NCBI GenBank assembly: GCA_011037195.1
Contig: JAAEAF010014367.1
Span: 124,001-188,000, forward strand
Source of the DNA: Triatoma infestans
Lineage: Eukaryota > Arthropoda > Insecta > Hemiptera > Reduviidae
Length of the DNA: 64,000 bases
Direction: 5' to 3'
Part shown: positions 1 through 64,000 of the stretch, in pieces
Numbering within the stretch: position 1 is the first letter of the stretch
Layout: the number at the start of each line of letters is the position of its first letter
Translations under genes and position numbers: made by a program
Notes under the pieces: model-generated
What the model was told of the DNA's origin: nothing
The model's database searches: none
The model's input: the letters and a program-made list of their open reading frames with translations, nothing else

Positions 1-302
1 CGTAACATGTAAACGATCTTTTCTGTGAACAATCTATTTTTTCTTTTAAATCTGTTGGGACTATTTAATGGTACGATTCGTTAAACCAATTGCTTCTTTC
101 GCTTTTGGGTTTGCTATCTGATTTTATTTTAGTCCGGTATGCCTTTGGATCCAGATATACAGTTTTAGAAGCAGATGCAATTTATGGATCACTTGTTTAA
201 AGAACTAAATACGAGACTTCATTTGCAGGGTGTTAAAACTTTTAGAGAACAATTTTACTAAGTTTAGGCCTTTTTGAGATATTTCTCTGACATACACATA
301 AA
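1..302. other. AT-rich flank without recognised gene
   Basis: No convincing coding frame or repeat end was recognised. The last four bases (TAAA, 299-302) are the left copy of the duplication that flanks the solo LTR which follows. Confidence 0.5.
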
Positions 303-975
303 TGTAGTGGAATCATTGTCGTGATTCCTGAGGTATGAAGTTAGATGTCTTGAAGAGGGATTTATTAGGCGGAAGTTAGTTTAGAGATTTCGGAGAGTTA
401 TTGCTTGAATTATTAAACACTGAATTTATAAAAATAGACTATATTTTTAACAATAATTTGAATGTGAGAAATGGTAACTATTAACATGAAATAATTAGAA
501 ATAAATAGGAGATAAACAACAATTAATTTAAAATGATTAAAATAAATAAACTAATATGCACAACTATGAAAATAATTATAAGTTAAACCCTTGTATAGGG
601 ACGCGCTCGGAACTCAAGTATAACTGCTGCTGTAAAATGATACTGATATAATTATGTGGCTACTGGTATAATGATACTGATGTACTGATATACTGATGAT
701 ATAATGATCCCCTCCTCCAGTGGGGCGAAGTTTATATTAGTCTTACTCACACATGTCAAGTGTGTAAGTAAGTACTCATACTAAGACGTTTCTTGTAGCG
801 TGCGACCTTGGTTAGTTCGGAGACCAGTGATTTAGGTCAGTCGCCAGCTTTATCGGTGCTTGTCTTTGATGTAATGTATTGAAAAGGCAGCGGCCGGCTG
901 TGGGGCCACTAGTTATAAATTATTTTTTCCTTATGTTATATTTTGTGAAGGCTTTGACATTGCTACGTCATTACA
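303..975 (-). mobile_element. Solo LTR, family LTR-A (copy 1)
   Basis: Read on the minus strand the segment begins TGTAATGACG and ends CTACA, the TG...CA boundaries of an LTR. It is flanked by a 4-bp direct repeat TAAA (299-302 and 976-979). A TATAAA box lies at 731-736 (minus), and 31 nt downstream is an initiator-like TCATTA (A at 705). A second, diverged copy at 38666-39532 shares the promoter block and both outer parts. No internal retrovirus-like coding region adjoins it, so it is a solo LTR left by recombination. The superfamily cannot be assigned without the internal region. Confidence 0.7.
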
Positions 976-985
976 TAAACCATTC

Positions 986-1012
986 AATCAATCAATCAAT
1001 CAATTCTTTATT
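986..1012 (-). repeat. LINE 3' end: (TTGA)n tail and AATAAA signal
   Basis: On the minus strand the element finishes AATAAAG followed by about four to five TTGA units, directly abutting the left target-site duplication. The microsatellite tail in place of poly(A) marks the true 3' terminus. Confidence 0.85.
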
Positions 1013-1213
1013 GCTTTTAAGATAAATATCTTACAGCAAGGGTTGAGTCTTTTACAAAAAGATATTATATAAAGAAAAATTATAAAATAATACAGTACCA
1101 AAAGAGGCAAAATGAAGTACATTCTTCTTATGAATAATAACAATAAGAAATACAGAACCAAAATTATTAACTATGATAAGATCACTGTATCCAATATAAA
1201 ATAAAGAAAATAA

Positions 1214-4200
1214 CTAATCAAGTTTGATTAAGTTCCTTAACTTTAATGACTTTTGTACATAATGAAAAAGATTATTGACTTTAGTATGAGACTCTATTAC
1301 TAGTAGGTTAGATAGAGATTCATCATTTAATGGGTTTGAAATATGAATCGAGAGGTATAACTGTCTAAAGTGATTTAACGTGGGACAAAATAACAGGAAG
1401 TGACTTATGCTGTCATTACCAGATTTACATAAAGGGCATAACTGATCAGGATCAAGTCTGTATGTTATATTATTAAGATAAATTCTACAAAACTTGTCAC
1501 TAAACAATCTTAATTGGGCACATACTCTTAGCTTATTAATATGGCACTGTAGTGAAATATAAGGTTCTCCGAGTCCCAACGTACTTATATTTCTAAATAC
1601 TCGATTATATGATGATGAGATTACCCTAGATACATCTTTAGATAGCAAATTATTTTTAAATGACTCTAATAGACTTGGAAGAGAACGATACAGTAGCTGA
1701 GGATCCTGGGCATTCCAGATGTCATCAGCTCCTATTTCTAACAAGTAAGCTCTGACCATATGACACCAGTTAAAAGGGATCTTACTATTTTCAAAAAGTT
1801 CTAGCAACCTGCAGTAACAGATTTTTGGTAGCCGATCACTAGGCATTAATAGAAGTTTGAGCCACCATCTTAATAATTGTTTAAAAATTCTTAACTTCAA
1901 GTGAACTCTTCCTGTCTCTAATCGGACGTATGCGTCGGGCGTAGAACGTGGAAGGTGTAGAAGTGATTTCAAAAATCTAATCTGTATCCTTTCAACTAAT
2001 TCGTCATACGGAGCGGCCCAAACCTCGGATCCATACATCAGGACATTTGTGACTAGACTATCAAAGAGGTATATCTTGGATTGCCAAGTATCACTCTTAA
2101 TTGAATTTAGAATATTTAGGACAATAGGTATAGAATGGGAGCTTTTGGAGACAAAATGGACTGCGGAACGGGCAAATTTACCAGAAGACGAAAAGGGAAT
2201 TCCTAGATAAATGAATGTCTTCTGAATTTCTAGGGCAGAGCCTTCGAAATAGAGGTCTTTAATATTTGAGAGTTTCCCACTTTTTTTAAAAGGAACAATT
2301 ACGGTTTTTTTATTATTAACTTTTAAACCATTTTCGCGACAATAATTTTCTAAAATTCTTAATTTCTTTTGAACATCTTGCCAGGAATATCCAATAATAG
2401 CCAGATCGTCGGCGTATAAAAGCATGAGCAAGTCCCGTGAAGAATCAATGCCAACACCCTGCGCCCCGTTACAAGTGAAATACTCCACTAAATTTGCTAT
2501 ATAAATATTGAATAGTAATGAGCTTAATATTTCGCCTTGCAGTACGCCAGATGAGACACCAACCTCCCCAGACTGCCCAGAGTTACCACTAATGAACATT
2601 CTCGCAGAATCGTATAACTGTTTAATAAGTCTAATGGCTTTTGCACTCATACCCACCTTGAATAGTTTCAACCAGAGGAGGTCGTGCGGCACAGAGTCGA
2701 AGGCACGTCTGAAGTCAACAAAAACAACATAAAGTTGTCTTTTATTTATTCTGAGTTGTAAATTTATCACGGAAGATAATGTAAAAATTGCGTCAACACA
2801 GCCGCGCCCCGCCCTGAACCCGCACTGCTCCTCAGGGATGACACCATTAGTCTCCGCCCATCGCGTTAATCTGTTGGACAACATCTGAGTTAATAGTTTA
2901 GTCAGTGTATTTATAAGGGCAATACCGCGGTAGTTTAGTGGGTCTTTAGGGTTCCCTTTTTTGAATACCATCTTCATTTTTAGGAGGCTCCACGACGTTG
3001 GGAATTTTTCCTCTAACCAAATTTTATTCATCAGATTAAGCAAATAGTGTGTCCAGTTATCAGGGAGATGTTTAAAAGCTTCGTTCGGGATATTGTCAGG
3101 GCCAGGTGTTTTATTTAATTTAGAGCGATCTATAGTTTCAAGGAGTTCATCCAATGAAAATTCAGCATCTATTAAGGGGTCATAAGTGCTAAAGTAGTAT
3201 TCATCAATAATTTTTCGGGGAGAGTAAATAGATGAGTAGAAAGTCATCCAATCGTTAATATTAATTTCATCGATTTCCACTTTTTGGCATTTACATTTAC
3301 GTACAATGAGCCAAAAATCTTTAGAATTGCGAACATTTCTAAATGCGGATTGAATTTCGGCTGCATATTTAAATTTGGCATGTTTTATTAAGCCGTTGTA
3401 TTCTTTTTTGGCTTCTAAGTATAATTTAGTTAAATCAGGGGAAAAATTATTTTTCTTGCATAACTTGATTAGCCTATTAATTTTCTTTTTAGACTCGAAA
3501 CACTCGTTAGTAAACCAGTAATTTTTAAAATTAATAGGTTTGGAGGAAATCGGAGTAGTGCAAAGTATATTCGATATGGTTAACGATTCGGTTACAGAGT
3601 TAATGAAATTATTAGATAAAATATTTACATCATCGTTTGCCAAATAGATGTTATAAGAGGACGATAAGTTAGACTTATATTCGTTCCATTTAAGTGGGTT
3701 TCTTTTTAAAGTTATTTTTGAGCGTATTTCATCTCTCATCTGAACTTGGGGTGAATTTAGAGATAATTTGACTTGACACAGTACATGGTCTGATGCTATA
3801 ATATTTATTATCTGAAAGTCGGAAACCAGTAATAAAGATAAAGAATTAATCCATACTAGATCAATAACACTATTACCATAGTGGGAAATATACGTATATT
3901 GGGCAGGAGTGTCACTAGGTGAGCGGCCATTAAGTACCAACAATCCCATCTCTTCCATTAATTGCACCAACTGAACACCTCTCTTATTTGATTTCGTATC
4001 TAAAGATGATCTATAAGAATTAAACATTGTGTTTTCAAAAATCTCATCATCAAGCAAATTTAAATCAGCAATCCTGGCATTAAAATCGCCACCGATAATA
4101 ATATTAGCATTACTATAAATTGTCATAATTTCAGAGAGTTTATCTTTAAACATGCTTAATACAATATTATTATTTAAATCTGGTTTCATGTATACTGTAC

Positions 4201-4648
4201 CAATAACAAAATGACATTGCTCAATATTTACAAATAAAAATATCCAGAGATTAGTTTTATCAACAATATTTACTGAAGAAGAATATTTTGAATTTATAAA
4301 TATCAATAAACCACCACTAGCTCTTCCTATTGGATGAACCTTGACCGCTTCACTTGAATATATAGAATAATGTTTTAAAAATTTAGGTGCTTTGAATTTA
4401 TTTTTATATTCCCATGTCTCACACAGACAAATAATATCGTTTTGCAACAAAGTATTAACTTCCTCACGATTTAAATTAGATAACGAATTAACACCATTTA
4501 CATTCCAAAAAACTAGTTTAAAATTATGAAACAGAAAATTTTCTTTAAATTCTTCCTTTTTAAACTTAAAATCAGATACTTTATGATTAACATTAAAATC
4601 AAATTTATTATTTAAATTATTTGTATTTTTACCAGTAACTTCTTCCAA
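1214..4648 (-). CDS. LINE ORF2: APE endonuclease-reverse transcriptase
   Basis: The 1144-residue polyprotein would nick target DNA and copy the element RNA into it. The N-terminal apurinic-like endonuclease (about residues 42-295) shows FWNVNG (47-52), CETW (76-79), GGDFNA (186-191), SVIDLVW (260-266) and SDHVL (286-290), which hold the expected catalytic Asn, Glu, Asp and His. The reverse transcriptase (about 510-820) has KTPGPDNIP, CGFRAGRGC, VDFRRAFDSVPH (Asp645), SSGVLQGEILSS and the catalytic YADD (745-748). A C-terminal CCHC knuckle follows (Cys1071, Cys1074, His1083, Cys1088). There is no RNase H domain. All key residues are present and no stop or frameshift is visible, at full length for the class. 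ORF2 starts 14 nt after the ORF1 stop in another frame, so translation may rely on reinitiation. Assignment as LINE ORF2 is certain; the clade (CR1/L2/Daphne-like group) is inference. Confidence 0.95.
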   Translation of the reverse strand: MEEVTGKNTNNLNNKFDFNVNHKVSDFKFKKEEFKENFLFHNFKLVFWNVNGVNSLSNLNREEVNTLLQNDIICLCETWEYKNKFKAPKFLKHYSIYSSEAVKVHPIGRASGGLLIFINSKYSSSVNIVDKTNLWIFLFVNIEQCHFVIGTVYMKPDLNNNIVLSMFKDKLSEIMTIYSNANIIIGGDFNARIADLNLLDDEIFENTMFNSYRSSLDTKSNKRGVQLVQLMEEMGLLVLNGRSPSDTPAQYTYISHYGNSVIDLVWINSLSLLLVSDFQIINIIASDHVLCQVKLSLNSPQVQMRDEIRSKITLKRNPLKWNEYKSNLSSSYNIYLANDDVNILSNNFINSVTESLTISNILCTTPISSKPINFKNYWFTNECFESKKKINRLIKLCKKNNFSPDLTKLYLEAKKEYNGLIKHAKFKYAAEIQSAFRNVRNSKDFWLIVRKCKCQKVEIDEININDWMTFYSSIYSPRKIIDEYYFSTYDPLIDAEFSLDELLETIDRSKLNKTPGPDNIPNEAFKHLPDNWTHYLLNLMNKIWLEEKFPTSWSLLKMKMVFKKGNPKDPLNYRGIALINTLTKLLTQMLSNRLTRWAETNGVIPEEQCGFRAGRGCVDAIFTLSSVINLQLRINKRQLYVVFVDFRRAFDSVPHDLLWLKLFKVGMSAKAIRLIKQLYDSARMFISGNSGQSGEVGVSSGVLQGEILSSLLFNIYIANLVEYFTCNGAQGVGIDSSRDLLMLLYADDLAIIGYSWQDVQKKLRILENYCRENGLKVNNKKTVIVPFKKSGKLSNIKDLYFEGSALEIQKTFIYLGIPFSSSGKFARSAVHFVSKSSHSIPIVLNILNSIKSDTWQSKIYLFDSLVTNVLMYGSEVWAAPYDELVERIQIRFLKSLLHLPRSTPDAYVRLETGRVHLKLRIFKQLLRWWLKLLLMPSDRLPKICYCRLLELFENSKIPFNWCHMVRAYLLEIGADDIWNAQDPQLLYRSLPSLLESFKNNLLSKDVSRVISSSYNRVFRNISTLGLGEPYISLQCHINKLRVCAQLRLFSDKFCRIYLNNITYRLDPDQLCPLCKSGNDSISHFLLFCPTLNHFRQLYLSIHISNPLNDESLSNLLVIESHTKVNNLFHYVQKSLKLRNLIKLD

Positions 4649-4662
4649 ATTCTTACAACTCC

Positions 4663-5505
4663 TTAGATTTTCCCTTTTGGCGATTTTCTGGGGCAGGGTT
4701 TTAAAAAAGGCTCCATGGTGCCACGCGGTCTCACTTTTCTTTTTTTAGATGTACTTTTAGCTGATACTTGTGATGTTGTTGAAAAGTCAGAATCGGGATA
4801 TCCATATTCTACATCATCTTCAGATAACACCATATTAGTCTCTTGGTTCTTTTCCTTTTCGAATAATTTATCGAGATCTGTTAAATTTCTGATTAGTTTA
4901 ATTGGACTATCTTCAGTGACACGAATTTTAACATTATTATTATTGAACCATACGTATTTAATCATCTCTCGCTTTTGATACTTTTTTGCTTCCTTAAATA
5001 GCGTAATATTAAATGGGGACATAAGTTCATTTATGTAAAGTTGATAACCACCAGTTTCACAAGTAAATAAATCTGATTTTAAATTGATTTTCTTGATTTT
5101 TTTCTGTTTTAGTATGTCTTTTTTATAAAGATTTGACGTGAGCTTCACAACCACAGGTGGGGGAAAGGCTATTTTCGTGTTTTTCTTAGGCAAGATACGA
5201 TAACAATCAGAGATATATTCTTCTTTAAATGTTAGATCCATTGCCACAAATATTTTATTAATATGATCCAGTATGTACTCGTCAGGCGAGTATGGAATGT
5301 TATAAATAATGATACCATTATATTTAGTATATTGACAGGTTTCTTGAAATGACAGAGAGAGTTGATGACAGTCGTTTTTTAGTTGCGTAGTGATACGTTT
5401 CATACTATCATTGCTCAACTTACATGAATCCAGCTTGAGATTAACATTAGCAATATCAGTTTTAATTGAACGTAATTCAGTATGCAATGACTCCATTTTA
5501 TTCAT
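4663..5505 (-). CDS. LINE ORF1: nucleic-acid-binding protein with FP25K-like domain
   Basis: This 280-residue protein precedes ORF2 in the element and should act as the RNA-binding chaperone partner. Residues 1-60 are heptad-rich and suit a coiled coil for oligomerisation. Residues about 62-212 resemble the FP family named after the baculovirus FP25K protein: a YNGIIIYNIPYS core strand near 62-74, then YINELMSPFNITLFKEAKK (158-175) and IKYVWFNNNNVKIRV (182-196), with the family's pattern of a short strand, a Phe-Lys-x-Ala helix and a Lys-Tyr-Val-Trp strand. Residues 215-250 are acidic and Ser-rich. The C-terminus is basic, with KKRKVRPRG (254-262), like a monopartite nuclear localisation signal. 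FP-like ORF1 proteins differ from the esterase and gag-knuckle ORF1 types. The domain call is by pattern recognition, so a profile search is the deciding check. The start at 5505 is the first in-frame ATG after the 5' UTR. Confidence 0.85.
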   Translation of the reverse strand: MNKMESLHTELRSIKTDIANVNLKLDSCKLSNDSMKRITTQLKNDCHQLSLSFQETCQYTKYNGIIIYNIPYSPDEYILDHINKIFVAMDLTFKEEYISDCYRILPKKNTKIAFPPPVVVKLTSNLYKKDILKQKKIKKINLKSDLFTCETGGYQLYINELMSPFNITLFKEAKKYQKREMIKYVWFNNNNVKIRVTEDSPIKLIRNLTDLDKLFEKEKNQETNMVLSEDDVEYGYPDSDFSTTSQVSAKSTSKKRKVRPRGTMEPFLKPCPRKSPKGKI

Positions 5506-5823
5506 TAACAGACTGACAAGATCGTTACCCCCACACCACCACTACTTAACTCCCCACCCAATGTTTTACCTTTATCTATAGACATACCTTATCTTTGTTA
5601 AAATTTTAAATAAAGTAGGTTTTCTTCTTAGTTTTTCTTTTTTATTTCTTCAACTATTTAATATTATTAGAATTCACTTTCACAATAATAAAATACTAAT
5701 GTTTGACTTTTTACTAGTGCTAGAATCACCACATAAAACTCACATTATCATAGGTAAAAAACATAGAAATTTGCAGAGCTAACAGAATACATGTGTACAC
5801 TACCACGTCTTGGACTCAACTCC
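5506..5823 (-). promoter_or_regulatory. LINE 5' UTR, expected internal promoter
   Basis: The 318 bp between the right target-site duplication and the ORF1 start form the 5' UTR. The element begins GGAGTTGAGTCC on the minus strand. LINEs of this type carry an internal promoter here; no TATA box is evident, which fits, but no specific factor site was identified. Confidence 0.55.
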
Positions 5824-5837
5824 TACATAAACCATTC

Positions 5838-7122
5838 GCAAAAAAACATGTCTATGCTGTCACACTGTTTATCAAGACATCCTGTTAATGGGTGGGCACC
5901 TAAAAACCGATCGATGACCGCATAATGAAGCAGGAGAAAATCTCAAAAAGATCATGTCTTCCATATAAAAAAAGAAAAGTTGTTTTAATTAAGGTTAGAT
6001 AACCCACATTGACATAAAACTTGAAGACGCAAATTAAACATTTAATAAACAATATAGGTTTGAAAAAAATGTATCAATTATCAACTATGTACCCTTGGAA
6101 GCAAGAGATGTCATGTGCTTCCTTAAATTTGCGTACAATCCAATGAATGAATATTTGAATTTGAAAGAGTGGTATGCAAATTTCATGAAAAGTAAGTATA
6201 TTGAAATTGAATTAAATTTTATACCGGAATGGAAATAGGAAAATTTACATTTGTTGCAATGTATTTATGTAAATTAGGTCACAAATAGGGACAGCTAGGT
6301 TGTGAGGAAACACATAAACCGACACGAATTCTTGCAGTTGTAAATAGTCTATGATAATTTAGAAATGTACTGGATTAAACAATGCTATGTTTAAAGTTCA
6401 GTGTCAACCAGTATGAATGTTACTAAATTATAAACGGATTTCCAGGTAAAACGTGTAGTAAAGTTAATATTGTTTGTGTGACATGTGTCGTGAGATATTA
6501 GCGCACAGAGTCCATTGTTATTTTGTTAATGCTCCCTGAAGAATAATTGACTGACGGAGATTTATTTTCTCATGAGATATTTTTTTTTTTATTTTTATTT
6601 TCTTTTTTGTCAAATAATGAAAAACAAATCTATCTCAAACTTTTTAATGTTACCCTAGTTGATGTTTACATTCTCTTACTACTGTGACAAGAATTATTGC
6701 ATCACGTTGAATTTTCTAAACTAAGTTATGATAAGAAAAACATGTTTTTACTGTGACTATGAAAAAAAAAAAAAATAGATTTAGCGAATGATTTGGATGT
6801 GTGTATTTTGATGATTTTTTTTTTTTTTATTAAAAAAAAAAAATTTCAAAAACGAAGAATAACAAAATTTTCAAATTGATATATAATTTAGATAGCCTAT
6901 TCGCACGTAGCATGGACATTTTTGTACAAAAATTTATGAACCAAAAGAACAAGTTTACTGAAACGTTTTCCATATTTTCGCAATTTTCTAAAGGCTCCAT
7001 GGATTTTCTTTAAACTAGGTTTATAAGTACATATATATATATACCCTATATTTTGATATGCAATTTTTTTTTTCTGGGAATTGATTTCTGGGAAGTTCCT
7101 ATCACCTAGGACACCCACTCGT
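5838..7122. other. AT-rich non-coding DNA with an HF-A relic
   Basis: Bases about 5840-5960 are a decayed plus-strand copy of the hammerhead repeat HF-A: the blocks TCACACTGTTT, CATCCTG and CGATGACC are in the right order, but the hairpin is degraded. The rest is AT-rich with long A and T runs (6580-6610, 6763-6775, 6816-6843) and no supported gene. Confidence 0.5.
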
Positions 7123-7134
7123 CATTCCAATAAT

Positions 7135-7917
7135 CTTTCACGCATCCCCGGCTATTGTCTTGTAAAACACTTTTAGGTCTTCGGGATGAGACCGCGTCAG
7201 TAGTTAATTGTAAACCGGCGTTTCGCCCATACTACAATGGGCTTCTTCAGGGTAGTGTTTTCTCTAAATAGAGATGATGTACTCCGTCTGAGCAGAACAT
7301 AGTTGTCAATGCTCAGAGAAAAGGAGAGTAACAGAAAGGAAACAAGTATTTAAGGATTTTTCCCACTAAAACAAGGCTGCAACGTAGCAATGGAAGGGAA
7401 GACTAAGACCTCATCATCCAATAGCCAATCATACGCAAGGTAGAGAAAATTAAGCCCCATATACTACCAACAGCTATCTAAAGAAGGAAAAGGGAACCAA
7501 ACCCTCATCTCTCCACTGTCTACACCACCCACACTATATTCTGAGTGTTGTTTCAGCTTTACACGCGATACTACACCGAATAAAAAAAAAAATCTATGGC
7601 TCAACAGCCCATGAAGGGCCAAGGCTTGCAAGACGGCGATTTGAATAGGGGGCATGTGGTAAGCAAGCCACAGTTCCCACGCCGTTTAGTTCCGGCCTTC
7701 GCTACCTAGGGCGCTACTAATTGTAGCTTCCCACTTTTCATCACGATGCTGGGTCAGCACCGACTTTGCCCTCACGGGAATCAAACGCTGAATTCTCGCA
7801 CGAAAGGCGCGCACTAGACCAACGCGTGAGGACTACCCTGAAAAACCCTGTTGTAATATTGGCGAAACATCGGTCAAACTGCTGACACGGTCTCAATCCG
7901 AAGACCTAGGTGTTTTA
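7135..7917. mobile_element. Hammerhead-bearing foldback element (family HF-C), SINE inside
   Basis: The segment is flanked by a perfect 12-bp direct repeat, CATTCCAATAAT (7123-7134 and 7918-7929). Its ends are inverted repeats of about 110 bp: the left arm reads AAACACTTTTAGGTCTTCGG onward and the right arm is its diverged reverse complement ending CCGAAGACCTAGGTGTTTTA. Each arm has a CUGAAGA-hairpin-GAAAC motif facing outward (minus strand at 7215-7251, plus strand near 7846-7880). The interior codes for nothing recognisable and is interrupted by a tRNA-derived SINE. The 12-bp duplication argues for target-primed retrotransposition; a non-autonomous Penelope-like element is the closest known type (inference). 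Confidence 0.75.
7581..7829 (-). mobile_element. tRNA-derived SINE, family SINE-1 (copy 1)
   Basis: On the minus strand an A-box-like TGGTCTAGTGCGC (7821-7808) and a B-box-like GTTTGATTCCC (7786-7776) form a tRNA-like pol III promoter. A body shared with the copies at 19925, 24888 and 48630 follows, including the block CGCCGTCTTGCAAGCC. The sense strand ends with AGATTTTTT, a T-run that could act as a pol III terminator. It is nested in the right arm of the HF-C foldback. Confidence 0.75.
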
Positions 7918-8119
7918 CATTCCAATAATGTTAGCGCTTTCAAAAGCATTGTCTGGCCAACGATCAAGTCAACAATACAAAATACGTTTCTTCTCTCCAC
8001 TGACACTACCACTTACACATTCATAAAAAAAGTTTGTGTGAAACCATTACTGGACTAATACAGTTACAAATTGATAAATTTTTTTAAACTTGCGCTCTAA
8101 CATAAATATGGTTAATTTA

Positions 8120-9061
8120 AGGCGACCTTATGTGATACACGGACGGCTTCAGGATGGAAGATAGAGTTTTATACAATTGTTAAATATCAAACAAATCAAA
8201 TCCATGTATGATGGATGTGAGAAAAAATATTAATTTGTTGTCAAATCAGAGAATGAGACATAAAAAAATAGGAACGTATATCAATTTAGGAGCTCACTTT
8301 AATGTGTTTGTTTAATGAATTATGCACTGTAGTGAATTGTATGTATAATACGTATACATACCAGGAGATCTATAAAATGTAGGAAGTTGGAGGCTTGGCG
8401 TCAGTTCGGCGTCGCGCTGCAGAATTTTATATATATCTAAATACATTTCTTTGTGTTAGTATAGAGATGTTATATTTCTTATATTCTTATTAACTTTTTA
8501 AAAATAAGAGTGCGTTGAGCATTGAACCCGATCTTACCCGAAGTTATTTGCACATTCCATATTGCACTGTAACGGCGTTACTCATATTCGTTATTTTTTG
8601 TGATGCGATGTGCTTGTGTTAATGTGTGGATTTTTTATATATTATATTTTTCATTTTATATGTTATTTTTATATTTATAAAACTTTGATGTTAGTATTGG
8701 TACTTAAAACATCATTTAGGTATATGACCCAGCAAAGAATCGATGTTAACTCATTGACATTTTCTTTTCTACCGAAACCTTTATTTAGATAATAAAAATT
8801 TCCGTTAAGTTACCCACTTAATTTTTATGTGACGCCAAAGGGTATAACTCTTTTTTTCACAGTTCTTCTCTGGGTGCACAGTGATAGATTTATTGTTAAT
8901 TTAATTGTAGGGGAGGGATGCAAGTTTTTTTACCTGTCTCCTGGCTTACTTCATGATTTCTATCTAGCCAAGCTGTTAATAATGATAGGTAATGTAAGTA
9001 ATTTAAAAAAAAAAAAAAAAAAAGTTGAACCTCCACATATCCAAGTCAGAAGCCGCCACAG
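8120..9061 (-). mobile_element. Decayed non-autonomous hAT-like element (relative of 54254-55303)
   Basis: Over about 900 bp this is a diverged reverse-oriented relative of the 1050-bp hAT-like element at 54254-55303. Shared blocks include TAGGAACGTATATCA, TTCTTTGTGTTAGT and a run matching GTTGAACCTCCACATATCC at the right end. The right terminus ...CAAGTCAGAAGCCGCCACAG matches the CAGTGGCGGCT inverted terminus with one change. The other terminus was not found, so this copy is probably truncated. No transposase is encoded. Confidence 0.65.
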
Positions 9062-9574
9062 TCTCAATGTGTATTTCCGATGAAAAATCAAATTCATTAA
9101 TTTAATACGATACTTCTTCGAATTAGTTCTTCGTACCAGGAATAAGATCAAGTAAAAAAATAAGGCAATCTGAGTTCATAACCACCAGTTTCCTTAGTTA
9201 GTATATTATAAACAGAAAATTATGTTTAATTAAGAAAATTTATGGTTACCTAATAAGTAATTAATCTAATATAATAATATAACTATTCTGAGAACATTAT
9301 TAGTATTCTAATTAGTATTTATTATAATATAATTTAATACATAATGGACTAGTAAATATGAAGTTATGTAAATAAATTTTATTTACAGTCAAACAACTTT
9401 ACAATAATGTAAACTTTATTAAGTCTGGATTTACGAGATGGACTTTATGAGATATACTTGACAAGGTATACGCGGTAGGCTATAAACCCCCACAAAGTTT
9501 TCGAAATTAATTTATCTTATTTCCCTTTTTTTTTTTTAACGTAAATTAAGAGTGTTACAAGGTAAACAAAAAAA
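9062..9574. other. AT-rich spacer without recognised gene
   Basis: No coding frame or repeat of the named families was recognised here; homopolymer T and A runs occur near 9525-9540. Confidence 0.4.
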
Positions 9575-10200
9575 AAAATCTGGTCTCACTCACACGACTT
9601 TCTCTTACTCCTGTTAACACAATTATACATAAAATGACAATTTATTTATTTTTGATCAATTTTTAAATTTTGCTCATTTGTCTTAGATAATCAACTCAAC
9701 CAGTTTAGGTTTATGTCTTTGCAGATTAAATATTAAATATATTCCACTTTTAACGAAAATCTTTGAACTGTTTTCGAGAAACTTCCAAAAAAAAAAAAAA
9801 ACCTCACAAACTCCTTCTATATATAAAGTTACGTTTCCGGTTAACTGATTTTCTGAAAAATGTGTACATCTGTAGCACTTTAGAGGAAAATGAACATTAA
9901 AGTTTCCCTAGAATGCTCAAAAAAATCAATTTTTATAGAAAAATGATAGATAAAAAATTATCTGCTTTTATAAAGGTTTACAAACCTTTGAATGGACTTA
10001 TCATAAACAAACTGGAAGGGATTATCATGTACACCTGGTGTAACTAATTTGCGAGCGCCTCCGTCACAACTAAAGTTAAAAATCGTTAGCGGCAATTTAA
10101 ATTTTAACTTAATTGACAATTACACAAAAAAAACCCTAAAATTCTGGTTCTACCAGAAAAAAACATTTAATTAAAAGTTATAGGACTATATTTGCTCAAT
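9575..10200 (-). repeat. D repeat, minus-strand copy
   Basis: This begins with the family's diagnostic end: an A-run, then TCTGGTCTCACTCACACGAC followed by TTTCTCTTACTCC. Body phrases such as ACTTTAGAGGAAAA and GCGACTT-type segments recur in other copies. The family is about 0.9-1 kb, non-coding and unclassified. One end forms a GTGTGA/TCACAC stem. Confidence 0.6.
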
Positions 10201-10227
10201 GTGCTTCCTAGTAAAATAGTTGTAGCC

Positions 10228-10252
10228 TGTAATAGGATCCGAAGATTGTGAT

Positions 10253-10289
<37 letters not shown>

Positions 10290-12135
10290 GCTTTGGATCC
10301 CTCTCTTCGGATCAGGTTAGAGAAGGAAAGAAATTGGGTTAGATAGATAAATAAACTAGAAGTAAAGTTGAACACTTTATAATAGACAAGTAGCACATAC
10401 TGCCTGGACTTTACACTAAAATATTTAAAATGGTAGTGAGAAGGTAAAGAGAAAGGTTCATGACGTGTTGTGACTGCTGTATGAACTCTGCTGCAAGACT
10501 GTCGGTAGACTCCTTCCTATAGCTGACACAGCTGTATTTAAACAGTTTCCCCCACTCTAAATCAGTTTCTCCCACTCTAGTCTGGCTTAAACTAGAGAGT
10601 GATCCTGTCTCTCTCTCTGCTTTGGATCCCTCTCTTCCGATCAGGTTTGAGAAAAGGAGAGAAGTTGGGTTAGATGGATAAATGCACTAGAAATAAAGCT
10701 GAACACTGTATAATAGAAAAGTAACACAAACTGCTTGGACTTTATACTAAAATATATAAAATGGTAGTGAGAAGGTAAAGAGAAAGGTTCATGACGTGTT
10801 GTGACTGCTGTATGAACTCTGCTGCAAGACTGTCGGTAGACTCCTTCCTATAGCTGACACAGCTGTATTTAAATAGTTTCCCCCACTCTGAATCAGTTTC
10901 TCCCACTCTAGTCTGGCTTAAACTAGAGAGTGATCCTGTCTCTCTCTCTGCTTTGGATCCCTCTCTTCCGATCAGGTTTGAGAAAAGGAGAGAAGTTGGG
11001 TTAGATGGATAAATGCACTAGAAGTAAAGCTGAACACTGTATAATAGAAAAGTAACACAAACTGCTTGGACTTTATACTAAAATATATAAAATGGTAGTG
11101 AAAGTTAAAGAGAAAGGTTGATGACGCGTTGTGACTGCTGTATGAACTCTGCTGCAAGACCGTCGGTAGACTCCTTCCTATTGCTGACACCTACCTACCT
11201 ACCCATTGGCGCTACGGTCCTTCAAGGACCTGGGCCTTCTCCACTACACTTCGCCATTCTTCTTTCTCTAGGGCAAGTCTTCTCCATCTCCTCACACCGA
11301 GTCTTCGGAGAACTTCCTCAAAATTGTCTAGCTATCTTTTACGTGGGCGTCCTCTACTTCTACGTCCTCCAGGCTTACCTTTCAGTAATTTTTTGGGAAT
11401 TCTCTCAGCTAACATCCTCTCCACATGTCCCAGCCACTCCTCAACTGATTCCTTCTTACGAAAGAGACCAGATCCGGCTCGCTGTACATCTGTCGAAGTT
11501 CGGCATTCTTTGTAATCCTCCAGAGCCTACCCTCACAGACAGGTCCATATATTCTCCTCAGTACTTTCCTTTCCCATATATTCAATATCTTTTCGTTTTC
11601 TTTGGTAAGTACCCAAGTTTCACAGCCACAGGTAACGATAGGCCTAATTACTGTTTTATATATAAGAACCTTCGCTCTGTGTGTCAAGCCTGTGTGTCAA
11701 GTCTGTGGGAAGCAACTTTAATGGCTTCTGGAGTGCAAAATAACATTTATTACCGGCCGTTACACTTGCTTTAATTTCCTCCAGCCATTCATTTTTCTTG
11801 GTAACGAGAGCTCCCAAATATTTAAATTAACTTACAGCAGGAAGACATGCCTTCGAAAAGAGAAATCTTCACTGGCCTTATTGGAATTTCTCGAGGTTCT
11901 CATGTACATCGTTTTGTCGTCATTGATCTATCTGCAAAACTTGATCTTTGTTGCGGCATCTTCAAATTCCTCAAAAGCTCCCACAAGCGCTGCTCTTGTT
12001 CTAGCCGTTATCACATCATCAGCGTAGGCTGACACAGCCGTATTTAAACAGTTTCTCCCACTCTAATCTGGCCTAAACTACTGAGTGAGACTGTCTCTCT
12101 ATCTCTCCTTTCGATCCCTCTCTTCGGATCCAATT
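10228..12135 (+). repeat. R330 tandem array (three units), interrupted by a LINE
   Basis: Three head-to-tail units are spaced about 330 bp apart, judged by CTTTGGATCC at 10291, 10620 and 10951. Each contains ATAATAG, the conserved box CTGCYTGGACTTTA, GACGTGTTGTGACTGC, a TATTTAAA segment, CCCACTCTAGTCTGGC and a CT microsatellite before GGATCCCTCTCTT. Units two and three are nearly identical, which points to recent tandem amplification. The third is split at 11191-12027 by a LINE fragment and resumes at 12028, ending GGATCCAATTACA. Confidence 0.8.
11191..12027 (-). mobile_element. 5'-truncated LINE, 3' end of reverse transcriptase ORF
   Basis: The insert has an 8-bp duplication GCTGACAC (11183-11190 and 12028-12035). 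On the minus strand it opens within YADDV, the RT catalytic motif. After a decayed stretch it encodes VLIYKTVIRPIVTCGCETW and WERKVLRRIYGPV (about 11687-11530), then remnants of the GHVERM...GRPR...W region typical of insect endonuclease-reverse transcriptase C-termini. Several frameshifts and stops break the frame. The 3' end is CCGTAGCGCCAATGG followed by a (GTAG)3 tail at 11191-11202. A related 3' end with another tail sits at 17340-17612. Confidence 0.85.
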
Positions 12136-14060
12136 ACATAGCTGTTATCGAGAAAAGTCCAGAAAACTGAAAAATCTATTACGTAAAGTCGCATTTTTTA
12201 TTAACTGATTTTCTTCAAATATGATATTTTATCAAAAATATACATTAATTAATATTAGAGGTGGCAAAAAAAAACGATGCATTGAACTGATGTGGTACTT
12301 TATAGAAAAACCTAACGCTACTGTTAGCTAAGAAACCAACAAAGAATCAATTTTCTAAGGAAAATGTTTCAAATAAAAGTGATAGGATTTGATGTGTTTA
12401 GATAGAATAATAAGTTTAAAAAAAAAAAAAACCGTTGGAGTTGTTGTCGAGAAAATTTGTGAAAACTGAAAATAAAGGAAACATTCAGTGAAGTCGTATT
12501 TTTTTGGTTGATGGATTTTGCCCGCAAAACTTCGTGTCAACTAAGAAGGAGTAAAAGAAAGTAAAAATGATTGGCATTGTAATGTATTGGTGTGGATGTG
12601 TGTATAGGTAGCTTGTGGCGTGAGCGTTTTAGGGAAAAGGGCTTGTGTTTGTTTGAGATAGAATATAAGAATATAATCAAGAAAGCACCACTGATTATAA
12701 AATAAATATATTTTCTAACTGAATTTAAATAGCTTTATAATATCACAGCGATTAAGTATAAATCAATTAATTAATCTAGATTAAATGCCAAACTCTTATG
12801 TTTTAACTTATAACTGGCACTGATACTAAGAGAGCAATTCCTGAAGTGTTCTGGCTTTCTGAAGTAGAATTACGACTGTATGGTTTGAAGGCTGAGTTAA
12901 GACTGTCTTCTCTTTTCTCTTTTAAAGCTAATGTTTGACTCTCTTCTTTGGAATTGCTCTCTCTCTCTCGCGGGGGAATTCTCTTATACAAAAGAGTTAC
13001 CCTAACAGGAATTAGTGCCTTTGCTTTCTTAATAGCAATGACCAGATTTAATATACCTGGTTCTAAAATACACATTTTTTGAAGGTAAATTCACAGCACT
13101 AGAATAATTATAAAATATTAACAAAAATACAATTTTGGATACTATAAAATATTCAGAAACTTTAAACTATTATTTTTCGATTTTGTCCTTCCACTACAGC
13201 ATTTATTTATATAGTAGATAATATAATAAGAAGTTTAAAATAAAATGATGGGACCTATTTTGAGAAAATCGCGGGGGGACTCTGGGGGGGGGGGATTCAT
13301 TAAAATTACACTTCCGGTTTGTGCTTTTTTAACCAAATCTTTATATCGGATGCGGTGGTGGTACTTGAAGAAATTTTAGTTTCAACTTCCTGTTACACAC
13401 CTACAAACATATTTCCCAGACCTAAAAAAAGATTTTTTTCGTACTCAGAGCACTAAAAAAATCTATAATTCCTATGAAAACTATTTCAAAAATTCATACT
13501 GCCACAATACTTCCTCTTAGCGAACTAAGTTCAAGTAAAAATGCTTAATTATACTCTTAAGAAAATAATAATAATAATACTTCAAAAAGGGGCGCCTAAA
13601 GGGCTACGCCCAGCTGGCTTAGCTAGTAATAACTAATTAATTTTCTCTCCGGCTACTTTGCATATTGTTTGAAACAGTTAATTATCTCATAATTTGCATT
13701 TAAGATAGATTGTGGTTGCATTGTGAAAGCATGGTTGGTAGGTGGTAAACAATTGCTTATATTAACCGAAATTATAAAAGAAAAAAAATTCAGAGACCTC
13801 GTTTTTGGATTATTTAGTAGTTAAATAGGGGATGAAGTTGCCCCCCCCCCCTTGAATATTCAACTAAACGTAATAACATCAGTCGCCAGCACAGCCGTTT
13901 TATACTAGGCCGCGTGACGTAAAATGGCTGAATAATTAAATACCACCATAGTTCTCAGATTTATATTCTCTTACTCTTATTTGAAGTACTCTTATTACAA
14001 TCTTGCGAATTATCAAAATTTGTTTTTAACCGGAAATATAATCTCGAGCTCCCTAGCTGA
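12136..14060 (-). repeat. Diverged D-repeat material and AT-rich DNA
   Basis: Recurrent D-repeat phrases appear in minus orientation (GTTATCGAGAAAAGTCCAG near 12143, GTCGAGAAAATTTGTG near 12443, TTTTGAGAAAATCGCGGGG near 13258), separated by unassigned AT-rich stretches. A short frame at 12803-13075 has no recognisable motif and was not called. Runs of G (13283-13295) and C (13841-13851) mark the area. Confidence 0.4.
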
Positions 14061-14145
14061 AAAGATAAAATGAAGTTCCATTATTAGCACTACTATTATA
14101 CAAGCTTCCATTCATTCGGGCAAAAACCATCAACCGATATTAATA

Positions 14146-15902
14146 ATGTTTTTTTACTTTCTCTTACTCCTAGTAAGTGGAAGTATTGTAATCGTGTCAA
14201 ATTTTTACTTTCTCTTACTCCTAGTAAGTGGAAGTATTGTAATCGTGTCAAATTTTTACTTTCTCTTACTCCTAGTAAGTGGAAGTATTGTAATCGTGTC
14301 AAATTTTTACTTTCTCTTACTCCTAGTAAGTGGAAGTATTGTAATCGTGTCAAATTTTCGATATCGAGTTTTCACCGGAAATATTCGATTTGTTTTTTTG
14401 TTTTTTTCAGTTTGTTGCAATTTTCTATACATAAATACACCTGTGTGTGGAACATTTTTCAAGAAAATTAATTTTTTAGAAAAGTTCTAGGGAAGCAACA
14501 ACGGTAAACTTTCCACTAAAGTATCCAACTCAGTACAATGTATTGTTGTGCCACCAATATAATACTAATATACCTATATTAGAAGCACTGCTAGGATTCC
14601 AAATTTAAAAAAAACACTTAAACGGAAACGCGTCTTTACAGAAATGGATTTTGGATTTAATGGAATTGTCTTGAAAACGACTATTACGATTTCCTTTTAA
14701 ACTTGGAATGCTAATTGCACAAGATAAAAAACCTATATTATTTTTAAAGTTTTTGAGGGGAAAAAATGGATTTTAGCTTGTTCTGCGGAATTTTTGGCCC
14801 TAATTTAAAGTTGTGATGTTAAGTTTCAAAAGTTACATGTGATTAGTTCAATGTTTTTGGCACTTTCTTCTGGATTGCAATGCAATCACGTATGCTATCT
14901 GCCTGGATACGTAATATTATCATCTCCATATTTAAATATTTGTTTTTATTGCTCATAAAATACAATTTCTACTTTCTCTTACTCCTAGTAAGGAAGTATT
15001 GTAATCTTGTCAAATTTTCAATATCGAGTTTTTACCAAATATCCGTTTTGAGGTCCCCTGAGTCAAAAAAAGTGGTTTTTAGAAATGGTCGGTGTGTATG
15101 GTGTGTGTGTGTGTGTGTGTGTGTGTATACGCGAGCAACACAGCTCAAAAACGAAAAATCGTGGAAAGTTCAAACTTGAACACCATGGGATCCCCGACAG
15201 TACCGTTATCTGTTAAAATTTCTCAACCGGAAGTACCACTTTACCAGGGGTTTTTTTTTCTTTACTTTTTTGCGATTTTCTCAAAAAACGGCTCCAACGA
15301 TTTTTCTTGAAACTTGGTATATCAACTACACATACAATGAGCTACAACTTTTATTTGAAACATTTCTTTGGGAAAAAATCATTTACTACTTTTGTGGGAG
15401 GGGTGAGGTTAGATTTTCCTCTTGAGTGCTATTTCAATTTATTATACAATTCTATCATCTAAACAGTAATAATTAGAATGTTGTTGAAATTCCGAGTTTA
15501 AAAAATATTCGGATGACCGGAAGTGTGTTTTTTTCCTAGTATGTGTTTTTCCGTTTTCTGGTATTTTCTCTGAAACGATTCCAACTATTTTCTTTACAAC
15601 ATGGATTGTGAACTATACATATAAAAAGTTACAACTTTTTATTTAAAACATTTCTTTTCGTAAAGTCTTTTAAGGCGATTTTCGGAGGAGGAGTAGATTC
15701 CTAAAATTCCAAGTTTCAAGAAAATTAGTAAACCGGAAGTGCGTTTTTACTGGAACAGTTTTTTCAATTTTTACGATTTTCTCCATAAAAACACCGACGA
15801 ATTTCATTAAATTTGGTAAATACTAACTATTAAATTTGTCCATTACAATTTTGAAAACTGGAGTAAGAGAACTTTGTGTTAGTGTATCACACAAGATTTT
15901 TT
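14146..15902 (+). repeat. D repeat, plus-strand copies
   Basis: At least two plus-strand copies are joined here. One starts near 14150 and one near 14970 with ACTTTCTCTTACTCCTAGTA, running through CGAGTTTTYACC, GAGGTCCCCTGAGTC, AAGTGGTTTTTAGAAATGG, a (GT)n stretch (15098-15125) and GCTCAAAAACGAAAAATCG. The end at 15860-15902 has GTGTTAGTGTATCACACAAG followed by a T-run. No protein is encoded; the open frames are by-products of the repeat. Confidence 0.65.
14153..14356 (+). repeat. 51-bp minisatellite, four units
   Basis: Four near-identical units of 51 bp (CTCTTACTCC at 14161, 14212, 14263 and 14314) tandemly repeat the first ~50 bp of the D repeat. The period is a multiple of three, so both strands stay open in some frames and give repetitive spurious peptides. 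Confidence 0.9.
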
Positions 15903-17149
15903 AGTAAGTGTTGAGCTTATACATTATAAAACATATACATACAAAAGTACAATCAGACTTCAAAAGAGGGGGGACGGAGGTAAATAGAATTATAGAAATC
16001 CAACCAATCAGAAATAAAAATCTCATTCATATACGGCTTTTTCCCTCTAAATTTTTGTATTGTTTTCCAAAATTCTTTAGAATTACGCGTATCACTAAAG
16101 GAAGATTGGATTTTGTAAGACATAATTAGATTTAGCCGTCCGGATTAAATTTCTATAATATCTTTTAGCCTTCAAAAATAATGAAAGTGATTCACGGCCA
16201 AAGTTATTACTTAAGAAGATTTTTAAGTTCCCTTTTAGGTTCATAACACTCTCAATTGATTCCCACGTATCTAGAAACACTTTTAGTAGAGACAGAACAT
16301 GAAATATCTTTGGTTACCAGCGACAAGGTGGTAATAAAATTATTAGAAAACGTATTAACTTCTTTACTAAACAAAACAGTGTCAATCTGCACAATCGATA
16401 GGAACTTTTGATAACCGTTCCACTTAAAAGTATCTCCCTCTTTAAAATGAACTTAGATTGAGGCCGTTTCACTTCATCAGCAGATGAAGATTGAGCTGAC
16501 ATAGAGAATGATCCTAGAGAAATATATTTATAACTTTAAAATAAATTACTAACGATAAGGTTAATGGATTAATCCAAACTAGGCCAATTACGGTAAATTT
16601 AGTTGGGGAATTCCTATAAGATCGTCCATTTAACCCAAACAAGCCTTGTTATTCCATAATTTGCATTAATCGACTACGCCTTTTTTCCTCTTGATCTAAT
16701 GTACTTCCTTTTGAATTGAAAAAAGGAATTTTCAAAAATTTCCTCATCCAAATGATTTAGATTTGACATTCTAAAATTAAAAGCACCCCTGAGAATAGTG
16801 GTGTGGCATCCATAACAAGAAATTTATTTATTTATTTACATACTATGTTATAGTCATAGGGATGACCCAAAATATTTTCGTATAATTCGTAAAAATATAA
16901 CATGAAATAATATCATCCAATAGAGTTTTAAATAAATCAAAGATAAGAATATCATCAATATCAGGTTTAAAGTACATTATTCCAATAATAAATTGGCGGC
17001 AATCTATATTAAATGAAATAAATAATCAGTGAGCAGATTTATAAATTCCATGTAGCCAGTAGTTAAGCTATGTTCTCGCCGAGTTCGTACCATATAATCC
17101 ATCCGGTTTTTCCTTGTTTGATCTTTGTAACAATAATTTTTTTACAAGG

Positions 17150-17335
17150 CAGGGTCGTCAGCCCTACGCTCAATCCCTATCCTGGAGGGCCAGTTTGAAG
17201 TTTCCCACTTCTAGGCCGGCTGGCTTCACTATACTTTACAGAACCCGACCTGCCCTTGGTTACATTTCGGAGTTTCTTTTCTCCTAGACAGACTGATTTC
17301 ACTACGGCTATGAGGTCTGTCTACCCAGGATACAG
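17150..17335 (-). mobile_element. Retroelement 3' end fragment (unclassified)
   Basis: On the minus strand a GC-richer stretch runs through GTGGGAAACTTCAAACTGG and TAGGGCTGACGACCCTGCC into a short A-run (TTGTAAAAAAA), like a retroelement 3' end. No coding motif is left. It lies inside the decayed LINE. Confidence 0.4.
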
Positions 17336-17339
17336 TTTA

Positions 17340-17612
17340 ACGTCGTGCCCAGGGCACTGAGATGGTTGGGTCATGTGGAAAGGATGGGTATAGGAAGAGT
17401 TCCCAAAGAAATGTTATATGGCAAGAGTGGAGTATGAGAAAAAAAGGAAGACCACGTATGAAAAGGCTAGAGGACGTAGAGGAGGATTTGAGTTAAAAGA
17501 TGGCGAAGGGAGGCAGCTGATAGAGAGGAATGGGGGGAATTGTTGAGCAAACCTTGGCCCTCAACTGGCCGTAGCGCTAGGGAGGGAGAGATAGAGAGAG
17601 AGAGAGAGAGTG
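17340..17612 (+). mobile_element. LINE 3' fragment related to 11191-12027
   Basis: Plus-strand frames recall the endonuclease-RT C-terminus: RWLGHVERMGIGRVPKE, then KKGRPR. The terminal GGCCGTAGCGCTAGGGAGG parallels CCGTAGCGCCAATGGG of the 11191-12027 insert, but the tail here is (GGGA)/(GA)n. The frame is broken by stops. Confidence 0.65.
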
Positions 17613-17754
17613 CGTATGTGAGAGAGCAGATTTATTGATAATACAGAGAGAACTTTCATATTTTGATTTAATAAACAACATTAGGCCTCCACTAGCTCTG
17701 CCAAGAGAATAAACTTTAACCGCACCATCTGATAAAATCTCAGAGTTATCCAGC

Positions 17755-18217
17755 ATTGCGGACCCATTCACATATAAACAAAGTATATTTACTTTGAAAG
17801 CCTAGTTTGATAAATTTATTATTATAATCCCAAACAAAATATATTCATGTGGTATTTTTGCTTCGTAGCATGCATATTCATTTGCTATCATATTCATGCA
17901 CCAATATCGTGTAGAGAGTTCACTTCAACATAATGTTTCTGTTACACTCATACTTGTTGGTTTGTTGATTGTATATCATGGATATACAACCAACAAGTAT
18001 GAGTGTAATAAAAACATTACGTTGAAGTAACTCTCTACTCATGAACTTGGTGAATTTGCTCTGACGATGGATGAAAATCCGGTCTGGAACCAAATGAATA
18101 TGCAAACTACGATGGATAAAATATCAGATGTTATCCAGCATTGCGACCCATTCACATATTCAACGAAGTATATTTACTTAGAAATCCTGGTTTGATAAAT
18201 TTATTATTATAATCCCA
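17755..18217. mobile_element. Degraded hammerhead foldback (family HF-B) with ~88-bp flanking repeats
   Basis: The centre (about 17900-18045) is a hairpin: GTAGAGAGTTCACTTCAACA on one side answers TGTTGAAGT-type sequence on the other, with a loop around 17960-17980. The right arm keeps CTGACGATGGATGAAAATCC (18061-18080) but has lost the GAAAC core. Imperfect direct repeats of about 88 bp, containing CAGCATTGCGGACCCATTCAC and TTGATAAATTTATTATTAT, lie at 17755-17843 and 18131-18217. The element sits inside the decayed LINE. Confidence 0.6.
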
Positions 18218-18361
18218 AGTTTCACATAAACAAATAATATCATTCTCTATCAAAATATTAATTTCTTCAAAAATTTAATTTAAACATGGAATTAATGCCG
18301 TTAACATTCTCAAAAAGCGATATTAAAGTTTTTATTACTCTGAAAATGAAAACCAGAGTTA

Positions 18362-18856
18362 TGTATGTTAGGATCCGAAAAGCAGAGAGAAACACAAAAT
18401 TGACAATCACACTCGCTACTTAGACCAGACTAGTGTGGGAGACTCTGTACATATACAGCCGAGCTAGCCCTACAGGGGAACAGTTGTTTTTTTTACAAAA
18501 GTTTACAAAGAGTCAACAATCTATTCAATATAATAGATTGAGAAGGAGAGAGAAATTAGAGAGATTGGAATAATTGATTTAATAAACTAGAATAAATACT
18601 GAACATTATTTAATGAAAGAGAGACACAAAACTGCCAGGATTTTACACATATAATAGAAATTATGTAGCGAGAGATTTCGATTGAGTGGGTAGTAAGTAG
18701 TTAGTAGGTTACTGATTCGTCGTAAACTGTTGTAAAAACTGTCCCCTTGTAGGGCTAGCTCAGCTGTATATACACATAGTCTCCCACTCTAGTCTGGCCT
18801 AAATAGCGGTGAGGTTGTCAATTTTGTCTTTCTCTCTTGCTCTTCGGATTCTATTT
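18362..18856. repeat. R330 inverted dimer (foldback)
   Basis: The first ~118 bp (TAGGATCCGAAAAGCAGAGAG onward) are the reverse complement of the last ~118 bp (ending CTCTTGCTCTTCGGATTCTA). Both carry ACAAAATTGACA, GACTAGAGTGGGAGA-type and AGCTAGCCCTACA blocks. The right-hand unit is nearly complete (18538-18856); the left is internally deleted. Confidence 0.75.
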
Positions 18857-19924
18857 ATATATGCAAATTACCTAAATTAATACCAGGGATTTATTTTTGC
18901 TAGAATCCTCTATTTCTGATGGGATTTCCAGTTGTGTGGTTTTAAAACAGGTTCTAGTGAACCTTCTTGTGGACTACAATGTAATCACGTCTGCTTCCTG
19001 ACTGGATAGGCACTAATTTCATCTCCACATTTATATTAAGGTAAATGAGAAACTTTTGAAGTTTAACGAAAAATGTTTTTTTTTATAATTGTGTATGAAC
19101 AGTAGTAAGAGAAAGTCTGTGTGTGTGTGTGTGTGTTTTTCACATAGATTATTTTGTTTTGTTCTGTTAGATATTAATAACATACAGTTATTATCTATTT
19201 CTTTTGGTTGAATTCACAGAGATAAGGAAGCAAGCAATAACTGCGTACAGTGTAAGAATATCTTATATTGCTTCACAGTGACTGAACCATACAAATAAAT
19301 CCAATATTACCTGGATAATATGAGAAATGGATCAATTTTTTACTCGAGTAATTTTTAAAAGAAAATTTCTTGCCACGAAATCATTCCCAGTTATTTGTAA
19401 AATGGGAAATATTACATTGGGATTAAAATGCTTTTAAGAAACGATTAAAGCATTTTCCAATTTTATTTTCATTTAGTTAGCTCTAATATTTAGTAGCTTT
19501 AGGAAGATTATTATTATTAATTTTTTTTTTTTAGCAATTTTTGTTTAATCCCAGTTTATCTATTCCATTCTGTTTTTATTTTGGATCGAACATTTTTGGA
19601 TGTCTTTTATTTACTTTACAGGTTGTGACTCGTCCTGACAGTAACGATATTTTCCTTGAAGATTTTTTGGGCGCCACGTAGTGTAAAACTACCGCGATAA
19701 GATAATATCTGACTGGATCTCAAAAGAAAAAAATGTACATAATTCTACAGCCTTTCGGCTTGTTCGGGGGTAAAGATGCTCTCTCTCTGAAGGGTTTGAC
19801 TCAGTAATGAATTTCCATTTTCTTTGAATAATAAAGTAAGTAAACCTTGCAAAGTTAATTTCATATAAAACAAATCAAATTAAATTAATATATACAAAAG
19901 ATGTGCAGGGGTGCCAACTACTAA
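18857..19924. other. AT-rich DNA with short D-repeat end
   Basis: Near 19105-19135 a D-repeat end (GTAGTAAGAGAAAGTCTGTG followed by GT repeats) is visible. Nothing else was recognised in the stretch. Confidence 0.4.
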
Positions 19925-20119
19925 ACAGATTAAGTACCGCTGTCTAGTGGCTAGTATACTCTTTTGGTGCTTGAATGTAGTGTTCGATTCCCTGAGGGCA
20001 AAGACTTTTTTAACCCAGCACCTTAGGGAGCTGTTAGTTTCGAGCCAACCACTTCCCATTAAAATCGCCATCTGACAAACCTTGGTTCTTTATGGGCTGT
20101 AGCACCAAAGATTTTTTTT
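19925..20119 (+). mobile_element. tRNA-derived SINE, family SINE-1 (copy 2)
   Basis: The A-box-like TGTCTAGTGGC (19941-19951) and B-box-like TGTTCGATTCCC (19981-19992) are well kept. The body ends AAAATCGCCATCTGACAAACC, then GGGCTGTAGCACC and AGATTTTTTTTT, matching copy 1 in the opposite orientation. Confidence 0.78.
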
Positions 20120-20461
20120 TTGGACCGATTTTATGAAATTTAGTTTTTAATCAGAACAGTATTCTAAAATCACACTTTAAAGGGAGTCCTAAAACATCGC
20201 TTCCCCAGAACCCCTCAAAAAGCAATTTCGGAAGTAAAATATTTGAAATAAAAATTACACATTTTATGTCAAGGGGTATGACTTGCGTGCTATTATTTGG
20301 GAAGTAGCGACCCCCCGGGCTACTACAGCTCAGTACTCCATGCACTTCGTTAGAACAGTACAAATATACTTACACTAAATACACTCTACTCTTTACAGGC
20401 AAGGGCAAACACAGTAAACAAGCTAGGGTCTCCGTCCCTAGTTAATTGGCGTAAGCCAAAG

Positions 20462-20720
20462 GAGAAGGAATGGATTAGCTCAGTGGTAGCGCACCGGACT
20501 AGCAACGCGGAGGTCCCGGGTTCGAATCCAGCATGCTGCCCTTAGATTTTCTCTTCCTAGGAGCCTCTTCGTCTCACTGTCCGGTGATGGGCAGTGTTGT
20601 CTTTAGCTAGTGAACACTGTTCGGAGGCCGGCAGTGCACTGAAAAGACCCCGGGGCACAATAGATCTTTCAGGTCTTTAGTGCAATAATCCCCTACAATA
20701 ATCTACAATCTACAATATGT
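20462..20720 (+). mobile_element. tRNA-derived SINE, family SINE-2 (best copy)
   Basis: The 5' head is tRNA-like, with A box TAGCTCAGTGG (20476-20486), an anticodon-loop-like CTAGCAA (AGC, alanine-like), and B box GGTTCGAATCC (20519-20529). A body with TAGATTTTCTCTTCCTAGGA, GGTGATGGGCAGTGTTGTC and GAACACTGTTCGGAGG follows, shared with 27636 and 48262. The acceptor stem does not close and the body is unrelated to a tRNA, so this is a SINE rather than a tRNA gene. Confidence 0.82.
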
Positions 20721-21693
20721 GGAGTTAATAGGCAAAGTTAAAGGAAATTGTTAGATGTCGACAAATAATTCCGCTTGCATCAATCTCATTGAATCATTTC
20801 GGTTTTCCAAATCTGGCGAAACCTCAGTGTGTTTTTATTTTTATTTTAATCGATAGAATTCTATCAGTTCATGCAATAACTATAATTTTACTGTCCTTTG
20901 AGATGAGGAGAGCCTACAATAAAATGTTGCGATAAAAACTTCTTTCAGCTCTATAAAAGTTTTTATATTCCAAGATTAATTAAAGATTGTCCGAAAAATG
21001 TTTTCTTATTAAGTAGATATTTCCAGTAATACGAAGTATCCATTATACAAAATGGTTTGTCTGTTTAGGTAGCAGAGATCAGATCAATAAAGTCATAAAA
21101 TAGTATGTCGTTTCATATAATCCTACCGAGCTAATTTCCCCTTTATTAGTGGTTTTTATATTTCAGATTTATCAATTACGGTATTTTGAACAGCAGATAT
21201 TTTTTTTTTATTTTGTTATTTTATTTTCACAACTGCAGTAAATATTTACAATAAGTGAAGCTGACATTATATGGCAAATACAAATATCGTGAGGGGCGTG
21301 AGGAAGAGAATTCACCCATTAGTGAAATCCTAAAACAAACACTAAAATCCACTCACTGTTCACTAGCGCTTTCCTCGTGAAGATCACGCCACCACTGGTG
21401 CTTGCTTCAAGCGTCCTGGAGGATTTTTGGTTAGTTTGGATGTGGGCAAGTTGGATGGAATGCGATGACAAAGACACTGACTATTGCTTCGGAAAAAATT
21501 GAACTACGCTTAAGGTCAAGGTTCATACTACTATTTGATACAAAGTAAGGAGCGTGCTATATGATGAAATGTTTTTGTTTGGAAGAACTTTGGATTCTGT
21601 AGAGATTGGATGATTTGCATGATTCCTTAATTTCCATGGCGTATGTTTAAACTGGTTTGAGTATGGTTGTATATAAATCAGCAATTTGTTAAT
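20721..21693. other. Non-coding DNA, nothing recognised
   Basis: AT-rich sequence. A purine-rich GTGAGGGGCGTGAGGAAGAG lies near 21291. No coding motif or named repeat could be supported. Confidence 0.4.
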
Positions 21694-22300
21694 TAATGTA
21701 ACAGCAACCAAAGAGAGTAGAGAGAAGACAACCAAAGAAGAAGAGAGAAGACCATCCAAAGCGAGTAGAGAGACGAGAAACGAACCAACCATTCTCTCGG
21801 ACTGGAGTGGGAGAAACCAGATAAATACTGCAACGGACAGTCCAGAAATATACAGTTCATTAGAGTTCAATCTCGCCGAGTCACTACGTGCCATTCCACT
21901 CTACCTTAACCATTCTCATTGTAAAGTCCAGGCAGACTGTGTCTCTTTATTATATACTAGTTAAGCAGTGCTAACAAAGTCTTCTCATTACATCAATCGA
22001 GATCCAAATTCTCTGAATTTGTTTGGTTTGATGAAATTAACAAGATTTGGTTAACATTGGTATATAATAAAGAGTTACACTGACTGCCTGGACTTTACAA
22101 TAGAGAATGGTTAAGATAGAGTGGAATGACACGTAGTGACTCGGCGAGATTGAACTCTAGTGAACTGTATATTTCTGGACTGTCCGTTGCTGTATTTATC
22201 TGGTTTCTCCCACTACAGTCCGAGAGAGTGGTTGGGTTTGTTTCTCTTCTCCCTACTCCCTTTGGTTGTCTTATCTCTACTCTCTTTGGTTATGAAAAAT
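21694..22300. repeat. Large R330 palindrome
   Basis: The left arm (about 21706-21958) and right arm (about 22062-22292) are reverse complements with only scattered mismatches by eye; both contain GTCCAGAAATATACAGTTCA, TCGCCGAGTCACTACGTG and TGTAAAGTCCAGGCAG. They meet at a ~100-bp centre. Each arm is an R330 unit of a subfamily whose outer end reads AACCAAAGAGAGTAGAG in place of the GGATCC block. Transcripts of either strand would fold into a long hairpin. Confidence 0.85.
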
Positions 22301-22320
22301 TTCTTCAGGAGAGGGGATGA

Positions 22321-22615
22321 TGTAACAGCAACCAAGAGAGCAGAAAAAGAGAAACAAAATACTAGGCACTCTGTCGGACTGGAGTGGGAGAAACTATATA
22401 AATACAGCGACGGGACATAGGAAAGATAGTTCAAATTAGTTCAGAAGATAGTTCACCAGTCACAACGTGTCATTACCCCTTCCACTCTACCTTAATCTAC
22501 CATCTTTACTGTAAAGTCCAGGCTATCAATGTAACTCATTATTACATATACAGTGTTAACCTAGTCTCGTTAATTCATCAAACCAACCCAATTCTCTCCA
22601 CCCACTCATCCATTA
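22321..22615 (-). repeat. R330 unit, minus strand
   Basis: From TGTAACAGCAACCAAGAGAG to CTCTCCACCCACTCATCC this is one further unit of the R330 subfamily seen in the adjoining palindrome, with ACTGTAAAGTCCAGGCT in place. Confidence 0.75.
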
Positions 22616-23230
22616 TTATATTAATGATAGTTTATCAATTTTAAAAATTTTAATGGTATTTCAACTATGTTTCAATGAAAACTGTGAATATCTCAAACTG
22701 TGAATTTTCTCGAAACTGGCGAAATTGGCTCCAATGATTTTTCTTTAAATTTCCAAATAAGTATATATATCTATTACATCTAATTGAAACTTTTTTCAGA
22801 GATATTGATTTGAATTGGATTTTGGGTATTAAATCTTAAAAACTTGAAATTGCACACCCAGTATTGCAGGGCTAATGATTGCGTTGTCATTAGACAAGAA
22901 CCTCCCTATCCGTTATGATCTCACATATCATTTACGATCTAGGTATACTCTCGTACCACTTAATGCCAGTCACCCATACCCTTCAAACTAGCCTTTCTTT
23001 TCATATACTACTCCTGAAATACACACAGGCGGCTGACTATGGACTCATGAATAGCTTCTATAGATGAATCAAACTAGTGAAGTGCTGCCATCATTGTATG
23101 GCCTCTCTCTCCAATCATACACACCTATTTATCCTTGAATTTCCATTACTATTAAATGTTTAGGGTAATGGATTTTTTTTTTTATTGTAATTGTAAATAT
23201 CAATAAAAATTACTTACAAAAAAAAGAAAG
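22616..23230. other. Intron-like DNA downstream of the host exon
   Basis: About 22640-22860 holds decayed D-repeat phrases (CTCGAAACTGGCGAAATTGG). The rest, up to the splice donor of the exon, has no recognised feature. Confidence 0.4.
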
Positions 23231-23240
23231 AGGTACTTAC

Positions 23241-23365
23241 ATTTCTTCAAACTGTTTTGGAGTGATATTTGCTACTCGGTCAATAGTTTCAATGTCGCGA
23301 CACATGTCACAGTTTACTGGAGGTCTGAGTGCTGATGTCACTATATCTGGCATCCATACTGTACA
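23241..23365 (-). CDS. Candidate internal exon of a host gene
   Basis: On the minus strand a pyrimidine tract and AG (acceptor, 23367-23366) precede 125 bp that are open in only one frame. The donor GTAAGTACCT follows immediately (23240-23231). The 41 complete codons begin CTVWMPDIVTSALRPPV, continue NCDMCRDIETIDRVANI and end TPKQFEE, with two bases left over (exon enters in phase 0 and leaves after two bases). Four cysteines, the Pro-Pro and RVANITPKQFEE look like conserved secreted or enzyme sequence. The last part recalls the lead-in to cupin/JmjC-like domains, but I do not firmly recognise the family and assign no function. Neighbouring exons were not found, so the flanking introns must be long. 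Its base composition is much less AT-rich than the surroundings. Confidence 0.75.
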
Positions 23366-23394
23366 CTAAAAAAAAAAACAGAATTTGTTTTTAT

Positions 23395-24887
23395 ATTATA
23401 TTAAAATTAATAAACAAATCTGGTGAGAAACACTTCACATGACATTCTCTTACTCCATTCTCACAGTTCTGTCAGAGAAATTTTCTTAATAAATTCGGAG
23501 TATTTAATAAATGATTCCCTTAACTCTCTCCAGAAAATGAACATAATGTATAGATTGCCCATTAGAGGGGGGAGCGTTAAGTTTTAACAAAATCTTTGGA
23601 GTCGATTTCAGAAAATTGCCAAAACTACAAATTCAATTTAGAAAATTTGCACTTCTGGTTTAGTAGAATTTCTTTAACGTACTTAATTCTCTTCTATACC
23701 ATAAATTAAGAAGAATCGTACGGTATTTTCAGAAAAATTCTTTAGAAGTAAGTCAGTGTTCACCGCTTCAGGAGAACGCATTATAAATCTATTTGCTTGG
23801 AAAAATTGAAACTTCTAATTACTCAATTTCCTAAAATAAATATAAAAGTATTGGGGTGACAAGTGCCGGGGCATGTTGGCATTGAAGGGAATGAGATGGC
23901 CGACGCCCTGGCTAAGTTAGGCGCTAGGACCCCGCTCCTAGGACCGGAACCTTTTTGTGGGGTCAGCGACCAATTTCTGTTGGAGGAACTTAGGAAGGAG
24001 GAGGAGACGAGGAGATCTCAACTACCGGGGTACTCGCTTCCCGGTTTGCTGCAGGCCAAGATCTGCTTGGGCAATTATAACCAACGGAGATCGGAGGCCT
24101 GCATCGGATTGGAATAAGAACAAGCTCCACGTTCTTACAGGTTTCCTCACGGGCATTGCCGAGACTTAGAGGGCACCTGGTGAAGCTGGGTTTGGAAAGT
24201 GACAGCTCATGCAGATTCTGTGGGGAGCTGCAGGAAACTCCACTACATCTCCTAATAGACTGCGGAGGCTGCCACTCAGAGAAGATTCAAGAACCTGGGT
24301 AGCTACCAGGTGGAGGAGGGGGATATATCCTGTCTAGAGCTCGTGAGGGTATTGGGATTCCTCAGGGATCTCAACCTGATGGAGGTTTTGTAGAACGGAT
24401 GTTCAGAGAAGGACATCTATTCGGGTGCTGTGGTTCAATAGCCTGCGGCACAATAGATAGCACAGTAGATCGAAACGGGTCGCGGTGCATTGGTCCCCCC
24501 TTCAAAAAAAAAATTGGGGTGACAAGCAAAAGTACCATGCCAGATAGTAAAATGTTTGCATTATAATCCAGCAGACAACGCAAATAGCATTAACATACCT
24601 AAATAACATTTGTAATTTAACGCGAAAAATTCCACTAGAACTCCTAAAAATCGATTTTTTTCGAAAAACGTCAAACAAAAAAAAATTCATTTCAAGTTTA
24701 CAGAAAAACGTTACAATCGTTTTCGAGAAAATTCCAAAAAAAATCATAACGTGTCCTGTAAAGTCACACTACCAGTTACCCGATTTTTTTTTTCAAATTT
24801 GGAATTCAATGCTTCTAATGTCAATTCTTACTTATTTACAATATGTACGAATTGTAATTGACTAATGTCAATTCTTACTAATAATAG
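23395..24887 (-). repeat. D repeat, minus-strand copy, split by a LINE fragment
   Basis: It starts with AATCTGGTGAGAAACACTTC then CATTCTCTTACTCC (23409-23455), the diagnostic D end, and continues to 23863. After the LINE insert it goes on with CATAACGTGTCCTGTAAAGTC and TTTTCGAGAAAATTCC (about 24719-24775). Confidence 0.6.
23864..24512 (+). mobile_element. 5'-truncated RNase H-bearing LINE (I/R1-like)
   Basis: A 14-bp direct repeat ATTGGGGTGACAAG brackets it (23850-23863 and 24513-24526), and it ends in an A-run, so it arrived by TPRT. The first frame reads VPGHVGIEGNEMADALAKLG, the C-terminal RNase H motif (catalytic His and Asp region). After a frameshift come LHVLTGFLTG, then LRGHLVKLGLES and CRFCGELQETPLHLLIDC, the CCHC knuckle that closes I-, R1- and Jockey-group ORF2 proteins. 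Frame breaks near 24118 and 24160 make it non-functional. Confidence 0.88.
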
Positions 24888-25069
24888 TTTTTTTTTTTAT
24901 TGGGTAGCGTGGGGTAAGCATTAGTTCTGACCTTTGCTACCTAGGTTCGCTACTAACTATAACCCCTCCCACGTTTTCTCACGACGCTGGTTCAATACCG
25001 TCTTTACTCCCACGGGAATCGATCTCGTAATTCTAACCAATTGCTAGTGCACTAGCCACTAGACCAAAA
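24888..25069 (-). mobile_element. tRNA-derived SINE, family SINE-1 (copy 3)
   Basis: On the minus strand TGGTCTAGTGGCTAGTGC and GATCGATTCCCGTGGG give good A and B boxes. The body (GAACCAGCGTCGTGAG, then GAACCTAGGTAGC) matches copies 1 and 2. It ends in an A-run (plus-strand T13 near 24888-24900) instead of the family's usual T-run, so the 3' part is shortened. Confidence 0.75.
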
Positions 25070-25315
25070 TTATGCTTGCGTGAGTACAAAATTGTTGCTC
25101 TAGAATGGATTTTGACGGAAACCTTAGTGTCGATTATGTTAGTGGTATAGCTCGGCAACTTTGCTGTGACACCTAAATGGCGCCCATTGCTAAAGCTTAA
25201 CTCCGCCCACAGGTTTCACGGCTAAGATGAAAACAAGATTTGTTGTGGTGGTTGGTTCCGCAGAGCTGGAAAGCATCAGAGACATTTTCCGTGGTAGCCT
25301 GCTTTATTTTGTGGT

Positions 25316-25353
25316 CATCGACCGGTTTCGGGCGTTCGCCCATCTTCAGGATG
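25316..25353 (-). ncRNA. Hammerhead-ribozyme-like motif (HF-A type)
   Basis: Reading the minus strand: helix I CAUC (pairs with the terminal GAUG), core CUGAAGA, one extra U, helix II GGGC-GAAC-GCCC, core GAA, helix III ACC/GGU with no loop, the C17-like cleavage base, then GAUG. All parts of a type I hammerhead are present. The extra base between the core and helix II, and the loopless palindromic helix III (which would favour a dimer), depart from the textbook form. Activity is inferred. Confidence 0.65.
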
Positions 25354-25858
25354 CGTTTTTCAGACAGTGTGCCAACGCAGACTCGTACAGAGACTTAGTT
25401 TCACACTAACTTAGAGTACAGCATTTCCAAGCACGCTCTATCCTTGAATCATACTTTTGATTTCCATAATCCTTCTATCCTCACTACCCTGCCCAATTAC
25501 ACCAAGCGTCCTCCTTACGGAGTCCATACACATCCATCTCCAACCTAACCCCGTTGATCATAAAAAAGACAAAGATCTAATTTCTTCCCATTACAATTAT
25601 ATCCTCTGTTCCCTTAAAAAATGCTGAGGGGGAGGAAAAAAAAGTAATTTCTACCCCCACTCCATACATAACTTTCTCCACACATAACGGTACATACATA
25701 ACGGACCTTACATAACGGTCCCCTCTTCTCCTGGCTTTCAGCATTACAACATACACCCTTTCATTACAGACTTAGCAGTCCCACAGTAATCACATCTATG
25801 TATTTTGTTTTTTGTTTGTGTTTTCTGTTATAATTTTTCTCCTTTTTTTTTTTGTATT

Positions 25859-25899
25859 GTTCCTGAAGAAGGCAAACAAAGTTTGTCGAAACGTCGAAC
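25859..25899 (+). ncRNA. Hammerhead-ribozyme-like motif (ACGU helix III type)
   Basis: Helix I GUUC/GAAC, core CUGAAGA, one extra A, helix II GGCAAAC-AAA-GUUUGUC (seven pairs, one G-U), core GAA, palindromic helix III ACGU, then C and GAAC. It has the same architecture and the same single extra base as the HF-A motif, with an unrelated helix II, so the structure rather than the sequence is conserved. Confidence 0.65.
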
Positions 25900-26041
25900 T
25901 TGTTAATTATTAAAAAACAATTACAAAATTATTTTTTTTGTTTTTTGTTTTTTACCTTGAATTGGTCGATAAGCCAATAAATTCTTGTTTTCATCTTACA
26001 ATTAACGGCCAACAAAGAAAATCATCTGGTTTCACGACTAA

Positions 26042-27635
26042 CATATCGAACTATACATAAACGAAATACCAAGTTTCACAGCTTCCTACCATTTCTATTT
26101 TTTGATATATTTGTTCATACACACACATTGTTATTTCAGTTAGGTTTATATTTGACTTTTTTTTTTAATGAAATGTTATTTAATGCATGTTATTTAATAT
26201 GCTGAAATGAAGTCCTCTTCTCCATAGGGTGGTACTATACGGAAGCAAACAAGAAACACAGACACAGACATTCCTTTAAAAATATTCAATTCTCAAAAAA
26301 ATAAAAGTACTCACGAGATCTCAAAAAAAAAAATGTATTTCCGGCGGAAACTCAATTTCGAAATTTTCACAAACTCCCAGTACTTTCTCTAACGCAGTAA
26401 GAGAAAGTAGAAATGAATGGAATCAACTTTCTTTCTTTTTTTTTCTTTGTTACTTTCTTCATTTAAATTATTTCATATACCTACGTATATTGAGTTGAAA
26501 GTGGTCCATATCTTTGAAAATAACAACATCCTGTTTTGTCTATTTATTTAAGTATCTTTTAAAATCATGTCGACAAATCGGAATTCTAGCTATTTGGAAA
26601 ACACTATTTTTGGAATAAACCAACAATAATTTTAAAGTGTATTTATTCTATTCTGTAGGTATTCCAAGTTTTAAATGTATTCCTATTTATTGTACTTACT
26701 AGTAGATGTTAATTGAAACTGAGAAATTGATACTGCTGAGATCTAACATCCACTGCATTGATCATCTGCGCAGGGACTAACAGTAAATCAGATATTTAAC
26801 ATACTTATCTTTTATTCCTATAGTAATAAATTGAATCTAAAAGGGTGTTATATTTCACTCTATTTTTACTACTTGAATAATGTTTTATTCAAGAATTTCT
26901 CCTCAGGAAAGTTTGTTCCTACTTCTTACTTTGAAAAGATTGATAATCTAAATAATTTTTCTTTTTAGAATGGCCGCAACATTCAAGTCATTTGATTGGG
27001 ACCCGTCAGTTTTTATAAACCGACATTTTGCCTATTATTGCAATAGACTCTTCTAATTGTTGGATTGAATATTACATCCAACACTGACTGCATTAAGGCC
27101 AACATTACCCTGCAGAAAGAAGACTGATTTAGCGAAATGTCATTTTCTATCAAACCACAATCTCAACTTGAAATTACTACTACAGTTCCAGGTTTTGATG
27201 AATATTAACCGAAAATGCGATTTTGATGCGAATAGATTTTAAGTTTTCAAAAAGTTTCTAAGAATTTTCTCTGAAATTCATGAAAAGTTTTTTTTAAAAC
27301 TTGGAATGCTAATTGATATTATATAACTATCACTTTTATTTGAAATATTCTTTGTGGAATTATGGAAGGCTCTTGTCAATAAATTGTGGCCGTTAAGTTT
27401 GTGTAATGTTACAGTGACTGGTATTAAATAATATGGTAGAACAAAATCACTTTTTTATTACTATCTATACAAATTATATGTTCACGGACTTTGTGAGGAG
27501 AAAGAGTGAAAAAAAAATGATAGAGTGACCGAGTGAAAGTGTGATGTTTTTATTAGCGTATTGTAGAATGGTAGCGTTGGCTAGTAGTAGAACTCTTGCT
27601 TGTTCTAACTGTTGGTAACTAGTGTGACTTAGATT
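26042..27635. other. Non-coding DNA with repeat relics
   Basis: About 26280-26420 is a D-repeat end in minus orientation (ATTTCCGGCGGAAACTCAAT, then GCAGTAAGAGAAAGTAG). About 26965-27070 is a decayed minus-strand HF-C arm (ACCGACATTTTGCC). About 27230-27400 resembles D-repeat body in plus orientation. No gene was recognised. Confidence 0.45.
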
Positions 27636-27785
27636 TTCTCTTCCTAGAAATCTCTACAGTTCGATGATAGACAGTGATGTCTGCAGCCAGAGAACACTGC
27701 TGGGAGGCCGGCAATGCATTGAGGTGACTCCTGGGGGCTCAGTAGATCTTTGAGATCGCAGTGCATATACCCAAAAAAATAAAAA
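27636..27785 (+). mobile_element. SINE-2 fragment (head lost)
   Basis: The body from TTAGATTTTCTCTTCCTAGA through GAACACTGCTGGGAGGCCGG to TAGATCTTTGAG matches the SINE-2 copy at 20462, but the tRNA-like head is missing. It ends in an A-rich tail. Confidence 0.7.
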
Positions 27786-29127
27786 ATCCCATTTTTCCAA
27801 TCTCAAGTTAGGGCTAAAGATAGATTCTAAGTGGAAGCTTGGCTCTCACATATGTAGCCCATTCGTTCATACAGTGTAGTGGGCGAGACACAAAGGGTAA
27901 TGCGTAGTTAAAGTGCACCTGGAAGGCACGACGTACAACGCTTGCAACGGCTGGAATTTGACAAGGTGGAATCCAGCGCTTTTGTGGTGAATTTTCTCAG
28001 TAGGGAGAGAGATTGAGTCCATTGCATTTAAATGTTTTGGGATTTATAGAAGAAATTTGGGCACTGTCGATGCGCCAAAAAAAAAAAAAAATTAAAGGAA
28101 ATTGAGTACAGAATAAATCTAAACAAATTAAATATTGAATATCTACACTTGCAATTAATGGTTTCTTAAAGGGAGATCTCCATAATGGAAAAGTAGAGAA
28201 ATTGCCTTTAGGTAGCCTGAAAAAGTTGAAAGCCTTCAAGTTAAAGTAAAATATAAAAATGCAAATGATAACAGGAAATATGGTAATAACAGAATGTGGT
28301 CTAAAAATCCATGTTTATATCTGGCTAAGTTAATTACACTAAAGACTGACATATAAAACTTTGGATCATGAGGGTTGAAAGCTGTCTACCTTTGTTATCT
28401 CTCTCTTAATTGGAAGTAAAAAAGGATATCTACCTTGTGTTCATTATAAAAGTATACATTTTATTTTTTTAACTATTTAAGAATTTTTATCAAAAGATAT
28501 TCCTAAAATATTGAGATTCAAAAGTGATTAATTCAAAATCTTGTTTGAAATATTTATGAATCGTATACTTAGAAAATGATTACTTAGAACCAGTTATGTT
28601 TCGTGTAAAATAAGTTTTGGATTTAATAAATGTTACATTTCATCTCTTTAATTAAAACTAGAATATGATTTTCTCCATAATGTTAAACTTAATTAGAATT
28701 CCTTTTACAGGGAGGTTACACTTTGATCAGGTTATTAATAAATCCTTTTGCTTTCACTGTAATGAATAAAACATACCTGTGTATTATATTGACCATTATA
28801 TTAGCGTTACATGCTTCTTCTTCTTCATTCTCTCTCAATATTAATTACACGCAAACGAAACTATGAATATGAGATATTAGGGGTAAGGGAGGGGATGTAA
28901 GGAGTACCCTCGCGTGGCTAAAAATGTTCTCTGGAGCTGAGTCAGGGATAAAATGATAGAATTATGTAAATAGAAGTACTAAATTGTTACGTAATTTCTG
29001 TATACGTACACATCTTTCTAATATAAATTAATGTCATCTCTAAGATATTCAAGTATGATTGGTTTGGAAAACATGACCGGCTAACCAAATTATCAATTAC
29101 TGCGACGATTAATTGGGAAGTATTTAG
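27786..29127. other. Non-coding DNA, nothing recognised
   Basis: AT-rich sequence with no supported gene. A short frame at 27997-28239 depends on an A-run and has no motif. Confidence 0.4.
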
Positions 29128-29870
29128 GTTTGTTCAGGAGTCCCTCAAGGTTCTATCCTAGGTCCAGCTTTGTTTATTACCTTCATAAACTCCATTCCAA
29201 ACCCGACAATATTAATCTCGCCCTATATGTTGATGATGTGGCCATACTCATGTTCTCCTAAAGAATTGACACAGTCTCTAACAGACTTACTATTGCACTG
29301 ACTAAATTGACGAAATACTTCAATAAATGGAAAGTATCAATCACAACATTACAGTCATTAGTACTACAATATCTTGGTCAGACAGTATCAAATATCTTGG
29401 CGTGACAATGGACAGCAGACTTAACTTCACTACACTCATAAAAGACAGAAATATCCCGGTAAGACAGCCATTACACTCCTCTTTCCACTTCTCTCCTGCA
29501 ACTCCAAATTGTCCACAAAAAACAAATTAATCCTCTATAAAGTTGTATTCCATCCGATGCTCATTTATGCTTGTTCAGCCTGGAGTTTTACATGTAAGAA
29601 CAACCTTTCCACACTCCAAATTGTCCAAAATAAATTCCTCCGTTTTGCTACACACATATATCACATCTTCACGAACAAACTGTCACATCCACAATTACTG
29701 ACTGCATTAAAAACCGACTAACAAAAACTTTTGACTAACATCATTGTTCACCCAATCCCTCTCTGCCGGTCCATAGCCAGTTATGATATGACACTTAATT
29801 TAGTTATTAATATAGTTTGCATAATAAGGCAAGAAGGGATGAATTATGGTATTTAAATAAATATAGTTTT
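29128..29870 (+). pseudogene. Jockey/CR1-like LINE fragment (reverse transcriptase, thumb)
   Basis: Plus-strand pieces read GVPQGSILGPALFITFI, then YVDDVAILMFS (the catalytic box, Ala changed to Val), then SDSIKYLGVTMDSRLNFTT and ILYKVVFHPMLIYACSAWS with LQIVQNKFLRFATHIY. That order is RT motifs B to E, then the usual downstream segment. Several frameshifts and stops separate the pieces. An AATAAATATAG-rich end near 29850 may be the tail. Confidence 0.82.
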
Positions 29871-29904
29871 AATAGTAATATTAAATTGTACTCAATCTAA
29901 TGGT

Positions 29905-30194
29905 TGTTGAGAAGGAGAAAGAATGGGTTTTGGAGAAATAAACTAGAATATAAACTGAACACTGTATAATAGAGAGAAATATAAGACAGACTGGCTGAGT
30001 CATGAGAAGGTAGTAAGGTTGCTTACTGATTGATTGTTAACTCGTCATAAACTGTTGTAAAACTGTTCCCTGTGGTGCTAGCTCGGCTGTATATATATAT
30101 ATATATATATATAATCTCCCACCCTAGTCTGGCCTAGGTAGCGATTAACTAGATTGATTCAATTTTTGTGTTTCTCCGCTTTTCGGTTCCTATT
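29905..30194 (+). repeat. R330 unit, plus strand
   Basis: One unit from TGTTGAGAAGGAGAAAG to TCGGTTCCTATTACA, with GAACACTGTATAATAG, a GTGGTGCTAGCTCGGCTG block, an (AT)n run (30090-30113) and CACCCTAGTCTGGCCTA. The usual GGATCC-CT block is decayed. Confidence 0.7.
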
Positions 30195-30739
30195 ACAATC
30201 AATATGTTATCTGCGTTTGAGAGGAAGATATTTTCCATTTCTTTGTAAAATGCCCAATTTTAACAAGATTTCTAAATTAAATATCACAAAGATTGTGAAA
30301 TTAGTTTTGATGAATTTATTTAATAATTAAACAAAAAGAAAAAAAAACAGGATAAACTTAGTAAAACGTTGTAAATAAAAAAACTATGAATAAAGATATG
30401 AATTGATAAAAGAATTTAAAAGTCTTATAAGTCCCTTTATTCATTTTCTATTATTCTTACATTTGCGATCATTATTGTTAATTATTTTTCCATATTAGGA
30501 ATATTTCTTTATTTTCCTGCAATGTTATTTATTACAGTTCTGGAGTTTGAATTAATTTAAAATAACATTGTACTGTTTTTATAATAATTTAATTTAATTT
30601 TTCTTTACTCTGTATTTTTGCTCCGTATAATTAAAATTATACCTACATTCAATATTTATGAAAGAGAAGTTTTCATATTTCATTTATAACTACGGCAGCC
30701 CTCTCTGGCGGTCTTATTGTTTTACTTTATTATTATAAA
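30195..30739. other. AT-rich DNA, nothing recognised
   Basis: A stretch of very high A+T without coding frames or named repeats. Confidence 0.4.
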
Positions 30740-31260
30740 CGGAAATGAAGGCAATTTTTTTTTTTAATTATTATTATACATACATGCACGTGTGTGTGTG
30801 TGTGTTGTGCGTGTTTTATGGAACAAATCATGGAACTCAACACGAAGGTTTTGGCGAAAAATCGTTCACCACAATTGCGACTTCATTCAGAATTTTTTTT
30901 TCGAATTTTTTCGATTTTTCCAAAAAACGATCAAAAGATTTTTTCTTAGACTTCGAACACTAACTATAGAAAGATAATAAATTGTATTTACAATATTTTT
31001 TTCAAGGATACTTGATTTTTTTTTAGGGGCTTTTTAAGACGAAATATAAAGTTAAATTTTCTTCTAAGGGGCATTCTAATACAATCACAGCATTAAGATC
31101 TATTACATAAATTGCTAGAATTCAATAATTATTTTTTAAAAATCTTTTAACCCGGAGATGCGACTATAGTAAACAATTTTGTGAAATTTTGGGGATTTAC
31201 TCGAAAATAGTTTCAAAATTATTCATCGGAATATATTATATTTTCAGTTAAATCTGTGAG
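30740..31260 (+). repeat. D repeat, plus-strand copy
   Basis: Carries the (GT)n segment, then TGGAACTCAACACGAAGG and GGCGAAAAATCGTTC, TTTTTCCAAAAAACGATC, and ACCCGGAGATGCGAC, in the order seen at 15100-15750. It is diverged and non-coding. Confidence 0.55.
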
Positions 31261-31739
31261 CTGCCAAACAGTATGCAAAACATTAGGTTTACCAAATCTC
31301 TGGTAGCCAAGCAGATTAGTTATCTAGATTCAATTTTTGTGTATAATTGCATATGATGAAGGAGAGAAAATGGTTTGGTTCAGATTAAAAAACTAGATAT
31401 GGCTGAACAATGTATAATGAAAAAGTGACACTGACTGCCTAGACTTTACACTGAAATAACAGATAATGATAGAGAGGTAAAGAATAAGGTAGAAGATACG
31501 TTGTGACTGCCGAATGAACTCTGCTAAATATCCTGTATATCTCCCGTCGCTGTATTTAAGCAGTTTCTCCCACTCTAGTCCGAGAGAGTGGTCCTGTCAT
31601 TTTTGTCTCTCTCTCTCTCTCTCTCTGTTAAGATCTACTTGTTAATTTTAAATTATGTACATCTAACGCGATTGGTTTTAATAATTTTTCTATAAAATTC
31701 ATAAAATTATGTTTTCCGCAAATCTTACCTGTTGTTATA

Positions 31740-32721
31740 CGAGGCATAACAAACAAACACATGGACAAATCTTACCTGTCCAGTAAGTAAGTGTAATGAG
31801 GCTCTCACGGCCGGAGTGATTTTGTTTTCGACATGTTGGCTACACTGTCGTGTAGCCTGATTCCTCCCCTCCGCAACGAGACCGGTTTGAAGTCAGTACG
31901 TTGAGAACTGTCGACGCGACAATACGTTTCGTGAAAAATGTCAATCCAATCTCACGCCAAATGAATCGAATGGAGGCCGGGCAAGAGTTTTTGAGACGCT
32001 ACAAATTCCATGGAGATAAATTTCTCCGCTCCATCATTACTGGAGATGAAACTTGGGTTGCATACTACACACCTGAAACCAAAAGGCAGTCTCAACAGTG
32101 GCGTCACACCTCTTCACCCTCCGCCAAAAAGTTCAAAACCACAATTTCAGCCAAGAAAATCATGGTATCCGTGTTTTGGGACTGTCAAGGCATAATTTTA
32201 ATTGAATATATGCCTCATGGGGAAACCATCAACTCTGCAAGATACTGTGAGACCCTAAAAAAATTGCGGAGGGCGATTCAGAACAAAAGCAGAGGCATGC
32301 TGACAAAGGGAGTGTTGCTGCTGCACGACATTGCCAGACCACACACGGCCAATGCCACGAAGGAACTGCTTGCCTTGTTTGAATGGGATGTCCTGAACCA
32401 TCCCGCGCATTCCCCTGACATAGCACCTTCAGATTACTATTTCTTTACCTCCCTGAAGCTGCACATGGGTGGAAAAAGGTTTTCAACCGACGAGGAGGTG
32501 AAGGGGGAGGTGGACAAGTGGACGAAGGGGTTGGCGGGAAACTACTCGAGGAAGGCATCAAAAAATTAATATCCCGGTTCACCACCTGCATTGAGAGGAA
32601 TGGTGACTATGTCGAAAAATAGCTTACATATGTACTAATGTAACCAGGTAATTTTTTTGTTCAAATAAACACTTTTGTAACCTACAAAAATTCAGTACAC
32701 TTACTTACTGGACATGCCTCG
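31740..32721 (+). mobile_element. mariner (Tc1/mariner, DD34D) element, defective
   Basis: The right terminus is TACACTTACTTACTGGACATGCCTCG followed by TA (32722-32723); the left begins CGAGGCA after TA (31738-31739). The left terminal repeat is split: about 30 bp, including a second copy of AAATCTTACCTG from the flank, lie between CGAGGCA and TGTCCAGTAAGTAAGTGTA. It encodes an N-terminally truncated transposase. It is nested in the CR1/Jockey-like LINE. Confidence 0.88.
31901..32569 (+). pseudogene. mariner transposase, truncated
   Basis: This 222-residue frame covers the catalytic core of a transposase normally about 345 residues long. The three acidic residues are present: ITGDETWV (Asp49), LLHDIARPHTA (Asp143) and HSPDIAPSDYYFF (Asp178), with 34 residues between the last two, the DD34D spacing of mariner. 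In the second box the usual Asn of HDNARPH is Ile. The N-terminal helix-turn-helix DNA-binding region is mostly missing, replaced by about 130 bp without a clear frame. A frameshift near 32540 sends the C-terminus out of frame; the other frame continues EEGIKKLISRFTTCIERNG to a proper stop. It cannot encode a working enzyme but could be a cross-mobilised relic. Confidence 0.9.
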
Positions 32722-34760
32722 TAGAATATTTGTACAATTTTTCCCTTCAAAACTCCGTTGTTCCTTCTAAATGGAAAGTGGCGTTGGTACATCCTTTGCC
32801 AAAAGTCTCTAATCCTTAATCTGAATCCGACTTTAGGCCGATTTCATTACTGAATAATTTAGTTAAACCTTTAGAGAAAATTGTGCATACTCAAATAGCT
32901 TCTTATCTAGAAAACAATAACTTATTGGATTCCCTTCAGTCTGGCTTTAGATCAGGTCACAGTTCGCAGTCAGCTTTAATTAAAGTAACGCACGATCTAA
33001 AAAAAAGGCCATAGATCAGAGGAAATTAACCTTGATGGTGCAATTTGATTTTTCTAAAGTTTTTGACTATGTGAATCATAATTTGCTTCTCCAAAAATTG
33101 AAACTTCTGAATTTTTGAAATAGTGCAATTCGTTGGATTCAATTTTACCTTTCTTTCCGTACTCAAGCCGTAGTTTCTGCAGGTAAATCCTTATCCACCT
33201 TCCTCCCAGTTGTATCTGGTGTTCCTCAAGGATCCTCTTTGTCACCGCTTTTATTCTCCTTATTTGTTCTCAACCTCCCAAAAGTTTTAAAATATTGTCT
33301 TACCATATTTATGCAGATGATTTTCAAATTTATTTATGTTTTCCTCCTAATGATTTAGATCAGGCTATTTCTCATCTTAATTATGACATAGGTTCAGTTC
33401 ATTCATGGATTCTTCAAAACGGTTTATTCTTAAATACAGCAAGTCCACTTTTACTATTTTTGGTTCTGCCCGATATATAAATAGTCTCAAAACTATACCC
33501 ACAATTTTAATTGGCAATTCAAAAATTAGGTTTTCTAATAAATTAAAATATCTTGGTGTTACGGTTGATCAGACCTATGGCTGACCATGTTCATGACGTC
33601 TTTCGCAGGATCTTTAGAATACTTGCGCATTTAAAAAGAAGTCGTGATTTATTCCCATTATTAGTTCGACAGTCACTTGTTTTCTCTTTTATCTTTCCTC
33701 AATTCGACTATTGCAGTGCAGTTTACGATGGCATCTCGAAGGAACTTGATGTATGAATTATATCGCGCATGCATTAGATTTATTTATGATGTTCCCAATT
33801 GACCATCATATAACCCTGTTCTACAATAAATTATCCTGGCTAAAGCCATCCTTCCACAGACAATACCTCTTGTTAGTATTCACCTTTAAAGTCCTTTCTC
33901 GCAAGCAACCTTCATACCTATATTCCTTATTCCATTTCAAATCGCACACCAAATCTACCAGATCCTTCCAGTATGAATATATATACCTCCACATCGTACC
34001 TCCCTATTTCACAAATCCTATCTTGTTCAAGCAGCTTCCTCTGGAATTCGTTTCCGGTATCTATTAAAAAAAAGTAAAACTTTAATCTCTTTTAAATATT
34101 CCGTTTTCTCTTACCTCCTCCAAGTACAACAGTCTTCAACATTGCCATAAAAAACAGTTATTAAATATTTTATTTTAACAAATATTTTATTTTAAATATG
34201 TATTTTTATTCTATCTTAATGTATAAAAATATATTTTGAATTGTTTATTTCATTATTTAAAGGTTGAATTTATTTCGTTTATTTTAATTTTTTGGTATTT
34301 ATTTATATAAGTTCAATTTTTTTGAAGTATTTTTTATTTATTTATTTCTTTATTTTTTTTATATCTGCTAATTTGATACTTTTGCTTTGTATTATATTTA
34401 TTTATTTATATTGTATTTATTCTTAAGGGAGCTACTCCCAGAATAAAAAGTTTTTCTTCTTCTTCTTCTTCTTCTTCTCTGCTATGGATCCCTCTGTTTG
34501 GATCCGGGTATGATGAAGGAGAGAAAATGGTTTGGTTCAGATTAAAAAACTAGATATGGCTGAACACCGTATAATGAAAAAGTGACACTGACTGCCTGGA
34601 CTTTACACTAAAATAACAAAGAATGATAGAGAGGTAAAGAGTAGGGTAGATGACACGTTGTGAGTGCCGAATGAACTCTGCTATATATCCCGTATATCTC
34701 CCGTCGCTGTATTTAAGCAGTTTCTCCCACTCTAGTCCGAGAGAGTGGTCCTGTCATTTT

Positions 34761-34797
<37 letters not shown>

Positions 34798-35729
34798 TGG
34801 ATCCCTCTCTTTGGATCCTATTACATGTGCTTACACTTCTTTTATCAGATTTATCTCTAATTGAATTTGTTTTATCAGTTATTTAAAATATCGTTTGAAC
34901 AGTCATTTACTCTAATAAAGATGCACAAATTTAGGCATAGAATTTTGCAATTCTAAAATTGAATGAACGATTTTTGGGAGAGCGACGTCTGCATAAACAA
35001 TAGTTGGCCTCCATGTACATATATATATATATATATATTCACTTTCTCGTACTGGTGTAAGAATAAGCATTACAATCATTGCCATACTTTCAAAATTGAG
35101 TTTTTACCGAAAATATATGTTTTTAGATCTGTTGAATCAGAAAAAGTGGTTTTTCGATACTGTTTCTGTCTGGGACACAATATGGGTCAGCTTAGCTCAA
35201 AAATAGGTTAAATCACAGGAAGTTCAAACTTGATATTTCGATTAGGTTCCACAAGGAGAATTATATTGAATGGAATTTCTTTTCAGTTTTTAGTGATTTT
35301 GTCGAAAACGGTTACCACGATTTTCTGTTTTCCACCTACATACCTCGTATATAAAGAGCTACTTAACTGAAACATTTTTCCCGGGAGAAAAGTCATTAAA
35401 GGTGGGTTTCGGGGTGGTGGTGTAGGGTTATGATTTTCTCTAAATTGTTATTTTAATTTATTATACGATTGTATGATGTATATATATATATATATATTGT
35501 ATATTGTAACGTTTTACCCTCCGAACTAGCTACTGCAACTAGTAGCTAAGTGGGTTCGTTTGGATAAAACCCTCAAAATTTAAAAAGAAGCAACAATTTA
35601 TTGTTTAATACAATAAATTACAAATAAAGCACTTAATAATAATTAATACACAGTTTAAACCAACAAAATTTCTCTTAGTTCACTTTTTATTTACTATTCA
35701 CAAACGCGCACTCCGTTCGTAACAAGACT

Positions 35730-35761
35730 GATTTCACTCGAGCTGTTGTTCACTATTTATA
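35730..35761 (-). promoter_or_regulatory. LTR-B core promoter: TATA box and initiator
   Basis: TATAAATA occupies 35761-35754 on the minus strand. The arthropod initiator TCAGTC has its A at 35730, placing the TATA box at -31, the canonical distance. Confidence 0.75.
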
Positions 35762-35779
35762 TCAGTGGAGAATGGTCTG

Positions 35780-35802
35780 GAAGGTTCTAGAACATTCCAG
35801 AA
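35780..35802 (-). promoter_or_regulatory. Perfect five-unit heat-shock element
   Basis: The plus strand reads GAAggTTCtaGAAcaTTCcaGAA: five alternating nGAAn/nTTCn pentamers without a mismatch, the binding site for heat-shock factor trimers. It lies 18 bp upstream of the LTR's TATA box in the LTR's own orientation. Confidence 0.88.
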
Positions 35803-35897
35803 AGAGCTAGGGCGCCTCACTAGCGCTTCCTAGCGGCCACTAGGAGAACTTGAGGTACCTGCTTTCTCTCCTAGATGGCGCCAGTGGCTGCGTTACA

Positions 35898-35930
<33 letters not shown>

Positions 35931-36189
35931 AAGGTGCACAACATCTAAGGTCTTTCGCACTACATAATATTATTGGAAAGTAAATATGTTTTGTATGAAA
36001 ATTCCGCGTTTGATATAAATAAATATTATCCGAATGTGCGACTTTACTTTTCAGTTTTCTGCCATTTTCTCCATAAAAACACCGACGATTTTCATAAAAT
36101 TTTGTATCCTGCTTACACATATAGTTTCAGAGATATTTTCCATGATAGCGTCCTACTTCTTTTTGGGGTCATCCAACATATTTAGTTGA

Positions 36190-36810
36190 TACCAAATAAA
36201 TAGTTGGTAACAACTAAATTTGCTCTGTAGATGTCTTATGTTTTCACACTATGTTGTGATAAAAAATATCGTGATGATGGGCGAACGCCCGATACCAGTC
36301 GATGATTACAGAAAGAAGCAGGCTATCATGGAAAATATCTCTGATACTTTCCAGCTCTACGGAACCAACCACAACACTCATACAGTTACGTATCACTTTT
36401 GTAAATTAAATTACGTTTTTGAAGGAAATTTATTTTGATAATTATTTAATTTATTATTAAAATTAATTTAAGTAATTTAAGTTACACATTGCCAATTGTT
36501 GGATGTTTCCATTTTTAAAAGGAACAATGTGCCTTTTAAAGAGCGAAAAAACAACATGGTCATCCCACCAAGATATCAACACCCCCACCCTCCTCTTAAC
36601 CTAGTTAGGTCCTAATAAAAACACTTTTTAACACCAGTGTATCAGTATGTTACCACACTGTTTTGACAAAAAGCATCCTAATGATGGGCGAACGCCTGAA
36701 ACCAGTCGATGACCACAAAAAGAAGCTGGTTATCATGGAAAATATTTCTGAAACATTCCAGCTCTACAGAACCAACCACAACACTTGATACAGTTAACTA
36801 TCACTTTTGT
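36190..36810 (+). repeat. Two direct HF-A hammerhead arms
   Basis: Plus-strand arms at about 36190-36400 and 36490-36800 each carry the motif GATGATGGGCGAACGCC (36273-36289 and 36681-36697), followed by GTCGATGA, AGAAGC and CCAGCTCTACRGAACCAACC. Both motifs are slightly damaged: GATACC in place of GAAACC in the first, and CTAATGA plus an unpaired helix II base in the second. Unlike the foldbacks these lie head to tail. Confidence 0.7.
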
Positions 36811-37737
36811 AGGAAACTTTTTAAAAAAAATAAAATGAAAAACATTTAAAAATCCGTTTTTGGGTGAAAGGTAAGAAGATTAAGCTTTCTCTCAAAAGTC
36901 ATTTTATTAGTTTAGATCTTCCCATTCTAAAAAATTGAAAACTTTCTAAAACATCTATTAGGAATTATAAATTTCAATAAACTTTGTAAATTGTAGAAAA
37001 GAAAAGACCTGTTAGCTTTTCAGAACAGATATATTTATTTTCTATTTCTATTTTAATTTTAATTTATTGCTTTCTTAAAACACTGCTCTAGATAATGATA
37101 AGTATAATTAAAATAATAAATTAGAATATTTAAACAATAAAATTATAAAGTAATACAATTATAATTTTATTTTTATTTTTTTTAACCAATCAATAGCTTT
37201 TTGTAAAGTTTATTCGTAAAGAAAAAAAATTATTTCTTGTGTTTTGCATTTGAAAAAAGAAAAAGAAACGTTGTTTACATATTCGGAAACTTTAAGACGA
37301 AATTAGGGGTTTTCTCAGCAATAAAGTTTACATTTATTTATTTTTTTTTATTCAAGAGATAAACGTGATTTCACTTCTGTCAAAAAAAATAAATCAGTTA
37401 TTCTGTTTTAGATTGAATTACAAATGGAACCTCGTTATATTTCTGCCTCTATTTTTATTATAATATAGAATCTTGAAATTCAAATATGCCAAATTACCAT
37501 TTTTATTTATTAAAATATAAAAATCATAATACACATTATATTTATAAACTATAATATATACATATATAAAATTAAATAATAATAATTATAATACATTATA
37601 TTACATAATCGATGGAAATCAAGTTTTCAAACGTCCAGGAATTCTCCGAATATAGAGAAATATATTTGAATAGAATGATTACATTTTGAATAATCCAATT
37701 TCCCCAGCTGGTCTAGTAACTAAATTAAACCTAGACA
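36811..37737. other. AT-rich DNA, nothing recognised
   Basis: Very A+T-rich sequence without coding frames or recognised repeat ends. Confidence 0.4.
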
Positions 37738-37749
37738 GTAAAACAATAA

Positions 37750-38288
37750 TTGCCGAGATTGGTTCCGCAGAGCTGGAAAGCATCAGAGATATTTTCCATG
37801 ATAGCCGGCTTCTTTTTTGTGGTCATCGATCGGTTTCGGGCATTCGCCAATAATCAGGATGTTTTTGTCACAGAGCAAACACAGATAACATAGATTTGCA
37901 CGGAGAAAATTTAATTTATACACTGACTGGTCTTTAAATGTTTTTGTTTAGGGCCAGCTAAGTTAAAAGGGGGGGCAAGGGAATGGTACCTGTGTGGGGA
38001 AAAGAGGCACAAGTTTGAGTCTTTAAAGGGGACATATTGTACCCTTTACAACCCCACGTGTTAGATGTTTCCATTTTTAAAGGGTACAATATACCCAATT
38101 TAAAGACCGAAACATGTGTTTTTTTCCACTCAGGTACTATCTCCCCCCGCCCCCTCGTAACCTAGTTAGGCCCTAACAAAATCATTTAAAGACAGTCAAT
38201 GTATCAACTAAATTTGCTCTGTGCAAATCTATGTTATCACACTGTTTGACAAAAAGAAGCAGGTTATATCACGGAAAATATCTCTGAT
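37750..38288. mobile_element. HF-A foldback element, 539 bp
   Basis: A perfect 12-bp direct repeat GTAAAACAATAA flanks it (37738-37749 and 38289-38300). The left arm is an HF-A arm on the minus strand (TTGGTTCCGCAGAGCTGG, then CCGGCTTCTTTTTTGTGGTC and the motif at 37830-37858), the right arm its inverse (GCAAATCTATGTTATCACAC to ATATCTCTGAT). The centre near 38060 is palindromic (GGTACAATAT/ATATTGTACC). The right arm has a small deletion that removes its ribozyme motif. Confidence 0.8.
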
Positions 38289-38665
38289 GTAAAACAATAA
38301 ATACAACTCATTTGAGATTATTATTTATTTCACTAAATACACATTGATATTACTGCGTTAAAAAAAAAAAATTGCATTTCCGTGTAAATTGAGTTTCAGT
38401 CGCATATTGATGTTAAAAGTGTAGGGATAAGTGGTAGCTAATTCACTCTAAGTTGGTTGGCCTATATTGGCCAAGTGAAGTGCTCTCTTATATGGGCTGC
38501 CATTTACTTGTTTTTTTTTGTTTTTTTAAACAGGTACCCGTATTTTCTCTTAGGTTTCCCCAAATTCACATCGATTTATGTTCTAAATTAATTTAGTGAA
38601 ACTGTAAATTTCTATGCAAATGTGTAAATTTTAGAACTACAATTACACCTAAGTGTGATATGGCT

Positions 38666-39532
38666 TGTACAGGATTCCTTTGTATTGGAATCAGATGTCT
38701 TGGTATCGGAATCAGATGTCTTGGTATCGGGAGTTGAAGTGAGGAGTAAGTGTTATTAGTAGAGAGTTTTAGAGAATTGTTATTCAAAATACGTACTACT
38801 GATTTAAGAAAATAAACTATATTTTAACAAATAATTTAAAGTGTTTTGAAATAGATAAACTAAGATGCACAATTGTAAATGAATATAAGAATTATGAAAT
38901 GATTAATAAATATTAATGAAATAGTGTTTAAAACCTTGAATAGGGACGCGCTCGCGATGTGTGAAACTTAACTGCTTGATAACTCGAACTGACGTGAACT
39001 GCTCTCGTACTGGTTGTGAACTGATGTAATACTGATTTGTGACTGATGTGATACTGATCGTAACTGATTGAATACTCGTGTATAACTGCTCTGGCACTTA
39101 ACTCATGTGTAACTGATGTAATACTGATTTGTAACTGATCCCTTCCTCCAGTGGCGACGTTTATATTTGCATCACTCACACATTGGCTGATGTGTAAGTA
39201 CGTGCCACACTAAGACATCTCTCGTAGTATATTGAACTCCGTAGTTAACAAAGGCCGGAGTGGCAACGCTTGTAACAGATGGTGGCCAGGTGGCCTCTTG
39301 AGTGTACATTGACCCTTGTATGAAGGAAATACAGGCCAGGTATACATTGACCCTTGTATGAAAGGGTTTTGCCGGCGGCGGTTTTTTTGACTGTGTATTG
39401 ACCCCTGTTTGAAAGGGTTTTGCCGCGGTTTTTGACCTGCAGATAGCGGCTGGCTGGAACCACTAGTTATAATTTTTAGATTTATTTATTATTTAAAAAT
39501 TATATCTTCTTTCTTCTTGCCATCACATCACA
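38666..39532 (-). mobile_element. LTR-A copy 2 (solo LTR)
   Basis: It shares with 303-975 the block GGGACGCGCTCG, the promoter region ending CTCCAGTGG, and AACCACTAGTTATAA. TATAAA on the minus strand at 39165-39160 is followed by TCAGTT with A at 39136 (TATA at -29). The U3 part holds an extra ~60-bp imperfect tandem repeat (GACCCYTGTWTGAAAGGG, about 39300-39440). Terminal TG...CA is visible but a flanking duplication is not, so the ends are approximate. Confidence 0.65.
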
Positions 39533-40299
39533 CCTTTATGAATAGATTAGATTAGAACAGGCGCAGGGGGTGACTCCAACCCAGACACCGCACCAGTTTT
39601 TATGGCTTATTGTGCCAACCCCCCCTTTGTCCAATACAGGAAACCTGCCCTCTTCATGAGATCAAGTGATTTCCCCACTAATCTTCTTGCAATACGATCT
39701 CCATCGGTTTCAATATGCCAAAGATCTCAATCTGTACCTCAATCTGCCTATAGCTCCTTTATATGAAGTACGATGCGTAGTAAAAAAAAAAAAAAATCTG
39801 GTGTGAACAACACACCAAACTTTTTCTTAATTCTGTTAGTGTCTCATTTATATATGAAATGATAAATTTTCTATCAACTCAAATTTTATATATTTTTGTC
39901 TAAATATAAATACAGTGTGGTGGTGGTGGAGGGGATAATACCTACCTACCAATCTTGTCAGGTAGAGAAATGAAAGAAAGTGATTAGAACGGACACCAAT
40001 ATAATATAATGTACAAACTGTTACAGGATAACCAACGTCCATTAACAGGATATTGAATTTCACCTCACAACACAATCTATCACACAAAATAAATTGCGCT
40101 ATAAAACCATAACAAAGAGAAATAAAACGTAATATTGGTAAAAAAAAAAAAATTTAAAAGCACTATCACATAATTATAATCAACCAATATACTAGGCATT
40201 ATAGTAATCGGCTTCTAAAATTAATAAATACACTAATGAATTTCACTATGAATACAAACATCATACACACGACACTAATATAAATCAAAAAATTAACAA
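39533..40299. other. Non-coding DNA with a short D-repeat end
   Basis: A D-repeat end (A-run, TCTGGTGTGAACAACACACC) lies at 39781-39815. The segment 39550-39780 is GC-richer but unassigned. Other frames lack motifs. Confidence 0.4.
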
Positions 40300-41240
40300 T
40301 AAAAAAAAAAAAATCTGGTATGATACACTCACACAACTATCTCTTAATCCAGTTTTCAAAAAAATTGTAATCAATAAATTTTACAGTTAGTGTACCAAAT
40401 TTGAATGAAATTCGTAAGAATTCTTCGAAAATTGAAAAACATGTTAATAAGAAAGCGCACTTCCTGTTTACTAATTTTATTGGAAACTCGGAATTTTGAA
40501 CCATCTATTAATTTCTAATTAATTCTGTTTTGGATTGTAGAATTGTATAATCAACTATGATAGCACTTTAGAGAAAAACATAACCCTACTCCCCCCCACA
40601 AAAGCCCCCTTAAATGACTTTACGAGAAGAAATATTTTAAATAAAAGTTGTAGCTCTTTATATGTGTAGTTCATTTTACTAGTTTAAAGAAAATCGTTGG
40701 AGACGTTTTCGAGAAAATACCAGAAAACTGAAAAATAAATTTCAGTAAAAATTCAACTGTTTCGATGACAGAATTGTATAATAGTAAACTGAAATAGCAC
40801 TTTAGAGAAAAACCTAACACCACCTCTCCCCTAAAAGTGCTCTTAAATGAACTTACTCAGAGAAATGTTTTTAAATAAAAGTTGTAGATTTTTGTATGTG
40901 TAGTTGATATACCAAGTTTGTTTTGAGAGAATCGCAAAAAAAAAATGGAAAAAAAAAACAACATTCAGTAAAGTGATACTTCCGGCTGAGGAATTTTGAA
41001 AGATGACCTGCCGTCGGATCCCATGGTGATAACTAAACGCAATATCAAGTTTGAACTTTTTAAGATTTTTCGTTTTTGAATTACGCTGTTTACATACATA
41101 CACATACAGACCATTTTTCTAAAAACCAATTTTTTTAACTCAAGGAATCTCAAAACGGATATTTCCGGTGAAAACTCAATATTGAAAATTGGGCACGATT
41201 ACAATACTTCCTCTTACTAGGAATAAGAGAAAGTAACAAT
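40300..41240 (-). repeat. D repeat, nearly full minus-strand copy
   Basis: Starts with an A-run and TCTGGTATGATACACTCACAC (40315 on) and ends ACTAGGAATAAGAGAAAGTAAC (41216-41238). Between these it keeps CGGATCCCATGGTG and AACTCAAGGAATCTCAAAACGG. It is the clearest single D copy for defining both ends. Confidence 0.7.
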
Positions 41241-41269
41241 AAAAAAAAAAGTACAGTCCATACCTAAAA

Positions 41270-42429
41270 TTAGTTACATATCCAATCAAGTCTATAAAAA
41301 ATTCTCTCTACACTCCCTTAAAGTGCAGAAAAAGGAAAATCGAAGATGTGACAGATCTAGTTTATCTGGTTTCGTGCACATGGATTTTCTTCAAACCAAG
41401 ATTTTTCCTATCTGTTATTTAATGGGCTATTATATAACAAGGGCTAATATACCAATATTTTAACCAGAAACCCCTAAAGTCAATTGTCCCTTAACGCCCA
41501 CCCTTTCATAAGTGATAGTTCTATAAGCGAAGCTTAAAGAAAATAGTCTCACAATTATTTGTGAATGAAAATAAAAAACAAAAAATTCAGTATAGTTATA
41601 TTTTTGGTTGACAGATTTCACTGAAATTTTTGAGTAGGTCCAACAAAACAGAATAACAGAGCTATCTGAGGTTATTTTTCCTTTTTTGAAAAAATTTGTT
41701 CCTATACAACACATGCACACACACATACATACACACACACACACACAACCACACACACCACACCACACATTATATATCTCTAATTATATATATATATATA
41801 TATATAACATATATATAAGGACTATTTTCACGTATAATAATGCAACTATTATCTCCAATTGTTCATAAAGTTCACTTGGTTCAATTTACATTTCAAACTT
41901 CATTAAAAGCCTGGAAACTTTTGGTTAAAGTCTTGGCATATTTAAATCTATTTTACATTAATTAACGTCTGATTTTATGGTTAACTTTTCATACATGTAA
42001 TTAATATAAGGATTACAAAAGATGATTAAATGTTCACAATTAATAAACCTACCTAGTTAACTGAATTTCATCTTCAATGAAATTCGATAAGCCATTCATT
42101 CAAATCAAGTACCTAATATAATAATGATAATACATAACACCTATTCAAACTCCCAATTCAGAAATTCAAGATAATTAACTTTGACATAAAATTAAATCAG
42201 TTCATAAATTTATATTTTTTAAGTATTCAACAAACAAAAAAAAAAAGAAAAATTTTATAAATAATTAATCAGAATGTATTTTTTAATTATTTATTAATTA
42301 AATTTCTGGATAATAGTACAAAAAATTTAATGTGAATCACATATTATTATGTCTGTCACTTATGGTAATTAATTAGAATTTAATGGACAATAATTTCCTT
42401 AAATATCTCTTAATGATAGTTTAGATGGT
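41270..42429 (-). repeat. D-repeat relic with (CA)n and (TA)n, then AT-rich DNA
   Basis: Bases about 41340-41700 resemble D-repeat body in minus orientation; a (CA)n microsatellite (about 41706-41762) and a (TA)n run (41785-41806) follow. From 41880 to 42429 nothing was recognised. Confidence 0.45.
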
Positions 42430-44130
42430 CTTGTCATAAAAAGAAGATGAGGGGTTATGATCCCTCTATGGGGAACTAGTAGGGAGCGCCCTCTGTCTCA
42501 ATCAATGAAGCTAGTTAAAGGTCTGTTTTTCAGGAAAAATGTTTCTAATAAGTAAAATAAACTCTCAAAAACCAAATCTGTGAAGAAGTACTTCCGGTCA
42601 AATTTGGAATTCTTCAATTTGGAGTTCCAGTGAGGCTTTCAATGTATAGTACCATAATATTATATAGGTGGTGGGAACACACAATGACTGATTTGCTACT
42701 TTAGAGGAAAGCTTAACATCACTTGTTGGTGTGGTTGTGGTTGGTTCTGCAGAGCTGGAAAGCATCAGAGATTTATTTCCCCTGATAGCCTGCTTCTTTT
42801 TGTAGTGGTCATCGACCGGTTTCGGACGTTCGCTCATCATCAAATAACTTGGTTATGTAGATTAATTGTTCAACATATTTATGTTGTGACGTAAAGTCAT
42901 GGAGTATGTAAGTGTTAGTAGTCGGGATAATAAAATTTCAATAATAGTTAAAGTAGTGCCGATATGATAGGTATCTCAGTAGAGGAAGCAGCGAGCTGTG
43001 GCTGTAGAATAGAAGCAGTAGTCAGTCTAAGCTTAGAGGGCGCCCTGATCAATCAGATGACGAAATTGAGAACGAGAAGCCGCTAGTTTTGAGATGAAAC
43101 TCAAAATATAATTTAATATAACTCAATTATTTAAGTAGACAACGGAGCTGAAAAGAAGTGAATCGCCCCCTAATATTTGGTCCAGCCACCCAAGAGGCTC
43201 TCCGCTTCATGCGAATCGCGCTTCGAGCAGAAAAGGTACTCTGTGTTGTCCGTCCAAGGTGTCTTCTTCCTCCTCTGTTAGTCCGTCTGTATCTATTCCA
43301 CAATGGCCCATGGCTGATACTTTCGTGTTATTTCGCTCGGGTATAAAAGTAATAAATAAAAATAATAAGATGGTATGGATAAATAATTATCAAAGTAAAA
43401 TCTCCTTCAAAAAACATACTTAAAGATACATATCCCCACTCGTTGATGTATCCATTTTTAAAGGAAACAATATGTCTTTAAAGGACCGAAACATTTCTTT
43501 TCCCATTCAGGTAGCAACACTTCTCTTAACCTAGTTAGGTCATAACAAAACACTTTTAAAATCCAGTGTATCAACTGAATTTGCTCTATACAAAATCTGA
43601 TGGTAATCACAAAAACATCCTGATGATGGGCGAACGCCCGAAACCGATAGTTGACCACAAAAAGAAGCAGACTATCAGGGGAAATATATCTCTGATGCTT
43701 AACGTTAATGTTCTGTTCTCCCAGAACATTCAAAAAATCAATTTTCACGGAAAAATATGTCAAATAGGAATTTTTGTATGTTGATAAAATATGAAGATAA
43801 AATTTGAAGTTTTAAGAAAATCTGTTGAAGTCGTTTGTCAACAAAATCACGAAAAATCATTAAAAAAAAAATTCAGTAAAGTCGTACTTCCGGTTAATGG
43901 ATTTTGAATAAAACCTATATGTTGTGTGTGGTGGCAGCACTTAAACAGAATATCAAGTTTGAGCTACCTGAGATATTTTGTGCTCAAAAAAAAACAACAT
44001 ACAATTCGCTAAAAACATATTTCTCGTACTGAAGGAACCTTGGTATCTGAAAAAAACTCAATTTCAAAATTTTGTTACATTGTAATACATTTTTCTCTTC
44101 AGTAAGACAAAGTATAAATCTGTTAGAATC
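42430..44130 (-). repeat. D repeat, minus-strand copy, split by an HF-A foldback
   Basis: Left part 42430-42719 (ACTTCCGGTCAAATTTGG, CTTTAGAGGAAAGC), right part 43706-44130 (GTCGTACTTCCGGTTAATGG, AACTCAATTTC, TTCAGTAAGACAAAGTA). The order matches other minus-strand copies. Confidence 0.55.
42720..43696. mobile_element. HF-A foldback element with unique centre, ~0.98 kb
   Basis: The left arm (about 42724-42850, minus) reads GGTTGGTTCTGCAGAGCTGG to the motif at 42816-42842. The right arm (about 43440-43696, plus) has ACATCCTGATGATGGGCGAA (43614-43633) and ends CTATCAGGGGAAATATATCTC. Between the arms lie ~590 bp without coding motifs. The flanks repeat GCTTAAC(A/G)T (42711-42719 and 43697-43705). 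Helix III of the right motif is mutated (ACCGATAG). Confidence 0.7.
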
Positions 44131-44404
44131 CTCATACATTTCTGTAATTGCCATTCTCTTATCTCTAATTGAAAATTTTTCATTTAGATTCCTTGATAAG
44201 ATGGCCTTTGTTCAATAACGCAACAACTGCTGCAGCTTAGGTTCATTGATGCTAGCAAGCATACGTCAGTGACGAAATCTTATAACGTATTACGTAAAAC
44301 TTATAACGAAATCTGAGGTCATTTCCGTTTCAATGGTGTCTTTGTGTTATAACGAAATCTGAGGTCATTTCCGTTTCAATGGTGTCTTTGTGTTGTGTCG
44401 TAAT

Positions 44405-44712
44405 GTAAGATGTAATAGCAACCAAAGAGAGTAAAGAGAAGAGAAACGAACCCAACCACTCTCTCGGAGTGGAGTGGGAGACATATATATATATATAGAG
44501 CGACGGACAGTTCAATATAGTTCACTATAGTTCATCATCTCGCCAGTCTCTTAGTGTCATTTTCATACCACTCTACCTTAACCATTCTCTATTGTAAAGT
44601 CCTGGCAGACAGTGTCTCATTATTATTATTATACATAGTTAACCAGTGTTAACCCAGTCTTCTTCTTTCATCTACCAGACCCAAAATTCTCTCCACCTAA
44701 CACATCCATTAT
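44405..44712 (-). repeat. R330 unit, minus strand
   Basis: From TGTAATAGCAACCAAAGAGAG through TCTCTCGGAGTGGAGTGGGAG, TTGTAAAGTCCTGGCAGACA and AACCAGTGTTAACCCAGTC to CTCTCCACC; same subfamily as the palindrome at 21694-22300. Confidence 0.75.
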
Positions 44713-46203
44713 AAAGATATATTAAAGTTTTTCAGAATTCTTATATTTGTCTATGGTGTTTAATTTGTTTTGTTAATTTTTTAAATTTTCTACTTGTTAT
44801 TCGTAGGATTAACAGTTTAATAAGGACTTTTTGTAGGTTTATGTCTAATCAAACCGTCTATTTTTATTAAAAAATTTTTTTTTTTATATTTAAGGCTTCA
44901 GAAATGATGTTACCTTGAAAGATGAAGAATTTAATCTGATTAGATAAGAAACCGATAAGTAGTAAAAATAAGACTGCCATCTGTGTAAATTTTGGAAATG
45001 AGTCTAAGAAGGATCAGTTAACAACACCGCCTTTTATCGCCTGTCATATACTGAGAGTTAAATCAATTCTACCCTTGAATGTTAGTTTGTACAGAAATTT
45101 TGTCAGCACTTTAGTATTTGACATATAAAAGTTGGTAGATAATTCCGTCATGACGTGTCCAAGTTCCAATGAAGCGGCTGACCAATACTAAATATTTCTG
45201 TTCAAAATTCACTTACACTATTGCGCAATCAACCAATTAGTTGAAACAGTATTGTTAAAACACAAGCAGTACGCAATTCACATTCCCAGTTTCTTAATTA
45301 TCTCGATAATTCAGGGTGATTAACAAATAGCAGTTTACCCAAAGTCATAGAATATAAAAGGGAACTTTCCCCTCTCCCTCCCCAAATTTTCCCTCTTAAT
45401 GGATTGGAAATTTCAGTCTTATATTCTATTTTCTCTATTTCTTTTGTTGTTTTTTTTCTTTCAACTTTAGTTTTTTGCTTTTTTTATTCTATATTTTCAT
45501 TGAAATATCTAATGAAAAGCCCAACTGACCTTTGCTATTGTCTTCCATAATCAAAGAGAAAGAAAAGAAAAGTCACTTACTTTAACACAGTAAAAGTAAA
45601 AGAAACAATACTCATCCAAGTCTGTCCATGACCAAAGTTCTAACAAAAATTGTGGATTGTGATCTTATATATTTATCTTTAAAGAAATCTTTTCGTAAAT
45701 ACTTTACTTGACAATTTTCTAGTTGTGTTTCTTCAACCAAGGAATCATGTTTTAGTATTCTAGCTTTGTGGAAAACAATAGCTAATCAAAGATGAGTTGC
45801 TGAAAAATGTGACATTGTTGTATTTAAGTTTGCTGCCATTTCATTTGCGTAAATAAAAAAAAATAGAAATCTAATGTTTCCGCAAATAGCCTTTGTGAAA
45901 AAAACAAAACATTTTGGCAGAATTCCAAGACTTTTGAGGCAAGGAACTGTAATGTATTTCATTTTTTTTTTTGTTATTCCTATTATAAATTAAAACTTTC
46001 AGAGGAAGATGTTATTACTTCTTTAGAATTGTTTTGAAAGGCTAATTAATTTTATAAAAGACACTGCTGGGCAAATTAACCACAAGTTCTTTTTTTTTTT
46101 AAATAAAAATTAGGACAATTGAAATTTATTTATTTCTTCTTATGTCAGCATCTTCTCTTTTCTCTTAATATTTGCCATTTATATCAAGACACTTTTCTTG
46201 ATA
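44713..46203. other. Non-coding DNA, nothing recognised
   Basis: AT-rich, with homopolymer T runs. No coding frame, splice-flanked exon or named repeat could be supported. Confidence 0.4.
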
Positions 46204-46479
46204 TTATTTCGCAATTATTTTATATATATGTATATATATATGTAGTTGGAGGCTAGCCAGCGTAAAATCCCGACTCTGGAAGACCGTTTTTTCGGGGGGG
46301 AGGATGCAATATTCTATTCTTGGCCGTAGATTTAGTGAAGTAGATGAGTCATAATCATCATAATTTTTTCCCTCAGGAACAAAGCTTTTAGGTTTGAATT
46401 GTGGACGGAACTTAGCTGGTAAGACTGCCTTCGTCACCTGACAGCCCACACATCTTTCCGATGTGCCCCCCCCCTTCAA
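46204..46479 (-). other. Unassigned open frame, possible coding fragment
   Basis: Unlike the AT-rich frames nearby, the minus-strand frame reads ERCVGCQVTKAVLPAKFRPQ followed by FKPKSFVPEGKNYDDYDSS, a composition like real protein. It lacks a clear start, upstream acceptor or downstream donor, and its last residues run into a (TA)n repeat. It could be a piece of host exon or of a retroelement; I do not recognise it. Confidence 0.3.
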
Positions 46480-46711
46480 TATGATGAAAAAGTGATTTAG
46501 GAATACATCACAGATAATTAACTTTTCTTTTTTTTTTTGCTATAGCTGACTAATTGAGATAATTTTTCTCATAAAATTAGTGGCTGAAGTTTTTTATTTT
46601 TATTTTTAGACTTTAAAATAAAAATAAAAAATATTATTGCCACTTTTCAATTAAGCAAATGTTTTTTTAAGTTTGGATGAATTGCTAAAAAAATATGAAT
46701 AATATATAATG

Positions 46712-47032
46712 AATGTGAGAAGGAGAGAGAATTAGAGAGAATGGATTTTATAGAAATAAACTAGATGATATGGTGAACACTGTATAATGAATAGAACACA
46801 TAAACTGCTTGGACATTATAGTTAATTTAGAAGTTAGTACCGAGAGAAATATAAAGAGACAGACTGGCTGAGTGATGTGAAGGTAGTAGGTTGCTGACTA
46901 GTTGTAAACTGGTCGTAAACTGTTCTGCTGTCACTCTATTTATATGAATCGAACACTCCAATCTAGTCTGGCCTAGGTGGGAAGTAATTAAATTTAATTC
47001 AGTAACTAAGTTCTTCTCCGCTCTTCGGATCC
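46712..47032 (+). repeat. R330 unit, plus strand
   Basis: From TGAATGTGAGAAGGAGAGAG to CTCTTCGGATCCTATGAAT, with GTGAACACTGTATAATG, CTGCTTGGACATTATA and CTAGTCTGGCCTAGG. ATGAAT occurs at both edges (46708-46713 and 47033-47038), a possible duplication. Confidence 0.7.
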
Positions 47033-48261
47033 TATGAATCTTTGATGTTTCCGGATTCCATTACAAATATTAAAGTAAAAACGAAAGATTAAAGATCATA
47101 AATTAACGATTTGTTTGAAAAAATGAAAGAATAAATTTAATATATCAGAAAACATAATATAATTTTGATTAACTTTAGGCTAATATTCTACAACCTTTTT
47201 TGAAGTTAACTTTCTCCTTTTCAATGGACGGACAACATTCTAGTGGTTAACGTACGTACATGTTTTACTTCTTTTAACCTTCTTAAATCCTTCTTTTTAA
47301 ACAGTTTCAGCTGTTATGGAAAAATTGTGGTGTGAAACACTCACACGGTTTTTCATTTGTTCTAACATAAATATAAAGGTTTTTTTTTTTGAAAAATATT
47401 TAAAATAAAAGTGATAACGTTTATATGTGTGTAATTAGCATAAATTTGTGTGGCTTTGGATAGAACAATATATATGATGTTGGTTTAAAACACAATTTTA
47501 TATTTTATTATGTAATTTCAGTATCGCTTTTACGGGAAAAGAGAGAGTGAGAGTGGGCGAGTGGGGGGGGCATCTATAGAAAACAATTTGTAACAATATT
47601 GTAAACAATTTTAGTAAATAGTTTTTGGTAAAGTAAATAAAATTAATAAGTAAAAAAAAAAAAAAAAATTAAACCTGTAAGCCTGAAGATGAATTAAAAT
47701 AAAATCGAAACCCGTCGTAAAAAAGTATAAAACTGTGTGGTTTGATAACTACCCGACATCAAATAATTATTAAAAGTGCTTTTCTTTTATATATATAAAA
47801 CTTCGAGAAAGTTTAAGAGTTTTTTAAATCATTTTCCATATCAATTCTGAGAGATCAATTTTATGCTATATAATAGTTTAGTTTTAGATTATATATATAT
47901 AAATAAATTGAAATAAGTTTTTAAAATTTTACTGTCCCTAACTGTTCAATGCATATTCGTGTCAAATTTTTGGAAAGTAAATTCACATCAAATATACACG
48001 TGAATAAGTCACTTGAATCTTTGTGAGAATTGTAGTAAATGGAAATTGTGTGAATGTTTCACCATAGAGACTTTTGTTATTTTAAAAATAAATTGTTCAC
48101 CATTTTGAACATAATAATTTTTTTCCACCAGTATTAGCAAGAAAGTTATGGTATACGGATGTTAGAAATATTATTTATTTTTTGAAAAAATAATCATGAG
48201 TGCCACGGGCAGCCAATGTGTGGACCTTAGTTCTAAATTCGTAATGGTATGTATGTAAGGC
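47033..48261. other. Non-coding DNA with a D-like end
   Basis: A D-repeat-like end (TTGTGGTGTGAAACACTCAC) is at 47326-47347. The rest holds GA- and A-runs and no gene. Confidence 0.4.
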
Positions 48262-48440
48262 ACCCTAAGGGGTATTATCTCAGTGGTTAGCGCATTGCCC
48301 TTAGATTTTCTCTTCCTAGGAGCCTTTACAGCTCACTGCCCGGTGATGGACAGTGTTGTCTGTAATAAGAGAACACTGTCCGGAGCTGTTGTGCACTGAG
48401 AAGGCTCCGGGCGCCAATGACCATAGATGTTGACGCGCCT
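48262..48440 (+). mobile_element. SINE-2 copy lacking its B box
   Basis: A box TATCTCAGTGG (48276-48286) is kept, but the sequence then jumps straight to CCCTTAGATTTTCTCTTCC, so the anticodon-to-B-box part is deleted. The body (GGTGATGGACAGTGTTGTC, GAACACTGTCCGGAG) matches the copy at 20462. Confidence 0.75.
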
Positions 48441-48629
48441 TAAATAATAATAAAAAATACATATGTGCAGAGTATTTGCCTGAACAGACAATACTGAAGA
48501 AATAGTTTCACTACTTAACAGTAAAACAGGCAGATTTTTATTAAAGAATAGTCAAAATTCAATACACCTAGACAAGGTGGGTTTAGTATAATACCTTGTC
48601 ACTTACTGCGCAATAGTACATAATAATGA

Positions 48630-48797
48630 ACAAAGGCTTGCCAGACGGCGATTATATTGCGGTACGTATGGTAAGCCACGCCGCAGTTCTCTCGCCTTTT
48701 AGTTCTGACCTACGCTACCTAGGTGCGCTACAAATGTAGCTTCCTATTTTTTTCTCACGATGCTGGTTCAACATCGATTTTGCTCTCACGGGAATAC
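48630..48797 (-). mobile_element. SINE-1 fragment (copy 4)
   Basis: Minus-strand body from TATTCCCGTGAGAGC through GAACCAGCATCGTGAG and CACCTAGGTAGCG to ATCGCCGTCTGGCAAGCC. The A box is missing because the copy stops at the B-box edge. Confidence 0.7.
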
Positions 48798-48949
48798 CTT
48801 ATATTAATTATTAAAACAACTGCCTCAGATTGAATATTTTGTTTGTAATTTTCTTATAACTTCTACTGTTTTGTTTATTGTTTGTGAAATATAATATGGT
48901 TTCCACCATAAGTCCTAAAGTAAAAAAAAAAGAAGTAAATATGATGATG

Positions 48950-49132
48950 TAATGCCTATATTTTCAGACATGTTCAGACTACCAAATTGGGTGTCGTCGA
49001 CGGGGACGGGAGCATATACTTTACTGTTAACATTTTTTAAAGTAATATAAATGTAGCATTTATAGGCGGGACTCAAAATTGGGGACCTCTTAGTTTTGAG
49101 TCCATGCTCATAACCATTACACCAAACCCGCC
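48950..49132 (-). mobile_element. tRNA-derived SINE, family SINE-3
   Basis: On the minus strand 49132-49064 looks like a tRNA: GGCGGGT at the 5' side pairs with CCCGCC at the 3' side, with A box TGGTGTAATGGTTA and a degraded B box TTTTGAGTCCC. An unrelated ~115-bp body follows (CCCGTCCCCGTCGACGAC). Only one copy was seen in this window, so the family status rests on structure. Confidence 0.55.
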
Positions 49133-49377
49133 TCTTCTGTCTTAAAATATATAATGGGATACTTTTCATTTTGCTAGCAGATCCAAACCCATATTACCAG
49201 GAAACGGGAAAACTAAGTATTTTATTTATAGTATGTATATAATCGATTTTTAATGTAATAACAAAAAATAAGTTCGATCCAAAATTTTGTTCGGATGAAT
49301 TTTTTCTTCAATTTTTAATATTTACCAACTATTTTGATCACCATAGCAATTAATAGTTATTAGTTATACTATATATA
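49133..49377. other. Short spacer, nothing recognised
   Basis: AT-rich DNA ending in an alternating TA stretch that supplies the target site of the palindromic MITE. Confidence 0.4.
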
Positions 49378-50271
49378 CAGGGTGTCTCAAGGTATATGGA
49401 TAACGACTTTTTCTCGGAAACTGAGATGGCTAGAAAAAAAAAACTAAAAAATACGTGTCCCCGTAGTTTTTTGTTAGAAAACCAAATTTAATTTGCAAAT
49501 ATGTTTTGGTGCTTCCAGAAGCGAGATACAGGCACCAGCTTCATTTTTTCAAATGGGGAGATGTGGTTTTTATTTAAGAAATAAATTCCTCTAGTTTTTA
49601 TAAGAAAAATTTACTTGCACGATTTTTTTCTGTGAGGGATATTTTACAAGTTATGAATGAAAACATGATTCCTATAAGAAATTTCAAAATGATATTATGA
49701 CGGTTTTTTGATTGAATAAGAAGAAAAGTAGTATTTTATTATAAATTTTACTCCTCATTAATTACAGATCTTGCTCGAACTGGTCCCCACCATTAGTGAT
49801 GCATACACATGATTTTTCCTGCCAATTGTATCTTTGGATCAAAGAAATACATCTCTAATGGTGGAGGCCAGTTCGAACAAGATCTGTAATTAATGAGGAG
49901 TAAAATTTATAATAAAATAGTACTTTTCTTCTTATTCAATTAAAAAACCGTTATAATATCATTTTGAAATTTCTTATAGGAATCATGTTTTCATTCATAA
50001 CTTGTAAAATATCGCTCAAAGAAAAGAAACCGTTCAAGTAAATTTTTCTTACAAAAAATAGAGGAATCTATTTCTTAAATAAAAACAACACCTCCCCATT
50101 TGAAAAAATGAAGTTGGTGCCTATATCTCGCTTCTGGAAGCACCAAAACAAATTTGCAAATTAAATTTGGATTTTTAACAAAAAACTAGGGGGACACCTA
50201 TTTTTTAGTTTTTTTCTAGCTATCTTAGTTTCCGAGAAAAAGTCGTTATCCATATAGCTTGGGACACCCTG
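49378..50271. mobile_element. Palindromic MITE, 894 bp, TA target site
   Basis: Two arms of about 420 bp (49378-49800 and 49855-50271) are reverse complements with few differences. The termini are CAGGGTGTCTCAAGGTATAT and its inverse ending GGGACACCCTG, each followed outward by TA, which fits a Tc1/mariner-type non-autonomous element. Shared internal blocks include GTTATCCATATA, TTCTGGAAGCACC and ACTCCTCATTAATTACAGAT. Only ~50 bp separate the arms. No transposase is encoded. Confidence 0.88.
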
Positions 50272-50772
50272 TATATAGGTATTATATTGTCTGGGAATGA
50301 TTATGATGATCGAAAATTGAACTTAAGAGAAAAATTGTACAGGTTTGACTGACATAGACTGACAGTGTGTTTGTTCAGGCAGCCAATCACATCTGTACGC
50401 ACGACTATCAAGGTCTTGATGTTGATTGCCGCTCTAAGATACATAACCTTTTTTTTTTATTTATTTTTTTTATTTTTTAATACTAAAATTAGCAGCAAAT
50501 AAGAGGATAACTTGTTTTTATGGAACCAATCAAAATCACCGGTCTTCAGAATATTTACTAAATATAAAACTTTTATAAAATAAAACAATTTAATACTCTT
50601 GATGTATTTATTTTTATTGAAATAGGATTATAAATAAAGGATATATTATTTGATAACAAAATATATTAACACAACAATTTTGTTTTTTGTTTTTTTTTTA
50701 TAAATATTTATGAACATAACTTTGATAAAATATTATTCTATTGAGAATTAGTGACAGTAAAACTTCTAAATA
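50272..50772. other. AT-rich DNA, nothing recognised
   Basis: No supported feature apart from the left copy of the 14-bp duplication AAAACTTCTAAATA (50759-50772). Confidence 0.4.
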
Positions 50773-50978
50773 TTTTTTCTTGTTTCCCTAACTCCTTTGT
50801 GCCTTTAGGCGTGGAGTAGCAGTCTCCTCGACCCAGCCCTTTCACATGTTTCGGTCCACTGACATTCTTTTCATTTCTGTATAGCATTTTACCCCTTGCC
50901 TGCCCGTTTTATGTGGGCTTGGGACATTGATCGCGGTCTCCCTCTGGGCCGCTTACCCATTGGGTATGGCTTCCAATA
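50773..50978 (-). mobile_element. Short 5'-truncated LINE tail (206 bp)
   Basis: A 14-bp direct repeat AAAACTTCTAAATA (50759-50772 and 50979-50992) flanks it, and the minus strand ends in an A-run. The minus-strand frame contains KRPRGRPRSMSQAHIKRAG and WKGWVEETATPRLK, like the basic C-terminus of insect endonuclease-reverse transcriptases. Confidence 0.75.
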
Positions 50979-51059
50979 AAAACTTCTAAATACATTACTT
51001 GCTAAATTGACAAAAACATATGAAAAATAAAATTAAGTAAACAAAAATAGCCATAAAAT

Positions 51060-51420
51060 ATATATGTGTGAGTGTGTGTGTGTGTGTGTTCGTATATATG
51101 TGAACAGTATGGCTCAAAAACCAAAAATCGCAGAACGTTCATACTTGGCATTGGTGGGTTAAAATACCTAACCCGAAGTACCACTTTACTGTATGGATTT
51201 CTCAGATTTTGGCGATTTTTCAAAAAACGGCTACAACGATTTTGATTAAAAAAAACAAAAAAACTGAGTATATTCACTAAACATACAATGAACTACAAAT
51301 TTTATTTGAAACTTTCCACCGGAAAAATTAATTTCTGATGGCTTTTGGGACATAGATTTTGTTCGATGTTAATGGAAATTTGCCGCCAACGGCGTACAAT
51401 AATTTTTTTTTTGAAGAGGG
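51060..51420 (+). repeat. D repeat, plus-strand fragment
   Basis: (GT)n then GTATGGCTCAAAAACCAAAAATCGC, CCCGAAGTACCACTTTACTG and TTTTTCAAAAAACGGCTAC follow the order of the copy at 15100-15300. Confidence 0.6.
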
Positions 51421-51791
51421 GTATTGTACTACCTTGATAACAATTTACTAATTTATTAGGCTGTGTACTAGGTGTAGAGAGAGGATAACTTATGCATTTT
51501 CTCCTCTCTCCGTCAGTCGCCATGTTAAGCTCGAAGGAGTCAATCGCTATCTTAGGCTCGCTTGAGTAAGTTGCTATGCAACACTCGCTGGAAAAAGTTG
51601 TAGTGCAGAAGCAAATCTGTCAATACAATCATGCCATTTAGGTTGCTCTTAATTGTGAAAACTCAAATTTGTTATTTCTGGTTTTCCTGGGTAGTGTTAA
51701 TAAATCGGTCTTTTGTCGAGTAAGCGGCTCCGGTTTTCTCGGACCTGCATAGGTTTGGTATTTTATCCGTCGTAGCATGCATATTGGTTTT

Positions 51792-51833
51792 GTTTCTGAC
51801 CGGTTTCGGATTTTCATCCATCGTCAGAGCAAA
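51792..51833 (-). ncRNA. Hammerhead-ribozyme-like motif (HF-B, left arm)
   Basis: On the minus strand: UUUGCU, core CUGACGA, one extra U, helix II GGAU-GAAA-AUCC, core GAA, helix III ACC/GGU without loop, C17-like base, then AGAAAC, which pairs partly with UUUGCU as helix I. All core bases fit CUGANGA...GAAA. Confidence 0.6.
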
Positions 51834-52758
51834 TTCACCAATTTCGTGTAGAGAGTTCACTTAAACGAAATGTTTTTGTTAGTTTCATCCTTGTTGTTTG
51901 TATATATATGGGAAGGTTATAAGGTGTGTGTGTTTCATGACAAAGTGGAATTATTATAAATTATGATTAGACATTAGAAAGTAGGGGTATAATAAACATG
52001 AGCGTGTATAATAAGCATGTTTTGAAGAATACTCTATAACCAAATTTTAATAGTATTGTTAAGCATGCTCAGTGTTTTATCAAGTCATGTGATGTTATTT
52101 CAAGCGTAAACTGTACTAATATAAATAGATAAATTTTAAAGAAAGGAATGCAAAGATTATGGACAGTCAAAAGCTTGTACAAGTAATAAATAACTGTGAA
52201 ATACAAGCAGGGTTAACACAAGAAATATGTAATGTAATTTATTGATATGTAAGAAGGTTGGCAGAAAACAGCAAATTGGAGATGATATTAAAATAAATAG
52301 TAAAAAGGAAATCAAATGTCGCATTAGAATTTATCATACTTATTTTAAAATTTATGTTTAAATTACATTAAGAATATGTTGAGAGAGGTGTGGTGGCATT
52401 TGTAAAGGTATTTTTAATAAGGCACGGTAGGAGATTTTAAAAATATATCATGCAAATAATCTGTATTTTAATCTGGGAAAAAAGAAAATTTGGTTTCACA
52501 GGTTAGAATTTAACAACGGTACACTGAGCACGCTTAACAACACTATTAAAATTTAGTTTTAAAGTATTCTTCAAAACATGCTATTTATTATACAGTACTT
52601 TCTAATGTCTAATCATAATTAATAATAATTCCACTTTGTCATGAAACACACACACATAGTAACATAACCTTATAACCTTCCCACATATATACAACCAAGA
52701 AGTGTGAGTCTAAACGAAACATTTCGATGAAGTGAACTCTCTGCACAAACTTGGTGAA

Positions 52759-52800
52759 TTTGCTCTGACGATGGATGAAAATCCGAAACCGGTCAGGAAC
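52759..52800 (+). ncRNA. Hammerhead-ribozyme-like motif (HF-B, right arm)
   Basis: On the plus strand: UUUGCU, CUGACGA (52765-52771), extra U, GGAU-GAAA-AUCC (52773-52784), GAA, ACC/GGU (52788-52793), C (52794), AGGAAC. It is the inverse partner of the left-arm motif and is equally intact. Confidence 0.6.
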
Positions 52801-52886
52801 AAAACCAATAAGCATGCTACGATGGATAAAATACCGGATGTTATCCAGCATTGCGGACCCACCCACATTTTCAACCGAATAGGTTT

Positions 52887-53427
52887 ATTGTAAAATCACA
52901 TGGTTGTTTCTTACGATTAGTTTCCTGCTTTGCAGCTACTGGGAGCCCATTTAATTATTATCTGCAATCATCAGTCAGGTAGCAGTGTATTGAGTCAAGA
53001 CTCAAGAGTTAGAGGCACTCAAGGATTATTTCCTTATTCCTATTTTTTCCTCTCCCCTTATGGGCGGGCAGTGGGCTAAGGGCAATGGATTTTCCAACAT
53101 TAGTAACAAGTATTCTGCGTTTCAAGGAAGCGCCATTCCTTTGGCTTATTGAAAGTGATAATAAATAATATTTGCTACCTATTGTTAAATTTGATTTATG
53201 CATTCATTTATTCTAATATAATTTAATATTTCAATTTTCCACCTGCTTAACTAAATATATTCTATTATATACAGTCCACTGAGTATTTTTCACTTAATTT
53301 ATAGTTTTATTTTTGCTGTTTTTTTTATTAAAAGAGCCCACCGAGGATCTCATCTCAATATTTTATTTCATTTTTCCTGTATTTATTATACTGATTTCCT
53401 GTAAAATGCTATTTTAGTTAATTGTAC
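52887..53427. other. Non-coding DNA, nothing recognised
   Basis: A short frame at 53009-53203 has no motif. From about 53330 the sequence resembles a D repeat in plus orientation, which continues beyond the LINE fragment. Confidence 0.4.
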
Positions 53428-54002
53428 GTTATTATTATTATTTGTCTGTGGGGAGGGACCAAACCCTGCGCTATCCAAAGCCTCCTAGGCCCATATAGCT
53501 ACCCCAAGAAAAACAACAACAAACCAGGTCCAGAACAAATATCCAGACCCGGGTCTAATCCATCTAAGATTCTCCGCAGTCCGAACAAATCGGACAATAA
53601 CCTTAAGAGGAAATAGCCTAAGCTCTTCCACAGACATCCTGCTCCGACCAAAGTTCCTGAACCTAATCTCCTCACAACCCAAGACAATCTATCATAAGAT
53701 GAATGGGTGTTTCCTCTACAAAATGGAGTCCTCACAGACTCTACAAAATGGATCCGGCATGAGCCCGATAGATATCTCCTTAAACCCATAATGTCCAGTA
53801 AGAGATCCAATCAGATGCCTGAGAGAGTTCCGTGAAAAACACAGCAGCGTCTTACTAATGGCCTTGTCCGGACCTCCGATGAGCATTTTGGACTGCCGAC
53901 AACCAACTGAGCTCATCCATAAGAATGAATGCTGTGAAGCTGTCCATATCTGGAAGCCTGACAGACATGTGCCAGAAGACACGCCAACAGTAGGCTCGGG
54001 AC
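53428..54002 (-). mobile_element. 5'-truncated I-like LINE with (TAA)n tail
   Basis: Direct repeats AGTTAATT(G/A)TAC flank it (53416-53427 and 54003-54014). The minus strand encodes FSRNSLRHLIGSLTGHYG (about 53845-53790) and LMPDPFCRVCEDS, the segment and CCHC knuckle after the RNase H domain in I/R1-type ORF2 proteins; later codons are frameshifted. The 3' end is CCACAGAC then (AAT)4. An I-type (TAA)n tail fits the I clade. Confidence 0.82.
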
Positions 54003-54014
54003 AGTTAATTATAC

Positions 54015-54253
54015 AACTCTATCATCTAAATAATAATTATTAGAATTAAATATATTTCCAAAATTCTGGCAAACATTTAGTGAAAATTATATTTGGAGAA
54101 TATTTATCATTTAAATCTGTGTGCAAACTGTAATAAGAGAAAGTCGTGTGTGTGTGTGTTTCTCCCAGATTTTTATTACAAAATAAAATTTTTCATGCTG
54201 TTTCCATGCTGAGCTATGCTGTTTCTAAAAACCACTTTTTTTTTGGACTCAGG
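54015..54253. repeat. D-repeat ends, head to tail
   Basis: Up to about 54175 this is the end of a plus-strand D copy (AATAAGAGAAAGTCGTGTGTG ... CCCAGATTTTT). From about 54190 a minus-strand copy follows (TTTCTAAAAACCAC, GGACTCAGG) that is broken by the hAT-like element and resumes at 55312 to about 55420. Confidence 0.55.
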
Positions 54254-55303
54254 CAGTGGCGGCTCCTGACTTGGATATGTGGGAGTTCAACATTTTTTTT
54301 TTAAATTATCTGTTTTTGTAATTAGTATTAATGATTAAGTTGGGACGCGGGGGACCGGCATTTTTAATCCTAATTCTATCTTCGTAAGTTAAATTATCCG
54401 AATTTTTAATTAAATATTCAACACTATTAATTGCTACAGATTGTGACATGATAAATTGAAAACAGTAGGAATGAAATAATGTTTAAAACTTTATCTAATG
54501 TAAAAATAATATTTAGAAATATAATAATATAAATATAGAAAAATATATAAAATATAATTACTTAAAAAAATAAACCAATTCGAATCCAAAAGCTTGATAA
54601 AAATTCACACTTTGGCTGAGGCCACTTCGCACAAAAAAATAACGAACGGCCGTTACAGTGGAATATCGAATGTGCAACTAATTTCGGATAAGATCGGGTA
54701 AGTTCGTTCAACTACAGCTAGCTAGTATTCAACGTTCATCGCGCAAGAATCCCCCACTCTTATTTTAAAAAGTTAATAGGAAACACACGTTTCTACACTA
54801 ACACAAAGAAATGTTTTTATATATATATTAAATTCTCCAGCGCGATACTGAATTGTGAACCCCCTGCTTCCTACACTTTATACATCTCCTGATATGTGCA
54901 CGCATTATACACCTACAATCGTACAAAAATGCACAATACATTAAACAACACATTAGAGTGAGCTCTTATACTGATATACGTTCCTATTAGTTTATGTTCG
55001 ATTCTCCTCGGATTTGACAAACAAATTATTTTTTTCACATCATTCATACATTCATTTACACGGATTTGATTGAAACTATATCAGGATTCAATTTTTATAA
55101 GCTATATTCATTCAATATTTGCTGTGACCAATGTTTGAAAGTAATATAAATAAAAATGAAAATATTTTTTGAAATTGAAATACGAAATAAAAATAAGAGA
55201 ATAATGAACATATGATAATTTGTTACTTTTAAATTTTTTTATTTTTTTTTCAAATAGCTGGGGGGTTCAGTCGCGCAATCGCGAATACCAGTAGCCGCCA
55301 CTG
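54254..55303 (+). mobile_element. Non-autonomous hAT-like element, 1050 bp
   Basis: Perfect 8-bp direct repeats GACTCAGG flank it (54246-54253 and 55304-55311), the size made by hAT transposases. The termini are CAGTGGCGGCTCCTGAC and, at the right, ATACCAGTAGCCGCCACTG, inverted repeats beginning CAGTGGCGGCT. No transposase frame remains. Excision would restore the D-repeat sequence GGACTCAGGGGACC exactly. A decayed reverse copy is at 8120-9061. Confidence 0.9.
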
Positions 55304-55311
55304 GACTCAGG

Positions 55312-55956
55312 GGACCTCAAAACGTGTATATTTCCGGTGAAAACTCTATATCGAAAATTTGACACGATTACAGTACTTACTCTTAACTAGGAGTAAAAGA
55401 AAGTAATAATTGAAATAAAATTTCATTTATACGTATCATAAGCAAAACTCAGAGGTAAAAAAAATTTAATGTGAAATAGGAATTTCGATGTAAAATAGTA
55501 AAACACCGTTGATACTTTGTGACACCTGGTGCGGTAATTCTAGTGTTTAGGGAAATTATGTACTTTATAATAAAATGTATTATACTAAACCCGCATTGTC
55601 TATCTGTATTGAGTTTTCCCAATTCTGCCTATAATGCTAGACTGAACGTGTGTTCAGCTATCTTAAATTGCTCAAATATTTGCTTTAATTTCTGATTAAT
55701 TTCAATTAAATTACATTCACCTCGATTCTATGTTAATATTGAAACAAACATTAATAAAAGAAATACTTGAATATTAATTTTGTTCTCGCCATTGTTGTCT
55801 ATAAATCTGGATTTTCTTTTCTTTATTTTTCTATTTTTACTTTATTTTACCTCTTAATTCAAATTCGTTACTTATTATTTACTTTATTATACTTAGATAT
55901 TACTTAGAAGGCTACCCGCTGTTCGTTGTGATGCAAAAACAGATTTTTTTAAAGAA
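55312..55956. other. D-repeat end and AT-rich DNA
   Basis: 55312-55420 completes the minus-strand D copy (TATTTCCGGTGAAAACTC, CTAGGAGTAAAAGAAAGTAA). The rest has no recognised feature. Confidence 0.45.
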
Positions 55957-56554
55957 AAATCTGGTGAGTAACACTCCCCATAACTTTCTCCCACTGCATG
56001 TTGTGTATATTAGTAATTGAAAAATTTTATTCCACTTGTACAACAAAGTTATCTTAACAAAAATGTTGTGTTAGTAGGGGTAATATTAGTTTCTCTGCAA
56101 TTAAGGTGGTAATACGTATATTATTTACAATTACTTTGTAGCTTAGAAGACACTTTCATCAAACTCGATTTATTACTGAAATCACACGTAACAGATTTCT
56201 GGAAAATTGTTTCAAATCAAAATTATAGGTTTATATCTAAATTGTTGGTGTTTCAAGTTTAATGAAAAAGCTTAGAAACGCTTTTTAGAAAATTACATAC
56301 AATATAGAGAAACCTTTTCTGTAAAGTCCCTATTTTTCTCATTTACTAATTTTCTTGGAAATTTTGAAATTAAATTAAATGGTTTTAATGTATCTGAATA
56401 TTATACTCAGGTAGCAGTACCCTACATTTCACTAAAGTAGTATATTAAGGAAAGTATAAGGTTGTTACTCCCCACCCCTCTAGATCCTACCAAGAACCAA
56501 TTTTCCTGGTGAAATGTTTTATATAACTGGTAGATATTTATGTATGTAGATATT

Positions 56555-58730
56555 TTTTTTTTTTTTTTTTTGACAAAGCACAGTGGATGGGCGTTACGTG
56601 AGCTCTTGCGCATATCCGCCCATAAGGAAGCCCCTAACCTGATAGCTGCAGTAAGCTGCAAAAGTGACATCACTAGAATACATAACAGCTTATACTATAT
56701 AGCTAAAACTAGACCTAAACTAGTGGTCTCCTGAATACTCGTTATTACTGGGATACAAAAGAGAAAAATCCTATTCTATATCTAAACTAAAACTAAAGAT
56801 CATATCTGATCCAATTAACCTAAATGCCGCAATAATTTAACAGTCCACGCCATAAATTTACTACAATACCAATATCCATTCAGCCTAACAAACTACTCGA
56901 AACTCCTAGCGGTCTAACCTATCCTTCTTTTTATTTAACGCCTCATCAGCAAGCATCGAAAACTCAAGTAAGCTGTTTCATTCTCTAACAGTAAAGGCAA
57001 AGTTCCATTGCCCAAGGAAAATATATGTAGATTTTTATTTATTTATTTATTCCCACCTTTTGGATGGTAACCGGAGCCCGCGCTCATACCCGTCCACTGC
57101 TATCCACTGGGAGATGAATAAAAGGAAGCCACACCATCTCCTCCAAGTACTAGATATATTCCTCGAGTAGTACAGCTACTGAAAACTATACTATAAGCAA
57201 AAACTATGCACAGAACTGTAAAACGTACTAAATGCACTCAGTAATTCGCAATCCTATCAAACATACACATCTCCACGCACCCAACCATTCCCCCCCATAT
57301 ACCACCATCAAACCAACCCAAAAATTTGTACCTACAAAAGCCTCATTCATATTCCACATTGGTAATAAGTAACAATCAAACCAACATTCGCTCTGGGCAT
57401 CCAACGAACACAACAGACGCAACCTTGCATCTCACAAGTGTTGCCAGGTATAGGGGAAAATCCCCCTTTTTAGGGAGATTTAAGATACTAAAGGGATTGA
57501 GGGACATTTCTTTGAAAATGTGTAAAACGTAGGGAATATTCACAGTACTTTAACTGCACAAAATTCATTTTTTTTAGTTCATTTTTTTTTTCTGTTTCGA
57601 CATCCCTGTTTGAATATGAGCACGAGTAAGTGGTATTGCAACATTTCGGTCTAAAATCCAATTGAACAGTATTTTGAGTAAATACGAAACAAAAGTTGAT
57701 CCAATTTAAACAAAAGATGGGTGGAAAAGCATTTCTCTATACTTTACGAACACTGAGAAAGAAGTATTAGGAAAGCTTGAAGTTGTTGATTTTTGGAACA
57801 AAATAAATGAGTATGAAAATTTCCATGGGGAGTTAATGTTCAGACATATTGGAAATTAGCATTAATTTGTTTATCGTTGCCAACTTAAATGTTGATGTAG
57901 AGAGAATTTTCTCCATGATAATGATATTGTCCATGGAAATTCTAGAGTTGTGGCAGCTCTCATTTGCATTAAAGTGGATATGAAGAATTCAAGAAAGTTA
58001 CGTAGAGATTATCCAGTGACGGACCAAATGCTGAAATAGTTTAATGACAGTATGTATAAACAAGATCCCAGACCATACCTGCAGAGATTCTTAGCATTTT
58101 ACCAGCCGATGTGGAAAAAGAGGATGATATCGAAAAAGTTAGAGTTGTGGAGACCCATGTTGGTTACTAGGATGATCTTTATTAAGGTAAAAAATTTTCG
58201 TAGTAAAATGTTATTTAAAAAAATGCATTCATATCATATCAAAATTCATAAGAATTTAAGTTTGTTGGGATGTTTGCGCTAAAAAAAAGGGATTTTTCAG
58301 AGAATGCGAGGGAATTTTTATTGCCACGACCTGGCAAAACTGCATCTCACGCCCTACCGACTTTGCCCCGCTCTCCACCTACATACAGCACCTTAGAGTC
58401 GCTTCCACAAACTTCCTGGACCCCCCGCATAGGCTGCACCATTCTCCACCGGCAGGGTTGCATTCCCGAGGTCAACGTGAAAGCCAAGGCGTAGTCTTAG
58501 GTCTTCAAATACATCAAATGCCAAAAGAATATAAGGCTCCACAACTGCAACTACCATCTTCCACCAACCAGTAATCATGCCCCGTTACCAAACGTGAAAT
58601 CTCTTTGGGAACCACCTCTTTTCCGCTGTGGCTTCGGTTAGAAATAAAAACTCTCCTATGGTAAATACCCTCCACCTAGAGTTCCACACCGCGAGCAAAT
58701 CCACTTCCATGTTTCCACACCTCTCACTCA
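56555..58730 (-). mobile_element. Retrotransposed composite with poly(A), unidentified
   Basis: A perfect 15-bp direct repeat ATGTATGTAGATATT flanks it (56540-56554 and 58731-58745), and the minus strand ends in an A-run of about 20 (56555-56574). An inner (AAAT)n tail on the minus strand near 57033-57051, next to ATATATGTAGATTT, suggests two successive insertions into nearly the same site: 57034-58730 first, then 56555-57018. The minus-strand frames (for instance WWKMVVAVVEPYILLAFDV) are broken and unrecognised, so it may be LINE 3' sequence or a processed transcript. A hAT element is nested within. Confidence 0.65.
57436..58342 (+). mobile_element. hAT element with transposase remnant, 907 bp
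   Basis: Perfect 8-bp direct repeats CATCTCAC flank it (57428-57435 and 58343-58350). The termini are AAGTGTTGCCAGGT and the inverse of CAGTTTTGCCAGGT. A plus-strand remnant near 57880-57920 reads LNVDVERIFSM, close to the SNAxVERxFS motif of the hAT C-terminal dimerisation domain, followed by VAALICIKVDMKN. Stops and frameshifts abound and the enzyme's N-terminal parts are gone. Confidence 0.82.
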
Positions 58731-58947
58731 ATGTATGTAGATATTATATGAAGGTGGAAGAAAATTTTTGGCGTAGTTTTTTAGAAAATATTACAAAACG
58801 AAAAAAAATACGAAACTAATAAGAGAATTCGCACTTCTGGTTTGTGTATTTTAGCTGCTACCATCAAGTAAGATGCAATGATAGAGGAGTGTAAATGGAA
58901 TATCCAATATAAACTTCCTGTGATTTTTCGTTTTTGAGATATGTTGT

Positions 58948-59006
<59 letters not shown>
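58948..59006 (+). repeat. Compound (CT)n(CA)n microsatellite
   Basis: About 12 CT units followed by about 17 CA units, at the position where other D copies carry their (GT)n or (CA)n run. Confidence 0.9.
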
Positions 59007-59130
59007 AATCGCTGAAAACATGTTTTCGCACTTAAGGAGTGATTCCAAGAAGTGAATTTCCTTATTTCCGTCTAAAACTCAATATCAGAAATTAGGTCTA
59101 ATTGCAATATTTCACTATTAGTAAGAGAAA

Positions 59131-60111
59131 ATAAGAAGTATAACAAAACTTAATTTCTTATATTTGGGGATAATAATAGAAAAGTGACAATCATTCAGTG
59201 GTTGGATATAACTTTTTCAACAGAAAATCAATTATGAACGTGACAAGTTTCTTATTTTTTCATTAAGTAATTTTTCTTTTTACTTTTTTTCTCTTCGAAA
59301 AAAGTCTCATTTATAACTTAGATTTCTTTAAAAGTTTAGTGAAGCAGAGATTGATTTTTTTTTTTTTTTACCGCCAATAATACTTGAGAAATTATTAAAC
59401 GTTCCTTGTACACTATTTTTAGAACTCTCACATTGTGTTATATTGTAGATGAATGTATGTGAATTGATTTTTTTTTATGAAGTATGTATGATTTGATGTT
59501 ACTATAGTTTCTAAATGTACACACCATTTTCTAGATTAATTACGAATTTATGTATATGTTAAATTATTAATTTCACACCCTTTCATTCGCGTTATAATTA
59601 TCTTTTTCGAGACAAATTTTGACAACCCCTTGTCACCACTTTAGGGATTGAATTTCGAGAAATCATCCTTTATCAGTGAGTTTCTACGTCACAAAAGGAA
59701 CCTATTATCCAAATTTCATGTTTCTAGCTTCAAAAGTTTCGTCTTTGCGTTGATAAATCTATCAGTATCAGGACATTTCTCTTTATAAATATGATTAATA
59801 AATTAATATTTTTCTATTTTTGAAATTTCTGAACACAAAAAATCGCAAACAGCTCAAACTTAGCAATGGCGTTTAAATACTATTAGCGCAACAAGAAGAT
59901 TTACTGAACTGTACCCCCCCCACCCAATTTTAAGTGATTTTTTTTTTTTTTATAATGACTCTAAAAAAATTTTTTAAACTTCGTGTGCTCATATACATTA
60001 CCTTAATTTGAAATCGATATACTTTAATGTTCATGTGAAAATAATTTTTTACGGCTATCATGGGAAATATCTGTAATGATTACTTCAATATATTTATGGT
60101 TTTAATTCATT
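59131..60111. other. AT-rich DNA with faint D-like text
   Basis: About 59820-60070 has D-like phrases (CACAAAAAATCGCAAACAGC). No gene was recognised. Confidence 0.4.
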
Positions 60112-60464
60112 ATATAATTGGTATGAGAAGAAGAGTATTGTGGGTTTGTAAGATAAATAAACTAGAAATAATGCTGAACTCTGTAAAATAAGAAAGTAAC
60201 ATAAACTGCCAGGACTCTACATGAATATAGAAAACGATAGCGAGAGATTTAGAGTAAGTGAAGAGAAAGGTAGTAGTTGGTTGCTGACGCGTTGTAACTG
60301 CTACATACACTGTTCTAAAGACTGTCCCCCTATAGGGCTAACGCAGCTGAATTTAAACAGAGTCTCCCACTCTAGTCTGCCCTAAATAGCGAATGAGACT
60401 TTCAATTTTATGTCTCTCTCTCTCTCTCTCTGCTTTAGATCCCTCTCTTCGGATCCTGTTACAC
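60112..60464 (+). repeat. R330 unit, plus strand
   Basis: From TATGAGAAGAAGAG to CCCTCTCTTCGGATCCTGTTACA, with CTGCCAGGACTCTACATG, TAGGGCTAACGCAGCTG, CCCACTCTAGTCTGCCCTA and the CT microsatellite before the GGATCC block. Confidence 0.78.
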
Positions 60465-61289
60465 ATTAGAAGCATTAGTAGAATCACAAATATGAAGAAA
60501 ATCGGTTGACAGGAAGTGCGACTTTGCTGAATGGAAAAGTATAATTAGCAAAGATTTAGTTCCTATAGTATAAGAGAAAAGAATTTATAACGCACAATAT
60601 GAAATAAGAAATCATAAATCATAAAAACTAATTCAAAATTTAAATTAATACACTTTGTTTAACCCAAAGTAAATTAAACAATTATTTATAATAATGTATA
60701 GAGTTATTAATACAAAAAATAACTAAGATAAAATAAAATAGAATAGTTAAAAAAAAAAAAAAAATTAAAAAGGTAAACATCATTAGGGGTTATTTCTAAC
60801 AATAACATTCTGATATAAAAGAAGCTTTAGACATATAAAGGAATCATTGAATTCAGTGTAGAAAGGTTATTGATAAATTCTGATATATAAAGCTCTTGGA
60901 AAAAGATTATATAAAGTACAGTGTAGTATGCTCTAAATCATCCATTTCCACCAAAATTACATAAGGAATATATACATTCTGGGTAAAAGCTACAAATGGT
61001 ACCATTATAAAAGATTTTTTTACTCCTCCATTAACCTGTACTGGGTAAGATATTCAATTTATTTACATGTACATTAAAAGTCACACAACTTTCACCCAAT
61101 CCCTCTTGCTTATACAATCCCATTCACCAATACAATATTCACCCAATACCTCTTAAATATCAATCTTAAACAGATATCACAGCCTTAATACATCTATACT
61201 TAATAAATTATTCTTATAAGTTCTGTTAGGCAAGAGTACCAATTGCGAAGCAATTTTAAGTCTTGCGCATTAAGACTTTACAGAAATGA
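60465..61289. other. Non-coding DNA, nothing recognised
   Basis: AT-rich, with A-runs and TATAAAG motifs but no supported gene. Confidence 0.4.
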
Positions 61290-62235
61290 TTTTGAATTTT
61301 TTTTTAAGCTGGTGTCCCACAGGGAAGTACCCTTGCTCCCATTCTTTTCACAATATATATTGCCGATATTCCGACCCATCCGAACACATATCCTTACCTA
61401 CGCAGATCACGCAGCCATCCTTTCCCCACAACCCGATCCTCTCCTAAGTACACGTAACCTTCAGCAACATTGCAATCTCTAGAGAAGTGGTTTTGCAGAT
61501 GGAAAATGAAGGTTAACGCCCCAAAAAAACAAAAATATAATGTTCACTCTAAGACGTGCCATTTGTCCCCCAGTTCATATGAACCAGATCTTATTACCAT
61601 GCGTTGATACAGTTAAATATCTAGGACTCTATATAGACAAACGCCTGATGTGGAACCCACATACAAGACTAAAACGAAACGAAGTAAAAAAAATGTTACA
61701 GCGACTACTCAAGCTACTAGTGGTTAGACGCTCAAAACTAATTTTAAACAACAAAGTAGTTATCTACAATCTACTGTTAAAACCAATTTGGGACTTACAG
61801 ACTCGAGTTATGGGGCTTCAACCAAGCGTTCCAACATCCACCGCCTCCAAACCCTACAATCCAAAATACTCCTTTGTATAATCAATGCTCCGTTTTAACG
61901 TTTCTAATCTGACAATCCATTCCGATCTCCAGATTCCATTTATAAGTGACCCTCCAAATTCGTTATCGCAAATTTCACACCCGTCTCGACCATCATTACA
62001 GTCCATTAATTCACCAACTTTCCTCAGCATCTATTCCAGATAACCCTCGTCGACGACTGAGGCAGTAGCGGCTTCGTGATCTCTTATAACTGTGAGCAGC
62101 GAAATAGTGTGGAGGGTCACCAATGGATGATTTCTCCTTAACCGTTATTGTGAGTCATCTCATTTACTTGTTACTAGTTACGCAAGCGTACCAGCAGTTA
62201 TAAATTTTCAAATAAATGAAAAAAAAAGAAGATAG
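61290..62235 (+). pseudogene. Jockey-like LINE fragment, 3' part
   Basis: Plus-strand frames give AGVPQGSTLAPILFTIYIADIP (61303-61368, RT motif B; one base disturbed), then YADHAAILSPQP (catalytic YADD changed to YADH), LEKWFCRWKMKVNAPKKQK, and VKYLGLYIDKRLMWNPHTRLK. The C-terminal part is frameshifted. An AATAAATG and A-run at 62212-62228 look like the poly(A) tail typical of the Jockey clade. The mutated catalytic Asp and frameshifts make it non-functional. Confidence 0.82.
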
Positions 62236-64000
62236 TTGTGCGGAATTCAAATTTTATATGGAGTTGTCCGATATTATAAGTTGGAGTGTATTAGGGATAT
62301 GTCTGTCAAACTTCTAGTTCTGCATAGTTTCACAGCATTCCATTCCCTACTGCTTATAAAGTAGCAACAACAAAAAAAACAAATTTTGAAGATGAAATTA
62401 ATTTGCAAGAACTTAATGTCTTGGGCGTGGGGGGGGGGGGGGTTCTTCTTTTCACATGCATCAACATTCTGAACCAAATTGCTAACAAACATGAAGAGAC
62501 AGTTATAAACAATATTCTACAATCAAGAACAAAATTTAACAATGCAATGAAAAGTATGGGAGAGCTTCTATAATGAAACCATGGTGAGTTCCGGTATCAT
62601 TTTTTTTTCCAAGAGGCACAGGCAGGAGTTAACATAATAGTATACGAAATTATTTCAACCATAAAAATAATAAGAAGAAGTATAAGATATAAAATGCTCA
62701 TTAAAATCTCTTTACTATAAATATTGGCATAAAAAAGTTTAATTATATAAATAAATATAAAAACGAAGATAACAAGAATTTAAAGGAAAATTACAAGATA
62801 AAAAAGAATTTAATATCCGGGATTAACACTAAATTACTTTAATAAAAAATAAAAATTACTTTTTCTTAATCTGTACAATTTTTTTTCGCTTCTTTGTGTA
62901 CACTAATTTGTTTTTTATTTTTTTTATGTTTCTTAATTAAGAATTAATTGAAGTAATGCAGCTTTATGTTAATGAATCATTGTGCCAGCTAGAGCATGTT
63001 TAATTGTTCAATTAAGTTTTTTTGTTTTTGTTTTATAAATAAAGAAAAAATATTATTTTACTCTAGAATTTCTTCTATTTGACATTAGACACCGATGTCT
63101 AATTAAAAGAATAATTAAAACATTTTTATAAACTGTAAAAATTAAGCGGCCATATGTAAAGGTTGAGTATATAACCTGGGACGTTTTTGTACATGAGGGA
63201 GTCTTTGTCCGTCTCCTGATGGGTCCTAGCACTTCTGAATCTTAGCAATATAGTCAGATTATAAACTATAAACATTATTATGTAGATTAGATTAATTTAA
63301 AGATAGGGATCTTTGCTCTTTAGGACCATTTGTGGGACCTATTGCGGCTCCCCCCTCTAATTAGGGCACGCTATTCAGTCCCTTAGCTCTGATCGGCCTT
63401 ATAAGGAGGCGGGCAGCTCCCTTAGGACGAAGATGGCTCAGATTCCTCCATAGCTCAAGACTTGCTCAAGTAGCTTAAGAAAATGGAAAAAAAATCTGTA
63501 TTGTCCACGAATTAAGAACGAAACTTCCGTATCAAGTCCTTTTTGACACCCAATGAGAGCATATTGGGTTTTAAGGACTGTTTTTTTTTAATACTGTTTT
63601 TTTTTCTCTCTCACTCTGAAAATCATTCATTTCATTTTGGTAAAATTTTGTTTTGAGTTTTTTCATTTTTTTAATCGTTTAACAGGATATACGACTTCAG
63701 TGAATGTTTTTTATGCAATGTTCTCCGATAAATTCTCTAACGACTTTCTTCAATTTTAGTATTCTAACCACCCACTGTATTATAATTGCTATTTTGTTTA
63801 AAATGAATTTCTGGAGGAAAGATTTGAGAATTGTCTAGGGGAATGGTGATTTATGTATTTCTCTAAAGTGCCATAAAAATTTAATTAATATTTTAATCAC
63901 ATATACTATATTACGCATCAATATATACGTTGTAATAATTTAAAGTTTGCATAAAAATGATTCAATTGCCGACGTTACTCCGATTAAAAAATTTATTCAG
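62236..64000. other. AT-rich DNA to the end of the window
   Basis: Contains a G14 run (62430-62443) and a GC-richer block at 63180-63480 (CCTATTGCGGCTCCCCCC, AAGGAGGCGGGCAGCTCCC) that may be a repeat but was not matched to any other copy here. No gene was recognised. Confidence 0.4.

Follow-up and report, generated by a model that had tools for sequence, protein, structure and literature searches.

The window, a stretch of 64,000 nt from Triatoma infestans, contains foldbacks whose arms carry hammerhead motifs of four families, here called A, B, C and P2. The original prediction had listed five such elements and a relic, all with the hammerhead on the minus strand in the left arm and, where preserved, on the plus strand in the right arm, and this outward polarity was found in all six. 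The predicted boundaries fared unevenly when flanking-duplication scores were judged against 4000 random flank pairs. The limits 7135-7917 (E1), 25226-26027 (E2) and 37750-38288 (E3) fit the duplications CATTCCAATAAT, GGTTTCACG[G/A]CTAA and GTAAAACAATAA, respectively, each with a score matched by at most 0.4% of the random pairs, and the limits 51757-52878 (E5) agree weakly with the duplication ATAGGTTT, whose score is reached by 5.3% of them. Those of the element at 42720-43696 (E4) and of the relic at 17844-18130 were not confirmed, as no significant duplication was detected in their flanks (40.6% and 16% of random flank pairs were as good, respectively).

E1 is a head-to-head dimer of family B lying between duplication copies at 7123-7134 and 7918-7929, and its left arm (7153-7256, minus strand) reaches about 28 nt further out than the right arm (7832-7917, plus strand), an extension referred to as the tail. 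E2 is a mosaic within one 14-bp duplication, consisting from left to right of a 13-nt stub resembling family P2, a family C left arm with tail, and a P2 right arm which appears to have a tail as well, judging from where the left stub ends. Family C forms the dimers E3, with a tailed left arm and a right arm without tail, and E4, with a short tailed left arm and a tailless right arm at 43417-43700. In E5, a family A dimer, the left arm has no tail and the right arm has one. The relic is a family A foldback, its left arm being tailless with most of the core deleted and its right arm lacking GAAACC; its tail region sits in a direct repeat with 91% identity (17731-17833 and 18115-18218).

A seventh foldback, missing from the predicted list, lies at 36123-36811 with a tailless left arm (36123-36175, minus strand) and two tailed right arms (36237-36403 and 36646-36811, plus strand) in tandem, 407 bp apart, and no significant duplication was found in its flanks. 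Two solo degraded arms are also present, one of family C (5847-5934, plus strand) and one of family B (26977-27049, minus strand), the latter reading GTC followed by GGTTTA. In a protein search with the LINE ORF, the best named matches were from insects (Neodiprion, Photinus) and the weaker named ones from plants and a fungus.

Hammerhead motifs of the four families

A descriptor scan of the window for CTGANGA and GAAA, with up to one additional base allowed and a minimum of 4 bp in helix II, returned six convincing sites and one AT-only site; in 200 dinucleotide-shuffled versions the average was 0.255 sites and the highest number 2. All six sites are lost unless an additional base is permitted between A9 and helix II. 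The literal core CUGANGA...GAAAC, which had been predicted for every left arm, is present in three of the five (E1, E2 and E5), while E3 (CTGATTA) and E4 (TTGATGA) carry one substitution each. Of the right arms, E2, E4 and E5 keep it whole, E1 has a mutated form (CTGAAAA) and in E3 it is deleted, and overall 5 of the 11 motifs tabulated in the window have a broken core.

Four helix II sequences were seen where at least three had been claimed, and they are wholly different among the families yet paired in the best copies of each; since MAFFT misplaced helix II across the four families, the pairs were tabulated by position. The family B core of E1 (7221-7250, minus strand) has helix II GCCCAU/AUGGGC and the cleavage triplet GCC, which is probably a degraded GUC, as the solo family B relic has GTC. 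The two hammerheads of E2 come from different families, a C core (25326-25349, minus strand; GGGC/GCCC) with predicted cleavage between GUC and GAUG, and a P2 core (25863-25891, plus strand; GGCAAAC/GUUUGUC, with one G-U pair) with predicted cleavage between GUC and GAAC. A further C core lies in the right arm of E4 (43620-43643, plus strand), and E5 bears two A cores (51804-51827, minus strand, GGAU/AUCC; 52765-52788, plus strand). The best copies of A, C and P2 have GUC sites.

The features of the minimal type I hammerhead, namely the CUGANGA and GAAA core, a paired helix II and an NUH site, are present with one extra core base, and helix III is short and loopless in A, C and P2. From these features the window hammerheads are assigned to the minimal type I of the kind known from Penelope-like elements (PLEs), with self-cleavage as a prediction. 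Minimal type I hammerheads of PLEs and Terminons were reportedly treated by Cervera and de la Pena (2014) and Lunse et al. (2017). As described in citing papers, through which the comparison was made, those hammerheads share the type I core, the absence of a closed helix III hairpin and the location in pseudo-LTRs (PMC7761336, PMC6155905, PMC6431247), whereas the present ones have an additional base separating A9 from helix II, and helix III of A and C is the palindrome ACCGGU.

The Rfam hammerhead models gave no match in the window at the gathering cut-off and none at E up to 10, leaving chance matches only, and an Rfam MIR837 match at 17912-18037 was rejected as the palindrome of the relic itself. 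The genome-wide search with RF00008 returned nothing and was uninformative, because control genomes were equally blank; the exact A/C pattern had 0 matches in prokaryotic and viral contigs. RNA folding, which was not taken as proof, gave z-scores of -0.7 to -3.5, strong for family A only (-2.4 and -3.5), and helix II was missing from the minimum-energy structures of P2 and B.

Endonuclease and reading-frame evidence

The core of families A and C coincides with the first codons of a PLE ORF, with 15 of 32 residues identical, and the distance from the ORF start to the predicted hammerhead cut is 24 or 27 nt by our count. Since the core doubles as coding sequence, its conservation in A and C is confounded with that of the protein start. 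The selection on RNA structure that had been proposed is only partly supported: the divergent and still paired helix II speaks for it, while the coding role of the A and C core, the broken window cores and the P2 and B folds count against it.

A GIY-YIG endonuclease frame was detected upstream of C arms, matching PF01541 with 24.9 bits at locus L032 and 25.5 bits at the overlapping L114 (cut-off 22.6). The same frame, partial in some cases, was found by tblastn at 5 of 88 C loci (L026, L032, L039, L040 and L072). The family A locus L102 gave a related frame, which scored below the cut-off (20.0 bits in L102 and 19.2 bits in L115). The L026 frame alone gave no PF01541 match, the endonuclease frame had no relative in the protein database or PDB, and no telomerase-like reverse transcriptase was matched in the scanned frames of the three upstream stretches L113, L114 and L115.

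Based on target-site duplications, the GIY-YIG frame, the ORF start within the A and C hammerheads and the tail on one arm, the foldbacks look like PLE insertions with inverted pseudo-LTRs and a hammerhead at the pseudo-LTR/ORF junction, and no new class; families B and P2 are tentatively placed among PLEs by their anatomy. Penelope elements of Adineta vaga (Pen2a_Av and others) are described as similar in their inverted pseudo-LTRs, head-to-head order and a pseudo-LTR overlapping the ORF start, with 8-10 bp duplications and an optional 31-bp tail on one inverted pseudo-LTR (PMC3846280). They differ in being a low-copy set, for which the available text of that paper contains no per-pair tail count, whereas thousands of short copies are present here. 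Similarly, in Poseidon of Anolis (PAc) the ORF is reported to start at stem II of the hammerhead, 26 nt upstream of the cut (PMC11167929).

Outward pairs and arm ends across the genome

Exact cores numbered 14,617 for family C and 2,339 for family A in 941 Mb, and the first 100 C and first 20 A places in contig order, a non-random sample, were inspected. The 88 sampled C loci hold 90 core-bearing arms (pairs counted once) with 47 outward pairs within 700 bp, and the 18 sampled A loci hold 13, giving 60 in total. In a recount of the 100 C places, ten exact-core pairs within 1 kb were in the order minus, plus and one was plus, minus, the latter lying between two neighbouring foldbacks (L074); a same-strand inner neighbour was seen for 4 of the 90 C arms. 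This tabulation of arm orientation, which the original prediction had called for, bears out a common amplification mode producing inverted dimers, and with 47 C and 13 A outward pairs the sample does not show a majority of lone or randomly oriented head-to-tail copies, although pairs make up only about half of the sampled arms. Duplication scores of the C pairs exceeded 95% of the null in 42 of 47 cases and 99% in 26. Among the other 43 C arms, five had an opposite-type partner or stub on inspection, several look like one-arm insertions, and 27 had no duplication, in a duplication search that lacked a null and in which some repeats were A- or T-runs (L026, L071).

The two arms of a pair end differently. 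Forty-four of the 47 C pairs had exactly one tailed arm, three contained an unclassifiable arm, and none had two tails or no tail; in family A the corresponding numbers were 12 with one tail and one unclassifiable. Exactly one arm was thus tailed in all 56 pairs with both arms classifiable, under cut-offs fixed only after the first 30 loci had been viewed. In most pairs printed, the tailless end closes with GTCTCTGA and the tailed end with ACCACAACAA. A relic pair in L032, without exact core and outside the count, has no tail on either arm.

The inner junctions vary among copies. Mapped inner ends were equal in 12 of 50 pairs, ten of them at the alignment limit and the other two at L009 and L027, and nearly seamless junctions (gaps of -1 to 0) occur at L010, L047 and L064. 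Arms of one insertion are scarcely more alike than random arms (0.928 versus 0.920, 42 pairs), which fits separate templates but may reflect age alone.

Possible routes to a head-to-head dimer

The elements are probably short, mostly 5'-truncated or non-autonomous PLE insertions, in which every insertion event builds its own head-to-head dimer via two-strand target-primed reverse transcription. The observations behind this reading are the anatomy, the one-tail count, the duplications, the varied inner ends and the GIY-YIG frame upstream of C and A arms. The PLE protein would nick both target strands about 12 nt apart, and each 3' end would prime reverse transcription within the 5' portion of the PLE RNA. 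On one strand the start would be proximal (in family C about 70 nt into the ORF) and leave no tail; on the other it would fall at a distal AC-rich site, at about 105 nt, and produce the tail. Each cDNA would then pass the ORF start, the hammerhead and the pseudo-LTR and halt at its own 5' truncation point, and joining of the two cDNAs would yield arms with their 3' ends and hammerheads outward. The one-arm insertions, the tailless relic pair in L032 and the lack of reverse-transcriptase matches in the three upstream stretches count against this model.

The PAc protein is reported to cleave and extend both strands and to use two adjacent start sites internal to the RNA; an AC-rich site lies 111-118 nt into the ORF, and the two starts bound a tail of 30-40 nt (PMC11167929). 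Nicking and extension of both strands were shown in vitro in that 2024 work, which left the later steps unvalidated; its loci are tandem with no apparent strand difference in the start site, in contrast to the one end type per arm seen here.

Self-priming was proposed for inverted PLE copies in 2013, on the basis of the head-to-head order of Adineta Penelope elements and the palindromes at their inverted junctions (PMC3846280). It would derive both arms from one initiation, a single cDNA or antisense template folding back and being copied. The nearly seamless junctions speak for it, as do L009 and L027, whose inner ends coincide without being set by the alignment limit; however, it predicts a second arm copied from the first as far as the outer end, with a tail on both arms or on neither, contrary to the single tail in all 56 classifiable pairs, and E2 combines arms of two families unless it is a nested insertion, and we regard self-priming as unlikely. 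Far harder to credit is a DNA transposon of the foldback or MITE-like type, having long terminal inverted repeats and an incidental hammerhead and moved as a unit by a transposase: identical termini and a conserved internal junction were not found, and although the inverted arms, the short spacers between them and the short duplications look similar, the ends are asymmetric, the junctions differ among copies, one-arm and tandem forms exist, and a PLE endonuclease frame precedes some arms.

Metazoan non-LTR retrozymes, in which small circular RNAs bearing type I hammerheads would be copied by PLE enzymes, are reported to hold most classical type I hammerheads of animals, with PLEs suggested as their machinery (PMC7229834, PMC7761336). 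They resemble the present elements as short non-coding repeats, and the window copies at 36237 and 36646 are indeed tandem at about 407 bp. Retrozymes, which the same sources describe as arranged in tandem, with unit lengths of about 150-350 bp and circular RNA, nevertheless seem very improbable here, given the short loopless helix III of A, C and P2, the ORF start within A and C, the GIY-YIG frame ahead of some copies, and head-to-head dimers with tails, which is the PLE layout; the sampled partners were head to head, apart from the same-strand inner neighbours of 4 of the 90 C arms, and one tandem case lies in the window.

For two-strand target-primed reverse transcription, opinion is evenly balanced on the stricter form, in which PLE integration is obligately asymmetric, with two enzyme units, differing RNA start sites and one tail per dimer, the head-to-head structure is a readout of two-sided priming, and E2 arose from strands copying different RNAs. 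Inverted pseudo-LTRs, head-to-head order, tails and PLE hammerheads are already published, and what is added here is the strict one-tail count and its reading. The thousands of short, well-bounded copies make the origin of inverted PLEs countable, and the one-tail rule favours two independent starts whose division of labour is fixed, from which a simple prediction for in vitro work follows. It also suggests that the outward facing of the hammerheads may be explained by 3'-end priming, not by a function of foldback RNA.

In family C the predicted hammerhead cut lies about 44 or 80 nt inward of the outer end, and the cut therefore does not set the outer ends. A pile-up of inner ends at the cut was considered, the left arm of the foldback at 36123-36811 resuming exactly there and L019 and L023 starting 3-4 nt further in, but it was rejected, as the wider list of inner ends had no clear peak.

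Distribution of tails in outward pairs

The tail of Penelope-like elements (PLEs), a 30-40 nt extension, is described as an optional feature of one inverted pseudo-LTR (PMC3846280, available part) and corresponds to the stretch between two reverse-transcription start sites (PMC11167929, available part). In the window, the longer outer end is present only at the left in the foldbacks E1 (7135-7917), E3 (37750-38288) and E4 (42720-43696) and only at the right in E5 (51757-52878) and T (36123-36811); it is also right only in the relic foldback R (17844-18130), whose tail region belongs to a flanking direct repeat. This 103-bp repeat (17731-17833 and 18115-18218, 91% identical) holds the tail sequence of arm family A and a piece like the LINE at 4364-4457.

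Across the 941,445,613-base assembly, the exact core of family C gave 7405 forward and 7212 reverse matches, with none for its reversed control genome-wide, and the exact core of family A gave 1159 and 1180. The C sample covered 99 of the 100 listed places (C29:56085 was left out) and 88 independent loci, drawn from 30 loci of the core search (L007 and L029 duplicate L006 and L028) and 60 retrieved separately. These loci held 90 core-bearing arms, pairs counted once, and yielded 47 outward pairs, that is, head-to-head dimers, of which 44 had one tail, three had an unclassifiable arm (L034, L081 and L090) and none had two tails or no tail. Outside this count, a relic pair without the exact core in L032 has arms that end early and a tail on neither. 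The A sample (20 loci, 18 independent; weak partners in L099 and L107 left out) contained 13 outward pairs, 12 with one tail and one with an unclassifiable arm. Together, 56/56 classifiable A and C pairs obeyed the one-tail rule, with tail cut-offs chosen once the first 30 loci were in view.

In most C pairs printed, the outer ends are GTCTCTGA without and ACCACAACAA with the tail. The duplication score exceeded 95% of the null in 42 of the 47 C pairs and 99% in 26. Given as 5' positions with respect to GATGGGC, inner ends ranged from -125 to +87. Of 50 mapped pairs, 12 had equal inner ends, ten of these at -47, a point at which the alignment is prone to break off. An inward-facing neighbour lay on the outer side of 8/90 C arms, five of these in outward pairs, and a same-strand inner neighbour accompanied 4/90; no inward neighbour was found within 700 bp in the A sample.

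Hammerhead motifs and assignment to Penelope-like elements

The window, at G000:C13375:124001-188000 of the assembly, is eukaryotic DNA with a G+C of ~33%. A scan with a descriptor of CTGANGA, an optional extra base, a helix II of 4 bp or more and GAAA gave six convincing sites and one AT-only site, whereas 200 shuffles averaged 0.255 sites and reached 2 at most. All six convincing sites carry the extra base, recalling a viroid hammerhead whose core reportedly has an extra nucleotide. Tabulated by position, both core parts (CTGANGA and GAAA) are retained in 6 of 11 motif copies and the core is broken in five: the left arms of E3 and E4, the right arm of E1 and both T copies, T1 and T2. Helix II is unrelated among the four arm families, yet paired in each: GGGC/GCCC in C, GGAU/AUCC in A, GCCCAU/AUGGGC in B and GGCAAAC/GUUUGUC, with one G-U, in P2. 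By our assignment from sequence, helix III would be a short palindrome without a loop (ACCGGU in A and C, ACGU in P2), helix I of family C would pair CAUC with GAUG, and GUC is the predicted cleavage triplet of the best copies; in family B the triplet is GCC in one copy and AUC in the other, and a relic has GUC.

Single-strand folding produced helix II at the C and A sites and not at the P2 and B sites, and the Rfam search did not recognise the window motifs as hammerheads. The motifs resemble the minimal type I form of PLEs and Terminons, in which helix III nucleotides are missing (PMC7761336 and PMC6155905, available parts), and we infer that hammerhead cleavage may occur here. The hammerhead is deleted from one arm, with flanking parts kept, in E3 (37850-38267), R (17844-18130) and T (36123-36222); the E3 deletion sits between two AAAAAG repeats, and the T arm picks up again exactly at the predicted cleavage site.

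The A and C hammerheads include an ATG opening a frame common to both families (MDENPKPVRNKTNKHATMDKIPDVIQHCGPTH in A; MGERPKPVDDHKKKQAIMENISDAFQLCGTNH, in commonest letters, in C), identical at 15/32 residues and 68/96 bases, with 7, 8 and 13 differences at codon positions 1, 2 and 3. Cleavage is predicted 24 or 27 nt past the ORF start, according to the ATG chosen, versus 26 nt in PAc, the Poseidon of Anolis (PMC11167929, available part). One endonuclease frame, whole or partial, lies upstream of family-C arms in L026, L032, L039, L040 and L072, and a related frame occurs in the family-A locus L102. L032 (24.9) and L114, which overlaps it upstream (25.5), score above the Pfam GIY-YIG cut-off of 22.6, and L102 (20.0) and L115 (19.2) score under it. 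The L026 piece gave no PF01541 match, no partner was found within 1.3 kb and its duplication is weak, a T-run; it looks like a 5'-truncated copy. No reverse transcriptase domain was found in the upstream stretches scanned (L113, L114 and L115), and families B and P2 are placed among the PLEs on anatomical grounds only.

Origin of the dimers

The two fixed, differing outer ends of each dimer suggest two separate reverse-transcription starts, and the variable, mostly unequal inner ends suggest that each of the two cDNAs was 5'-truncated separately. Each insertion would then involve one proximal and one distal start and two cDNAs, each with its own truncation, and the division of the starts would point to an asymmetric complex. 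Two starts with separate truncation fit a PLE protein able to nick, and extend from, each of the two strands (PMC11167929, available part); the in vitro PAc data in that part, where an apparent strand difference was not seen, do not predict the one proximal plus one distal start suggested here. Self-priming, proposed from Adineta palindromes (PMC3846280, available part), would be expected to put a tail on both arms, whereas the classifiable pairs sampled have one. As for the ribozyme, the predicted cut lies ~44 or ~80 nt from the outer ends of family C, so the boundaries are not set by cleavage, and in vitro PAc still inserts when its hammerhead is mutated (PMC11167929, available part).

Earlier publications already describe PLE hammerheads as well as inverted pseudo-LTRs, their head-to-head order, the tails and the duplications (PMC3846280, PMC11167929 and PMC7761336, available parts). 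The strict one-tail rule and the two-start account of dimers were not met in the PLE literature searched; the primary hammerhead papers, the 2021 PLE paper and older PLE reviews may contain them.

Unpaired arms, a mosaic and other repeats

Outside outward pairs, 43 C arms remained (19 tail, 24 no-tail), 16 with a duplication by the single-arm search threshold. L069 and L078 have stubs of the opposite tail type (20 and 9 nt), and in L070, L089 and L090 an opposite-type partner is visible that was missed or unclassed in the pair count. Genuine insertions of a single arm are the likely reading for L012, L015, L025, L052 and L075, and the other six of the 16 are less clear; some of the remaining 27 may have a partner beyond the sequence examined. 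In L011 (G000:C4:264241-267266), a C arm for which no partner was found adjoins a reading frame resembling, by eye, a LINE reverse transcriptase; the arm may have inserted into a LINE, or the template may have been switched.

The foldback E2 (25226-26027) is a mosaic in which one 14-bp duplication holds a 13-nt stub, then a C arm with a tail, then a P2 arm. The stub matches the P2 right arm inverted (25223-25241 and 25980-25998, 19 nt, 95% complementary); the mosaic could have arisen either by integration of a C copy at the stub or by a template switch on the left strand.

A 900-bp palindrome at 49372-50277, with arm segments 92-94% complementary and CAGGGTGTC-type ends, lacks the hammerhead motif and looks like an ordinary DNA foldback/MITE. 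A LINE at 1214-5541 (minus strand) comprises an endonuclease-RT ORF (1144 aa; 32-37% identical to its best ten database relatives, the best named matches being in the insects Neodiprion and Photinus), preceded by an ORF that carries a Baculo_FP_2nd domain. These insect matches make it likely that the host is an arthropod. Two 275-bp direct repeats (31352-31626 and 34509-34783; 95% identical, 3157 bp apart) enclose a fragment of a mariner-type transposase (31856-32569). A dispersed short repeat occurs at 7583-7817, 24921-25055, 48633-48795 and 19951-20121, one copy sitting within the centre of E1. Tandem arrays comprise 2.8 copies of a 331-bp unit at 10279-11190, with degraded relatives at 29909, 46727 and 60128, and perfect repeats at 14151-14358 (51-bp unit, 4.1 copies) and 44301-44394 (46-bp unit, 2.0 copies).
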